Part shown: piece by piece, positions 1 to 64,000 of the stretch
How the letters are laid out: each line of letters opens with the position of its first letter
Position numbering within the stretch: the stretch's first letter is position 1
DNA from: Utricularia gibba
Taxonomy: Eukaryota > Streptophyta > Magnoliopsida > Lamiales > Lentibulariaceae
DNA length: 64,000 nt
Assembly: GCA_002189035.1 (NCBI GenBank)
Contig: CM007989.1
Span: forward strand, 7,483,501 to 7,547,500
Reading direction: 5' to 3'
Program-made: the position numbers and the translations under genes
The notes under the pieces: generated by a model
Told to the model about the DNA's origin: nothing
Seen by the model: only the letters and a program-made list of their open reading frames with translations
The model's database searches: none

Positions 1-160
1 AGGGAAGCACATGACAGCGATGTGATCGGCAGAACAACTACAGCAACCAGGTTTGTGGAACAGAACTTGACAAGTGAAACAACAAAAGTGTGGTTCTGGT
101 TTTGGGCATCGCAAAGATAAACGGGAATCACTCGTTCAAGGTCGAGCAACAAGATCTGAA

Positions 161-1194
161 ATGGGGATCGGCGTGAAGGGGGCGATTTCATCGTACATCG
201 CTCATTTTCTAGCAGTTGTAGCGGTGTTTTTGGTGTTGGTTTGGAATCTCAGATTCAGGGGTGGGCTGGCGTGGAATTCCCACAACAAAAATCTTATCTT
301 CAATGTAAGGGATTTTGTGGTTTCTGGGTGCTGTTTTGATACTTTTGAGCTCATGGGTTTCCTGCTAGATGATTCTGTCTTTCCTGCATGTTTTTTTTGT
401 GCGCTCCACTCGTTGTTTCTTACTTGTTTGATCATTATATCTGCTCTGATGAGTTTCCTCTGGGCGTACTGCTGATTGTTGATTTGCTTGTTTCAACCAG
501 CTTCATCCAGTTCTTATGCTAATAGGTGTCATCATCTTTGGTGGAGAAGGTAAACTCTTGCTCTCTTCCCAGGTTCTGCTATTTTCAATCTTCTGATGTA
601 TGCTTCACTGTCCTTGAAACCAACAACAGCCATCATGATTAACAAGTCTCTCCCTATGAAGAAGCCCGGCAAGAAGCTCATACATATGATACTGCATCTT
701 GCTGCTCTTATTCTTGGCATAATTGGGATATACGCTGCATTCAAGTTCCACAACGCAAACAAATTCCCTAACTTTTACAGTCTGCACTCTTGGCTTGGAA
801 TCGGAGCCATCAGCCTCTACGCCATTCAGGTACCACTACTCCGATCCCGGTGCATCGGTTGTTTTCATGCTTGCTATCAACTGTGAACACAAAGCCCTCT
901 CTTTTCTTTTGCTATTGCCAGTGGATCTCCGGCTTCTTGGTGTTCTTCTTCCCCGGTGGATCACCAGCGATGAGAAGCAAGTGGCTTCCATGGCATGTCC
1001 CTCTGGGCCTCTCCGCCTTCGCATTGGCCGCGGTGACATCGTCTCTGGGCTTCCTCGAGAAGCTCACTTTCCTGGAGATGGGCAGCGCCGGCGTGGCGAG
1101 GTTCGGATCGGAGGCCATCCTCGTCAACATCACCGCCATCGTAACGCTCCTGTTCGGGGCCTTCGTTATACTAACAACCGTGTCTGGCAGTTAG
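161..1194 (+). CDS. Cytochrome b561 (transmembrane ascorbate-dependent ferrireductase type)
   Basis: Four coding exons, 161-304, 501-549, 630-829 and 922-1194, join in frame to a 221-residue protein, normal for plant b561 proteins. These membrane proteins carry two b haems and pass electrons from cytosolic ascorbate across the tonoplast or another endomembrane. Hydrophobic helices lie near residues 8-30, 49-64, 81-100, 117-135 and 150-170, with a sixth at the C terminus. Histidines expected to bind haem are in LHPVLM (about residue 50), HMILH (83 and 87), LHSW (117) and WHVPLG. The motif GIIGIYAAFKFHN is typical of the family. The start is the ATG at 161; an ATG at 74 opens the same frame but would add an unusual polar N-terminal extension. 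A cytosolic or plasma-membrane b561 paralogue is possible; family assignment is secure. Confidence 0.93.
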
Positions 1195-1746
1195 TTCTTT
1201 CTCCCGTACAGCAGAGACTGGCTGCTGCTATAGCTATGTGATACAGATACCTAAACACGATCTATTTGCAAGTTCAGTTTCATGCCGGTTGTCTTCTCCG
1301 GCTCTGAAAAATTCGTTTTTTTGTTCCTTGGGCTGCTCCCAACCGCCTCATCAATGGGGAGTAAGATTTCCAACTGGCAGGCAATGGAGGGAATTATTGG
1401 GGCTCATTATGGTTGCTGATGGCTGCATCATGAAGGGCTCATGATGCAGACAATGGCTGGCTCATCATCATCATCATTACAGTTTGAATTTGAGCTGCTA
1501 ATGACCCATGCGGTTCAGTGCAGAGCCACACCGAACATCCTGAACGCAGGTTCAGGTTGGGTTCGGGACGGCTGAGGCTGAGCTCGACGGGTGTAAATAT
1601 GGTGGGCTGCCAACTCACCTCCTCCTCCTCCTCTTAATGCTCCTCCCATTCACCCTTCATTTGTCATTTCCGGCCTTGCGCCCAACAAGCGTCTTTCTCT
1701 CCGTCGCGCGCCTGCTGTCATTCCGATTCCGTTTTCACGACGAATT
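1195..1746 (+). other. Intergenic: b561 3' region and remorin leader
   Basis: No gene is visible. The first part is probably the b561 3' UTR. A CTC-rich tract at about 1615-1635 and pyrimidine-rich sequence precede the remorin ATG and fit a 5' leader. Confidence 0.5.
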
Positions 1747-3083
1747 ATGGCGGATGAGGGGCCTGATAAACCCAATTCCTCTGCTGAGGCCCCGACGGAA
1801 CTCGTGGAGTCGTCCAAGGAGGAGGGACCCCTTGCGCCGGTCGAGGAACCGAAAATCTCGGCCAACGAATCGGAGGAGAATGCCGATGCATCCGAAGCCG
1901 TGGCTGCAGTTGAAGGTGAATAAATAAAATCATCTTCCTTCCCCTGTGATGAACCCTATGTTCTCGAATTTTGGGCGGATTCTTTCTCATTTCCATTCAA
2001 TTTTAAGGGTGACTCCTCTTGTTTACACGTTCACGAAGGCTGAAATTTTGGAGTTTTCTCCCGATACCGATCAGACGAAGTAGATCCTCCTTATCCATGT
2101 TTAAGCTTGCTCTCCTTTCTGGAACGGGTTGAGGATCAGCTTTGCAAAACACAATCTCACACATGTAAGCACTGGACTAGAAACGAAACGTAATGGGTTA
2201 GCGGAGGAGTTTACCGCCGGTGTGTTTGTGTAGAAGCTGAATTATCAGCAAGCCGCAGCGCTGTCTTACTCATGGTTGGGACCAGGGTACTAGAGATTCT
2301 CTTTGTCCCCATCGTTCCCTCTCAGCAATCGGGCCACCTAACAACATTATACTTTTGTTGTCCGCTGTGCCTTTCTTCATTAATACGACGTTTCTGATGT
2401 GCAGTTATTCTGTGATTCACCTTTTTTTTGTTTTTCTGACAGAAGCACATGTGGAAGAGGAAGCAGAGAAGAACCCTCATGGATCCATAGACAGAGGTGA
2501 CTGTTTTTTCCAGTTCTGCCCCAGGATTATCTCATCTGTTGCACCGGAAAACTCCATCTTTTCAAATTCAATGTAGATGCTGTTCTTGCTCGAGTGGCGA
2601 CAGAGAAGAGGTTGTCCTTCATACGTGCATGGGAAGAGAGTGAGAAGTGCAAGGCTGAAAACAAGTAAGCCCCATCTCCCATACTCTGGCTCTTGCATTT
2701 GGAATTATGTGCTTCACTGCTCCTCTCAGGGCCCAGAAGAGAGTATCCGCCATTGGTGTCTGGGAAAATTCCAAGAAAGCAACTTTAGAGGCTGAGCTGA
2801 AGAAGATCGAGGTAACCCAAGTGTTCATGCATCAGATGCTAAATTCCCTTTTCTGTTCTGCAATCATTCCTGTGCACTCGGATCACAGGAGCAACTGGAG
2901 AAAAAGAAAGCTGATTACATTGAGAAAGTTAAGAACCAAATGGCTCTCATTCACAAGGCAGCAGAAGAGAAAAGGGCAGTCATCGAAGCGCAGCGTGGGG
3001 TGGACATGCTGAAGGCAGAGGAAACAGCAGCTAAGCACCGTGCCACTGGATCTGCTCCAAAGAAACTGCTTGGATGCTTCTGA
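1747..3083 (+). CDS. Remorin (canonical group 1-like)
   Basis: Five exons (1747-1915, 2443-2496, 2577-2664, 2730-2811, 2889-3083) encode 195 residues. Remorins are plant-specific proteins on the inner face of plasma-membrane nanodomains, with roles in plasmodesmata, immunity and symbiosis. The N-terminal ~75 residues are acidic, Pro/Glu/Ser-rich and disordered. From about residue 80 the conserved domain follows (AVLARVATEKR, FIRAWEESEK, SAIGVWENSKKA), then a Lys/Glu-rich coiled coil (EKKKADYIEKVKNQ), ending in KKLLGCF with the penultimate Cys typical of the remorin C-terminal anchor. Length and intron positions match the family. The gene converges on the CFIm25 gene, with 170 bp between stop codons. 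Confidence 0.96.
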
Positions 3084-3253
3084 TTCTCTCAGCTTGTGCA
3101 TTCCAATCTATCTATCTATCATGTGTTGCTATTTCACTTCCTCAAAGCAGTTTGTGTACATTGTGATGAACATTTACAGCAAAGTACCCACAAAAAGTTT
3201 GTATTCAGTGAAGCACAAGGGTAAGCCTCGCTACTCGCACAGGCAAAACTTGT

Positions 3254-4455
3254 CTACGGATTGATCATGTTGAAATCAAATCTGGAGAGCAGCTCAGGGA
3301 GGCATGATATAGCGTGCCCATATTTCTGAAAACACGAAACAAGATGGCTGAGCTACAGAACAGATGAGAAGAAAATGGAAAGACCATGAAACCAGGGGGG
3401 TGTATTGAGATTCCAGTGAGGAAATCATTTGTAATTAGTTATTGGGCGATACCTGAACATTGTCATACAGATCAAAGAATGGAACAGCGAGAAGCTTGAG
3501 GTTCTTTGGAACATCAAAATGGTCGCGTTCTGGAAGATGAACAATGTAAAGCTTCTTGCATTCCTGCACCAAAGAAGCTACCTCAATGTCAAATGGTGAC
3601 AGCGTTTTATGGTTTAACTGAACTCTCACTCTAGGTCTTGTTATGTGAGGGGGACAGTAAGGGTACACTCTTTTCCCAAAATTGGGTCTCCACCACACTG
3701 CAACACGCTCGCCTACCTGGTACAAGAACCACAGAAATCAAATGAACAAGAAGACTGCCACTGCTTAACTATCATTTGAAATTATTACCTTCCAATTTTG
3801 CTGGAAATTAGGTGCCTTGGCTCCCAGTTTGCTATAGAGTTTTCTTTTCAGTCCATCGATATCTGAGAGAATCAACCAAACCAATATAACGGGTGTGTAT
3901 GGACAGCATCTTCAGCCCCGGAATGATTTTTTTCTAAAAATGTAATCTTCCACACAAGAGGGATACCATTCTCTCCGGGCTGCAGTCTTCCACCAGGAAG
4001 TCTAAAGGAAGTATTCCCAGTTTTCAAAAGAAGAACATACGGATGATTGTGCTGTTGCCCCTAAACGATACAAGAAATATATTCAAAAATTCCCTAAAAA
4101 GCCAACGCTATCCGAACCCAAGAAACAGAAGCGATTGAAGCTTTAAAGGAAGGAATCAATACCGCATACCAATAAAATCCCCTCAACTGTAGTTAGCCTC
4201 CCTTCCGAGTTATAGCTGGAATTCCAAAACCCATATGAAATTTAGCGCAAGAAATACGCTTCATTATGCGTTTTAACACTAAAACATACCAAACATGCCA
4301 CAAGAACCAAGAGGAAAACAAGACAGCCATTAGAAAACTTACATATCTCTGATACGAGCAAGGCGTTCAGCGATTGAACTATATTTCACCTTTTTCCGCT
4401 CTTTCTCTCCATATGTGTACCTACGAAGCGGGTAAATGTTCACCACTTCCGACAT
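3254..4455 (-). CDS. CFIM25: Pre-mRNA cleavage factor Im 25 kDa subunit (Nudix-like CFIm25)
   Basis: Seven minus-strand exons (4343-4455, 4170-4215, 3967-4060, 3789-3862, 3630-3716, 3453-3563, 3254-3325) join in frame to 198 residues. CFIm25 (NUDT21/CPSF5) binds UGUA elements upstream of poly(A) sites as a nuclear dimer and sets 3'-end choice. Visible features are the plant N terminus VVNIYPL, TVEGILL, the Nudix-like stretch LPGGRLQPGEN, the diagnostic VAVWWRPNF and YPYCPPHITRP, and the C-terminal YGHAISCLPELLSRF. The Nudix box lacks the full catalytic glutamate set, as in all CFIm25 proteins, so it binds RNA rather than hydrolysing nucleotides. The ATG at 4455 begins MSEVVNIYPL; the open frame upstream shows no similarity. 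Confidence 0.96.
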
Positions 4456-4931
4456 CTTGCCCTTTCCGATTCTCCTCTCCGGTGCATGATCAGCCTGATT
4501 TCCGATAAGAACCGCTTTGCCGCCACCGGTCTCAACTGTAACCAGCAGGCGACGTTTTTCAAATATCAGGCCCCACAGTAACGAACATTTCCACTCCTCT
4601 CCTAAAATATAAAACAAAAAGACAAAAACACCCTTTATAATTTTAATTATATTTTAAAATATTCAAATAAAATATTTTCATTTAAATTCATTCATAAATT
4701 GAAATTGACTATAATCTTACTGCAAATTTAGGTAAAAATTACACGTGGCAAATGAGCAGTCTGATCTGCATCTTTGAATTAAAACAATAGGAACTTGGGA
4801 TTCATTTCATGCAACAAATGCTCTCCCCAGTATCAACCTTATTTTATCTCTAAGCATTGCTGGAAACACTGCAACTTGATACATAACAAAAGGAACAACC
4901 AATGTGCCTCTTGAGGAGTTTCATATGGATT
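4456..4931. other. Intergenic, AT-rich
   Basis: This stretch lies between the CFIm25 start (minus) and the end of the complex I subunit gene (minus). It holds the CFIm25 leader and promoter, then AT-rich DNA from about 4615 to 4740. No further gene is seen. Confidence 0.5.
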
Positions 4932-5968
4932 TCAGTAGTCTTTGTTCCCGAAGTTCTTGCACCAGATCTGGGATGGAATCGGGCGAACCGGCAGATGTGG
5001 GCGTTGCTGCAAGGCATACCATTGGTGTTAGAGAAGGAGAAAATGTTTCCATGATCAGTGTATTCAGACATATGCAATTAGAAAAAAGCAATCAACGTAT
5101 ATGGAGACATGATTGGTTGGTTTCCAAATGCAATGGCTCCAAACATAGAACATGATTGGTAAGCTCAGAGAAGCAAATGAGTGTTCAGGAGTAGAGTTAC
5201 TGGAGTAAAAGCAACTCCATTCGTTCAAAAAAAAAAAGATCTTGGCTTGTTTCTGGTTCAGTATGTGATATACTATTAAGGCAGGCATCGCGAGGGTTTT
5301 GGCTCATGATACTCGCCACAAAGCAAGAGTCATAATGTGTGATCTTTGTTGATGTTTGTAGTCTAACAGATAATGGGAAAGCTAATCGGTGTGCCACCTT
5401 TATTCAACTTTCAGTGTAAATTCTACTACTTGATCAAGAAACATGCAAATAATTTGGAAAACCCAGTGAGGGGCAGACACAACTTTACCTGTTACTCCCA
5501 CTTCCATGAAAAAACACAAACGAGATAACCGGTTTTTATCCCTTCGTTTAGACATGAGAAAAATAGAACAAAGATTGCAGAACTGGGTTCAACAATGCAT
5601 TCAATTCTTCAAGAGCTAGTCAGGAAAATAAATTCTACTAAAATCCACGAACTAAGCAAGAAGATGCTGAAAATCACAACAGTAAAGACCTTCCAAATGC
5701 AATCAATAAAACCCTAGAGACCCGATAAGCTTACTGAAAGAAAATTAATAACACCGAAACAGTGAAAAATCGGAGCAATTACCTCGAGTTCGGCCGATTT
5801 CATGGCGATAGGGATGCAGATCAGAACAATACCTGCCATGGCGATGGCGGTATTGCGCTTCCAGTGCTTGGGGCGGCAGTGGGGCCCCCCCGTCATACTC
5901 CACACCTTCTGCCTGAAATCCCCACCGTGGGCTCCATCCACATGGTGGTGCTCCGCTCCCCCGCCCAT
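4932..5968 (-). CDS. Small mitochondrial complex I accessory subunit (plant At1g67785-like)
   Basis: Two minus-strand exons (5783-5968 and 4932-5006) encode an 86-residue protein around a 776-bp intron. The order is a His/Gly-rich N terminus (MGGGAEHHHV), the motif KVWSMTGGP with CRPKHWKRNT, one membrane helix at about residues 41-57 (AIAMAGIVLICIPIAMK), and a short tail RPIPSQIWCKNFGNKD. I recall this as a conserved plant family found in mitochondrial NADH dehydrogenase (At1g67785 type); the complex assignment rests on memory, while conservation of the tail across the splice site shows the gene is real. The divergent intergenic region to the inhibitor-2 gene carries several TGGGCC site II elements typical of plant OXPHOS genes. 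Confidence 0.85.
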
Positions 5969-6069
5969 CTGCCCTTCAATTTCCGGTACTCTTCCAAGTG
6001 CGAAAAACGGAGAAGCCAGATGAAATTCTTCTCAAGATAAAAGACGCCTCCGGCAAATACAAAAATTAT

Positions 6070-6155
6070 TGGGCCACACGGAAACTGGGCCTGTATCGAG
6101 TTTCATTGTGGGCCCTCCAGTTCAGTATGATAAGTGTATTAAGACAAGGGGCCCA
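6070..6155. promoter_or_regulatory. Site II (TGGGCC) cluster between divergent genes
   Basis: TGGGCC occurs at 6070-6075, 6086-6091 and 6109-6114, and its reverse complement GGCCCA at 6150-6155. Site II elements are bound by TCP factors and are enriched upstream of plant genes for mitochondrial and ribosomal proteins. The cluster lies about 100-190 bp upstream of the complex I subunit ATG and may also serve the divergent inhibitor-2 gene. Confidence 0.6.
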
Positions 6156-6915
6156 CAAAGACATTCTGATAGCTTGTGAATTAATTAATAATTTATTATC
6201 TTAAATAAGTGGTTAAAAATCATTTTAATCAATTTATGGTTTTTTAATCATTTTTAAATTATTTCAAATGGCCAAACTTGTAGCCCGCAGTTGCAGTCTG
6301 TGGGTGATGGGTGTGGTGCGGGTGCTTTCTCAAACTCCGTGGTCAAAGTTGAAAAAAAAAAGGATAAACGTAAGTTTCGGTCAACACGCAAATCGGCATT
6401 TTCTTTAAAGGCGTTGTTGGCTTTGGATTTGTTGTAGGGAGGCTGCAACTGGAGAGAACCCATGTGGATCTAGCTCGATCGATCCATAAATGGAAGACGT
6501 TGAGAAGATTTGCTGCGTTTCTGCGTGAAGGTAAATTGAATTCATCTCTACTCTGTTATGGGACTGTTTTATTTGATGTGGGTCTTCTCCTTTTTCGAGA
6601 TTGTGGGTGGGTCTTTCGGGTTTCCCTTGTGGCCTTTGATTTTGTTCTGGAATTGGGGATTCCGAAATCGCGTGATTTGTAGTGAAGGAATAAATTGTTG
6701 TCATTGCGATATTATTGCTGGATGTCGTTTCTTCAGGGATACAGCTTACCCATTTCTTGACTCGGCTTGCTTGTCGGGAAAGTTGGCTGTCCTTTTGTGT
6801 TTCTGGGTATGTAGGGTTTCTTTTGATTTGATGCCATGTTTTGTTCATGCACACAGGTTTTGATTTCCTAGGGTAGTTTTCATTTGACGCTGTGTCATCA
6901 GATTGGGTCTGCGCC
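6156..6915 (+). other. AT-rich spacer and probable spliced 5' leader of inhibitor-2
   Basis: After an AT-rich stretch (6180-6260), the sequence from about 6340 looks like a 5' leader with an intron. A donor GTAAAT follows GTGAAG near 6532 and an acceptor CACACAG lies near 6856. A short upstream ORF (ATG at 6490, 12 codons) lies in the putative first leader exon. This is inference from splice-site signals only. Confidence 0.4.
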
Positions 6916-7833
6916 ATGAAAAAGTAAGTTTTTTTGATTCTATATTGCTAGACTAGGACACGTCTTGTTCTTTGATGGATATTGTTCTTGAGGAAGCTGT
7001 TCTGATGCTTATATTTGTGAGAATCTGGGCTATTTATTTAGCCGTAATGCGCATTGAGGACGTTGTCAATGATGCATTTTATTTGCTCCCATGGGACATC
7101 AGTGTCATGGTGTTCTATACATCAGTTTTTTGTACATGATGGCTTCAAGTAACCTGATCCTAGATGCTTTCTGGAGTTTCAGGGGAAAGGTGAGATGGGA
7201 TGAAGCTAATTTGGGAGAGATTGAGGCTAACAAACCGATAAGACAGAAAATAACAGAGCCCAAAACACCGTACCATCCCATGATCGATGATGATGGCATG
7301 CTTACAACGAACCCTCTCATGAATCCATACTTGTGTTTTCATCAATGTTCACGTTTGGCATTTCCCCTTTCCTGAATGTAGGATCATTGTCCCCTGTCAG
7401 AGGAGGAAACTTGGAAGATTGTCTCAGGGATGCTGTTGACGCAGAATCCATTCGTTCGGCACTAAATGATGTAGCTTCTTCCTCTAGCAAAATCAGCTCC
7501 GGCTGGACGTCCTCTGAGGACGAAGGGGATGCAATGGAACAAGATGAAGGTTTTTCCTCTCCCACCTTCTTAAAACCCTCAAAAGCATGAAGGTGTATCC
7601 CTTTACTTCACTGTGGCTCCTTTTAAACAACAGGTTCTGATCTGGATGGACCCCGGAGGAGCTTCAGGGAGCGCAGGAAAGCTCACTACGATGAGTTTCG
7701 CAAGGTCAAGGAACTGCTTCGCAAAGGCTCTCTTGAAGGTGAGTCAGACGAGGAGAGGAAGGATGATGAGGCTCCCTCTGCCTCATCCATCACTGCTGGT
7801 GTCAAAGAGATCGACATTGACAGCCCTGTGTAG
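6916..7833 (+). CDS. Protein phosphatase 1 inhibitor-2 (IPP-2) family
   Basis: Four exons (6916-6923, 7183-7295, 7382-7549, 7634-7833) give 162 residues. Inhibitor-2 is an intrinsically disordered regulator that blocks the PP1 catalytic subunit. The protein begins [13 protein letters not shown], the conserved IPP-2 start, followed by [19 protein letters not shown], which holds the PXTPYH motif with the GSK3-type phosphorylation site. Later come acidic [10 protein letters not shown], a basic [18 protein letters not shown] helix, which contains the second PP1-binding segment, and a Ser/Asp-rich tail. The first coding exon is only 8 nt. The second intron (7296-7381) starts with GC rather than GT; the protein frame [12 protein letters not shown] is conserved only if that GC donor is used. 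Confidence 0.93.
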
Positions 7834-8391
7834 CCGGGGAAGCGGCCTTAAACCTAACCGGCGCTTCCCCGGCGCCCGTACGCCGATTGGAGCCCAGCTC
7901 TAGTGGCGTTGCATTTCATGGTCACTGTTGGCTTGAGCACACTATAAGCGATAGCATGTACTTTCTTTTTGTGAAACTTTATCCTCAAAATAGTTTTTTT
8001 TTTCTAATTAAAAATGGGAAAATGTGTAAGTTAAGGTTCTCCACGGAGGGGAAGAGCCGGGTTTCATGGAACGGCCAATTGGAGGCGGACACGTGTTCGA
8101 TTAAGGTACGTGGCGACAAACGACACAACCGAGGCGACGATTCTGGAGGACGTGACCGCAGTAGATGTAGCCGCGTTTTTGGTGAACCAGCAACTATCTG
8201 TCTCTGGAGGGGTCATCTTCTCCATTAAAAACTCAAGCTGCTCACTCCATTGAAAAAGCTACACGCGCTTCACACGGTTCTGAACTGGATAAAAGCCGTT
8301 ACGGATTGAGGAATGTTGATGAGATCGGGAAATTGTGTTTGACAAAAAGGAGGCGCGTTGGGTGATTCTGTGAGCCGTTCACACACAATTC
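7834..8391 (+). other. Intergenic: inhibitor-2 3' region and rhomboid leader
   Basis: No gene is recognised. The rhomboid 5' leader probably occupies the last 150 bases and contains a short upstream ORF (ATG at 8313, TGA at 8340, nine codons). Confidence 0.4.
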
Positions 8392-9802
8392 ATGGCGACT
8401 ACGCAGCAGCCGGGGGATATCGAGAGCCGCGGAGGGGAGATAAGCCTGCGGTGGATGTGATCCGGAGTGGGGACAGGGGTTGGGTTTCATGGCTGGTTCC
8501 GTTGATTGTGGTGGCGAATATCATTGTTTTTGTTGTGGAGATGTATGTGAATGACTGTCCCAGACAGATCAGGAACTTTGATGGCGGCCAACGGAGGTGC
8601 GTCGCCAGGTTTCTCGGACGCTTCTCGTTCCAGCCTCTGTCGGAGAACCCTTTGTTCGGTCCTTCATCTTCCACGTGAGAATCAATCCTCTTTTTCTCTT
8701 AATCCTTATAAAGGTCAATTTGATGTTTGATTTATTCCGTTGGGTTTTCTTGCTATATACGCTTTTTTTCTGAAGAAGGTTGCCGGTGTTGATTCTCTCA
8801 TGTTTTCTCTTTATTTATCATAATGAATTGGGGATTTTCCACTAAAGTAAGTCAATTCTTGTAGATTAGAGAGGATGGGTGGCCTGAATTGGAGTAGAGT
8901 GGTCAATGATCATCAAGGGTGGAGGTTGATCAGTTGCATCTGGCTACACGCTGGTCTTATTCATTTGCTTGTCAACATGATAAGTCTCATCTTGATTGGT
9001 GTCCGCCTCGAGCAGCACTTCGGCTTTGGTAAGGATCTAAGAGAATCCTAAGGCCAGGGCCTTTTTTCCTGAAGTTTTAATTCTTGCTGTTACCAACTGT
9101 TGTTTCTCTCTGCCAGTTCGAATCTGTGTGATCTATCTGCTGTCTGGATTTGGCGGAAGCATATTATCCTCACTGTTCATACGAAACGCTGTTTCTGTTG
9201 GTGCATCCGGTGCACTCTTTGGCCTTCTTGGAGCCATGCTATCTGAGCTGATCACCAACTGGTCTATTTACACTAACAAGGTGCTTATATCCTGTCAAGC
9301 AAATCTCATTCAACCTTCTTGCTCTCTTACGACTTGATCCTGTTAATTCTTCCTGGATATGCAGGCTGCAGCCTTAGTCTCCCTAATAGTCGTGGTCCTC
9401 ATCAACTTAGCAGTTGGGATTCTCCCCCATGTTGACAACTTCGCCCACATTGGAGGATTCCTGACCGGCATCCTCCTGGGCTTTGTTCTTCTTCCCCGTC
9501 CCCAGTTCGGATGGCTGGAACGCGCAAATCTCCCCCCGGTGCCCGTGCACGATCAAAATACAAGCCGTATCAGTACATTCTGTGGGTCATCTCCCTGGGG
9601 CTGTTGATTGCAGGGTGAGTAAAGCTGTCTGTACATGTAGATCCCCAACAGTGAATCTGGGTTCTCACCCCAAATCCTTCCACGCAGGTTCACCGTCGCC
9701 CTGATCATGCTGTTCCGCGGTGAGAGTGGATACGACCGGTGCCACTGGTGCCGGTACCTGAACTGCGTGCCCACCGCCAGCTGGAGCTGCAATGAGCGTT
9801 GA
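8392..9802 (+). CDS. Rhomboid-like intramembrane serine protease (RBL2-type), two apparent frame breaks
   Basis: Five exons (8392-8674, 8865-9028, 9117-9280, 9365-9614, 9688-9802) match plant RBL2-type rhomboids, Golgi/endomembrane proteases that cleave within membranes. Visible are a first helix ([14 protein letters not shown]), the conserved [19 protein letters not shown], the loop [13 protein letters not shown], the catalytic serine motif GASGALFG, the catalytic histidine in [12 protein letters not shown], and a Cys-rich tail ([12 protein letters not shown]). The reading frame breaks twice. The ATG at 8392 opens [17 protein letters not shown] but is one frame off from the conserved body, and exon 4 loses frame in the C6 run at 9532-9537. 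Restoring one base at each site gives a continuous protein of normal length, so consensus errors are likelier than a pseudogene. The next in-frame ATG lies after the first helix. Confidence 0.87.
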
Positions 9803-10186
9803 ATCTTTCTTTCAGCTGACTTCTTTGATTTTCTATGTAAATGGTGCTTCCCGGCTGTTCATTTCTTGAGATATGCGTGTTATTGTATACTATGATTGCA
9901 GTCCCATTCCCATAATAAAATATCTTTGTTCGTTTGATACAAAAAGTTGAATATGAGTCCTTTTTAGTCTAAAAATTTTAAAAATATTTTTTTATTTTTT
10001 TAAAAAAATTTAAAATAACCTCAATTTCTACGTTTACGAGAGTGGGGGGTAAAATGGTAATTATCCGGTGTCGTCTTGGATATTGTAATAACGTGATTGG
10101 GCCAAGGCGGTGGGCCGGTCCATCTATAAGTTACTCGATTTATTTGGTTGCCGACGCCTTCACCCTGTCATTCTGGAGACAGAGTC
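9803..10186 (+). other. Intergenic: rhomboid 3' end and NRPB6 promoter
   Basis: A poly(A)-signal-like AATAAA occurs near 9914, followed by AT-rich DNA. TGGGCC-type site II motifs lie near 10097-10118, about 70-90 bp before the NRPB6 ATG. Confidence 0.45.
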
Positions 10187-11218
10187 ATGGCGGACGATGA
10201 CTACGATATGGACGGAGCGTACGTGATTTTTGCTTTCTTGGATGGGGTTTATCCTTCTCTACTGGGTTCAAGAGTAGTGGCCTTTGTGTGTTTCTGTTGT
10301 AATTTTTTAGTTGGTTAACCTGTGAAACCCTCGGTTGTTTAGGTATGAAGACGAGCCTCTGGAGCCGGAGCCCGATGTGAGGATTATTTGGTGCCTTTGC
10401 TTTACTTGATTTCATTGTTTTGGGAGGATTTGCTTACGTGATTTTTTAATCGTTTACAGGAAGGCGCTGAGGTGGAAGATGATAAAAACATCGATGGTGA
10501 CGATGCTGATCTTGTCGAGGGCGAAGGTGATGATAAGCAGGAACACGAATCAGTTGAGCGGCCTCGTAAAACGTCCAAGTACATGACGAAGTACGAGCGT
10601 GCCAGAATTTTGGGGACTAGGGCACTGCAGATTAGGTAATTTGATGATGCGTCTTCGGTGATGAGTGGCTTATCTTTGGGAAAATTTTGTTCTTGGTGAT
10701 GATTCTTTGTCTTCCACAGCATGAACGCTCCGGTTATGGTTGAGTTGGAGGGTGAGACTGACCCCCTTGAGGTAATCCTATTTGTTCCATTAGTAACATG
10801 AGCGAGGGATTAATTCCTTCGTGGCTCTGCAACTCCGGTACAAGGAAAGACTAGTATTTCTAAGAATTCTGCTAGAATTTGAATAGAAGAATAAACCAAC
10901 ACTCCTAGATGCTGCATTTCATGTTATTTGTTGAATCAAACATTGGGATTCTTTAGCACCTTGAAGACAAGTCTTACTTATCTGTTGCTTGTTCGACATC
11001 AGATTGCAATGAAGGAGCTCAGAGAGAGAAAGATACCATTCACCATTCGCCGTTACCTTCCTGATGGAAGGTAAGAAGATCTTTCCCTTGATTGTTTCCC
11101 AATTTCCCCATCTTCCTGTTGTGGCTAACTCGTTCTTTTTCTCCCTAGCTATGAGGATTGGGGCGTTGACGAGCTCATAGTTGAAGACACCTGGAAGAGG
11201 CAAGTTGGAGGTGATTGA
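10187..11218 (+). CDS. NRPB6: DNA-directed RNA polymerase II/IV/V subunit 6 (RPB6/RPABC2 family)
   Basis: Six exons (10187-10218, 10343-10376, 10460-10635, 10720-10771, 11003-11070, 11149-11218) give 143 residues, the normal length. RPB6 is a small subunit shared by nuclear RNA polymerases that clamps the largest subunit. The N-terminal half is very acidic ([11 protein letters not shown], then EVEDDKN). The conserved C-terminal fold starts at [19 protein letters not shown] and continues through [36 protein letters not shown] and [10 protein letters not shown]. The site II motifs upstream fit a housekeeping gene. It converges with the dihydrodipicolinate reductase gene, 168 bp between stop codons. 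Confidence 0.97.
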
Positions 11219-11385
11219 GTCCTTTCTGATTGTGGAAGCATGCTGCTTTTGTTGTACTTGTTAGGAACCCATTTTCTAGTTATGGGGGTGAATCCCAAGT
11301 ACTGATATCATCAATCAATGAGCGAAAGCCATATAAAAAAAAAATGTGTTCTTCATCTCTTGCGTTCCATCAAATCAAGTTGTTT

Positions 11386-12906
11386 CTACAACAACTTTTC
11401 CAAGCCATACACCAGATTCTGCGAGCAGACATGAGGAACTTATTTCAATGAGCTCTCAACAATGGCGTATTTCAGCCATGAATGAACATTTAGTTTTACC
11501 TTGAGTCGGATGACTCTTCTGATGGCAAGAATCAGCCCCGGCATGAGAGATTGCACGTCTGTGACATCATGTTTCAGGGTATATATCTGCCAAGCCAACA
11601 AAAATAACAACCTTGAGGCATCCATCATTCATTTTTTATACTTCCAAGAACATAGTTTGTTTATGAAATAAGCCAACCTCCCCGGGCCGTGAGAAATGTA
11701 CAGTTGTGCTACCGGGGATTCCGGGAAGAACCAAACTGTGCACCCTGATTCCATCCTCTCCCACAACTTGACCCCTGGCCTAGAAAAGAGGCATTACAAA
11801 ATGTGAGTTTCCATAAGCTGAAAAATGCGCACAAGGCCTTCCTTCTTCCTACCGCAACATCTGTTGAGATATCTTCCTTGTTATACATCAGCCCAAGGTT
11901 TGTGAGATTGTTGGCTATTTGTATAGCAGTAGGCGTGGGGAAATTCTGCCAGAAGTAACCAAAAGCTAGTAACTTGGAACAAGGTGCACTTGTCATAGAG
12001 ACATTCCAGATGGGGCTTACTTCCTCAGCAGCAGTAGGCCTTGATTCAACTATCTCTACGTTGTTGTAGTGAAAACAAGCTGAGATTGCTGCTTGCTGTA
12101 GTAGCACTGATCCAATTGAGAGCGTTGGCGCCACAAGACATCCCTATTGGATACCCCATGTTAGAGATGTTCAACCCGGATCCAAAATCTGCTTGTTTAG
12201 TGTGGAAGTGTGCGTGTGACCTCTGGCCTCACCATGGTGGCTTTCTCACAGAAAGCCGACAAAGCGTAGACAGTCTCCATTTTGATATGGGGCACATGGA
12301 CGACACTTCTCATTCCAAATGCTGTTGCCTGAGCACATACACCAAGGGAATGGAGATTATAACATTTGCAGAGGATCCAGAGGAGATGTATCGAACTAAA
12401 CCTGTTTGACGTTGTCATAAACTGTTGAAGGGTCTGTGAAATCGACAACTACTGCTGCTTCATTTTGCTGGGAGATGGAAGCCAGCACCATCGTGAGATC
12501 ATTCAGGATTGGAATCTCCAGCGCCTCCTCCAAGTTGCTTACCTGTTATTCAAAAAGCATTGATAGATGAAATCCCAATACCCCAGTGTCGTCGTTTCAG
12601 GCTAACCTTGCCTATATCTTCTCCGACGCGGTGGGAATCAATGGCACCGACGATTTCCATTCCCCGCGCCCTTGTCACTGCCACCACCGCCGCCTTCCCG
12701 ATTTCTTTGGTCGCCCCATTCACGATCACCTGAACGAAATGAAACAACGAGAGCCCGGGATTTCCCTTAATCTTTTCAAACAATTGATCAGACAATGCCA
12801 ATGGTACCTTAATATTGCTCGGAGAAGGCCCCATCGAGCAAGATACTCTAGGAAGAAATGGTCTCCGTGGTTTATAAGCCTGGAGCTTGAAGCTGAGTGC
12901 TTCCAT
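11386..12906 (-). CDS. DAPB: 4-hydroxy-tetrahydrodipicolinate reductase, plastid (lysine biosynthesis)
   Basis: Nine minus-strand exons (12808-12906, 12607-12729, 12402-12542, 12233-12328, 12021-12143, 11853-11945, 11678-11779, 11500-11586, 11386-11418) encode 298 residues. The enzyme reduces dihydrodipicolinate with NAD(P)H in the diaminopimelate route to lysine, in plastids. The dinucleotide-binding start VIVNGATKEIGKAAV (about residue 34), VVVDFTDPSTVYDNV, the APTLSIGSVLLQQA segment and FHYNNVEIVESRP are all present, ending in the plant tail NLVYGLEKLL. The N-terminal extension before the Rossmann fold is only ~33 residues, shorter than I recall for Arabidopsis, but is basic and Ser-rich like a transit peptide. 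The frame stays open upstream to about 13098 without another ATG, so 12906 is the first possible start. Confidence 0.95.
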
Positions 12907-13148
12907 GGCTACTGAAGAAATTCGAGCTTCCGTATCAGAAACAGGATAAGGTTCCCTTTTATTTGCAGACTTAGCTGGGCTGAGGATAAGGTTAATGGCC
13001 TTTTCATTTTCGTACAGCAGCCACGGAAACAATGTACTGTACTTTGTAGAATCCTCATCTGGTTCCAATCTTGTATGTGAAGTAGTACAGATGGGCAAGA
13101 ATGATAAGAAGGCTACAATGAAACGAGCTATTTTTCACATTGAGAATT

Positions 13149-14833
13149 CTACTGGGAGAGAGGCTTGAGTTGTTCGTAGAGTAACCATAGCAGATAACCG
13201 ATGAGTGTATCTCTCAGCAAGTCTCGAGATAGGGAAACCAGCCAGCTCGAGCTTTCTGTTCGAGGAATATTTCCGGTAAGGTCTCGGAACCGGAGGTTTC
13301 CTTGATCTGAGATGAGGGAGTAAATGACTCCGTTCATGTGCCCCCTTCCCATCACTCCTACTACGTTCTTGCTCTTGTTCACAGCTTTGCTTCGCTTCAG
13401 GGACCAAGCTAGAAACTGGGTATGCAATAGTAGAAATCAGGAACCGTTGAAACTCGGATGTAGTGCACATTAAACACATACCACATCTCGTTCATGAATT
13501 AAAGAAGGAAGCAGGGGTGGATATGCATGGCTTAGTTGCTCATAGAGCTGGAAATGGCTGTTTTCATCTCTTGATTCCTGAGCGAAATAATGTTGAATCA
13601 AGAAGAATGGAATAATCGTGAGGTTTATTGCATGTGAAAAAAACTGAACTATCAACCTCTAATGCTTTCTTTGAAAGTTCTGTAGATGTTATTCCACGAA
13701 TGGCCGCTGAAACGAAGCTGAGTTTCTCCTTCCATGTCAATGAATTCCATGCTCTTCCAAGCTGAAAAATGGATACACTGAAACATCTGTTATACAAAAC
13801 AAGTAGATGTCGAGGAAGGTACTGACAGTGATCTCTATTGGACGATCTCCCAGCACCAACTGGGCACCAATCTCTTCACAAGCTCTACGAGCTGCGCGAA
13901 ACTGGAGTGATTGTTCAATCATCTGACATTAGAAAATAATTAAGATATCTATTTTTTATTGAATTTACCTCTTCACCGAAGGGTTGATTGATTTCCGAAG
14001 ATAGTTTTGATGACAGAGTGGCCAAGAGCAGCCGTAGTGCTAGCGCCGTTTGGCCGCCTACAGTGCTCAAAAAGCTCAGGAAGTTCACTGGGAAACATAA
14101 GTTGTGGCATATAAAAACTGATAATGCTAACTAACCCAAATTGACACTTCTGCTGACAGCGCCCAAGAATCCATTCCCAGTTAGAGAAAACATGCTGGCA
14201 CTAAGCTTCTGTTTCTGGTTATCCTTCTCATCTGTGTACATGATCCCAGCTCTGCAAAACAACTGAAAATTGTGATGTTAAGCCGGTGACACTGAACATG
14301 AGCATCAGACCACTTGTTTTCTCAATTGAACATTCATATCCTAGAGAAATATTCATTATACTTCGTTTCCTAAATCCATTCCAGGAAAAATGTTCGACAA
14401 TACGGCATTCAGAGGTCAAGACTCGCCTGCTTTTACAAAGCTCAACAACAATATTTTCAGGCTTCACAGCTCTTATAACCCTTTCAACATGGGAAGCAGA
14501 TTCTTGTGAAATATGCGATGTTCCAATGATCCAAATAACCTGAGGCTCCACAAATTCACCTCTCCAATCCGGAACGGGGCCGTACTGCCTTTTCTCAATC
14601 ATGACCAACTTTCCACTCTCGGCCAAATCAAACAGCTCTGGGTATGATTCCGCTATGTACGCCGTCGACGATTCAAGAACCTCGTTCCTAAAATCGAAAT
14701 CCTGCGGAGGGGGGCGAACCACGGAAGCCGCTCTGCATCTGATCGCCGTCACGGCGTTGACTCTGATATCCAGATTCACTGCCCGGTGGGGGTTATGCAG
14801 GCCCCACGAGACAAATGAAACTGCAGAAGCCAT
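13149..14833 (-). CDS. TraB-domain protein with plastid-type N terminus
   Basis: Seven minus-strand exons (14427-14833, 14136-14251, 13969-14087, 13827-13922, 13657-13761, 13482-13577, 13149-13415) give 401 residues. TraB/Tiki-type proteins share a fold related to erythromycin-esterase-like metallohydrolases; plant members are little characterised, though one paralogue is an ER-mitochondria contact protein. The conserved blocks are WIIGTSHISQESA (GTSH motif), IVVELCKSR, GGQTALALRLLLA, EEIGAQLVLGDRPIEIT (GDR motif), and NVVGVMGRGHMNGV near the C terminus, with a hydrophobic segment before the end (LIGYLLWLLY). Residues 1-40 are rich in Ser/Arg/Ala and lack acidic residues, as in a chloroplast transit peptide. 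Intron 1 has a GC donor (CAG|GCGAGT). Activity and substrate are unknown. Confidence 0.92.
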
Positions 14834-14937
14834 TGCTCAATGAGAAACAGAGAGAGGGAGAGAGATGGTAAGAAATACAGGCCTCAAGATGGGCGGATAA
14901 GAAACCTATTGGGCCTAGCCCCAATTGTAAAACTTGA

Positions 14938-15075
14938 GCCACGTGGCACTGCTTTTCTGGAGCCAGGTGTTTCACGTGATGAAACACGTGGTTGACGCGC
15001 GAAGGCCATTTTATTTGACCGTTAATTAACTGTCACCGACCCGTAAGACAAACAGTTGCACAACGACCCACGCGC
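14938..15075. promoter_or_regulatory. G-box (CACGTG) and CGCG-box cluster upstream of DREB1
   Basis: CACGTG occurs at 14940-14945 (inside the palindrome GCCACGTGGC), 14973-14978 and 14985-14990, and again at 15336-15341. ACGCGC, matching the CAMTA/CGCG-box consensus, lies at 14995-15000 next to a TTGAC W-box core, and recurs near 15070. G-boxes bind bZIP/bHLH factors (ABA, light, PIF) and CAMTA sites drive cold induction of Arabidopsis CBF genes. The motifs are seen; stress-responsive control is inferred. Confidence 0.55.
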
Positions 15076-15496
15076 CGCCGCCCACCACACGGACGGCAAC
15101 CACCGCAGCCCCTCAGCTGTCAACAAGCCTCGCCACATTGACCATATTCCAACACATTCTATTTGGAAAACAAATATTTCCCATGGCATAGTCAAAATTG
15201 AAAATCTTATATTGAAATTAATAATTATTATTTAAATTTATAATTTTAATAACGTATAGTAATTCAAATAATACGAAAAAAAATAAAATTAAAAAAGGAA
15301 AATGGAAAAAGGGTCAACGTGGGGGAGGAATGGGACACGTGTAGAGCTTTCAGTCGCACTCAGCACGAGCAGCTTCTTCTCTGCTCCAGCTGCTGTTTTC
15401 TGGGTCCCCACTGCATCGTTTCCCCAGGCTGTTACCTCTTCATATTCCGTGTTTTCGCGTACAAACCGCAGCTTTCTATTTTCACGCACACCGATC

Positions 15497-15506
15497 TGTA
15501 TATATA
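15497..15506 (+). promoter_or_regulatory. TATA box of the DREB1-type gene
   Basis: TATATATA lies about 80 bp upstream of the ATG at 15583, giving a short leader of around 50 nt. Confidence 0.6.
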
Positions 15507-15582
15507 CTTTGGATTCAACTCATGTTTCCCACCATCATTTTCTTCTTCATCCTGCACTCCAAAAGTCAGCTGAGTTTCAGTG

Positions 15583-16305
15583 ATGGAACTGATGATGCAG
15601 CAGAATCTCTCCAGCTGTTGCTCGGATCCGTTCCCCGGTGTGAGTGATGTATTCTGGTCGTCTTCGCCGGAGAATGGGAGCTCCGGGAACAGGACCAGTT
15701 TCTCCGACGAGGAAGTGATTCTGGCTTCCAACAATCCGAAGAAGAGAGCCGGCCGGAAGAAGTTCCGAGAGACACGTCACCCCGTCTATCGAGGCGTGCG
15801 GAGACGGAACTCCGGGAAGTGGGTTTGTGAGGTGAGGGAGCCTAATAAGAAGACTCGGATTTGGCTGGGGACATTCCCCACCGTCGAAATGGCAGCGCGT
15901 GCACACGACGTGGCAGCGATGGCTTTGAGGGGGAAGTCCGCTTGCCTGAATTTCGCAGACTCCGCGTGGCGGTTGCCGGTGCCGGCATCGTCCAATCCCA
16001 AGGATATCCAGAGGGCGGCAGCAGAGGCCGCACAGAATTTCCGCCCAAAATCGACCCAACCCGAAGAATGTAAGGAAACGCAAGAAACCGAATGCTCCTC
16101 CTCTTCCTCCTCCTCCTGCGCCACCGTCGCTCCCACTGTGGAGTCCCCGCTGGATTCGTTCTTCCCAGATGACGATACACTGTTCGGAATGCATGGATTG
16201 CTCAACAACATGGCGGAGGGACTGCTCATGGTGCCACCGCCGCCTTTGTACTACGATGACATGGAAGATGGCTACGACGTGTCACTCTGGAGCTTCTCTG
16301 TCTGA
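15583..16305 (+). CDS. DREB1/CBF-type AP2/ERF transcription factor
   Basis: A single-exon gene of 240 residues, as is normal for DREB1. These nuclear activators bind DRE/CRT elements (core CCGAC) and control cold and dehydration genes. The CBF signatures flank the AP2 domain: [16 protein letters not shown] (about residues 52-67) before it and DSAWR (126-130) after it. The AP2 domain (68-125) shows [39 protein letters not shown] and CLNFADS. The acidic C-terminal half includes a Ser run and ends with the LWSFSV motif of CBF proteins. The preceding GTG is not used as a start; the ATG is at 15583. The promoter carries clustered G-boxes and CGCG boxes. Within DREB1 the exact orthologue is unresolved. 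Confidence 0.95.
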
Positions 16306-17478
16306 ATTATCTTCCCTCGACGAATTTTGGGTGTGATGGGTACGGACATACAACACAGCAGAGTTCCCTCGTTGTAAAACACACAAAAAAAAGTGTGAAT
16401 TGACATGAATTCTTGCATTAAGTTCAGCAGACGAATACGCAGCTGATGCCCATACAAAGATTAACTCTACTGCAATGGCGTTTGGTTTCAAAACTACCCA
16501 GAACACGCCCACTAACATTCTGTTTAGTTTAAGGTGAGAAAGCAGCAGCTTTATCAAAAGAGATTTCCATTTCTGATGGATGGAGGAACATGCAGTGCAC
16601 TTCCTGGCTTTCGTTTCTGGTGAAAGAGTTGGCACCGGAATGTGTCATGTCTGGTTTAAATATGACAATTTACCCTCCCTCACGCTACAGTCAAAAAGCT
16701 GAGGAGATCCCATGAATGCTTGCTATCCCATCCCTATTCGAGGGAAAAGTTGTGATGCAATATTAGTAGCAATGTTATTAGAATAATTGTTCTATTTAAT
16801 AACATTCTTTTTTTTATTAGATACCATCTCAAAGTATATAGTCTTTCTTACATTCTAAATCTCTTAAATATTCAATATACTTGTTAAATATCACCTCGTC
16901 TCACCACTAATTACTTGTACCAATTTGATTTTAATATCAAATATCACAATTCATTCTCATATTACATGATATTGTCTATTTTAAATACTACATCTTTATG
17001 ATTTTACATTTTTTATGAAATCATGACTCGTGCTCATATTACATGATATTATTCATTTCGAATATACAATCTTTATGATTTTACATTTTATATTTTCCAT
17101 GAAACCATAGATCATGTTATTCTTAGTGGATGATATTGTACAATTCGAATACTCAATTCTTATAATTTTACGTTTTATGTTAAATCATGGATCATTCCAA
17201 CTTTAACTTTAAGAGCACTACTCCAGTTGACTCTTCATGAAAGTGTCCCCGCACCCTTGATTTGCCCATGGATAGATGATGGACACGGCGAGGAGGTGAG
17301 TAGGGACTCGGTACTAGTGGATTCAACGGTCAAGTTAATGTTGACTCAATTATTGATTTGTTTAATTCATTTTGGACTGAGCCCTAAATTATTCTTCTCG
17401 TCCTCAAAACAGTATTAAATACCACCCCATTCCTCCACTCTCCCATTTCCACCCCCCACCCACCCCCCCACTATTCCA
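16306..17478. other. Intergenic: DREB1 3' region, AT-rich repeat DNA, LysM promoter
   Basis: After the probable DREB1 3' UTR, the DNA becomes very AT-rich from 16740 and contains a degenerate tandem repeat (annotated separately). The last 70 bases are C-rich and form the LysM gene leader, with a TATA-like TATTAAATA near 17411. Confidence 0.5.
16956..17196. repeat. Degenerate tandem repeat, about 80-bp unit, three copies
   Basis: Three diverged copies start near 16956, 17033 and 17117 (77, 84 and ~80 bp). Each runs through a TGATATTxT segment, a TTTATGATTTTACxTTTT segment and an AAAxCATxxxTCxTG end. A partial copy may precede the first. It is AT-rich and non-coding. Confidence 0.6.
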
Positions 17479-17820
17479 ATGATCCGCGTTCTCTCCTCCT
17501 CCGCCAGCCGCCGCCGGAACCCATCTCCCGGGATGGACGACCCAACCTCCTGGACCTGTTTCGCCGTCGTAGTCATCGCCCTGGTCCTCCTCAGCGGGGA
17601 CAACTACAGCAGCAGCAGCTTCGCGAAGGCCGGGGCGAGCGGCAGGAACCCGAAGCAGCCGCCGTGTGACGAGATTTACGTCGTCGGAGAAGGCGAAACT
17701 CTGCACACAATCAGCGATAAGTGCGGCGACGCCTTCATCGTGGAACGGAATCCGCATATCCACGACCCCGACGACGTCTTCCCGGGCCTTGTTATCAGGA
17801 TTAACCCCTCGAGCGGTTAG
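17479..17820 (+). CDS. Short LysM-domain protein with N-terminal membrane segment
   Basis: A single-exon gene of 113 residues. An uncleaved anchor or signal segment lies at about 29-41 (FAVVVIALVLLSG), then a low-complexity Ser/Gly/Ala linker, then one LysM domain at about residues 66-110 (EIYVVGEGETLHTISDKCG, FIVERNP, DPDDVFPGLVIRINP). LysM domains bind N-acetylglucosamine polymers. This compact plant family has a single LysM domain and no kinase or GPI signal; its function is not established. A second in-frame Met at position 19 could be an alternative start giving a shorter N terminus. Confidence 0.9.
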   Translation: MIRVLSSSASRRRNPSPGMDDPTSWTCFAVVVIALVLLSGDNYSSSSFAKAGASGRNPKQPPCDEIYVVGEGETLHTISDKCGDAFIVERNPHIHDPDDVFPGLVIRINPSSG

Positions 17821-19960
17821 TCGTGTGCATAAACACTCGTTGCCACGTGTGTATTTCCCGTCTGCTTCCTCTATAAAGTTGTGTGAGGGTAAAAACCAGA
17901 GACGAAGGTCGGCTCCGCCGCCGCCCCGGAAACAACAAGCAATTATCCCACAATACGACACGTGTGTGTATTTATGTAATGATGCTTAGAAAAGAAGACG
18001 ATAAAAAACGTTTATGTGTGGATTTGGGTTTGTAGCTAATCAGACATGCATGATTGAGTACCTATTTACTATTATTACGTTTTATTTAGAATATTTTCAT
18101 ATAATTTCTTAAAAAATACGTAGAAATGGAGGTTTTTCAACCTTTTAAAAATAAGGATTTTAATTTTTTAAATAAAAATCATTTACCACAATCCACGTTA
18201 TTAGTATATATTATGCTCTTATTTTTCAAGAAAAGTATCTCATATAAAACCAATAAAGTTCTTTTATTTAATCACATTTTTTCTTATCTATAACTAATAT
18301 GATGTATTATCACTCATGAAAAATATCCTATAAAACTAATAAAGTTCTTTTATTTTATCTATAACTAATATGATATATTTTCACTAGTTACATGACCTTA
18401 CACCCTATCTAATTTAAAACTCAATGGTGTCATGCCCCACCATTGTCACAGGATGAAATTTATAGTTTTACGTTCTTTCTTTCTAAAGAAAAATTCGTAT
18501 ATAAGATTAAGAATACTTTTTTTTATACAAGCACACATCTAATTTATCATTCGTAAATGATGTGGAATTTCGTTACTAGAGCTCTAACCTTGAATTCTCC
18601 ATAACAAAAATATGTTAGAAACGGTTCTATAGAATAAAAGTTGTTCCACCCGTAGATTTGTACTGATTTAGCGGGATGATGGAGGATGCTTGGCGCTTTT
18701 ACCGAACAGGGTTCTGAGACCCTGTGGAGCTAAGTGTAATGGTCTCTCCAACGTCAAATTTGGCTACAAAAATGGACCATTAGGAGCTCTCCAGCGCCAA
18801 TAATGCAGTGCATCATTATGCAGAACGGGAATCAGTGCCATTTAAAAGAGCTTATTCTATCTAAATAAGCTACCCAGGGACCGCTGCCAAGCTTAGCTTT
18901 GCCGGTAGCTGTAAAAAACTGGTACCCAAAATCCTAACCGGAGTTTAATGTAATTGCTCCGGTGTGGGATGTCCCCCACGTAGCTTCCACCACTCTAAAC
19001 TCAATATCATCCCGAGAGGTCACGTCCAGGTTCTGGAAAATGGAAAAGTGAGGCAACAGAAGGTGCTGCGAAGCATAAAACCTGGGGCGGGTCTGATTGC
19101 AGCCTCTGTGAGTGACCCCTTTCAGTACGTTGAATGAAGAGATGGCGACGCATCGGAAAGTTGGATTCCGGCAACCGTCGGACGAATCTCGTTGCTCCAC
19201 GTGAAAGATTAAGATATGGGACGAAGGTGGGGAGCACATCACCCCCCGTGCGGGTGCGGTAAGAGAGTCGTCCACTTGGGAAGGACTCGGCGCTGTCCAT
19301 CCCCCACATTGACGACTGGCTCTTGTTTGCTTTCTGGGTCGGCGAATTAATAATGATGGACTGCTGTCTATTGAATCCGGCATGGGTTGGGTGGTTCTCC
19401 CCTGACTGACCGCCCCTCTTGGTGTCCGGAGAAACAGAATCACCGCCCACGCACGGAAGCTGCCGGCTGCATCACCCATCATTGATTTACAAATTTTTAA
19501 CACACAAGTTTATTGGTAACTAGATAGTTTGGAACTTTGTTTTGAAATTAAAGATTAGATGGATAGAAGTAATACATAAAAATCGAATATACAAGAAACA
19601 TGAATTATATTATAAAAGATTAGATTTAATCGATTATTAATAATCTATACTTTTTTATATACTTGATTATTTTAATTTGATGAAATTCGTTATTCTAATA
19701 ATTTGAACCTATATTCCAAATATCATCATTTGGAAAACGGACTCGATGGGTTCGACCCACTACCGGTGTACTGGAATTTTTTTGGGCCTGGAGATCAGAA
19801 TGCTGGGCCTGTTGGGGTTGAGTGGCGGATGGTAGCTGTTGGGCCTGAGATTGATGCGTGGGGACCCAATGAAGGGAGGAGCCCTAGGGGTGCCATGTGT
19901 CACGATCTGGTGAGACCCGAGAGGGGTGAGATTGTCTTGGACCGTTGATTCCGGGGCAGG
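17821..19960. other. Long intergenic region, AT-rich then moderately GC-rich
   Basis: 18020-18600 is AT-rich with a two-copy tandem duplication (annotated separately). 18650-19490 is higher in GC and has a 189-codon minus-strand open frame (18934-19503) with no recognisable domain, likely chance. 19500-19720 is AT-rich again. The end of the region is TCP promoter sequence. No gene is supported. Confidence 0.45.
18228..18384. repeat. Two-copy tandem duplication (about 70-85 bp)
   Basis: Copy 1 (18228-18312) and copy 2 (about 18315-18384) share AATAAAGTTCTTTTATTT and TATCTATAACTAATATGAT followed by a TTxTCACT end. Copy 1 carries about 13 extra bases in the middle. Confidence 0.65.
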
Positions 19961-19964
19961 GGGG

Positions 19965-20006
19965 TATATAGGGGGTGTAGGCTGGGTGGGGGGCGGGGGT
20001 GGGGGT
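19965..20006 (+). promoter_or_regulatory. TATA box followed by a G-rich tract before the TCP gene
   Basis: TATATA at 19965-19970 is followed by a G-rich block at 19971-20006. The part at 19984-20006 has four or more G-runs of at least three separated by single bases, so the non-template strand of the leader could fold into a G-quadruplex. Motifs are seen; function is inferred. Confidence 0.5.
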
Positions 20007-20071
20007 CCTATTCCAAGCTGTTAGATAAAAAAGTGGGTCCAAAGAACTCGAAGCCGCGGGGAGACGTATAC

Positions 20072-20968
20072 ATGGAACCCATCCATCAAACCTCGCACAA
20101 CGAGAGCCTCCAATCTCCACGTGATGAATCCGCCGACCCGCTTCTCCGCCGAGAGGACTCCATCGCCGCCCTCGAAACTCCGCCTCCGGAGGACGGGACT
20201 GTCAAGGAGGAGCCGTCTGATGTTGATTTATTCGCCGCGTCTGGGTCGATTCAGCATCTAGGCGCGCCGGCTAAGAGATCCAACAAGGACCGCCACACCA
20301 AGGTAGAAGGTCGCGGCCGGAGAATCCGGATGCCGGCGGCTTGCGCTGCACGGATATTTCAACTGACGAGGGAACTCGGTCACAAATCCGACGGCGAGAC
20401 GATTCGTTGGTTGCTCGAGCGGGCAGAGCCGGCGATCATCGAGGCCACTGGAACCGGGACAGTCCCTGCGATCGCGGTCTCAGTCGACGGCGCGTTAAGA
20501 ATCCCAACAAGCCCTAGCCCAGCCGCAGCGGAATCATCCGCCGCCTCCGAGGTCGGTAAGAAACGGCGTAAAAGGGCTTCAAATAGTGACTCCTACGAGG
20601 TTAACGATCCGTCGCGGTTCGCCCCGATCACACCTGTGGCGCCTCATGGACTGGTCCCCGTTTTCCCAAACGGCGCATTTTTCATGATTCCTCCGGGCGG
20701 CGGCGGCCCATCCAGCCAACCCCAATTTTGGGCCATTCCGGCAACTGCAACCCCTGTTTTCAACGTGGCCGCAAGACCCATGTCCAACGCCATCACTTTC
20801 GCCCCTCCCACCGCCGAACACGGCGGTGCAACAGAGATGGTGAGGGGGGATATCAGTTTGAATATCTACGACGAGAACAAGAAGGAGCTTCAGCTCTTGG
20901 GAGGAGACAAGAGCGATAAGTTGGAGCAGACCCCATCTCCCAAAGCCTGCGGCAAAAAAGACAAGTAA
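20072..20968 (+). CDS. Class I TCP transcription factor (TCP9/TCP19-like)
   Basis: A single-exon gene of 298 residues. Class I (PCF) TCP factors bind GGNCCCAC-type and site II elements and promote growth and cell-cycle gene expression. The TCP domain spans about residues 69-123: basic region [19 protein letters not shown], then [28 protein letters not shown] and the class I extension [10 protein letters not shown] followed by SVDGALRIP, a combination I associate with the TCP9/19 group. The class I four-residue gap in the basic region is evident. A Lys-rich patch (KKRRKRA) near 180 may add nuclear import. GTG at 20033 is in frame, but the ATG at 20072 is the first usable start. Confidence 0.94.
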
Positions 20969-23900
20969 CTTGAAGAAGAATTTGCATTGCATTGCACTCT
21001 AGGGTTCTACGCCCAATCTGACATGAGATAATTGGCATACAGACCTGATCCCTGCAGATGTTTGGTCCATTTACTTTGAAATTTCATTCCTCAAAATTTA
21101 ATGTTCTTCAGAAGTTCCCCAAGTTGTGACCCTCTGATGTGGGGCTTTTTGGCTGGTTTACTTCTTTATTTCCGCTTCTACGAACACCGAAATTGTCTCT
21201 TAAATGAAAGCTGCAGAAGAAGTGATACAAAAGCCACAACACTTGAGGAAAGGAGAAAAGAATCGTATGCCAAAACCTGATCTGTAGAATGGCGGCACGT
21301 GCAATGGAGCAGCGCACGTGAGAAGTGGGCCCCTGGGAGAAAAGGGAAGGTGTGGTCATCTTCCGGGGGAGGAAAATGTGGACCACCACCACATCAGTGG
21401 GCCTTATACTGCAGTGGCATGGTGGTCCCTTCGCTGCTGCTCGTCTGCTAGTCTGGGGTGATGGGCCCCGGAATACAGTGAGGCTGGATCAGGATGGCGA
21501 CACGTGTCCGTCGACCAGATCTTGAGGGAGTGTCGACTCGCTGCTGGTCTCCATGAAAATGAAGGAAGAGGCCCGGCCGTCCATGCCTGCTTCCTCCCCT
21601 TCAGTAAAAGATACCCGCAGATTTTTGAAGGAAAGGGGGCTTTCAATCTCTGTGATCCCCCCGCTGAAGAATACCTTCTCACCTGAAGTTGTAAAAACAA
21701 GGTACCATGTTTGATCCCAGTCAATGAAAGCAATAGAAGGATTTCGTCTCATATCAAGACAAATATGAAAAGATGCAATCCTATTCTATGCCTCCTCCCC
21801 TTTTGTCTCATGAACATTCAAGTAATGATGAAGGAATATGAGCTTTCAAGTAAGCCTTATAACCTAAAGATGTAATCCTATTCTATGCTAATGAAGTTTA
21901 GGTGGTCATGCTTGATTCTACCGGGAGTATTTAGTGCATTAGAAGAGCAACAATTCTGACCTGAGGCATACATATGAGTAAAACAACTTGTATCTGTCTA
22001 CCCCAATACATGGTAAACTCTACCTCAGCAACAATGGCATTTATAGCGCTGGAAGATTACTCATCTTGATACGCAGTCGCTCTGCAGCTTCAACTAAGCA
22101 TTTTCAGGTGACGGACCTCCTCCCCCCAAGATCTACTCTTTCACAAATATCAGGAGCCAACGTATGTGCACCTCCACAACACACAGATCCTGCAAATCTG
22201 AACATACATCAGTAGGATATCACACAGACTCTTCTCGAGCATCAAGAGGATACTTGGAAAGCCGATCAGAACCCAACATTTCAATCATGCAACACAACAA
22301 AACAACAGAGAAGTTCCAAATCAGAAGCCACACGAAACCCTTATAACAGAATCCAACAACCTAATTTTCTAAAATCGCACAAAAAACTAACCATCCGGCG
22401 TGCAAAACAAACAAATGCAACTCATCCCGTAGCCAGCAACCTGTTCTGAAACGGTGAAATGCGGTACGAATTGAGAAGGGGGCAAGCTTAACGAATAGAG
22501 GAACCATTTTCCCCAATTCGGGGACAACAAACCCTCAATTTGGGCCTGCGATGGGCCCGGTCTTGTCTCTAGGGCTTGCAGTCTTTCTTTTTTGTTTCCC
22601 GTGTTCATGATGTTTATTGGATTTATTTCGTGCGAATATGATAATTAATAAATCATATATTTTTAAATATTTTAAAATTATTTTTTTATAATTTGAATTA
22701 TTAATTGGTATATTTAAAAATTATAAAACTATTTGAATTTTTCTAGCTTATTAACATTAACCGTATTTGTGTAATAGTCTTTCTAATATTAGAATTAATT
22801 ATTGACTGAATAACACTCAATTTATATACATATTATAAAAATTCGACCACTCAAATACTCATTTTTTGAGTATGTAGATGGTATACATAAATGAATGAGA
22901 GATTAATTATATCAATGCATTTTTTTCTCATTTATATCTCTTCAAAAATTATTTCTACTTTCAAATTCTAGTTGTGTTTTTCTTGTAAGTCTTTCACTTA
23001 GATCTCTATTCTTGTATATCAAATACATAATTTGTTATATACTTGATAATTGAATATATATATATATATATACCCAATTAAATTAAATTTAAACATACTA
23101 ATACTTTATTATAAAATGAACTGATAGTGTCTTATTGCTACACGTGCAACATAGATTTAAATGGATTTCAAGACAAAACACACAGATTTTTACGTTAAAA
23201 GAGAACCGGAAGGAAAGCAAGGGGTCATGGAGGGTGACTCCATTTTTGCCATCTTTCTAACAGCAATCGACAAGGAAGTCCAATGAGTTAACTACACGCG
23301 TCCACAGGGGCAAGCCGAGAGATAAGGAACTAATCTCCACTGAAGTAAAGCCGCCACACTGCAAACGACCAGATTAAGGATAAAGCATGGAGTAATGCGC
23401 TCGCATTATCGGACAACGATATTCTAAACATTCCTTTAAACATATTCCTTGTGTTATGCAAACGCAGCTGTCCTTGAAACAATGAATAAAGTGGAGGAAT
23501 CTGCGTGTCGGAAGCAAAGGGAAATGAGCCACGTTGCTGGCTCATCCTCCATCCAATTGAGGGGGAGTTGGATGGGTACTGTGTGGATTGTGTTGTCAAC
23601 TTTTGATTCGCTGGTTGTCAAATCATCGTACTATGATTTGACATTGAAAGAACCTCCATTTACCCATCTTCGTTGCAAGCTTATATCCCTTTTTTTCTCG
23701 GGGGGAGCTGGTTTTTTACTTGAATTGCTGTGGTAACACCATTGGAGTGGGTTTCTCCAGCCATATTTGGCTAAAACAGGATACTGGTACCAAAAAGATA
23801 GTTTCCTGCGTTACTGGTTTTTATCGTTTCATTTGTTGGGTTTAACTTTTTTTAGGCAGTTCCATTTTTGATTGTGAGCCAAAGACAAGAAACGGGATGA

Positions 23901-24376
23901 ATACGGGGTCTGTGTGTTTGTGGTCTACAGATAAAGAGATATCATCCCGATTTGAAGAGAAAGTCACCTTACTGTTTCATCGATTGCTGTTCTATTTTTT
24001 GCCATTCAAATGAAAAGTCTTGGAAAATAGTCTCTACCACTATTTCTATTCCACCAAGAATATCGTACCTTTCTTGCTCTTAAAAAACACACTAAAAATC
24101 AAATCTTTGGGTATCCCATATGCTGGAGTTGCGTGATATTTGCTTGTGTTATTCGACAAGGAGACCAAGCGTGAGTTGAGTTCAGGTGAGCTTTTAGGGT
24201 TTCTAGCTTTCCCAGTTTGGGAAGAAGGGATAAAAATGGCTCCGTGTTTGGATCTAGAGTCTTTCGTGGATCTTAAGTTCTTTCTGTTGTATATGGGAAA
24301 AAGCGTGAGGCTTTTGAAATGAAAACTTGATTCCTTACTGAATAACCCTTTTGAAATCACCTCATACAGAAGAAAA
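20969..24376. other. Intergenic (3.4 kb) between TCP and the MADS gene
   Basis: 21000-21750 is of mixed composition with several open frames of 60-110 codons and no recognised domain. 22100-22610 looks like the start of a minus-strand transcript: GGGCCCAT-type site II motifs near 22550 and a possible two-exon short ORF. 22620-23100 is AT-rich with a (TA)n run near 23055-23072. 23700-24370 is probably promoter and spliced 5' leader of the MADS gene; an acceptor (ATACAG) sits just before its ATG. Confidence 0.4.
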
Positions 24377-25699
24377 ATGGCAAGAGGAAAGGTTCAGCTG
24401 AGGCGGATCGAGAACGCGTCAAGCCGACAGGTGACGTTCTCGAAGCGGAGAAATGGTCTCCTGAAGAAGGCTTACGAGCTCTCAGTTCTCTGTGATGCAG
24501 AAGTTGCTTTGATCATCTTCTCCCAGAAGGGAAGACTTTATGAATTCTCGAGCTCCAGGTAAGATGATGATGGTCTCCTATGCTTCGATTTCTAAAAAAT
24601 ATTGCTTTTGTTACTCCTGTTCCTTGCTTATGCTTCCCCTTTTGTACTACTGTGATAATCTACTGTAACGCTTCCGCGGGACACATGCTTTGAGTTTCAA
24701 CGCAAGCTTTTTGACTTGTTTACACCTAACTCGTGCACATTCTTGTCAGTTTTGACCAAAAGTTCCTCCTCATTCATGAAACTAATGCATAATTTCCCTT
24801 GCTTTAGTGTGCAGAAGCTGATCCAAAAGTATCTGGAGCACAGGAAAGAGCAAACAACCGGGCCGGAAGCCGAAGAGCGCATTCAGGTTTGCATCGTTAA
24901 CATGGTGCTATGCTTCATTGTTTCAGGTGTGACTAAGCTTCAGTATTGGCGCAGCAACTGAAGCACGATGCAGCAATCTGTGCACAGAAGATCGAGCTGC
25001 TGGAGGCATCCCAAAGGTAAGCCAGCTCAGTTTTAGTCGCTTATTGTTCATACTCCATGGGATCTATATCGAGAAAACTAACAGGTTTGTGATGAGTGCC
25101 AGGAAGCTTTTAGGACAGGAGGTTGGATCTTGTTCGATGGAGGAGCTCCAGGAAATCGACAACCAGCTCGAGATAAGCCTCAACAAAATAAGATCAAGGA
25201 AGGTATGGTGCATATTAGAGTATTAGCAGAAGCTCCATTTTGTTCTGAAGATGCTGCTGTAGTAACCAATGCTGTTGGAAACTAATCTCACAGGCTCAGA
25301 TGTTCAATGATCAGATTGCAAAACTGCAAGAAAAGGTAATGAAAGTTTCCCCATTTCTATTCCTTTTTTTCCCCATGAATGCTGCATTCAAAGACCCTTT
25401 CCGAATTACAGGAGAAACTACTACTGCAAGTGAATCAGGCACTCAGTTTCAGGGTAAACTTGCTTTATCATTCCTCCACACTACCTCCGCACATTGTAAG
25501 ATGTCTCATGTAAATGAGGCATGAAAAGGAAAGTATTTCGTGCATTATTTCTAATGATTTCGCATGAAACTGCTGAAAACCACAGCTGCAGAACGAGTAC
25601 AAGCATGTGGAAGCGGGAAGCTGGTGCCACAGCACACAGAACTTGGAAGTGGTGACGGAGTTGTTCATTGGCCTTGGCGTGCCGACAACGAAGAACTAG
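24377..25699 (+). CDS. MIKC-type MADS-box transcription factor, SOC1/TM3 clade
   Basis: Seven exons (24377-24558, 24808-24886, 24955-25016, 25103-25202, 25294-25335, 25412-25453, 25586-25699) give 206 residues, with the two 42-nt K-domain exons typical of MIKC genes. SOC1-type proteins integrate flowering signals as dimers on CArG boxes. The MADS domain (1-60) starts [21 protein letters not shown]. The K domain covers about 85-160 ([46 protein letters not shown]). The C terminus has [11 protein letters not shown], the SOC1 motif. Exon 3 needs the second of two nearby acceptors (GCGCAG at 24954); the first would give a stop. The 5' leader appears to be spliced. SOC1 versus AGL42/71/72 cannot be separated here. 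Confidence 0.93.
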
Positions 25700-27395
25700 C
25701 AATCCATCACTGCAAACATAATTTATGTTTCTATGATCAAACAGGTTTTATTTCAGTCAAGGAATCATTTTGGACGACAATGATGCTTCAGTCCAATGGA
25801 TATCATTCAACACGAATTACTATTCACTACCCAGTGGTTGGATTCTACTAAAGCAGTGTCTGCAATAAAACAAACTGCTACCTCAACCCATTCGAGCTCC
25901 ATGTTCCTTCTCCGTTTTCGAAACAGCAGCTCTCGCATATGGTTGATCAAGATCAAGACTTCTTCCATCTGGGCGCCATCCCAAATGGCGGGGGGAGACT
26001 GTGGCCTTCTTTCCAATCTCTCCCAACTTCTTGATCATGCAAATTCCGGTCAATCCGCGTTCCCCCCCCCCCCCCCGCGAAGTGATATACCAAATCCCCA
26101 TTTCTCGGGCATAGAAAAAGGAAGGAATGAGATCCTCCTAACAAGCTTTCTCCGACTCAGCACGACTGGATCCCTGGCCCTGCTGATACACGGAACGAGC
26201 TTGTTTCAGAGGTGACTAAGAAACTAGAAACCCAGCAATTCCATAGTTCAAAAATTCAAATGCGAAGTTGTAAGGTGCACTATGCGGCCTGTGAATAGAA
26301 TAGGTTAATAAAATAAATGTCGGTGACTCGGTAGCCCATCCCATTCTATTTAAAATTTGAAAAAGAATCACTGTTGTGTATTTAAAAATGGGTTGAACGT
26401 ATTTTTTAATTTAATCACTTTTACAATATATTTAATCATGTTTAATAATTTTTAATTATATTTAAAATAGTTTTTAAAAAAATTAGTATTTAAATAGATT
26501 GAATTCAATATTCGGTTTAACAGGATCTAATCTTTCAATTAAATGCGTGATTTTAGAACTTTCATATTTAGACATTTGAATATTGTTAAATGTGTATTAT
26601 TTTGGACAATCATGCAAGAGAAAGATCTGGTCAACGTCATTTGTTAAAATAGGACGGTTAGATTTTTTTTGACCCCGCTACTTTTGGGAATTTCAAATGC
26701 CTCCCAAAAAAAGAGAAGAAAATAAGCAAATTCAAATTCCTTTCGTCCACAGATATAAAAATGGTTTCTTGTCACTGTGGAGAGTACCAACGGTCGAATT
26801 CCTTTTTTTGAATCTCTCGCTCCCAGATTCTGATTTCTGCTAGTGTTCTTGAGTTCAAGCCTCCATTTTGCGATTTTTTCATCATGTAAGTTGAATATTG
26901 CATCTAAGTTGTTTTGGTTTGTTCAGGAAATTTCGGTAGGTTCCGTTTGCGTTTTGCAAGTTTCGCGAGAACAGAAGGAAAATCGGAGGAGAGTGGTTGC
27001 TTTGTCAATTTTTGTTTGTTCCTGTGAATCTTGGTAGGGCGTGTATAGGATTTTTGTTGCGAAGTTTAAGCGGAGATCTGTCCTCCGATTTGTTGAGCTT
27101 TAGCTCTCCAATTAAGCGAAAAATTGGGTTTTTTTTTGCCGGAAAATGTGAACTGGGAGCGCCTTCTCCAGTTTACCCAAATTTTAGGTTTCCTCATTCC
27201 AAATAGATGTTAATGAAAATTAGTTTAACTGATAGCATATCCGCTGCCACGAGCATGGTCTGAGTAACGAAGATTTAAAGGATGACTTAAATCTTCATTT
27301 CGTTGTGAATTGCGATATTCAGCTCATCAGCTGGCTTGTCTCTGCAGCTCAGTTGTTTAAAGGTCAGTGAGTGTGGGCTCAGTTGATTTTATCCA
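25700..27395. other. Intergenic: MADS 3' region, AT-rich DNA, MAP65 leader
   Basis: A 15-base C homopolymer lies at 26062-26076. 26290-26660 is AT-rich. From about 26800 the sequence looks like a 5' leader, with a likely leader intron ending at CTCTGCAG near 27347. No other gene is seen. Confidence 0.45.
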
Positions 27396-30300
27396 ATGGA
27401 AACGACATGCGGGTCTCTTCTGAATGAACTTCAGGTATATAAACTTCTGGAGCCAAAGAAAAAATTTTGTTTTCCATTATTCATTTTTGCTTGACTTAAA
27501 CTATATTAGATAATTTGGGACGATGTTGGAGAATCGGACGCTGAGAAAGATAGAATGTTACTTGAACTTGAAAAAGAGTGCTTGGAGGTGTATAGGCGGA
27601 AAGTTGATCAGGCAAATAGGAATAGAGCTCAACTGCGGCAGGCCATTGCTGATGCTGAGGCTGAACTTGCCATGATCTGCTCCTCAATGGGTGAACGGCC
27701 CATACACATTATGCAGGTATCACCTGATTCCTTAATTCACATGATACGTCATATGACTTCTTTAGCCAGCATTGGAGTGTATGTTTTATTGTATGCTTTT
27801 CTGGACAGACCAATAAAAGCAGTGCGAAATTGAAGGCTCAACTCACTGATATCCTTCCACAAATAGAAGAAATGAGAAAGAGGAAATATGATAGACGAAA
27901 TCAATTCATCAAGATCTTAGAAGAGATACAGAGGATTAAATATGACATCCATGGGTCAGGAGCTCCAAACAATGTAGTAGTTGATGATACAGATCTGTCT
28001 CTAAGAAAGCTTGAAGACTTGCAAAAAGTGCTGCAGGGACTTGAAAAGGAAAAGGTTGCTTATTACGTTTTTGGATACACAGATACATTTTTTTAAAATT
28101 TCTAGTTATCAAGATTTTTAGTTAATATATTGTCCTGGATTTTCTTCTATTTTAATTTGCAGCATGAGCGCATGAACAAGGTACTGGACCACCTGAATCA
28201 ATTGTCTTCATGTTGCCTGGTGCTTGGATTAGACATCAAGCAAATTGCTAGTGAGATTCATCCCAGTTTAGGGGAATCAGAAGGTACCAAGAACATTAAC
28301 GACGATACAATAGAACAGCTTCAAAGAACAATACAAAGACTACGGAAGCTAAAAATGCAGAGGATGCAGCAGGTACTTCAGCTTTATGACATTCTAATTT
28401 GGATTCAAATTCAACTTACCTTCACAATTAAATATCTGGATTTGTTGGTTAGTTACAAGATTTGGCAACCTCCCTATTGGAGCTTTGGAATTTGATGGAC
28501 ACACCAGCTGAAGAGCAGCAAGTGTTTCAAAAGGTTACATGCAATATAGCTGCGTCAGAGGATGAAATAAATGAGCCTAATATGCTCTCTGCCAACTTCA
28601 TTGATTCTGTGAGTAAAAACATTTAGGCGTCACACTCTGTAAATATGGCTGCTTCCTTGCTTGAGTATGCCTAGAATATCCATAAACAAAAACTATTTGT
28701 GAATGGGTTTTCTTTTTTTTTTTTTTCTGTCTACCAGGTAAAGGATGAAGTTTCTAGATTGGAGGACTTGAAAGTATCCAAGATGAAGGAGCTTGTTCTG
28801 AAAAAGAAAGATGAGCTAGAAGATCTTTGTAGAAAGATACATTTTACTCCTCATGGCTCACCTGAACTAGCTATCGAAGCCATTGAATCTGGTGACTAGT
28901 TGATCACATTTGTTAAAATGTCATCATGCTTTTTTGCATTCCTATATTAACATTTGCTTCTATTTTTTCCTCATTTTGAAAGGAGCTGTTCATGCCTCCA
29001 CTGTGCTTGCACAGTATGAGCTTCAAATTTCTGAAGTCAAAGAGGAGGCTCTCAAACGAAAAGAAGTCCTTGAAAAGGTTGAGAAATGGATGGCTGCATG
29101 TGAGGAGGAGAGCTGGCTTGAGGAGTATAATAGGGTTCGTCCGACGCTGATTACAGTGGAAAATGGATTATCTTCAAAAGGTTGAGCTTGATAAAAACCA
29201 CTCTCTGTATATGGCAGGATGACAACCGATACAACGCTGGGAGAGGAGCACATTTAACTCTTAAGCGTGCTGAAAAAGCTCGCACCTTAGTCAATAAACT
29301 TCCAGGTATAACTGTTTACTAGTACTGTCCATTTACTCCTGCTGCGGTTCTAACTATGGGATATTGTCAATGGTGCTTGAATTAGCAATGGCGGATGCAT
29401 TGGCTTCAAAAGCAGCAGCATGGGAAAACGAGCATGGTGTCAATTTCACTTATGATGGTGTAAGGACATTTCTCCCAGCATCATAGATAAACACATATTA
29501 CTTTTCTTATTTACCAGAAGTGAGCTTGTAACTCGTTTGCTATATATCATCTAGGTCCGCCTGCTTTCGATGATTGAGAACTATAAGGTTTTGCGGCAAG
29601 AAAAAGAGCAAGAGCAGAAAAGGCAAAGGGTATGTTTCTCTTTTCCTTGATGATCGTAACGAGGTTGGCTTTTGGTTCTCATCTTTGTGAACTAATTTTA
29701 AACAGGAGCAAAAGAAACTCCAGGGACAGCTTCTCACTGAGCAGGAGGCACTTTATGGTTCAAAGCCAAGTCCAATGAAGAACCAGATCTCCAAAAAGGG
29801 TCGAAGATTGTCATGCGGTGGTGCAAGCAATAAAAGACTTTCTCTTGGTGGAGCTGCTATTCAGACTCCCAGGTCTAGTATGACTCCTTCAGCCAAGGCC
29901 ACCATCAACACACGCGATGCAAGAAGAAACGAACATGCAAATCTAGACACCGACCGATTTGCTGCCCTCTCCACAGGTAAGTTCTTGGATCACCCACAAG
30001 TGCATACTTTTCCTGTCACCAATCACCCCCATCAGTACCACTTTTCTTCTCTAATTCCACAGGTAGGAGAGGCTTGGATCTAGCTGGATTCCCCCTGAAA
30101 CAGCACTCTTTCAACCTGCAAACTGCCCGAGAGCCAGAATCAGCCATGAAGCGGAAGCCATTCTCTCCCATTTCTTCAACAGGCTCATCCAAGTCAAATG
30201 TCCCAAATATCTTGGAAGAGACGAGCAAAAAGCAAGATACATTCAGCACTCCTTCCAAGGCAGCACCTTCAGCTGAACTAGAAAACAGAACACCTCAAGC

Positions 30301-30469
30301 TGCAACTCTCCCTCTGCCTGCAACTCCCTCAGCAGCATTCATTCCAATGCAGACTGCCATGACTCCATACTGCCCGGCCTTGAACCCCATGGACAACGAG
30401 GCAGAGTACTCATTCGAGGAGAGAAGAGCTGCTTTTCTCTTTTCCAAAGCAAACTTGATGCAGGTTTAG
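27396..30469 (+). CDS. Microtubule-associated protein MAP65, MAP65-3/PLEIADE-like
   Basis: Twelve exons (27396-27434, 27510-27716, 27809-28054, 28163-28372, 28453-28608, 28738-28891, 28983-29134, 29218-29305, 29386-29459, 29555-29629, 29706-29976, 30063-30469) give 692 residues, near the ~700 of MAP65-3. MAP65 proteins (PRC1/Ase1 family) cross-link antiparallel microtubules; MAP65-3 acts in the phragmoplast midzone. The N-terminal part ([21 protein letters not shown]) starts a long coiled coil. The microtubule-binding spectrin-like core contains [30 protein letters not shown] and the hallmark [21 protein letters not shown]. The basic C-terminal tail has [16 protein letters not shown] and [12 protein letters not shown], with SP/TP sites for MAPK/CDK. 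The N terminus starts directly at ETTCGSL, about a dozen residues shorter than Arabidopsis MAP65-3. Confidence 0.95.
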
Positions 30470-31201
30470 CATCTCTGTAACACAAGCATTTGGATGCCTG
30501 ATGAATTCTGAACACCCTGTTGCTCTTCTCACTCATCTGACGTGAGATTTGGCACCTTCTTTCACTTTGTTATGTTCTTCTCAGTGAGTAAAGAACCGAT
30601 TGAATTTGGTTCACCTCCTTTTTTGTATATTAAAAAAATAAATATTTTTTAAATTAATAATTATGCAATGCCACTAGGTCAACAACATTCGGTATTTTTT
30701 TAAAAATAAATGATTATTAAATTTTACTTCATGGACATCAAGCTTCTCCCTCAACCAAATTTGATGAATTTTTGAATTCCAGAATTTGAATATATTACAT
30801 AATTACTACTATTTATTTCAATTATTTCGTATTTATTTTCTCCAACGGTATTTGCGTGCGTAGAACTTCATTACGGGAAACCCTAATTTTGGGTCATAAA
30901 TATTATTAATTTTTTTCTTTTTTTTTTGTGTGTAATTACCCATTTCATCTCAGATTTTCTGGCAACTTTGAGGAGGCTACTGGCTAAGTAATATGATATG
31001 TTGGTCGGTTGGATTTTGCAGCTGCTGGTGCAAGTTCAAGTTCTCTTCTGGGTTAACGTCGCTGTCTTGTCTTGTAGTCAAGCTTCTTATATTGAAGTGA
31101 GGTTGTCTGTGTTGTTACTGTAATTATTCAAGTGCTGTAGTAGTCGGAGAATCTTTGAGGGGTTTAAGGATTTCTGAGTTTGGGGTTGCATCTGTCCACT
31201 T
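30470..31201 (+). other. Intergenic: MAP65 3' region and AHL leader
   Basis: AT-rich at 30620-30940. Sequence from about 30950 looks like the AHL leader, with a possible acceptor (TTTGCAG) near 31020. No gene is seen. Confidence 0.45.
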
Positions 31202-32973
31202 ATGGCGGAAAAGGATGGCTTTAATGGTTCTGGGTTCACCATAAAAGCCTTTGAGGTTCCCCAGAGTTTTGGGGTGGAGCCAACAATCGAACCGACAGAT
31301 CAACGAGGTGGCGGATCAGTTGCTCCACCCCCTCCTGCATCCACGGCAGATAAAAAGAAGAAGAGGGGAAGGCCGAGAAAATACGAAGCTGATGGGTCAA
31401 TGGTGACATTGTCGCCGGTTCCTATTTCAGCATCCATACCGTTTACTGGTGAATATGCATCCTGGAGAAGCTCGTTTGAGAAGAAGTACACGTCGGAATT
31501 TGGAGGTTCAGGTATATTCTGCTGTTTTCTTCCTCCTTTCTGGCTTTTGCGTTGTGGTCATTGGAGCAGGTATATGTTGTATATGAATAGAGATGTGGCC
31601 CTTTCCAGGCGAGTTCCCTGGAAAGATGTGTATGAGGGTTGAGTGATCAAGTTGTGTGGATAGGGACAGATATAAAACATTGTTCAAGTGGCTTTCTACC
31701 TGATTGCAGTATGAGTAACCTGAGGGATGCTCTGAGAAAATGGGACCTGATATTCATAGTTGATGTGACCAGACATAAGCTTTGTCCTTTATTCAATAAT
31801 GAACTTGTTCTCTCGTTCTTCTTTTCTGTGTGTAGAAGTTGTTCCATAGGAGGCTTTTAGACTCTTAAGTTTTAAATAAGAAACCTAAATTCAGCTTATT
31901 TATACTTACAAGATCTTAATTATGTTATCAGTATTTCTGCCATTTGGGTAAAAATCTGAAAACCAGGAATTTGAGTGTTTCTGATATTTCTGCCATTCGG
32001 ATAAAGCCCAGAAATTTGAATGTTTCTGATATGTTGCAGTAGGTATAGTGTCCCCTGCTGTTGGAGGGCTCATGCCCCACATCCTCATCGTTAATCCTGG
32101 CGAGGTACTCTTGGATATGCCTTTTACAAGTCATTTCTTGATGATTATTTTTTGAGATTTCTTACTTTTTTTTGCTTTAGCAGCTCTAGTTATATAATTA
32201 TGCCCTTGGATCTTGCAATTAACGTTTTAGTTGCCATGGCCAGGATGTGATGAAGAAGGTATTATCCTTCTCACAACGAGGAAACCATGCAGTTTGCATT
32301 TTAGCTGCGCATGGTTTTATCTCAAATGTTACACTACGTCAACCAAGCTCTTCAGGTGGTACATTAACGTACGAGGTGTGGATTTGTTCAAGTGAAACAA
32401 CATATTTGTATAGTTCATTGCCCCCTTTTTCATTATTAGTATTCTGCACTCCACAGGGGGTTTTCGAAATCCTTTCACTCACAGGATCATTCATGCTTAA
32501 CGATGATGGAGTCACTAAAGTTAGATCAGGTGGCATGAGTGTTTTGCTTGCCGGCCCTGACTGCCGTGTGTTGGGCGGAGGACTTGCCGGTATCCTCATT
32601 GCATCTGGTCCCGTTCAGGTTAGCAGATTGAATTGTCATGACCACAGACACCAGAACGAAACATGTATCTCCTCTGATGTACTCCACTTTTGATTTTTGT
32701 CTACAGCTTGTCATTGGCAGCTTCGTTCCTATGGAACAGGTGGATCGAAAGCCTAAGAAACACAACAGTGAGTACACAATCTCATTTGCTGCTCCAGGCA
32801 CAACTGATCTTACTTCTGAAGAGAGATTTCAGTCTGTGTACAATGCAACGAAGACCAGCTTCGCTTCATCTGCTCCAATAGCCTTGGAGAACAGTCACAG
32901 AACATCACTCCTGGGAAATATGGCTTCCTCAGGACAGGCGTCCAGAGAGCAAAACCATGACATAGGATGCTGA
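31202..32973 (+). CDS. AT-hook nuclear-localized (AHL) protein with PPC/DUF296 domain
   Basis: Five exons (31202-31511, 32040-32104, 32244-32375, 32457-32618, 32707-32973) give 311 residues. AHL proteins bind AT-rich DNA at matrix regions and oligomerise through the PPC domain, modulating growth and flowering. The AT-hook KKKKRGRPRKYE lies at about residues 50-61. The PPC domain runs from about 110 to 240: HILIVNPGEDVMKKVLSFSQ, AVCILAAHGFISNVTLRQP, FEILSLTGSFM, GMSVLLAGPDCRVLGGGLAG and VQLVIGSF. One AT-hook of the RGRPRKY type plus introns indicates the intron-containing AHL clade. The core normally written GRFEIL reads GVFEIL here. Intron 1 contains a tandem duplication close to its acceptor. 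Confidence 0.94.
31932..32029 (+). repeat. Tandem duplication in AHL intron 1
   Basis: Two copies, 31932-31984 (53 bp) and 31985-32029 (45 bp), both begin TATTTCTGCCATT and end with TGTTTCTGA. They lie 10 bp before the acceptor at 32039. Confidence 0.75.
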
Positions 32974-33194
32974 GTGTAAGATTTATTTTTTGTTGTGATT
33001 TTCCATTGACCTGGTTTGTATTTGTGGCATAAGCTAGAGACTTTTAGTTTTTGGTCCAGAATGCGTGGCACCCAGATCATGATTCCCCTGTTAACCAAAA
33101 CACTATCAAACTGCGCATTGGGTTCTGTAATATTTTTTTCTAAGGTGATTCCAGTAGCAGCTTCATTGTTCCAATCAGCAAAACCATTCAGAAA

Positions 33195-34776
33195 TGAACC
33201 AAAAATCTTTCCAATCTTCTCAGCTTGCTTGAACGCTGACCTGGTAAATAGAACAGGGGGTAGGCTTGATTTACTAAATACTTCAAGGCCCACGCAGAAA
33301 CTTCAACTACAGAGAGGTTTCACAGCAATAACAAGAGTCATCAGCAACTTTTTTCCCAGGGATAACTCTTTTCCCATCTGGTTTTCTCATTTTCAACTCT
33401 TCCACTACCAGACCATTTGGAAAGGAATGTTTCGGGTTCTCTGGATCCTGTCCTATCAACTTTCCATCTGACACTAGCCACGGCTATAAGCATATGATCA
33501 TACAAAGAGACCAGAGGGAGAAAATGCTAGATGTTAAAAATTCAGTAGGTGAAGATATCAAATGCAGGAGAGAAACTCACTTTTCCAATAATGCTTTTGG
33601 ATTGTGCAAGGATGGAACTGCAGGATGGTCCTCAACAACATGACTTCTCATCTTCATGGCCTTGTTCCTTCTTCGTCAACTTTTTCAGAATCAGCATCAC
33701 ATGTTGTGGTTTCTCTATGTTTTAATCAACTCATATCATGCTACATGGGCAATACCAGCGACTAGTGGAAGATTCAACAATGGTTCTCAAGCTCAGTAGA
33801 ATTCATCTATTAACTGGGAAATATTACCAAGCTTGCACGTTTGCAATCTTGGCCAGGATCACTGATGTTTCTTTTCAAGATTGCTTCTCAGGTTACATCA
33901 TCCCTTTTATCCCCAACTTATCACCAGCAACCATATCATGGGTCTCCTTTCGCTTCAGATCAGGTTCTGAAGAACTAAATTTATTTTCCAAGGAAGAGAA
34001 GGGGAAGCCATCTTCAGATTCACCTTCAGAGACAGCAATGGCTTTTCCAGTGCTGACAACAATTTGTTTGCAGTTGTCTTTTTGATCCTTTTATTTGAAT
34101 TCTTAGTCATGCCATCTTCACTAGGTTTTTCATTATCAACAATTTCATAGACTCTTAGACAAAGTTGACTCTTTGGCATCACCAAATCACAGAGCAAAGT
34201 AAATTGAATATCAATATTGAACTACATAAGCTGTTGATCCAGATTCAGTGAAAAAAAAGTCCTGCTGAGGATCACAAGATCGAAGGGATCTGCTCAAGAA
34301 ATGCATGCACTCATCATCATCACCATCACCATGTTGTACACTTTGACAAGACAAGGGTTAAAGAAATAGCAGCATGTAAACATGAAAGGTTTTGCTGTAA
34401 ATCAAGAAGAGAGTTGCATGCCATCACAATGGTTAAAGGATACGAGCCATATTCATCTCCCTGATAATCCCGATCCCCATTATCTCCACAAAAGAAGCCA
34501 GATAAATACACACTACAAATGCCAACAACTGTGAAGGTGACTTCGTCATCCTCTTCAAACTCAAGGTTTTACGCGCAAGTCTCGATCTTTTCAGGCAACA
34601 ACGAACACAAGTAAATGGGCTTTTTATTTCAAACCTTACACTGCACAATAATCTTCTCAGCCGACGAACCAGCACCTATAGTTGCCTAAAGATTAACACA
34701 AACTAAATTACACGCACGGGTTGAAGTAACACGGATTCACTTCCCCAAGATAGAATACAGAACCCCAGAAGGCCAT
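33195..34776 (-). pseudogene. Degenerate nuclear FKBP (FKBP43/FKBP53-type) pseudogene, lacking catalytic domain
   Basis: On the minus strand an ATG at 34776 begins MAFWG, the start I know from plant nuclear FKBPs. It is followed, after decay, by the nucleoplasmin-like block: VQCKV, a TGA in place of the expected Gly codon, KKPIYLCSLLPEKIE, a TAA, then NLEFEEDDEVTFTVVG and SVYLSGFF (34490-34640). Acidic-linker remnants follow (EIVDNEKPSEDG, KRIKKT near 34080-34150; SEGESEDGFPFSSLEN, then SEPDLKR, near 33960-34040). The pre-FKBP linker DGKLIGQDPENPK, LVVEELKMRKPDGKR lies at 33345-33475. Only a trace of the FKBP domain (GKIFGS, about 33200) remains, and nothing corresponds to the PPIase core. 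At least two in-frame stops and several frame changes exist. Intron-like spacers ending in CAG or TAG remain, so this is a duplicated rather than a processed copy. It converges on AHL. Confidence 0.8.
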
Positions 34777-35292
34777 AGTCGTCCTTGAGCAAACTCAGCA
34801 GTTGCTAAACCATGCTTTCATGAATTTCCGTTTAGCCCTCAAAAAATTACATTTTGAAGGTAAACCCCCATGCTTTTATTCTCTTCTCAGATATCCCACT
34901 TCTCTGTTTTGCGCGTGTTTTAAACGTCGGCGCGGTAGCCACCGGCGACGGCGAAAAAAATTAATTTTTCGGCGTTTTCAGTAGCATTAGATTATTAGTA
35001 CGGCCAATATTTTGGGAGTACGGTCTGTCTGTCAACGTAGGCCTTGTTACAGAAGGGCGTGTGACCTTCGATCATATGACAATGGAGTTCCTGTCTATTC
35101 TCTTCCCGACAGCGTTCTGCGGGGTGGGTGGTTAATTCTTTTCGCCCAGAAACACCTCATTGAGAAGCAATGTATCAAATGAAGATTGCAGAAAACCTTT
35201 CAAGGCAACTAATTAGAAGTCTACATGGTTGACGAGGATAACAAAAGAAATGGACGAAGTGTCATCTTACATCCTCCACCATTGGCGGTGAT
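34777..35292. other. Intergenic between FKBP pseudogene and LRR kinase
   Basis: No gene is recognised. The last part is probably the 3' UTR of the minus-strand LRR kinase gene. Confidence 0.4.
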
Positions 35293-37640
35293 TCAGCTGC
35301 AAAGTTCAGACAAAATGATCTCCATGGATGGCCTTTCATCAGGGCACTCGTTGGTGCACCACACAGAAAGTTTGGAAAGCAGTGCAGCTTCAGACTCGCA
35401 AACCTGCCCATGGAGATTTGCATCCACAAAATCGAGGCTACCGGACTCGGCCGATCCACGCGTGGATGCGGCGAAGTTCAACTTTCCAGAGAGAATCTGA
35501 AAAACAAGCACCCCGAACGCGTAAATGTCACTTTTTTCGGTGAAACGGCCAGTGGTGGTGTATTCAGGGGCGAGATATCCCATCGCAGCACTGGCTTTCA
35601 GGGCGGAGAAGACGGTGTCGTTGGTAAGAATCTTGTAGAGACATGAGTCAGAAAGCATTGGCTTTGAGTTGTCGTCGATGAACACATTCTTGGCTGAGAT
35701 GTTTTGGTGAACAAGAGAAGGCTTGTTCACCTTGGAACTGTGCAGGTACTCGATACCTGCTCAGATTCAAAAGAGAATGATAAGATAAATGTACAAGAAA
35801 GCATGGAGGAAACCTCATATTTGCAGAACAAACCTTTGGCGATGCCTTTGACAATGGAAACTCTGGTGTTCCAGTCAAGAATTCTGCTGTCTCCATCGTT
35901 GAGGTCAAGGTGCTGAAACAGGCTTCTGCTAGGAATCAAATCATAGACAAGGAAGCATAATCCACGCCCCTTGGAGCAACAGAAGCCTCGCAACTTGACC
36001 AGATTTTCATGCTTCAAAGAAGTGAGCATATAGAGTCCTTTCAAGAACTCGGCTTCTTCAGACTTGCAGCAACTCTTTGTGATTTTCTTAACAGCCACAG
36101 CAGATCCATCTCTCCAGGTTCCTTTGTATGTCACTGAGTAGTTGCTCTTTCCGAGGAAATTCTTCTCAGCAAAATACTGAGTCGCATTCTCCACCTCCTG
36201 GAGATTAAGCCTGAAGTTCTTCATAACTTCCTGTGAGAATCCAAAACGCCGGTCCTCAGCAAGAGGATCCCACCCACTGGAATACTCCAAACTAACAAGG
36301 GGGGAGCCGTTTTTGTCATAAAACTCATTGCTGTTATCTGTGCTGGGTCGGCTGTTCCTCGTGTCGCAGGAACCTCCAAGTTTCTGCAACCGCATCTTGT
36401 GTACTGAGAAAAGTACTGTTCCCACAACCAATACAACAAAGGCAAATACTACAAATCCCAGCGCCACGGAAGCCTGTGGAGCTTTGGATCCCTCTGAGCA
36501 AGAATTCCCAGTGCAATTCAAGTTCAAGTCAGCTGTTTCGGGGATGTTACGAGAGGGAACTCCACTCGACCCTCCTGAGTAATAGGGCTCCGGCATTTGG
36601 GAATCAGGTCGAACGGAATCACTACAGGTTCTCAGCAACGGAAATCCAGAACCACATAAACCAGGGTTATTTTCGTACCGGAATCCATCGACCAGCCTCT
36701 TCAATGCTTCAAGCAGGACACAAGAAAAATGTCACAATCTACTGGAAAAGTTGTCAATGAGAAAAGAACTGCGCAGAAAGTTACTCATGTTAAATCAAAT
36801 TTTCGATTTTTACCCAGAGGCACGTTTCCAGACAGAGAGTTGTTTCGGACATCGAGGATTGCAAGCATCTGAGCTTCCGCTAGTTTGGAGGGAATCGATC
36901 CAAAGAGACGATTAACACTCAGGTCAAGTCTCATCAAGGCTGGCATGTCTCCTAAGCTAGCAGGGATTGCGCCAGTCAACAGATTGGATTGCAGAGCAAG
37001 CACATTGAGCTTGTTCAAAGAACCAAGCTGATTCGGTATACTCCCAGTGAACTGGTTATAGCAGAGCTGCAAAACTACATTTTGGGAAAAAGGAGAACAA
37101 CTAAAATCAGTTCTCATACCCCATGATTGGAGTTCTCCAAAAAAAGATCGAAACTTTACGAGGAAGCTACTCTTATAAAACAGAAGGGTGGTTTTTTGCA
37201 TGCTTAAACTACGAATCTACCTTGCAAACTCTGCATGCTTCCAAGTGCAGCCGGAATCCCCCGGAAAGATTATTCACATTCAAGTATAAATCACTGAGCT
37301 CGGACAAGTTGGCAACTTCCACAGGTATTTCTCCATATAGAGAATTATAATGCAGATACAAACCGGTTAATTGTTTCAGCCCACCGACTGCCGGCGACAG
37401 TCTCCCTGCGAGCCCTCTTCCTTGGAGTGAAATGTTAACCACCTGCCCTTGCTCATTGCAAGCCACACCCTCAAAAGTGCCTCCACATGGGTCACCGGAA
37501 GCCACCCACGAACCCAAATGAAGATTTTCAGGGTCAAGGCTCGCCTTCAAGTCGAGTAACGAAGCCAACTCAGAAATGCAGTCGGCTGAGGAGATCCCAA
37601 CGAAGATAAGAGCGAGTAACAGCAACGGGGAGGAACCCAT
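35293..37640 (-). CDS. LRR receptor-like protein with pseudokinase domain (At5g51560/At4g22730-like), one frame break
   Basis: Four minus-strand exons (37221-37640, 36814-37074, 35834-36706, 35293-35756) give about 672 residues once one missing base is allowed. Order: signal peptide (LLLLALIFVGISSADC), LRR N-cap (LDLKASLDPE, DPCGGTFEGVACN), four to five LRRs, juxtamembrane NPGLCGSGFP, one helix (VALGFVVFAFVVLVVGTVLF, about 250-270), then a kinase-like domain. The kinase keeps VAVKK and GYLAPEYTTTG but has HQN for HRD, DSC for DFG and a degenerate glycine loop, so it is probably catalytically dead, as in related plant receptors. Exon 1 loses frame in a C5 run at 37258-37262: NNLSGG continues as out-of-frame sequence, while adding one base gives NNLSGGIPAALGSMQ and fits the phase of exon 2. 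Confidence 0.9.
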
Positions 37641-39670
37641 GTCTAGAAATGGAATCTCACAAAACCGTCTTCTTCTAGAGTTGCAAAGCTTGCCTCCTGA
37701 ATGGCCCTTTTTGAAAAAAACGAATTGGAATCACCGGTGCGCAGACAAAGAGAGAAAAGAAAAGCGACCACTACAAAGTTCACGCCTCAACAGGTCAACA
37801 CCAAAAACAGAGTTAGAAGAAGCTCAGCTCAGGCTCCCTTCCCCTCCTCGTTCAGATGTGCCATGTACAGTACGCGAATTCTCCATAAAGCAAGGGAATC
37901 GTGACAAAAGCAGCCAGCCCCGTTAGCCACCCTGTTGTAAAGAGAGAGAATTTGGCCGTATGGAGATTCGCAACGCGAGGAGGAGAAATAACAACCGTAG
38001 GATGAAAGTATAAGAGGATCTCCGACCGTAGATCAAGAACTGTAGTAATTAATATAAAGGTGGCGTCAGAACGGCAAAAGGACTGCTCCTCCTTTTTTTT
38101 CTTTGTAGTAAATGCTGCGGGACGTGGTGGTGGAGCCGTGGTGGCCGGAGGAGAAGGTCGTCAGGGACGAATATGTGAATTCCCGGACAAGATGGGGGCT
38201 CCCATGTCATTTCCACATCCTGCGCTTTATTGAGGTGTCAGAGAGTCTGCAGAAGCTACCACCCCACACCCCAACTAACACTCTACAGTAACTGGCTTAA
38301 TTACCACTTCCATTTCGAATTCAAATCCTCTTTAGAATGTTCAGATCATCGTCTCTCCCACACAGATTAAGGCTGCTAAGCATGGTATCAGTCCCTGCTC
38401 CCCATAAGACCTTCGACAGACACGTGCAGGGACAAAGCGCTGTCCTCAGAGAGGAGCCCAGCACCGCCACTTGCCGGCTCAAGGCTCCTTTCCCTCTTTA
38501 TGCTAAGGAGCTCTCCAGCTTTCTTTGCAGTAATGCTCTGGAAAAAGTTTTCAAAAAAACAAGCCCTTCTTTCTTTCGCGCCTTTCTATCTATCATCTAT
38601 CCATCCTCTTCAAAAGCTGATTGCTTGGAAACAGATCCAAACAGCAATGAATGCACTTGCTAATATTGATTAATGTGGGCTCAGACTCTGTGATGCATGT
38701 AATGCGGGTGTCCTTTTAACCTCGGAAGACGCTTCCCTTCGACCAGGTGGTCCTCTTCATCCCTTCCATCTACCGCCCGCACCCCGCAGTCATTCCACAC
38801 CACCTCCGCTCACCAATGATTTCATTCCTCCCAAACCCATCAGTACGGACGACGACCCCATGTTGTGTGGGGTGAAACTCATGTACCAGAAGAAGTAAAC
38901 CCCGTGGGGATAGCCTTTACAAAGAACCCCTCCCTCTGGAACACACCCGCTCCAAAGGCATCCAACTCTTGGTGTAGGTGTTGTACATACCAATCATTTT
39001 GTTAACCCCAAGGGTGAGTTTGGTAGAATGTATTACTACAAAAGTCACAATCTTTTAAATGTATGATGGAGTTGAGTATATTGTGATTGGAATGATTTTG
39101 AAAAATACCTTGTGTAAATTGAGCATATGAGAAATCTATTCATCATGTGTACATTTTTTTGTATGTGGTGTGTGCGATAGAAATGAAGATTAAGTAAATT
39201 TAAAAACAGTCCCTTGTGTATGCATAATTCATCACGATTTGGAAGATATTATATGAGAATCAAATTGTGCACCATTTGGTATATGAACATTCGATGAATT
39301 TGAACATACTCCAAAAATACAAATGAGCACTTAGAAAATCCAAAATTTCACATCATTTTATAACACTACCCATGTTTTACAAGTCGAAAATCAATTTCAC
39401 ATCAGGTATAAAATTTGTTCTCAGTATGTCATAAATAATAAAAGCATGATGATATTTTCCTAGAGTTTGGCATGATTTATTGAAAAGGTAGTTTTGATAA
39501 TTGATTTTATTAAATATTGATAAATCATTGATTTATTAATTGATAGAATAAGTTTAAAAGCTCATACACATTAAGAAAATCAATTATTAATAGAAAATAA
39601 AATTGTTAAATGAAACCATTATTTTCATATTAATATTTATTAAAAAAGTTAAAATAATATGAGTACAATT
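37641..39670. other. Intergenic (2 kb) upstream of RPS20 and the LRR kinase
   Basis: 37640-38100 is promoter and leader of the minus-strand LRR kinase. 38330-38990 is of moderate GC with unremarkable open frames (for example 38337-38663) and no known domain. 39000-39660 is AT-rich. No gene is supported. Confidence 0.4.
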
Positions 39671-39674
39671 GAAA

Positions 39675-39806
39675 AGCCCAATAGCTAATACGTCATTTGC
39701 CCAGCTCAAAAGATTGTTCCTCTTCGTATAATGGGCTTGCAAAAAGCCCATGTATTAGAGAATGGGCTTTGTGATCGGAGTCTAGACGGATAACCCTAGG
39801 TATATA
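39675..39806 (+). promoter_or_regulatory. RPS20 promoter: four site II elements, telo-box and TATA
   Basis: AGCCCA at 39675-39680, TGGGCT at 39732-39737, AGCCCA at 39745-39750 and TGGGCT at 39763-39768 precede a telo-box AACCCTA at 39792-39798 and TATATA at 39801-39806. Site II plus telo-box is the classic arrangement of plant ribosomal protein promoters and supports expression of the gene downstream. Confidence 0.75.
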
Positions 39807-39995
39807 GATGATCGGGGAGGATCTGGTCGCCATAGTTACCTGCTGTTTCGACGAGCTGCGCCGCCGGTCTCTGTGTTTTCAATTTGGTACGGTTTTTGGT
39901 GGTGAATTGTTGTGAGAGTTTTGGTTTTGTTCAACAATTCGAACGACGCGTTGATTTCTGAGCGGCATCTCCTGCAGGGGCGATTTTAAGAGAAT

Positions 39996-40775
<780 letters not shown>

Positions 40776-42952
40776 GGCCGCCGTCCATGTGGCTTGTACA
40801 CCCTGTTTTGGGTGTCACCCCGCATTTCACGTAGGCATTTCCCTCCCTATATCCGTTTGCTCCTCTTCTCGCATGCCCTCTTCGTTTGCCCCCTTAATCT
40901 TGGCTCTAATGGATTGTATGATGTCAGAGAGGTATTCAATTTCGGTCATAAGAGTCCGCGACTGCATATTTGTGTTGATGTTCACCGAAGTTGGGCCGGG
41001 TGGGGTCATACAACTTAATTTGGGTCATTATTGGGCTTTGATTTTTTCTGCAATCCTGCTAGCCCAAAATACACGTAGAACAATGGAACATAATTTGAAA
41101 AACAAAAAAGTTGTGTTTTTTGATTGATTGAAGATGTGTTCAAAGGTTGTTTTGAATAGATTTTATTTAATTTATTATATGAATTTAAATGAGATTAATT
41201 TATTTAAACCTAGTTAATCTCATATTTTTACTTATTAACTACAATTATGTTAAAAATTAATCAGTTTTCACCAATTATATCCAAACAAATTAAATCTTTT
41301 ATAGCATAATCACAACACTTCATAAAAGTTAGATTATGTAAATAATTCTATTAGGCATGTTTTTTATTATTTCAGAAATGATTAATTATGCTACTCTAAA
41401 AAAGATTACTATTATTTAATAATAGTTAGTATGAATATTCTGATAATTTTCAATATAAAAATGAATAATAACCACTTATTACTTAAATAATATCTTTTAA
41501 TATAAAAGTAAAGTAAACTAAGGCTATATTTAGTATAACTTCTCGAAAATCATTTATTAAAAAATAATTTTAAAAAAATTAAAAGTTGAGGTTTACACCT
41601 TTTTAAGAATAAGAAACAATGATTTTAAAACAGTTATTTCATCACAACCTCAATCTGAAAAAATAAGGATACGGACAAGGTTTGTCTGTCTTAACCCTAG
41701 CTGCTGCGAAAGGGTTCAGTTGATTGGCTGGAACTCGCTACCGGATTGGAGCGTGGCGTCGAGTTCAGACAGCGGGGGAGTTTAGAAATCAGTAGCCAGG
41801 AGCAGTAGGCACTCGTCCTCAAAGGTATGTAGTTGAACACAGAGCCACCGAGTGGTGAACAGGCTTCACGTTCATTGCATTACAGCGAATGATGGGGAGA
41901 TATGCTTTTGAAATACAGACATCGTATTCATACTTTATACACGTGCTTCATTCACTACGGACTTCAGACAGACGCACATTTGTGTTCTCTGGATGTGGGG
42001 GAGATGGTTCTGCTTTGGGGTTCTTCCTCGAGAAACATGCACCACACATGTCTCACTTCTACTGCCTGAGCGAACAAGAACACCTATTGGGGTCAGTGTT
42101 GTGTAATGATGAAGGTTTGTGGGGGAGGATTCTCTGCGAAGGCAAACTGAGGAGCTGCTGTTAAGCTGATGCCAGGAGGAAGGCTTGCCTTTGTCTGTTG
42201 TCCCTCCTAAACGTGCGTTGTGCACACAGACAGTGCATTATGGGGTTTGTGTTGGAAGGGAACACAGATTAGGGTTCATTGTGCAACTCGGTTCATTAGC
42301 CAGCTGCATTGTCTGTGGCGTTGATGCGGAGCATGAAGGGAAGCTTGTGAAAAGCTTAATCTAGTGTTTGTTTACTACAAAACACAGTAATGACGTGATA
42401 TATTAATCTGCACCTGTTCTCATTTGATAGGATTGTTGTAAATCGAATACCAAAAAGAAGAAATAAGGCAAACGTTATACTAAAGGATTTCTCAATCCCT
42501 CACCCAATCTTTAGCTAAACACTCACGATTTGGATTCATGGAGCAGCAGCATTCTGTGCGTGCCTTCATCTGGATGGTTCATCCCTTCCTTTATGTCTTT
42601 CTCTGCTGATACACTTGCTGCTGGCACTGCAATCCACCCCAATTCTGGAGCCAACTTTTACTTGCGAGCCTTTAGCTTCCCCCACCACAAGCAGTGCCTG
42701 TCAGTGGCAATCCATTAGGGTTTTCTTTCTCTTTCATGATCTTATCATCACTCATGTCTCTGCTTGTGAGTGTGTATATATACCTCCTGTCCTTCTCTCT
42801 TTCTTCTTCCATCTTCCCCCCTCCTGCTGGATCCTAACTCGTCCTTTCGTTCTGCACCTCAGCTTAATCTCAAAGGTCTACTTCTCTTCCCCGTCCATAA
42901 TACATCGCATAATAACTTCCTGTTGATTGCTGATGGGTTGGTTTCAAACAGG
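40776..42952. other. Intergenic (2.2 kb) between RPS20 and NAC
   Basis: 41090-41640 is AT-rich. 41640-42470 is mixed and begins like a promoter and first exon: telo-box-like AACCCTAG near 41694 and a good donor AAAG|GTATGT near 41823, with no coding continuation found. The NAC leader occupies roughly the last 200 bases. Confidence 0.4.
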
Positions 42953-44116
42953 ATGAACGCCCTTTCGCAGGTTCCTCCAGGCTTCAGATTCCACCCAACA
43001 GATGAAGAACTGGTTGATCATTACCTGAGGAGGAAGGTTTCATGTCGCCAATTAGATATTGACGTCATCAAAGACGTCGATCTCTACAAAATCGAACCTT
43101 GGGATCTCCAAGGTACCAACATAAGCTGGCATGTTAATCCCCTGTGAATTTTTGGTCTCAGTTCGTGACCGGGGCTTCTTGTGTCTGTAATGGTGTTTCA
43201 AGAGCTTTGCAGAACAGGAATTGGAACCGAGGAGCAGAATGAGTGGTACTTCTTTAGCCATAAGGACAAGAAATATCCCACGGGGACGAGGACAAATCGA
43301 GCGACAGCAGCCGGGTTTTGGAAGGCAACCGGGCGAGATAAAGCCATTTACTCCAAGCATGACTTGATTGGGATGAGAAAGACTCTTGTGTTCTACAGAG
43401 GGAGAGCTCCCAATGGCCAGAAATCGGATTGGATTATGCATGAATATCGTCTTGAAGCAGATGAGAAGAGAGCTCCTCAGGCAAGCGTCATGTTCCTTCA
43501 ACAACTGCGTAGCTTTGGGTTTCAAAATTAGGAGTTCCACCTTTGATTCATGCAGGAGGAAGGGTGGGTTGTCTGCAGGGTCTTCAAGAAAAGAACAGCA
43601 GCAATGCGCAAATGCAGCGAGCACGATTCGCCTCTTTGGTATGACGACCACGTCTTCTTCATGGATTCACCAAGGCAAACATCTCAGACAAATGCCGTCT
43701 ACCATAGCATTTCTTACAAGGGGGAATTGGACTCCTTACAACAATACAGTGGAAACGCCAATGGGTTGGAACTTGATCACTTCATCCAGCTTCCGCTTCT
43801 GGAGAATCCTAAGATGAGGACGCCACCGGGTGTCAACTGCACCTCAGTTCCATGCATGGAGATGATCAGTGCAACGAGTAGTCGCTTCCGAGTTATCACA
43901 TCGGTTTCAACAAAAAATAAGGATTGGAGGGTTCTTGACAAGTTTGTTGCTTCTCAGCTCAGCCACGACCATGTCGCCAAGGGAAACGAGGTGTTCGATG
44001 TGGTTAACGAATTGAATCTTGTCCATGGAAACATGAAGAACCAACAAGTTTCCATGGACACCGCTTCAACTTCTTCCTCATTCCACCAGGTTCATCATCT
44101 CTGGAAGTCAAGCTAG
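42953..44116 (+). CDS. NAC transcription factor, VND (vascular-related NAC domain) group
   Basis: Three exons (42953-43112, 43203-43480, 43556-44116) give 332 residues. VND proteins switch on xylem vessel differentiation, secondary wall and cell-death genes. The NAC domain (about 8-160) shows subdomains [88 protein letters not shown], and WIMHEYRLE with [12 protein letters not shown]. The VND/NST-type pattern [12 protein letters not shown] is clear. The C-terminal region has LLENPKM, then [14 protein letters not shown] and TASTSSSF, shared with VND4-6-like proteins. The second intron (43481-43555) uses a GC donor, CAG|GCAAGC; using it restores PQ|EEGW as in other VNDs. Confidence 0.94.
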
Positions 44117-45203
44117 AACCTGCAACAGCATGATGCTCAATAAGGCTTCTTTCGCGTAAATACATAATCTCATGAAAACATGACCACTAGCTATTCGGAT
44201 TTAACATGAAGAAGCTACTCCTGTAATTATTCTTAGAAAAGAAATTGATCGCATATACCCATGATAGCATATTATATATCATTGTGATGTTTTTTAGGGT
44301 TCTTTGTCTGTCAAACGAGCAGATTCATCAAAAGAAACTTGTCTGTGTGTGCTCTCTTTGGTGGATTGATTTCAGCCTAACGAAGTGTGTTCCTTTTCCT
44401 GTTGGGGCTAAAGAAAAATGGCGTCCCTTTGAAGGACGGACTCATGGCATCACTTTATTGTTCAAAAGGTTGTCCTTGAAACTTTATCCGCAAGTGAACT
44501 CCAACCAAAGGGAAATAAAAAAAGCTTTCTTTTCTACACTGCAAAGGGAACGCAATGTGAACCCATAGAATGCTTTCAGCGAGTTGAAAGAAACAACTTA
44601 CATTCTTCCATCTTTAGATATTCATACTACTTGTCGGTGCTAATGATCAGCATCTTTTTTTTAAATAAATTGCAGATTGGCTCCTCTGCTTCAAAGAATC
44701 CACACGCATTCATCAAATGTTCACACGGAGGTAGTATGTGTGAGTAATAAATAGGCATTTTGGGTATATATGGTGGGGTTTTGTGACAGAGAGATCTGGC
44801 AGAGCACAGGCAGGCAGACAGCATGCCGTGGCTGAGTGATTGATGTTTAGCCTCATGTGCAGTTCCAATGGTTCAAAAGTTGAAGACATAATGATGGGAG
44901 GAGCCACTTGAGCTCCAGAAAGCACATACAGAATGAACAGTAGTGAAATTTTTTGGCAAAACTCCACGGGAGCTCGTCATTGCAATTTTCTGACTGATCT
45001 TGGGTAAATAAAAATGACCTCCTACGGTTTTTCAGGATCCTATGAAAAAAAGCAAGAAAAAAAGACAACTTTTGAACAACTAGACGCATTTTGCTTGATC
45101 CTGCAAAACAGGAAGGTGATAAAGGTGTCTCAAAATGCAATGACCCACCACAACCGGGTGCATGCTGAAGAATGCGGGGATTGCTTAACTTTCGACATGC
45201 TAA
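44117..45203. other. Intergenic between NAC and SKU5-like genes
   Basis: The probable 3' UTRs of the two convergent genes and neutral sequence between them. No gene or clear repeat is seen. Confidence 0.45.
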
Positions 45204-48118
45204 TCAGATGCTAATTGAATGCAAACAAAATACAACTAACACTGCCAATAGAATCGAGGATATGGATTGAGGAGCTGAAGAGAATTCGCCATTGTACCTG
45301 AAAACGATGGAATGATTGTTAGTGTTTTCCTTCTGAGCACTGCACTTCCATGTGTTCCATGAAGTGTTGAAAAGATACCTTTGCATGTTGCGCAATGCGC
45401 CGCAGTATAGTGCATTGCCGGGTACAGGATTCACAGTTATGTTGCTGGTGTCTTCTGGATTGACTATTCTCATGTAGGTTTCCTGGCCAAGGTACCATCT
45501 CTCCAGATTTTCACTCCTCAGATTCCAGACACCAACATTGTCGAGGGAAACATATACTGCAGTCCATCCTCCAACAAAAACCTGGGAATAGACGACGGCC
45601 AATGACATCAATCAATCTAAGATGGGAAGAACCCGGGCACTGGATTTAGTGAAACCAACCAAATCTCTAGTATGAGTGCAAAATGAACAAGAGGGGTTTT
45701 CCTCTAGCTAAAATGAACTCCAATAGCCATCATGGCACTTGAGAAAAAAGATTTAGCGTCGCTTCATATCCTTACCTGCACCGTGGAGCGGGATATGGCG
45801 TCCCATCTGTTGTAAGACTCTCTGCAGTTTTCATTCCATTCACCAAATCCCATCCTATCAACGCACAGCATATTGTATCAGAAAAATGGGGATCACAACT
45901 CGATGCCTAACTAATATAAGGCTGTGGTTGGAGCACATACCCAACTACAAAGAATGAATAGCCATCAAGATGAAATGTCTGAACAACAGTGTCATTGTTC
46001 TGCAATACTATTTCAATAAACCCCTTATATGTTGCATTTATGACAGATATGTCTCTCACAGGTGCCTGATCCCAGGAGTTAGTGGGGAAGTCAAGCTTGT
46101 ATACACCCTTAACCTCGTATGCATCAGCAAGATTTATTGGTGTATCAGGGTTTACAAATGATATTCCATTATATGCAGCTCGAGATACCCCTTCAATCAG
46201 CATTGGAGGTAGCATTCTGAGAAAATAAACATCTGTGACATTGATGAATCCATAATGAAATGAACCTTGTGGATTGGGACGAGCCCCGCTTGCAGAACCA
46301 TTTTGCCTGATCAATAATATTGTGGATGAGAGTACATTAATCATGAAGAAAATCAGAATTACTGATCCAGGTACCTGATAGATAAGGCTTGATTCATGGA
46401 ATAATATGTATCATAGACATCATTGGGAGGGTCAGGAAGTGGACCGGATGCTGGTCCGTTGGAGTTGGAGTAATGCAGAACGGCAGCACCAGTCACTCTC
46501 GTCCAGAGAGATTCATTTACGAACCTTGCACTTGCTACAATGTAGTAATCACTGCTTGCATTCTGGTCTGTGGAGAGAAGAAAGGAGTAAGACTGGCCAA
46601 CATGGATGTCCAAGCTACTGTAATTCTGCATTGTAGTGTAGTAGCCCTCTGTTTCTACCAAAAGCAAATTATGGTTCTGAATTCGAAAGTTCAAACATGT
46701 TGAAGTTCCCACATTATGTACTCTGAGACGATATGTTTTTCCTGCGAGTTTGTAAAATGAGTCAGACTGCAGAGAAGAAGCTCAGAGCTTAGCCAATGCT
46801 AAGCAACTTACACTTTTCCAGCAGAAAATTAGTTACCAAAAACTTACCAGGGTCCACACTAAATGATTCATATTGAATTTCATCTGGAACAAGACTGGTG
46901 TTATATCTGTATGGACCTTTCCCATTAATCAGAACACCATCCGGCACACCCAAATTGCTCCCACTGTCAAGTGCAGCGCTTAGAGCCTGCAACGATTATG
47001 AAAGAGGTTAAAATGATGATGCAGTAAGGTAGAAACATGTCCACAATCATCAAACATAAACACAGACTGAGTGATCACCTACCGTATGATTACGAATATA
47101 CCAGTCACCAATAATGATAACAATTTCCCCATCTGGGGTAGCAAAAGGCACTGGAATGATTTCTCTGTTCATTATAACAAAGGGTCCAAACCCACCAGAC
47201 GCTCTCTGCAGGTTCAGTGATGGGAAGTAAAAGAAGCTACCAATCTGATCCTTAACCTGAAACTGATAGGTCCAGTTCCATCTTGGGGGTATTGGGCAAT
47301 TCGTACCAAGAAGACCATCTTGCCATGACGAGCGGCGCATTTGAATACCAGACCTATAGAAACAGAGCAACCATTTTCTCAGGAAAGTGGAAAGACTGGA
47401 AAATTAAGCAAGTTGTTCATCAACCACTGATGCCATACCATGTGACCAGTAGTTGCTCGTTTAGCTTATTCTTGACATTCACCACAACGTTGTTGTTTGT
47501 TGTGACATTAATAACAGGACCTGGGAACTGCTTGTTAACTGCTATAATCTACAAGAAGCAATCTGTATGTAAGATATCATAGCAAACTAGCAGAATGATA
47601 AACCCACAGATTGCAATGTAGAAAGCAAAATGAAGAAAAAAGAAAACATAATCAAGATATAACATGTCCAATGGCCAACAAAACCCGGGACCAAAATTTG
47701 TTAATTAGAAGAATATATTTGCAGGGCCACCCTTTCTGTATTGTCTACCATGGTGGTCCTCCTCAGAACTTGCGAACCGGACCAAGGGCCCCCTTTGTAT
47801 CCATCACAGATAAGAATAAAAGAATGAAGTAAAGAAACACAGTGATCCAGATCCAAAAGGAGGAAGCAAGATACCTTCTTTACGTCCCATTTACCGAGGA
47901 ATGTAAAAAAAAAAGGGAATCTCGAAAAGACATAAACCAAGAATCACAATTCAGACCCCAGAAATGGGGAGCAGTGGCAAGAAGTGTTTGACCTGTTGAG
48001 GTACTCCAAGCGGAGAAACGGTAGCGTAAGAGAACTCCAAGTCGAAGTACACATAAGGGTCAGCCGCAAAAGAAACACCGATTACCAAACCAAACCATAT
48101 CCAGAACAAACACCCCAT
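45204..48118 (-). CDS. SKU5-similar (SKS) multicopper oxidase-like protein
   Basis: Nine minus-strand exons (47993-48118, 47439-47548, 47083-47353, 46848-46986, 46375-46741, 45941-46306, 45776-45854, 45379-45581, 45204-45297) give 584 residues, matching SKU5 (~587). SKS proteins are apoplastic glycoproteins related to ascorbate oxidase and laccase, involved in cell expansion. A signal peptide (FWIWFGLVIGVSFAAD) precedes the cupredoxin domains: FPGPVINVTTNNNVVVNV, WQDGLLGTNCPIPP, KTYRLRVHNVGTS, and VFVGGWTAVYVSLDNVGVWNLRS. Most copper-ligand His residues of true oxidases are absent (for example WSGIQ replaces the WHG copper site), as in other SKS proteins. Many NxS/T sites are present. The last exon ends in a hydrophobic stretch (ILLAVLVVFCL) preceded by small residues, consistent with a GPI-anchor signal. 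Confidence 0.94.
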
Positions 48119-49814
48119 CCCCCAATCCCAGTAAATCGGATAGGGAATGGAATGCAGTCAACAACGTTTCCGTTCCAAGGCCTCCCCTCACTTGAGTGAA
48201 TTCAGCCAATCGAATCGTCAAGATTCTACAACCCTCTTCCGTATATGCAAAATCCTCGTCCTTATCAGTGTGACATTGGCCAAAGAGATAGAGAAAAGAG
48301 GAGGTGGTCTCTCGTCTCCGATCTCCGCGGCGGTTACGTTATTCTATTTTGCAGGCGCAGCGTTTGAAATTACTCTCCTCCGTCACTAATAGAGTGCGGC
48401 GTGATGATCGTTGCTGCACACCGGCTACTTACCCAGCCGGTCCGCGCCCCAACAACCCCAAACTCTGACCCGAATAATTGTATCTCATGAGTGGAAAAAG
48501 ATTCTGTTATAATCCACCGGCTGTTACTGGCTAGCGTCGTGGCGGATTCTTTTTGGTGATGCCATGTCAGCTGGGCCCATCTCCCCAATGTGTGGATTAT
48601 GTGGACCCCACTAGAATAATCATCCAGCCATCTTTCTTTTTTGGCAAGTACATAAATCAGTGACCTTAAAAATGTAATTGGTTGAACAAGGGCAAATCGG
48701 TACTTATGCTTTTGATATTTGTACTATTTTTTTGGTAAATAAAATTTTCAACTTTTTAACATAAAAAAGTTAGAAATATATAATTTTAAGTATAAAATTG
48801 AAATGACATATTTTTATATAATTAATTAAAGTATTGAATGAATAAAATTATTATTTACATAAATTTAAAGCATTAAATGCATTATCATCCTAAGTTCATA
48901 ATCATTGATACCTCATAAATTATATATTCTTTAATAAATTACATAATGAGCATTGAACTTATTTGAAATATTTAGTATTTTTTTGATTTCAAATAATCTA
49001 AAGTGAAACATGTGCTACTATATTCATAGTCCTTTTTAATTTTTTTTCATATCTATACCTCATCTTGATTTTAATATGGACACAATCCACTAAAGAATGA
49101 TGAATTGATTCCTAAAACCTTTTCAATTCTTTGCATATAGTAAAATCTATCACATGTGATTATTCATATTATTGGATCAACCATTGTATCCATTTCATAT
49201 AGTTGGTCTCCACCATATCATATCCTTGTTTTGTTGACCAGCAATTCATAGCTTTTACATGGTATATTTCTCCAATATGATCTTTATCTATCTTTACTTG
49301 TTCTAATTGCTTTAGGACAAATGAGATAGAGTTGAAGCAAGAATAACTCTTCTACTTGATGGATTGGTTCAAAATTCTATTCATATGTGAGGTGGGGTAA
49401 TATGGAAAACAATAACAATGGACATGGTATGATCATTTAGAAAAATGGTCATTGAATCTTTTTATCTCAAACATTATAATAAAAAATTTATAAATACAAT
49501 GATTATTTTTTTCACATATTCAAAATACAATGACCAAATATATAATACATTATGCTATGGCATGCTCCTTCCTGCTCTGTATTTGACACTGTGGGAATCA
49601 TTCTTTGAATGTATTTGAGATTTGGGTTTGGAGATCCATTTCTCTGTGGGAACAGCAATGAAAACTGATCCATGGTTTGAATGGCCTTTCTCAGTAAAAG
49701 TGTGGTGCGTATACACTGTGGTGGGTACTGCAACTCAATACAGAAAGCTTCCTGCACGCCTTAGGCTGACAGCATGCAGTAGTAGTGCACAAGAATGGGG
49801 GGGATAATCGGCAA
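48119..49814. other. Intergenic (1.7 kb), largely AT-rich
   Basis: 48120-48600 holds the SKU5-like leader and promoter. 48700-49550 is AT-rich without genes. 49550-49800 is the probable 3' UTR of the invertase gene. Confidence 0.45.
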
Positions 49815-52593
49815 TCACAAGGCCTGATCGGAGGAGAACAAATCTCGAATGCCTGCGGATTTCATCTTCCACACCTTCACCGTCGCCCTGACTCGCGCAC
49901 CCGTCGCATTGTTGAAAAGCAGAACTTCCGATGGACTGTCGATCGCTTGGGTTGGATAAATCCGAGACGTGATCACTGTTCTTCCTGCCTGAGCAAAGCT
50001 CTCCACGATCGAATGATCCACCTACACCGCAATCATAAGGTTAGTTTTCAAGGAAAGTTTGAAGCATTGCACTACGCCATGAACTCACCAGCGATCGGAT
50101 TGTCAGCTTTTCGCCTTTGAGGACTGGGACTGTGTCTCCGAACACTCCGCTATTCACGTCCAACGCCTTCGAGGACCTGAATTTACAGAAGTTTCTGAGT
50201 GTCTTTGCCAGGGGAAACAGGGGGGGGGGGGGTATGGTATGGATGCTGTAAAACAACTGACCTCAACTGATCGGCGCAAAAATGGTATTCCGATTGACCA
50301 TTGGGCTTCTTGGCGATGTAGAAGTATACGGGAGTTAACTCAGATAACTGCTTGTAGGCGAGCACCACAATTCCGAACGGTCCCAGCAGTCCTCTGCTGG
50401 CTGCGCCGCCGCTGGTGGTGCAGCTGTAGCCGGAATCGGCGACACCCACTGCCGCAGCATCATCTTCCTCGATTTCGAACGACGCCTCTATATCCAACTA
50501 CATAAAAGCCCAGATTGTTAACGACCTTTTTCCAGAGGAGCTGCGAAAAATATGTTATCGAACCTGTGAATCACCGTCGACGTGGAGGGGCACTGTGGAG
50601 CCCGGCTCAAGCCCCACATCCTTGAATTCAAAACTCTTCTCTCTCAAGCTCTCCACCTCCTCCACCGGCCATTGTATAAGATTTGTTCCCGTTTTCCGAT
50701 CAAGCACGACGGTTCTCGGTATGGACTGAATCCATCAAGTAATCGTCAGCACATCTCAATTATTTGAAGGAATTTGTTTAGTATTGACGGTTACCTGGAC
50801 GGACGCCCAGCCTTTGATGATGTCGACACGTTCAGCGTCAGTTTCCCTGATCCAACCCCACAAAATCCTCCTGTTCTTTTTCTGATCGTAAAACGTCTTG
50901 GAGGCGTAGTACTCACCGTAATCGTATCTCAGGCCGATCCCGACGTCCAAAGCCGGATCGTCCGGCGTCCACCGGTTCGACGCCGCGTCGTATGTCCCCA
51001 GAGCGTAATAATCGTGCTTATCATCATCCAAGCTCGCCTTCAACACATGTTTGAATCCAGGGCCGTTGGCCGACGTATCCGCCCCGTAGCCAGAATCCAC
51101 CGGAACCGGATAGAAATCGATGCACTCCCACATACCCGTACCCGGAACCGCGTGCAAGTACCCATCAAGGAGCTGGTACTCCACGAAATCGGGCGTCTCG
51201 TAGACGAGCGCTACACCCGTTTTGTTGACCTTCGAACCGATCACGATCCGCCACTTCTCGCCGTCGTTAGCGAGCCACGCGGTGGATGGGTCCCGGAAGT
51301 CCTTTTTGCCGATCCCTGGCGGCGGGGTGAGCACGGGATTAGAGGGGTGCTTGGCCCACTGGAGGAGAAGAGGGTCGGAGAGGTTGGCCGGGACGGCAAG
51401 GCACTGCACCTGACCGCCGTCGTTGGCGGCGCCGGTGTAGAGCATGACTATCCTCCCCCGGGGAGAAGTGTGGCTGAGCCGGTCCACACCCCCATGACAT
51501 CGTACCAGTGATCGGGAACCATGGAGTAGGGAAGATGAAACCAGTGGATCAGATCCCGGGAGACGGCATGGCCCCATGTTATGGTTCCCCACACAGCAGC
51601 CTCGGTGTTATACTGGTAGAACAGGTGGTACCATCCGCCGTAATACAACGGACCTGCATCCACAAATCCACCCAAAAATCTACAAATCAAATTCCGATAT
51701 CTCCTTCTGCCATACGTATTCACTTCATCGGCCCGACACGCCACCGCGTCGGTGGATCGGACCTAGTAACAGACCAGTTATATCTCCCATCGTTTTAGTG
51801 TAAAAAGGCAATACTGTCATTTCTGGGTAGGTGTCGTCGGTTAAACATGTGCGCATGTGTTTGTGCGCTGTGTGAGGGCAACATTCTGTAATAAAATACA
51901 GGATCGCCTTCGCCACTAAATTATTATATCCTGTAGCCATCGTGGCTTCGATAATCCCATCTCATATCAGAAAACGGTTGAATTGAAAAAGAAAAAGGCG
52001 ATGACTTGGACCACCCGCTAGAAGTTACAAAATCGTGATCCTCTAATCTGCGCATCTTTTGGGAGATGTCGTCCCGGACCCCCAAAGTATCAGAATTTCT
52101 GAACACGAAGGAGGTGTTTGAAGATACAGATGATTGGGTTGGGCTGTTCTTCTGGGGAGTTGTGTTTGTGTTCGGATAGTGTTTATGAAGTATCAGAGCG
52201 CTGTGATGCAGAAAAGTAGGTAGAAAAATGGATGAAGAAGAAGCAGAAGAAGAGACTTACCATCAGGATCTGGAGCGAGCGAGCAGGAGAGTACCAACGG
52301 GCCACATGAGAAGAGACACGAAGTTAAAACAGAAACTCTTGAGAATCTACAAGCGAAGAAACAAATCTTTCAAAGGGAAAACACCCACCGTTCATCCAGT
52401 TCTTGGAGGGCTGAAAGTGGAAGGCCGTCCTTTGCCACGACAGAACCGCGTTAGGCCAAGCGTAGGTCAACTCCCCGGCGCCGCCCACCCGGAACACCTT
52501 ATCCGAGACGCCTCCTCTCGACTCCGGTAGGCCGGCGGTGAGCACCAAAGACACCGCCAGCAATACAAACGGGAGACAACCCCTGCCGGCCAT
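49815..52593 (-). CDS. Acid invertase, vacuolar-type beta-fructofuranosidase (GH32), with 9-nt mini-exon and one frame break
   Basis: Seven minus-strand exons (52389-52593, 52261-52269, 50795-51653, 50564-50725, 50262-50497, 50089-50176, 49815-50021) give about 588 residues after restoring one base. The enzyme hydrolyses sucrose. Visible: hydrophobic N terminus ([16 protein letters not shown]), [20 protein letters not shown], the beta-fructosidase motif completed by the mini-exon as NDPDG (usually NDPNG), [26 protein letters not shown] and the acid/base motif WECIDFYPV. WECxDF with a bulky aliphatic residue is the vacuolar type; cell-wall forms have WECPDF. The N-terminal propeptide is shorter than in most vacuolar invertases. 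Exon 3 loses frame at 51455-51463 (C5 then G4 on the plus strand): SATLLPGG runs into a stop, while one added base gives GRIVMLYTG. Confidence 0.93.
52261..52269 (-). other. Nine-base coding mini-exon of the invertase gene
   Basis: On the minus strand CTCCAG precedes ATCCTGATG, which is followed by GTAAGT. It supplies Asp-Pro-Asp of the catalytic motif; the nucleophile Asp codon is split between exon 1 and this exon. A 9-nt second exon at exactly this place is a known hallmark of plant acid invertase genes. Confidence 0.9.
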
Positions 52594-55500
52594 TCTTCAA
52601 CTGGGTCTGGGGTTCGGAATCAGACATCCCCATGAGGCCACACATATATATACAGAAACAGGTAAGCCGTGCTCATTATTCCACAGGGATTGGATGCCCT
52701 TTATTGAATTATCCAAACAAGAAATGTACATCATTTGAAAGTGTGGTAGAAGATGGAACACCTAACCAGATTCACCATACCTCCACCTCCATGGGACCAA
52801 ACCAGCAAACCTCCCTGTTCACTCAAGGAATGTGAACCAAGGGATGAGTCAGCATGATTCATGATTCATTCGATGGATGATTCTGGAAAAGCAGATGATT
52901 CATTTCCGTGGTTTAGATTCCGCTCATCCCTACACTTCTCTTACTATGGGAACATCATGTGTAGGCATGAATGGACTCATTCTTGTCCAGAAAACAATGC
53001 ACCTGTTCCCAATTAAATGTGAACATAACAAAACCCTTTATTTATTGCAACGATGGTATTGTGTTTTATATACCAATTTCAAAATAAATCCCATGAATAA
53101 AGATTTTTTAATGTGAAACCAGTTCTTTATCCTCTTCACCCAATCCTACTAGTCAAAATTTTACGAAAAAAAAAACATTTTTTTTTATTTCAATCCTTCC
53201 CACCGACACAAATACGTTATTAGTTAGCGTACGGCGGTGGTGATGTAATAACGTATTAATCCGGATTAGTGGTGCAATAATGCGCTGATTGGACGTGTAA
53301 TAATGTAATTTATTTCCAATTAAAATAAAATAAAAACATGTAGCGTGATACATGTGGCGGAGTGCGTTGTCATCCATTTATTCATGAACGTGGTGCTGGC
53401 GCCTGTCTCATATGATCATTCTCGTTTTTTGCCCATTTCTTATTTTTAATAAAAATAATAGTAAAACAAAAAGTCTTTTTTTCCCCTTCCACAAGACGAT
53501 ATAGAGTGGGTCATTACGTACACGTTTTCCACCTTGGTGATTGTTTAAGTGTCAATTGCAATGACATCACTGATGACGTCACCATGAAGGAGATCCAGGA
53601 TAATTTACAAAATTGGCCACCAAAAAATTTTAACTTATGGTGACCACTGTTTTCCAACACGTCACCAAGGAGAGCGAAATTTGTAATACACTCCCAATTT
53701 ATTTGGACATAAGTATGCGATTAATGTATTAAATGGGATGCTAACATTACTTTAATCGAGTTTAATATATAATATGATTTAACCATGATTTTAGATTGAA
53801 CTGGTTTTTTACAAAAATTATTGAATCGAATCCAAAAAAAATTATAAATTCGTATTAAACCGAGCGAATACGCGTAAGATTAGAATTATTTAAATTTACT
53901 TTTAAGAAATTACATATGTATCCTTTAATCATTATATTATAGGCGAATACCGACTTAATATTTTAATCATACATTACAAATCTTATCCACTCGGCAAGCA
54001 ATCCTACTTATAAATCTTATCCTTTCAAATACTTTAAAATAATATCTCGAACCAAACAGCATTGACCTTTTTGTAAATAAATATATTAAATCCATTTTCT
54101 TTTTTATTGTTTTTATATTTTAATTTAATAAAATAATTAAATATAAATATTGATTTTTAAAATATAAAGCAAAACTTAAATTATGTAAAATACGATTACT
54201 AAAATATACTTAGAATTGTCATAATTATGAAAAAAAAAGTTTTCAGTACACTTTAAAATTGAATGATGAGGTTGGACGGAATCTAAAAAATGCACGACTC
54301 GTATTGGGTTTTAAAATAGGATCGATAGAAGCCTAATGGTCTGGGCTGCTGCTCTTTTGAGGCTCGCCCAGCGAAGGCCCAATAAACACTCCACCAACGA
54401 ATTCGTCATCCATCGTCTTCACTCAATCGGCAACCTTCGACCCAGAGATAAAAGTTGGGCCGGGCCGGGCCGGCCCGACCCTATTTCAGCGGGCCTCGTC
54501 AAGTTTCGGGTTAGAGCCGGGCTAAAGCTCGATTATAAAAAAGTATGATTCATATGGTCCTAGCCCGATTAATCATTGGGCTGGGCTGACCCTACCCGGC
54601 CCACGGGCCTATCATATTATTAAATAAAATTTTTAAATTTTTTTAAATATTAATATACATTTTAATATTATTTAAATAATTTATAGAAAAAAAATTAAAA
54701 TTATTAATTCATATTATATATCCTAAAAATAAATAGTGTATAAAATGAATTTAAATTATTCAAAATTAAATATTTTTATAATTATTATACATAGAAACCA
54801 TATTTTTAAAATTATTAGAAACCTGCGTGGGACAAAAGAAACGTCAATTTGGGTGAACGGGAAGCTCGGCGGCGACGAAAATACCCGCAGATTGTTCGTC
54901 GGAATGCTAAAATGAAAGGGCGAGCGAGCGGAAGACTTGACCCGAGTTTGCAATAAATATTGGACCATTAACTAAATCAAACGTGTCTAAAGACACACAT
55001 TATGTTCATCCTAAAATCCACGTGCAAAAAAAATACATTGGACTTGTTTGCTAATTCTAAAGTGTTTCAAATTATGTAAATAGAATCATTTTGTGTAATA
55101 GTATAAAATTATATTTATTTTTTTTAAATAAAATATATATTTATAAAAAATATATACTAAATTATTATTTGATTTAATATTAATATTTTAAAAAATAGAT
55201 AAAATTGAATAATATAATTTTACTAATTAATTTTTATTTAACCACTAAAACAAATATCTTAAAACTCAATAATTTATTACAAAATCTTAATTTTTTATTT
55301 TACTATATAACATTTATAGAATACTTATATATTAAATAAACTGAATTATAAACATTTATGTCTAAATCAATACATATAAATCGATTATATCGATGTAAAA
55401 GATCAATAACGAGATCATTATAATAAAAATAGTATATGATTAAATTGATGAACATTGCATCTAATACCACTATGTTGACTCTTGTTACATTCATTTCTAG

Positions 55501-55949
55501 TAGGGTTCTTGAAATCATTCGAAATTATAGATTATAATATCATACGAGAAGATTTTATAATTCGTTTTACAATATTATTAATGATCGTAAATCTTAAGAG
55601 TATGATTACTTGTTGGCCGAAACGAATGAGCATATAATATAGATAAAGAACAACCTGGTTACGCAAATGGAATGGAGGAGCTCCACTCGAGGAAGGTGAC
55701 AATGACGTCCTTTTGGTCAGCAGAGGGCCCCACGTGCCGTGCACCCTGCACGCTGCACGTGCTTTACTATTTTAGATGACATTATTTGTTTGCCTGGGAA
55801 ATTCTCTTTTATTGAAGATGCGTTCTGTGGGCGACAAAGCGTAAGAGACACGAGGCTGTATTCTCATCCTCCACGGCGGTCCCGACTTGGGGTTTCGTGA
55901 AGCGGGTGGTTGCGGGTGGTTGCGGGTGCCTCCTTCCTTCGTCGATCGA
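52594..55949. other. Intergenic (3.4 kb), AT-rich, with possible transposon remnant
   Basis: 52600-53150 is invertase promoter sequence. 53150-54300 and 54620-55600 are AT-rich with no coding signal. 54440-54620 is an unusual GC-rich island (annotated separately). 55650-55949 is the hexose carrier promoter, with CACGTG at about 55732 and again at about 55755. Confidence 0.45.
54440..54620. repeat. GGGCC-rich island, likely fragment of a non-autonomous DNA transposon
   Basis: Repeated GGGCCGGGCC/GGCCC words near 54458-54480 and again, partly inverted, near 54570-54610 (GGGCTGGGCTGA, CCCGGCCCACGGGCC) bracket a less GC-rich centre with GATTAATC. The style resembles the GGGCC-rich ends of plant hAT-like non-autonomous elements, but I see no target-site duplication, so the class is uncertain. 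Confidence 0.35.
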
Positions 55950-57704
55950 ATGGGTTTCTCGCCGGGGCACGTGGCGGCAATCTCCGGCTCCGATGGGGTC
56001 GTGATTTACAAGGGCAGAATCACGGCCTTCGTCTTGTTTTCCTGCCTTGTCGCAGCCACCGGAGGGCTTATTTTCGGATATGACAACGGTGTCACTGGTT
56101 TGTTTGTTTGCCGTTCTCAGATTTTCTTTTAGTTTGGTTTTGTTTTGCATTCTGTTAGCTTGTGTTTCTTTGCTCAGGAGGGGTCACTTCCATGGATCCC
56201 TTCTTGAAGGAATTCTTTCCCGGAATATACAAGCAGATGGAGGATCAACAGACCTCTGCTTACACCAGCAACTACTGCAAATTTGACAGCCAGATTCTCA
56301 CACTTTTCACTTCATCGCTTTTCCTCGCTGGTCTCATTGCCTCCTCCTTCGCTTCCGCGGTTACCAGAAGGTCAGGCCGGAGAGTGTCCATCCTCATCGG
56401 CGGCGCTTCTTTTCTTTCCGGCGCTCTCATCGGTGCTTCCGCCGTTCATGTCTCCATGCTCATAATTGGCCGTCTACTGTTGGGAATCGGTGTCGGTTTC
56501 ACCAATCAGGTAGCTGCCAGGAATCGGCGTCGGTGTAGGTGTGGATTCCATGCTTATAACTTGAATCCTTTCTCCTTTCCTTTTTTTCCAGTCGGTGCCG
56601 TTGTATTTGTCGGAGATGGCGCCGGCCCGGTACAGAGGAGCATTCAGTACCGGGTTCCAGTTCTGCGTCTGCATCGGAGTAATATTCGCCAACATCCTTA
56701 ACTACGTGGTCAATGAAATTAAAATCAGCTGGGGATGGCGGGTTTCGCTCGCCATGGCGGCGGTTCCGGCGGCGGTACTTGCAATAGGTGGTCTATTCCT
56801 CCCGGAAACGCCCAACAACCTGATTGAAAACGGTGCGAGCAGAGACAAAGTTGAGAAGCTTCTGCAGAAAATCAGAGGAATCGATGACGTGGAGGAAGAA
56901 CTAAACGATCTCATCGGTGCCAGGGATTCAGCGGGAGGGATCGTGAATCAGTCCCCATTCAAGAGCATTCTCCGTCGCAGATACCGGCCGCAATTGGTGA
57001 TGGCAATCGCCATCCCCTTCTTCCAACAGGTCACCGGAATCAACATCGTCACGTTCTACGCCCCGATTCTATTCAGAACAATCGGCGCCGGCGTCAGCGC
57101 CTCGCTGATGTCCGCTCTCATCATCTCTGCCATCGGTACAACCATGACAGTACTCTCGATGGTGATCGTCGACAAATTCGGCCGCCGCGCCCTTTTCATC
57201 GCCGGCGGGATTCAAATGATTATTTGCCAGGTACTCATTGGAGCAATCTTGAGTCTTGAGCTCAGGGATCACGGTGAACTAAGCAAACAACACAGCGTCA
57301 TCGTACTGATCTTAATGTCGTTCTACGTGGCCGGATTCGGGCTCTCGTGGGGGCCGTTGGGGTGGCTTGTGACAAGCGAGATTTTCCCAATGGAGATCAG
57401 ATCAGCAGGGCAGAGCGTGAGTATCGCGACGAACTTCCTGGTCATCTTTGTAATCGCGCAAGCTTTTCTGGCGATGTTGTGCCGTTTGAAGGCCGGGGTT
57501 TTCTTCTTCTTCGCGGCGTGGGTGGCCGTCATGACAGTTTTCGTGTACGGGTGGCTGCCGGAGACGAAGGATGTGCCGATCGAGAAGATGGGCACGATCT
57601 GGAGAAAGCATTGGTACTGGAGCAGATTCGTCCACCGCCCTGCAGAAGAGACGGCAGGGGAGACGGATGATCCAACCCTTGGATTACTCACGGCTGTCAT
57701 ATAG
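55950..57704 (+). CDS. Hexose/H+ symporter, sugar transport protein (STP; HEX6-like)
   Basis: Three exons (55950-56097, 56178-56509, 56592-57704) give 530 residues, typical for STPs. These plasma-membrane major facilitator proteins import monosaccharides with protons. Twelve hydrophobic helices are discernible. Family motifs: ATGGLIFGYDNGVTGGVTS (helix 1 and the conserved STP loop), [91 protein letters not shown] and LPETKDVPIEKM. Cys in SNYCKFDS is the loop cysteine of the apoplastic lid domain. The ATG at 55950 is the first usable start. It lies beside an acid invertase gene, so sucrose hydrolysis and hexose uptake genes are adjacent, but with 3.4 kb between them. Confidence 0.95.
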
Positions 57705-58450
57705 TGGGACCCACATTATAACATGATGATTTGGTGGTGGGATTTGTATTAATGGTACAAAGGATGACATCACATCATGTGGCAAATAACGTTCTCAACC
57801 CACCGGTTAACCGCCTGAATGATTGAACGGGTGAACAAATAAATCATTGAACAAAAAACGGGTTGGGTGACATACAAAATCATCAAATCATTCTTATTAT
57901 TTATTTTATTTGAATGTGATGTCATTGTTATCATTTTATTTTATTATGTATATTTCATTTTCATTAATTTTATATTCATATATTGGTTTTTATTAAAAAA
58001 ATTATAATATAATTTATACAATAATATTTAAAAAATATAATTTTTTAATAAACGGGTGAGTCCACCGATCCACCCAGAACCACTACAAAAACAATCCGGA
58101 TTATATATTTGAATTGAAAACGACGGTGGCAAAGCTACTCATGATGTTATCCACATATTCCTCATCATGATGGCCATCACCAAGTGGGCTTGGAGAAGAG
58201 AGATGCCCTGCACATTCCTCAGCTATCTTATGATGATATCATGGAGTAGGATGAAGGGAAAATGCATGCATTCAGAAGCAGGGGGTTGGATAATCAATTT
58301 GTCATCCATAACCGCTCTTAATTTGAGAGAAATTGTGACATCCAGTTCTGGTTTTATCAGCAACTGGGAAACTGATGCTTAGGTGGGTGGGATACAGGAA
58401 TGTTGTTTATTGCCAAAAACAGTTGAACCGTCTTCCAATCTGGGTTTCAA
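57705..58450. other. Intergenic between convergent STP and UQCC1 genes
   Basis: AT-rich at 57880-58050. Nothing coding is recognised. Confidence 0.45.
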
Positions 58451-59971
58451 CTATTTCTTGTCTGCAGCCGGATTCGTCTCCTCCAATAAGGTGAACATGA
58501 AGTTGCCTGAAAAGATGGCGTCTTTGTCTGGGGAAAGAGACAAGGTTCCATGTCAGGTACTGGATAAGGTTATGGAGAAATGTCCTGGGAATGAATGAGC
58601 TTCCTCTGTTACCTGTGAGAGATAGCGAAGATGCTTGAAGACGAACATACCTCGCCATTGCCTGCAAAAAAAGTTGTTGCCACAGGGCCAAGTCTGAGCG
58701 CAAATTACTGATTTTACTATCACATTGAATACAAGCACTGACGATCAAACTTGCCTGAGCAGGAAGCAGGACATGATCACCTGTTTCTGATTTTCCATCC
58801 TCGGAGAAGATATTTCTGGTGTCATTGTTAGAAACATCAAACGATCAACCAATGCAATGCCATCAAGAATTGAAAAATGAAGTTTAAAGCTGCTATGATG
58901 TTTCTGATGTCATTAACACATTAATGCACGTATAGTCTCATATCTTCTTCGCTTCCCCCATAATGAAGCTATGGGCAGACCAATACAAAACTTAGGTAAT
59001 TATATATGTGATACCTCCAGATCACCTTCTGCAACTCATCTTGTTTGCCTATAGCTTCATCATAGGCAACAATGTTCCCATAAAATATCTTCTCCAGCTC
59101 TTTCATCCATTTAGTTAGTAGCAGATTTACCTGCAGTGAGTTTCATGCTTGAAACAAGCCAGAACCTGAATAATTATTATAGACTACGTGATAATAGGGT
59201 CAGAATGATGGTCACCCCAGCTTTAGACACCCGCAATTCGAGGTCATGATTATATATCTCATACAAGTACTGACCCAACTCCACACCTTCTCTTCCTTCT
59301 TCCTTTAAACGACGCAAACAAAGCCACATATGGAGCACAAGCAACGAAAATGTTGTCTTGAATGTCTTCTCCAGACTAAAAACTAGGAAACAATGATACC
59401 ATGGTGAGATGAAAAACTGTGAAAACGAATCACATTTCCATTAATATTTCGGAAGAAAGGTATAGGCTGACCATCATATATGGCTGGGTTATCTACTTGA
59501 AAAATCACACGACGGTGAACAGCGTTCGCCCATCGAATGAACTGACTTTGTTTGCTATAGTACAGCATCAACTTAAGAATCATTCTTTTAATTCCATCGT
59601 ATTGAGGTTCTTCAAATCTGTGGGGCGAATCACTTGATAAAGCAAGTGATCGAGGCTTGGACCAAAACATCTTATTCAAGTTTACCTACAAACGCAATTT
59701 TCCGCCTCATCACAATGGGGATTTAGAAGACCAAAAAAGTCTGAAAGAAGACAATGCCCTAAAAAAACGAGTTTCATATCAGTTAGAAATCAATTACCTC
59801 TGGCTTGGCAGTTTTTGGGATCGCATTTGGCTCCTCGGAAGCAGCCACACTACTGTAACTTCGAGTGCAAAGCCCAAGCAAATCCCTCCTTCGAAATTCA
59901 CCCAATTTGTGCGAGCTGTTACCGTTGGTTAAACCTCTGAAAAGTTTCCCCGAGACCCATCTCCGTGACAT
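58451..59971 (-). CDS. UQCC1: Ubiquinol-cytochrome c chaperone (complex III assembly factor UQCC1/CBP3 family)
   Basis: Seven minus-strand exons (59798-59971, 59472-59685, 59216-59382, 59015-59130, 58755-58815, 58613-58661, 58451-58527) give 285 residues. CBP3/UQCC1 binds the mitochondrial ribosome and newly made cytochrome b for complex III assembly. The first ~55 residues are Arg/Ser-rich with no acidic cluster (MSRRWVSGKLFRGL), a mitochondrial presequence. The chaperone domain shows NLNKMFWSKPRSLAL, LMLYYSKQS, FKTTFSLLVLHMWLCLRRLKEEG, ELGQYLYEIYNHDLELRVSKAGV, TKWMKELEKIFYGNIVAYDEA and the end FSGNFMFTL. Intron 5 has a GC donor (CAG|GCAAGT). The divergent esterase gene starts 627 bp away. 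Confidence 0.94.
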
Positions 59972-60597
59972 CCTCAAAAGAGTTTCTGATGTAGCAAACG
60001 AATCAAAACCAAGAAGGTCGACTCAAATAAAGAAGGAAACCGTCAACCGGACGAATTATCAAACCAAACCAAACCCTAATTGCGAAGCCCATCTGGAGAA
60101 AGGAAGAGGAACCCATCGCCACGCACATGAAATCTGATGGTTGGATTGGTGGCATCGAACTCCGCCACGTGGTTGTGATATCCAACGGCCATTATTTTTT
60201 TAATTTTTTCCATTTTCTATAATTTCAGTCATTAATTATGAATTAGCACATAATTACGTTTTAGATTGAAGGTTTAGTTAGAAGTTGTTAGCTTAAGAAA
60301 AAGCGCGATTCTGGAAATCGGGAAACTTTGTGTTTGATCAACAAAAGACGCGTTGTGTAGTCGTCACTGTACGAGGGGCCGGCGCTTCAGCGATCGTCTG
60401 TTACCCGCCACCGCCCCCCTTTTCTTTCGCTCTCACGTGCCCCCCTCCCTCGTTTTCACTTTCAAACCCCACTGACTTTTCGAAGTTCTTGGAGTGGGTT
60501 TCGCGATCTGATCTTGGTTTGTGTCATGTGGGCCTTTCTAGCATCGGGGGAGCTTTGTTGTGTGTATCAAATATGAGAAAAATGTCACTGTGAAGGT
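59972..60597. other. Divergent promoter region, UQCC1 / esterase
   Basis: Contains both leaders, with a short AT-rich middle (60185-60260). The esterase leader from about 60330 may be spliced. No gene is seen. Confidence 0.4.
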
Positions 60598-62750
60598 ATG
60601 GAGGAGAATCGTGTTTTGCCAAGCGGTGTTTGCTCGACGGAAACGGGAGACGGCGCGGTGGATGTTTACAGTTGCAATCATTCCGATGTTTTGTCGGCTG
60701 ATCATCTCGTTGTTATGGTTCACGGAATCCTTGGAAGGTTCTTTTTTTTTCTTCTACTTTAATCCCATCTTTATTTTTTTTTTGTCAATGGGTTGCTGTT
60801 GTTTGGATTATCTATCCCTGGATAAGAAAGATATACTGGTCATATATCGGATCAGTTGCCCCTGGAAGTTGGGAACTTTGCTTCTCTCCTATTTTTGTTT
60901 GTTCACTGCATTTATTTTTTTCTGCCATTTTTAATTCTGGGTGCTAAGCATTCCCAAACCTTTCCTCGTCAACTGCGTGTTATTCAAGGTCTGATATTTT
61001 CTCCTTTGCGTGCAAAACCCAATCTTGCTCAAAGCATTTTCTTGCCTTTTATGCAGTGCATTGGATTGGGAGTTTGCTGCAAACCAGTTTGTCCAGAGGC
61101 TTCCGGATAGAGTATTTGTTCATCGTATGTTTTCCTGTCAGTAGTAACTGGGAGTTACACAGCAGCAGCGTTATCCATGAATTGTAGATTTCTACTCATT
61201 TTATGGCCCTGTTATCCCCGGCTTCTTAGTTAGTATATTTCCACTTTATTTTCAGGAAGTGAACGGAATTCATTTAAACGGACCTTGGATGGTGTGGATG
61301 TAATGGGTGAACGATTGGCTGAAGAGGTTGGTTTGATGCCTTTAAAGTTTCGTTTTCCTGAAAACCAAGATGTGCAGAAGTACTCCTGCACTATGCATGT
61401 AACTTGTTTTGAGCTTCACTTCAGGTCACTGAAGTCATAAAGAGGAAGCCCAATTTAACGAAGATATCCTTCGTTGCACATTCTGTTGGTGGCCTTGTGG
61501 CAAGATATGCAATTGGGAAACTCTACCGAGCTCCAAGTGATGGAAATGGGGACAAATTGTCCACCACTGATAGTCTTCAAGAGTCCAGCAGCACGATTGC
61601 TAACCTTAAGCCCATAAACTTCATCACGGTTGCAACTCCTCATCTTGGTTCTCGAGGAAACAAGCAAGTACGCTGCTTTCTACTGGTTACAGTGAATATA
61701 TGTGAAAATATAATGGAATGTTAATACAATGTTCAGCAAAAGGGGTGAGTTTGTGCCATAAATTGTTGTATTTGGTTTGTGTTCCTACAGGTACCATTTC
61801 TTTTTGGGGTTCCTGCATTTGAGACACTTGCACGCCATGTGATTCATCTGATATTCAGAAGAACTGGTAGGCATCTTTTTCTTGTAGATAATGATAAGGG
61901 CAAGCCTCCATTACTCCTGCGCATGTTGGAAGATGATGGCGAATACTCCTTTATGTAGGATTCTTCTTACCCTTTACCACACTCTGCCTAACCTCTCAGA
62001 AATGCGTTTTCACCATTCTGCTCACCATTTCAGGTCTGCTTTACGATCTTTCAAACGAAGGGTAGCATATGCTAATGTTGGTTTTGACCGTATCCATATG
62101 ACTTACATCTCCTTTTGTTCCCCCCAATTCGCCATTCTTTTCAAGAATTTTCCTTTTTAACAAAATGTGATGTAGACATTGTGGGTTGGAGAACATCTTC
62201 AATCAGACGAAACACTGAACTGCCAAAGGTAACATACATAATGAGCATGGCGTTTTCTACCAATCCCCAGATTATCCTCCCATGATCTTCTTCTGCCTGT
62301 TTTCCTTTTTCCTGGTCGACAGTGGGAGGATTGCGTGACCGAGAAATACCCTCATGTCGTCCACGAGGAGCACTGCAAAGCAATCAACCCAGGCAAGGAT
62401 AAGGCGCCGGTTGGAGATGAATGCCTGGACGATTTCGAAGGTTTGATACATCCTCCTCCTCTCCCTGCGTACTATTTCCTGCCTGAATTCAATCACAATG
62501 AACACAGAGGAACTAGTGACCGGGCTGTCCCGTGTGCCGTGGGAGAAAGTGGATGTCAGCTTCCATGGAAGCCAGATCAAGTTCGCTGCCCACAGCATTA
62601 TTCAGGTACCTCTCCCCCCCGACTCTCTGTCTGCCCAGTTTTCGTTCCTTCATACTGAGAGGGGGGATCATGAATCAGGTGAAGGACCACCAGGCGCACT
62701 CGGAAGGAGCTGACGTGATACAACACATGATCGATCATTTTCAGTTATAG
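60598..62750 (+). CDS. Putative lipase/serine esterase, DUF676 alpha/beta hydrolase
   Basis: Ten exons (60598-60737, 61057-61124, 61256-61326, 61425-61667, 61791-61954, 62034-62089, 62176-62228, 62323-62440, 62508-62605, 62679-62750) give 360 residues. The DUF676 (putative serine esterase) fold shows the oxyanion strand LVVMVHGILG near residue 42, the nucleophile elbow KISFVAHSVGGLVARYAIG (Ser in HSVGG), and NFITVATPHLGSRGN, all standard for the family. Then come DDGEYSFMSALRSFKRRVAYANV (the family's second conserved block, with a candidate catalytic Asp) and the C-terminal FAAHSIIQVKDHQAHSEGADVIQHMIDHF, which contains the candidate catalytic His. No signal peptide or membrane helix is visible, so a soluble or peripheral enzyme is likely. 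Substrate unknown; other plant members act on acyl lipids. Confidence 0.93.
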
Positions 62751-64000
62751 CAGACACAGAAGAAGCTGGAACCTAAACCCTAAACTCCCAACAAAAGCAA
62801 AAGCAAGCATACCTCATCCGGGGGCGGTTGGCTGCACACAATACCACTCCATTTTCAGCTGGTGTGTTGTTGTTGTTGTTGTGCGGATATGTGCATTCAG
62901 AGGGGGAACACTGCCACCAGCCAACAGCCATCCTCCTTAATGACATTGCTTACTATTTGTCCATATGAACCAAAATCCTCCTCACTCAGAAAACGCCGCC
63001 GACACCCTCTTCTACCAAACGTATAAAATAGTTTTGAGAATTGTTTTTCAAGAAAGTAAAATGTCACATTATAACTATGATGCACAAGTGTAGGTTCATG
63101 GATCAGTACGGGGATTTATGAAATTTAGATATATTTGTATTTAAAATAAAAATTATTATAAAAAAAATATATTTTTAAAAAATATACATAATAAAAAATA
63201 ATTAACTTGATATATAAATTTTTAAAATTTTATTATTAAAAATAAATTAAGATTTAAATATTTAAATATTATAGTAATCAATATTTAAAAGAGAAATCCA
63301 ATATTGAAAATATCAAAAATAACATTAATGAATAAGATAATTTTAATTTTTATGAAAAAAGATAATCTACACAACCACTAGTGAAATAAAAATAAATTAT
63401 AATTATAGAATTGAATGAGGTATTTAAATAATAATATTTTATATATTTTTTCTCTTTTTAATAAAAAATTATTAGATATGTGCAAATACATGAATCTGTA
63501 TATTGAGTACATGACTTTATATAAAAATAAGAGAATCTATGCACCATAGTATTATAAAGATATTTTTAAATTAAAAATAGTTCATGTTTTTTATCATTTT
63601 GTTTCAAAATAATAAAAATATATCATTAAATATGATTGTTTAAAATAATAATTACAAATTACCATATATTTGAGAGAGAAATTTGAGTGACGCCAATGTG
63701 GGGTACTCACTGGATCAAAAGAAGAAGCCCAACTAACCTTATAGAAGTCACCTTGGGATTGAAGCAGGAGGGTAAATATATTTTTACCAGACAGGGTAAA
63801 TCCCGAACAGTAGACGGGATTTACCGTTCCGTATTCGCTGTTGCTACAAGATAAAGAGGAATCCGCAATTAGATTTCCGGATAGAATTACATAATATCTT
63901 ACCCCCGTTAATATGAAGCGCAAAATATGTTTCCTGTAACAGGATTGCAATCCTAATTAATTATAAACTATGAAGTTTAATCTTATATTAACAAAGGCAA
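62751..64000. other. Terminal intergenic region, AT-rich
   Basis: A (GTT)n run lies near 62865-62880 in the probable esterase 3' UTR. 63110-63660 is very AT-rich. 63660-63960 is of ordinary composition with a 118-codon minus-strand open frame (63594-63950) that I do not recognise; it could be a transposon fragment or chance. Confidence 0.4.

What the first reader, a model, noticed from the sequence alone, without database searches (positions are those of the whole stretch)
8392..51463. Systematic loss of single bases in or beside G/C runs across the window
All five coding frame breaks found (rhomboid twice, LRR kinase, RPS20, invertase) are repaired by adding one base, and each lies in or next to a G or C run of four to six. 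No coding frame break was found elsewhere in intact genes. This directional bias is typical of homopolymer undercalling in long-read assemblies polished without short reads. Any automatic annotation of this genome would wrongly split or truncate such genes. Non-coding runs of C15 (26062-26076) and G13 (50220-50232) may be unreliable for the same reason.
Basis: inference. Interest (0 to 1): 0.6.

Follow-up and report, generated by a model that had tools for sequence, protein, structure and literature searches.

The report
Missing-base errors in a plant assembly
The broken genes in this stretch are almost certainly sequencing and assembly errors: a long-read-only plant genome, probably the bladderwort Utricularia gibba, that drops single bases throughout, mostly beside runs of G or C, so many healthy genes look broken.

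Summary
All five frame breaks are one base short. Four are firm: rhomboid C-terminal part, LRR kinase, RPS20 and invertase. The fifth, at the poorly conserved rhomboid N-terminus, is probable. All lie in or beside a G/C run of 4-6.

I tested the pattern genome-wide in the window's own assembly (100.09 Mb, 516 contigs; by size probably the PacBio/HGAP Utricularia gibba genome). A frameshift-aware aligner on 43 GRAS genes (15,286 codons) found 24 breaks in 17 genes, and 22 are one base short. G/C runs of 4 or more lie within 9 nt of 13/22 (expected 10%, p=2e-8). A/T runs are not enriched. Other families give about 15 missing-base breaks to 1 extra-base break.

Two redundant contigs of one locus differ more by single-base gaps (27) than by substitutions (20); one such gap cuts an intact 615-aa frame to 412 aa. 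An intact RPS20 paralogue carries one base more at the window's break.

Two corrections: about 40% of breaks are not beside a run of 4 or more, and the damage is genome-wide, about one per 2 kb of GRAS coding sequence. PacBio-only HGAP/Quiver assemblies are known to leave such errors. This is not biology, and the error type is known.

The parts
8392..8455 (+). probable frame break in the rhomboid gene, N-terminal part (one base short; exact spot ambiguous, G5 at 8412-8416 and G4 at 8434-8437)
   Evidence: ATG frame ends in a stop before TM1; the TM1 frame has no ATG; paralogue L007 starts about 50 aa before TM1 in one frame
9530..9544 (+). frame break in the rhomboid gene, C-terminal part (one base short, at C6/GG)
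   Evidence: sequence; located; the continuing frame matches the pattern of paralogue L006, '...FKAYQRVLWVISLILLI'
37251..37268 (-). frame break in the LRR receptor kinase (one base short, at G5)
   Evidence: LRRNT_2, LRR and kinase pieces in successive frames
40427..40439 (+). frame break in ribosomal protein S20 (one base short, at C4)
   Evidence: intact paralogue on C213 (L073) has one base more here
51448..51465 (-). frame break in the invertase/GH32 gene (one base short, at C4G5)
26062..26076 (+). non-coding C15 run; length cannot be trusted
50220..50232 (+). G13 run in an invertase intron; length cannot be trusted
   Evidence: intron placement

Best explanation
The frame breaks are consensus errors of a long-read-only assembly, probably PacBio CLR reads assembled with HGAP, whose consensus drops single bases, preferentially in G/C homopolymers. 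The genes are intact in the plant. Shown here: the direction, the G/C-run context, recurrence across unrelated families and contigs, and disagreement between redundant copies of one locus. Inferred: the sequencing platform, the polishing history, and that each individual break in the window is an error.
For: 1. 22 of 24 breaks in 43 GRAS genes are one base short; 13/22 have a G/C run of 4 or more within 9 nt against 10% expected, 5/22 a run of 6 or more against 0.5%; A/T runs are not enriched. 2. Several GRAS paralogues break at the same RPGGPP motif, a place rich in G/C runs, as a sequence-dependent error predicts. 3. Contig C316 against its redundant copy on C412: 27 single-base gaps against 20 substitutions in 25.1 kb of near-identical windows; at the GRAS gene the copy lacking one C in a C4 run loses a 615-aa frame. 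4. The RPS20 paralogue has the base. 5. In-frame stops are nearly absent after frame-aware alignment (one in 17 broken GRAS genes). 6. Other families: about 15 minus-one to 1 plus-one, worked out by hand from the match tables. 7. Literature on the same pipeline: PMC4832174, PMC4888979, PMC5793159.
Against: No reads, transcripts or short-read assembly could be compared. The GRAS rate (about 5e-4 per coding base) is high for a Quiver-polished assembly at the stated 88x. Nine of 22 breaks are not beside a G/C run of 4 or more. One HSP70 break is identical in two redundant copies (C241 and C304), which a real mutation would also give. Some breaks may be real pseudogenes: RPS20 has an intact paralogue, so losing the window copy would be tolerable.
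Confidence: 0.95

Rival explanations
1. The genes are true pseudogenes: the plant lost them by small deletions, as expected in a shrinking genome with many duplicates after whole-genome duplication.
For: Duplicates exist for some, e.g. an intact RPS20 copy on C213. A few loci carry in-frame stops as well (L051; the subtilase pieces).
Against: 40% of GRAS transcription-factor genes would be dead, nearly all by exactly one missing base, with almost no stops or other decay. One of two redundant copies of a locus is intact where the other lacks a base.
Confidence: 0.03
2. Programmed -1 ribosomal frameshifting restores the frame in the cell. It would give the same direction.
For: The direction is the same (-1). 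Two of 22 breaks have an XXXYYYZ-type heptamer nearby against 3% expected.
Against: 20 of 22 breaks lack such a heptamer. Unrelated housekeeping genes are hit at arbitrary places. Paralogues and the redundant copy carry the extra base.
Confidence: 0.01
3. A real, lineage-specific mutation bias deletes single bases in G/C runs.
For: G/C-run-specific, one-directional pattern.
Against: It would have to be recent and genome-wide, and tolerated in coding genes at about 1 per 2 kb. It does not explain why near-identical copies differ more by single-base gaps than by substitutions.
Confidence: 0.01

Closest known systems
Residual homopolymer deletions in PacBio CLR assemblies (HGAP + Quiver) before Illumina/Pilon polishing
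   Same: Single missing bases; G or C homopolymers; frameshifts in otherwise intact genes (PMC4832174, PMC4888979)
   Different: The rate in GRAS coding sequence here (about 5e-4 per base) is higher than in the bacterial reports, which list 205 residual indels in 7.17 Mb and 561 deletions in a chromosome of 2.9 Mb plus plasmids
Oxford Nanopore homopolymer compression
   Same: Missing bases in runs
   Different: As I know it, nanopore errors shorten long runs of all four bases; here A/T runs are not enriched at breaks and runs of T14, C15 and G13 survive in the window

Membership tests
Long-read (PacBio CLR) consensus deletion errors | breaks are nearly all single missing bases | tested here: met
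   22 of 24 in GRAS genes; 5 of 5 in the window; about 15 of 16 in other families
Long-read (PacBio CLR) consensus deletion errors | enriched in G/C homopolymers | tested here: met
   13/22 against 10% null, p=2e-8; A/T runs not enriched
Long-read (PacBio CLR) consensus deletion errors | independent assemblies of the same locus disagree by indels rather than substitutions | tested here: met
   C316 vs C412: 27 single-base gaps, 20 substitutions
Long-read (PacBio CLR) consensus deletion errors | the bases are present in accurate reads or transcripts | not testable with these tools
   no reads or transcripts held; only an intact paralogue and a redundant contig
Long-read (PacBio CLR) consensus deletion errors | assembly made from PacBio reads without short-read polishing | tested here: inconclusive
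   size, contig number and contig lengths fit the U. gibba PacBio/HGAP assembly (PMC5793159), but the record is unnamed
Pseudogenes | further decay such as in-frame stops and mixed indels | tested here: not met
   one stop in 17 broken GRAS genes; almost no extra-base breaks
Programmed -1 frameshifting | slippery heptamer at each site | tested here: not met
   2 of 22 sites

The most novel reading that the evidence does not exclude
The missing bases are real in the genome, and the plant either reads through them by widespread -1 frameshifting or has a strong recent deletion bias at G/C runs.
Probability: 0.02. Interest if true: 0.85.

Novelty: already known. Interest (0 to 1): 0.18.

Why it matters
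Gene loss in miniature plant genomes is an active topic. In this assembly about 40% of sampled GRAS genes carry a frame break that is most likely artefactual, so counts of pseudogenes, truncated proteins or lost genes cannot be trusted without short-read or transcript support. One published claim from this species, a DCL3 lacking its N-terminal helicase, does not look like a product of this artefact: no helicase sequence was seen in roughly 7 kb upstream of the RNase III domains, and the authors confirmed the truncation by 5' RACE (PMC8333044).

Tried and rejected
Redundant pair C241/C304: 2 kb identical, then diverging repeats, so uninformative apart from sharing one HSP70 break. UDPGT and tubulin searches: weak or intron-rich matches, little use for frame-break counting. 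Programmed frameshifting: tested by slippery motifs, rejected. Idea that the published DCL3 truncation is an artefact: upstream DNA read, no helicase frames seen by eye, idea dropped. The original U. gibba PacBio paper is not in the library. A search for primer sequences to confirm the species gave nothing usable.

Full report
What was claimed.

Check in the window. The frames were read from the sequence. In RPS20, exon 2 reads ...[10 protein letters not shown] instead of the conserved ...TTRKSPCGEG; an intact paralogue on contig C213 has one base more at exactly this C run. In the invertase, the frame before 51448-51465 matches residues 35-102 of the solved GH32 enzyme 3UGF and the frame after it matches residues 99-326; both are Pfam Glyco_hydro_32N. 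In the LRR kinase, the LRRNT piece, the LRR piece and the kinase piece follow on, with a one-base-short shift at a G5 (37251-37268). In the rhomboid gene, the C-terminal shift sits at C6/GG (9530-9544). The N-terminal shift (8392-8455) is probable only, because that end is not conserved. RPB6, DapB-like, TraB-like, NAC, ERF and sugar transporter genes in the window looked intact by eye.

Genome-wide test. The window lies in an assembly of 100,091,633 bases in 516 contigs. I wrote a profile-to-DNA aligner that allows frame changes and introns and ran it on GRAS genes, which lack introns as a rule. In 43 genes and 15,286 aligned codons there were 24 frame breaks in 17 genes. Twenty are cleanly one base short, two more are one base short by frame arithmetic, and two are of the other kind. 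Within 9 nt of the 22 missing-base breaks there is a G/C run of 4 or more in 13 (null 10%, p=2e-8), of 5 or more in 7 (null 2.2%), and of 6 or more in 5 (null 0.5%). A/T runs of 4 or more occur in 2 (null 13.5%). Several paralogues break at the same RPGGPP motif, whose codons form G/C runs. The rate is about one break per 2.1 kb of coding sequence.

Other families. From the coordinates of adjoining matches with no room for an intron I worked out frame offsets by hand. HSP70: C451, C496, C304 (the same break in its redundant copy C241), two on C255 and one on C1. KCS: C4, C402, C413. UDPGT: C4, C255. Subtilase: C81, C402, C414. EF-Tu-like: C151. All fifteen are minus-one. One tubulin-family piece on C1 is plus-one, with stops inside. 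Sequence around nine of these sites (counting the redundant C241 copy separately) shows G5-G6 in several and short or no runs in others.

Redundant copies. Contig C316 (38 kb) repeats a stretch of C412. In 25.1 kb of near-identical windows there are 20 substitutions and 27 single-base gaps, missing from either copy, 10 of them in G/C runs of 4 or more. At the GRAS gene, C412 holds a 615-residue open frame; C316 lacks one base of a C4 run and the frame falls to 412. From general knowledge, natural variation gives more substitutions than single-base gaps; here it is the reverse.

What it is. The pattern fits residual PacBio CLR consensus errors. A P6-C4 HGAP/Quiver assembly needed 205 indel corrections, nearly all in G or C homopolymers (PMC4832174). 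Another had 561 single-base deletions after three Quiver rounds (PMC4888979). Size and contiguity match the U. gibba PacBio assembly (HGAP, N50 3.4 Mb, 88x; PMC5793159), but the identity is inferred and the original paper was not available.

Rivals. Pseudogenes would show stops and mixed indels; they do not. Programmed frameshifting would need slippery sites; 2 of 22 have one. A real deletion bias cannot be excluded without reads but is very unlikely.

Limits. The estimate rests on one family aligned in full; rates may differ elsewhere. About 40% of the missing-base breaks are not beside a run of 4 or more. The high rate for a polished assembly is unexplained; a mean coverage of 34x reported in a re-analysis of the PacBio reads (PMC8333044) may contribute.

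Noticed in passing
G000 contigs C1, C2, C505, C507, C515: Contig lengths are round (8,500,000; 6,192,500; 3,452,500; 642,500; 267,500), as if contigs had been cut at rounded coordinates.
   Followed up: no
L076 (C213:2753500-2763400): DCL-type RNase III locus without a Dicer dimerisation match; a splicing-factor-like gene (read by eye) lies upstream and no helicase was seen. This fits the published truncated U. gibba DCL3.
   Followed up: partly
G000 C1:2666923-2677598: Four identical-scoring matches to an EF-Tu/eEF1A-type GTPase domain within 11 kb, in both orientations: recent duplication or misassembly.
   Followed up: no
L065 (C241) and L066 (C304): Redundant copies share the same HSP70 frame break at a G5 run: systematic error, or a real allele.
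   Followed up: partly
L020/L059-L061 (C316) vs L021/L062-L064 (C412): Small contigs can be near-identical redundant copies of parts of large contigs, so gene counts may be inflated.
   Followed up: partly
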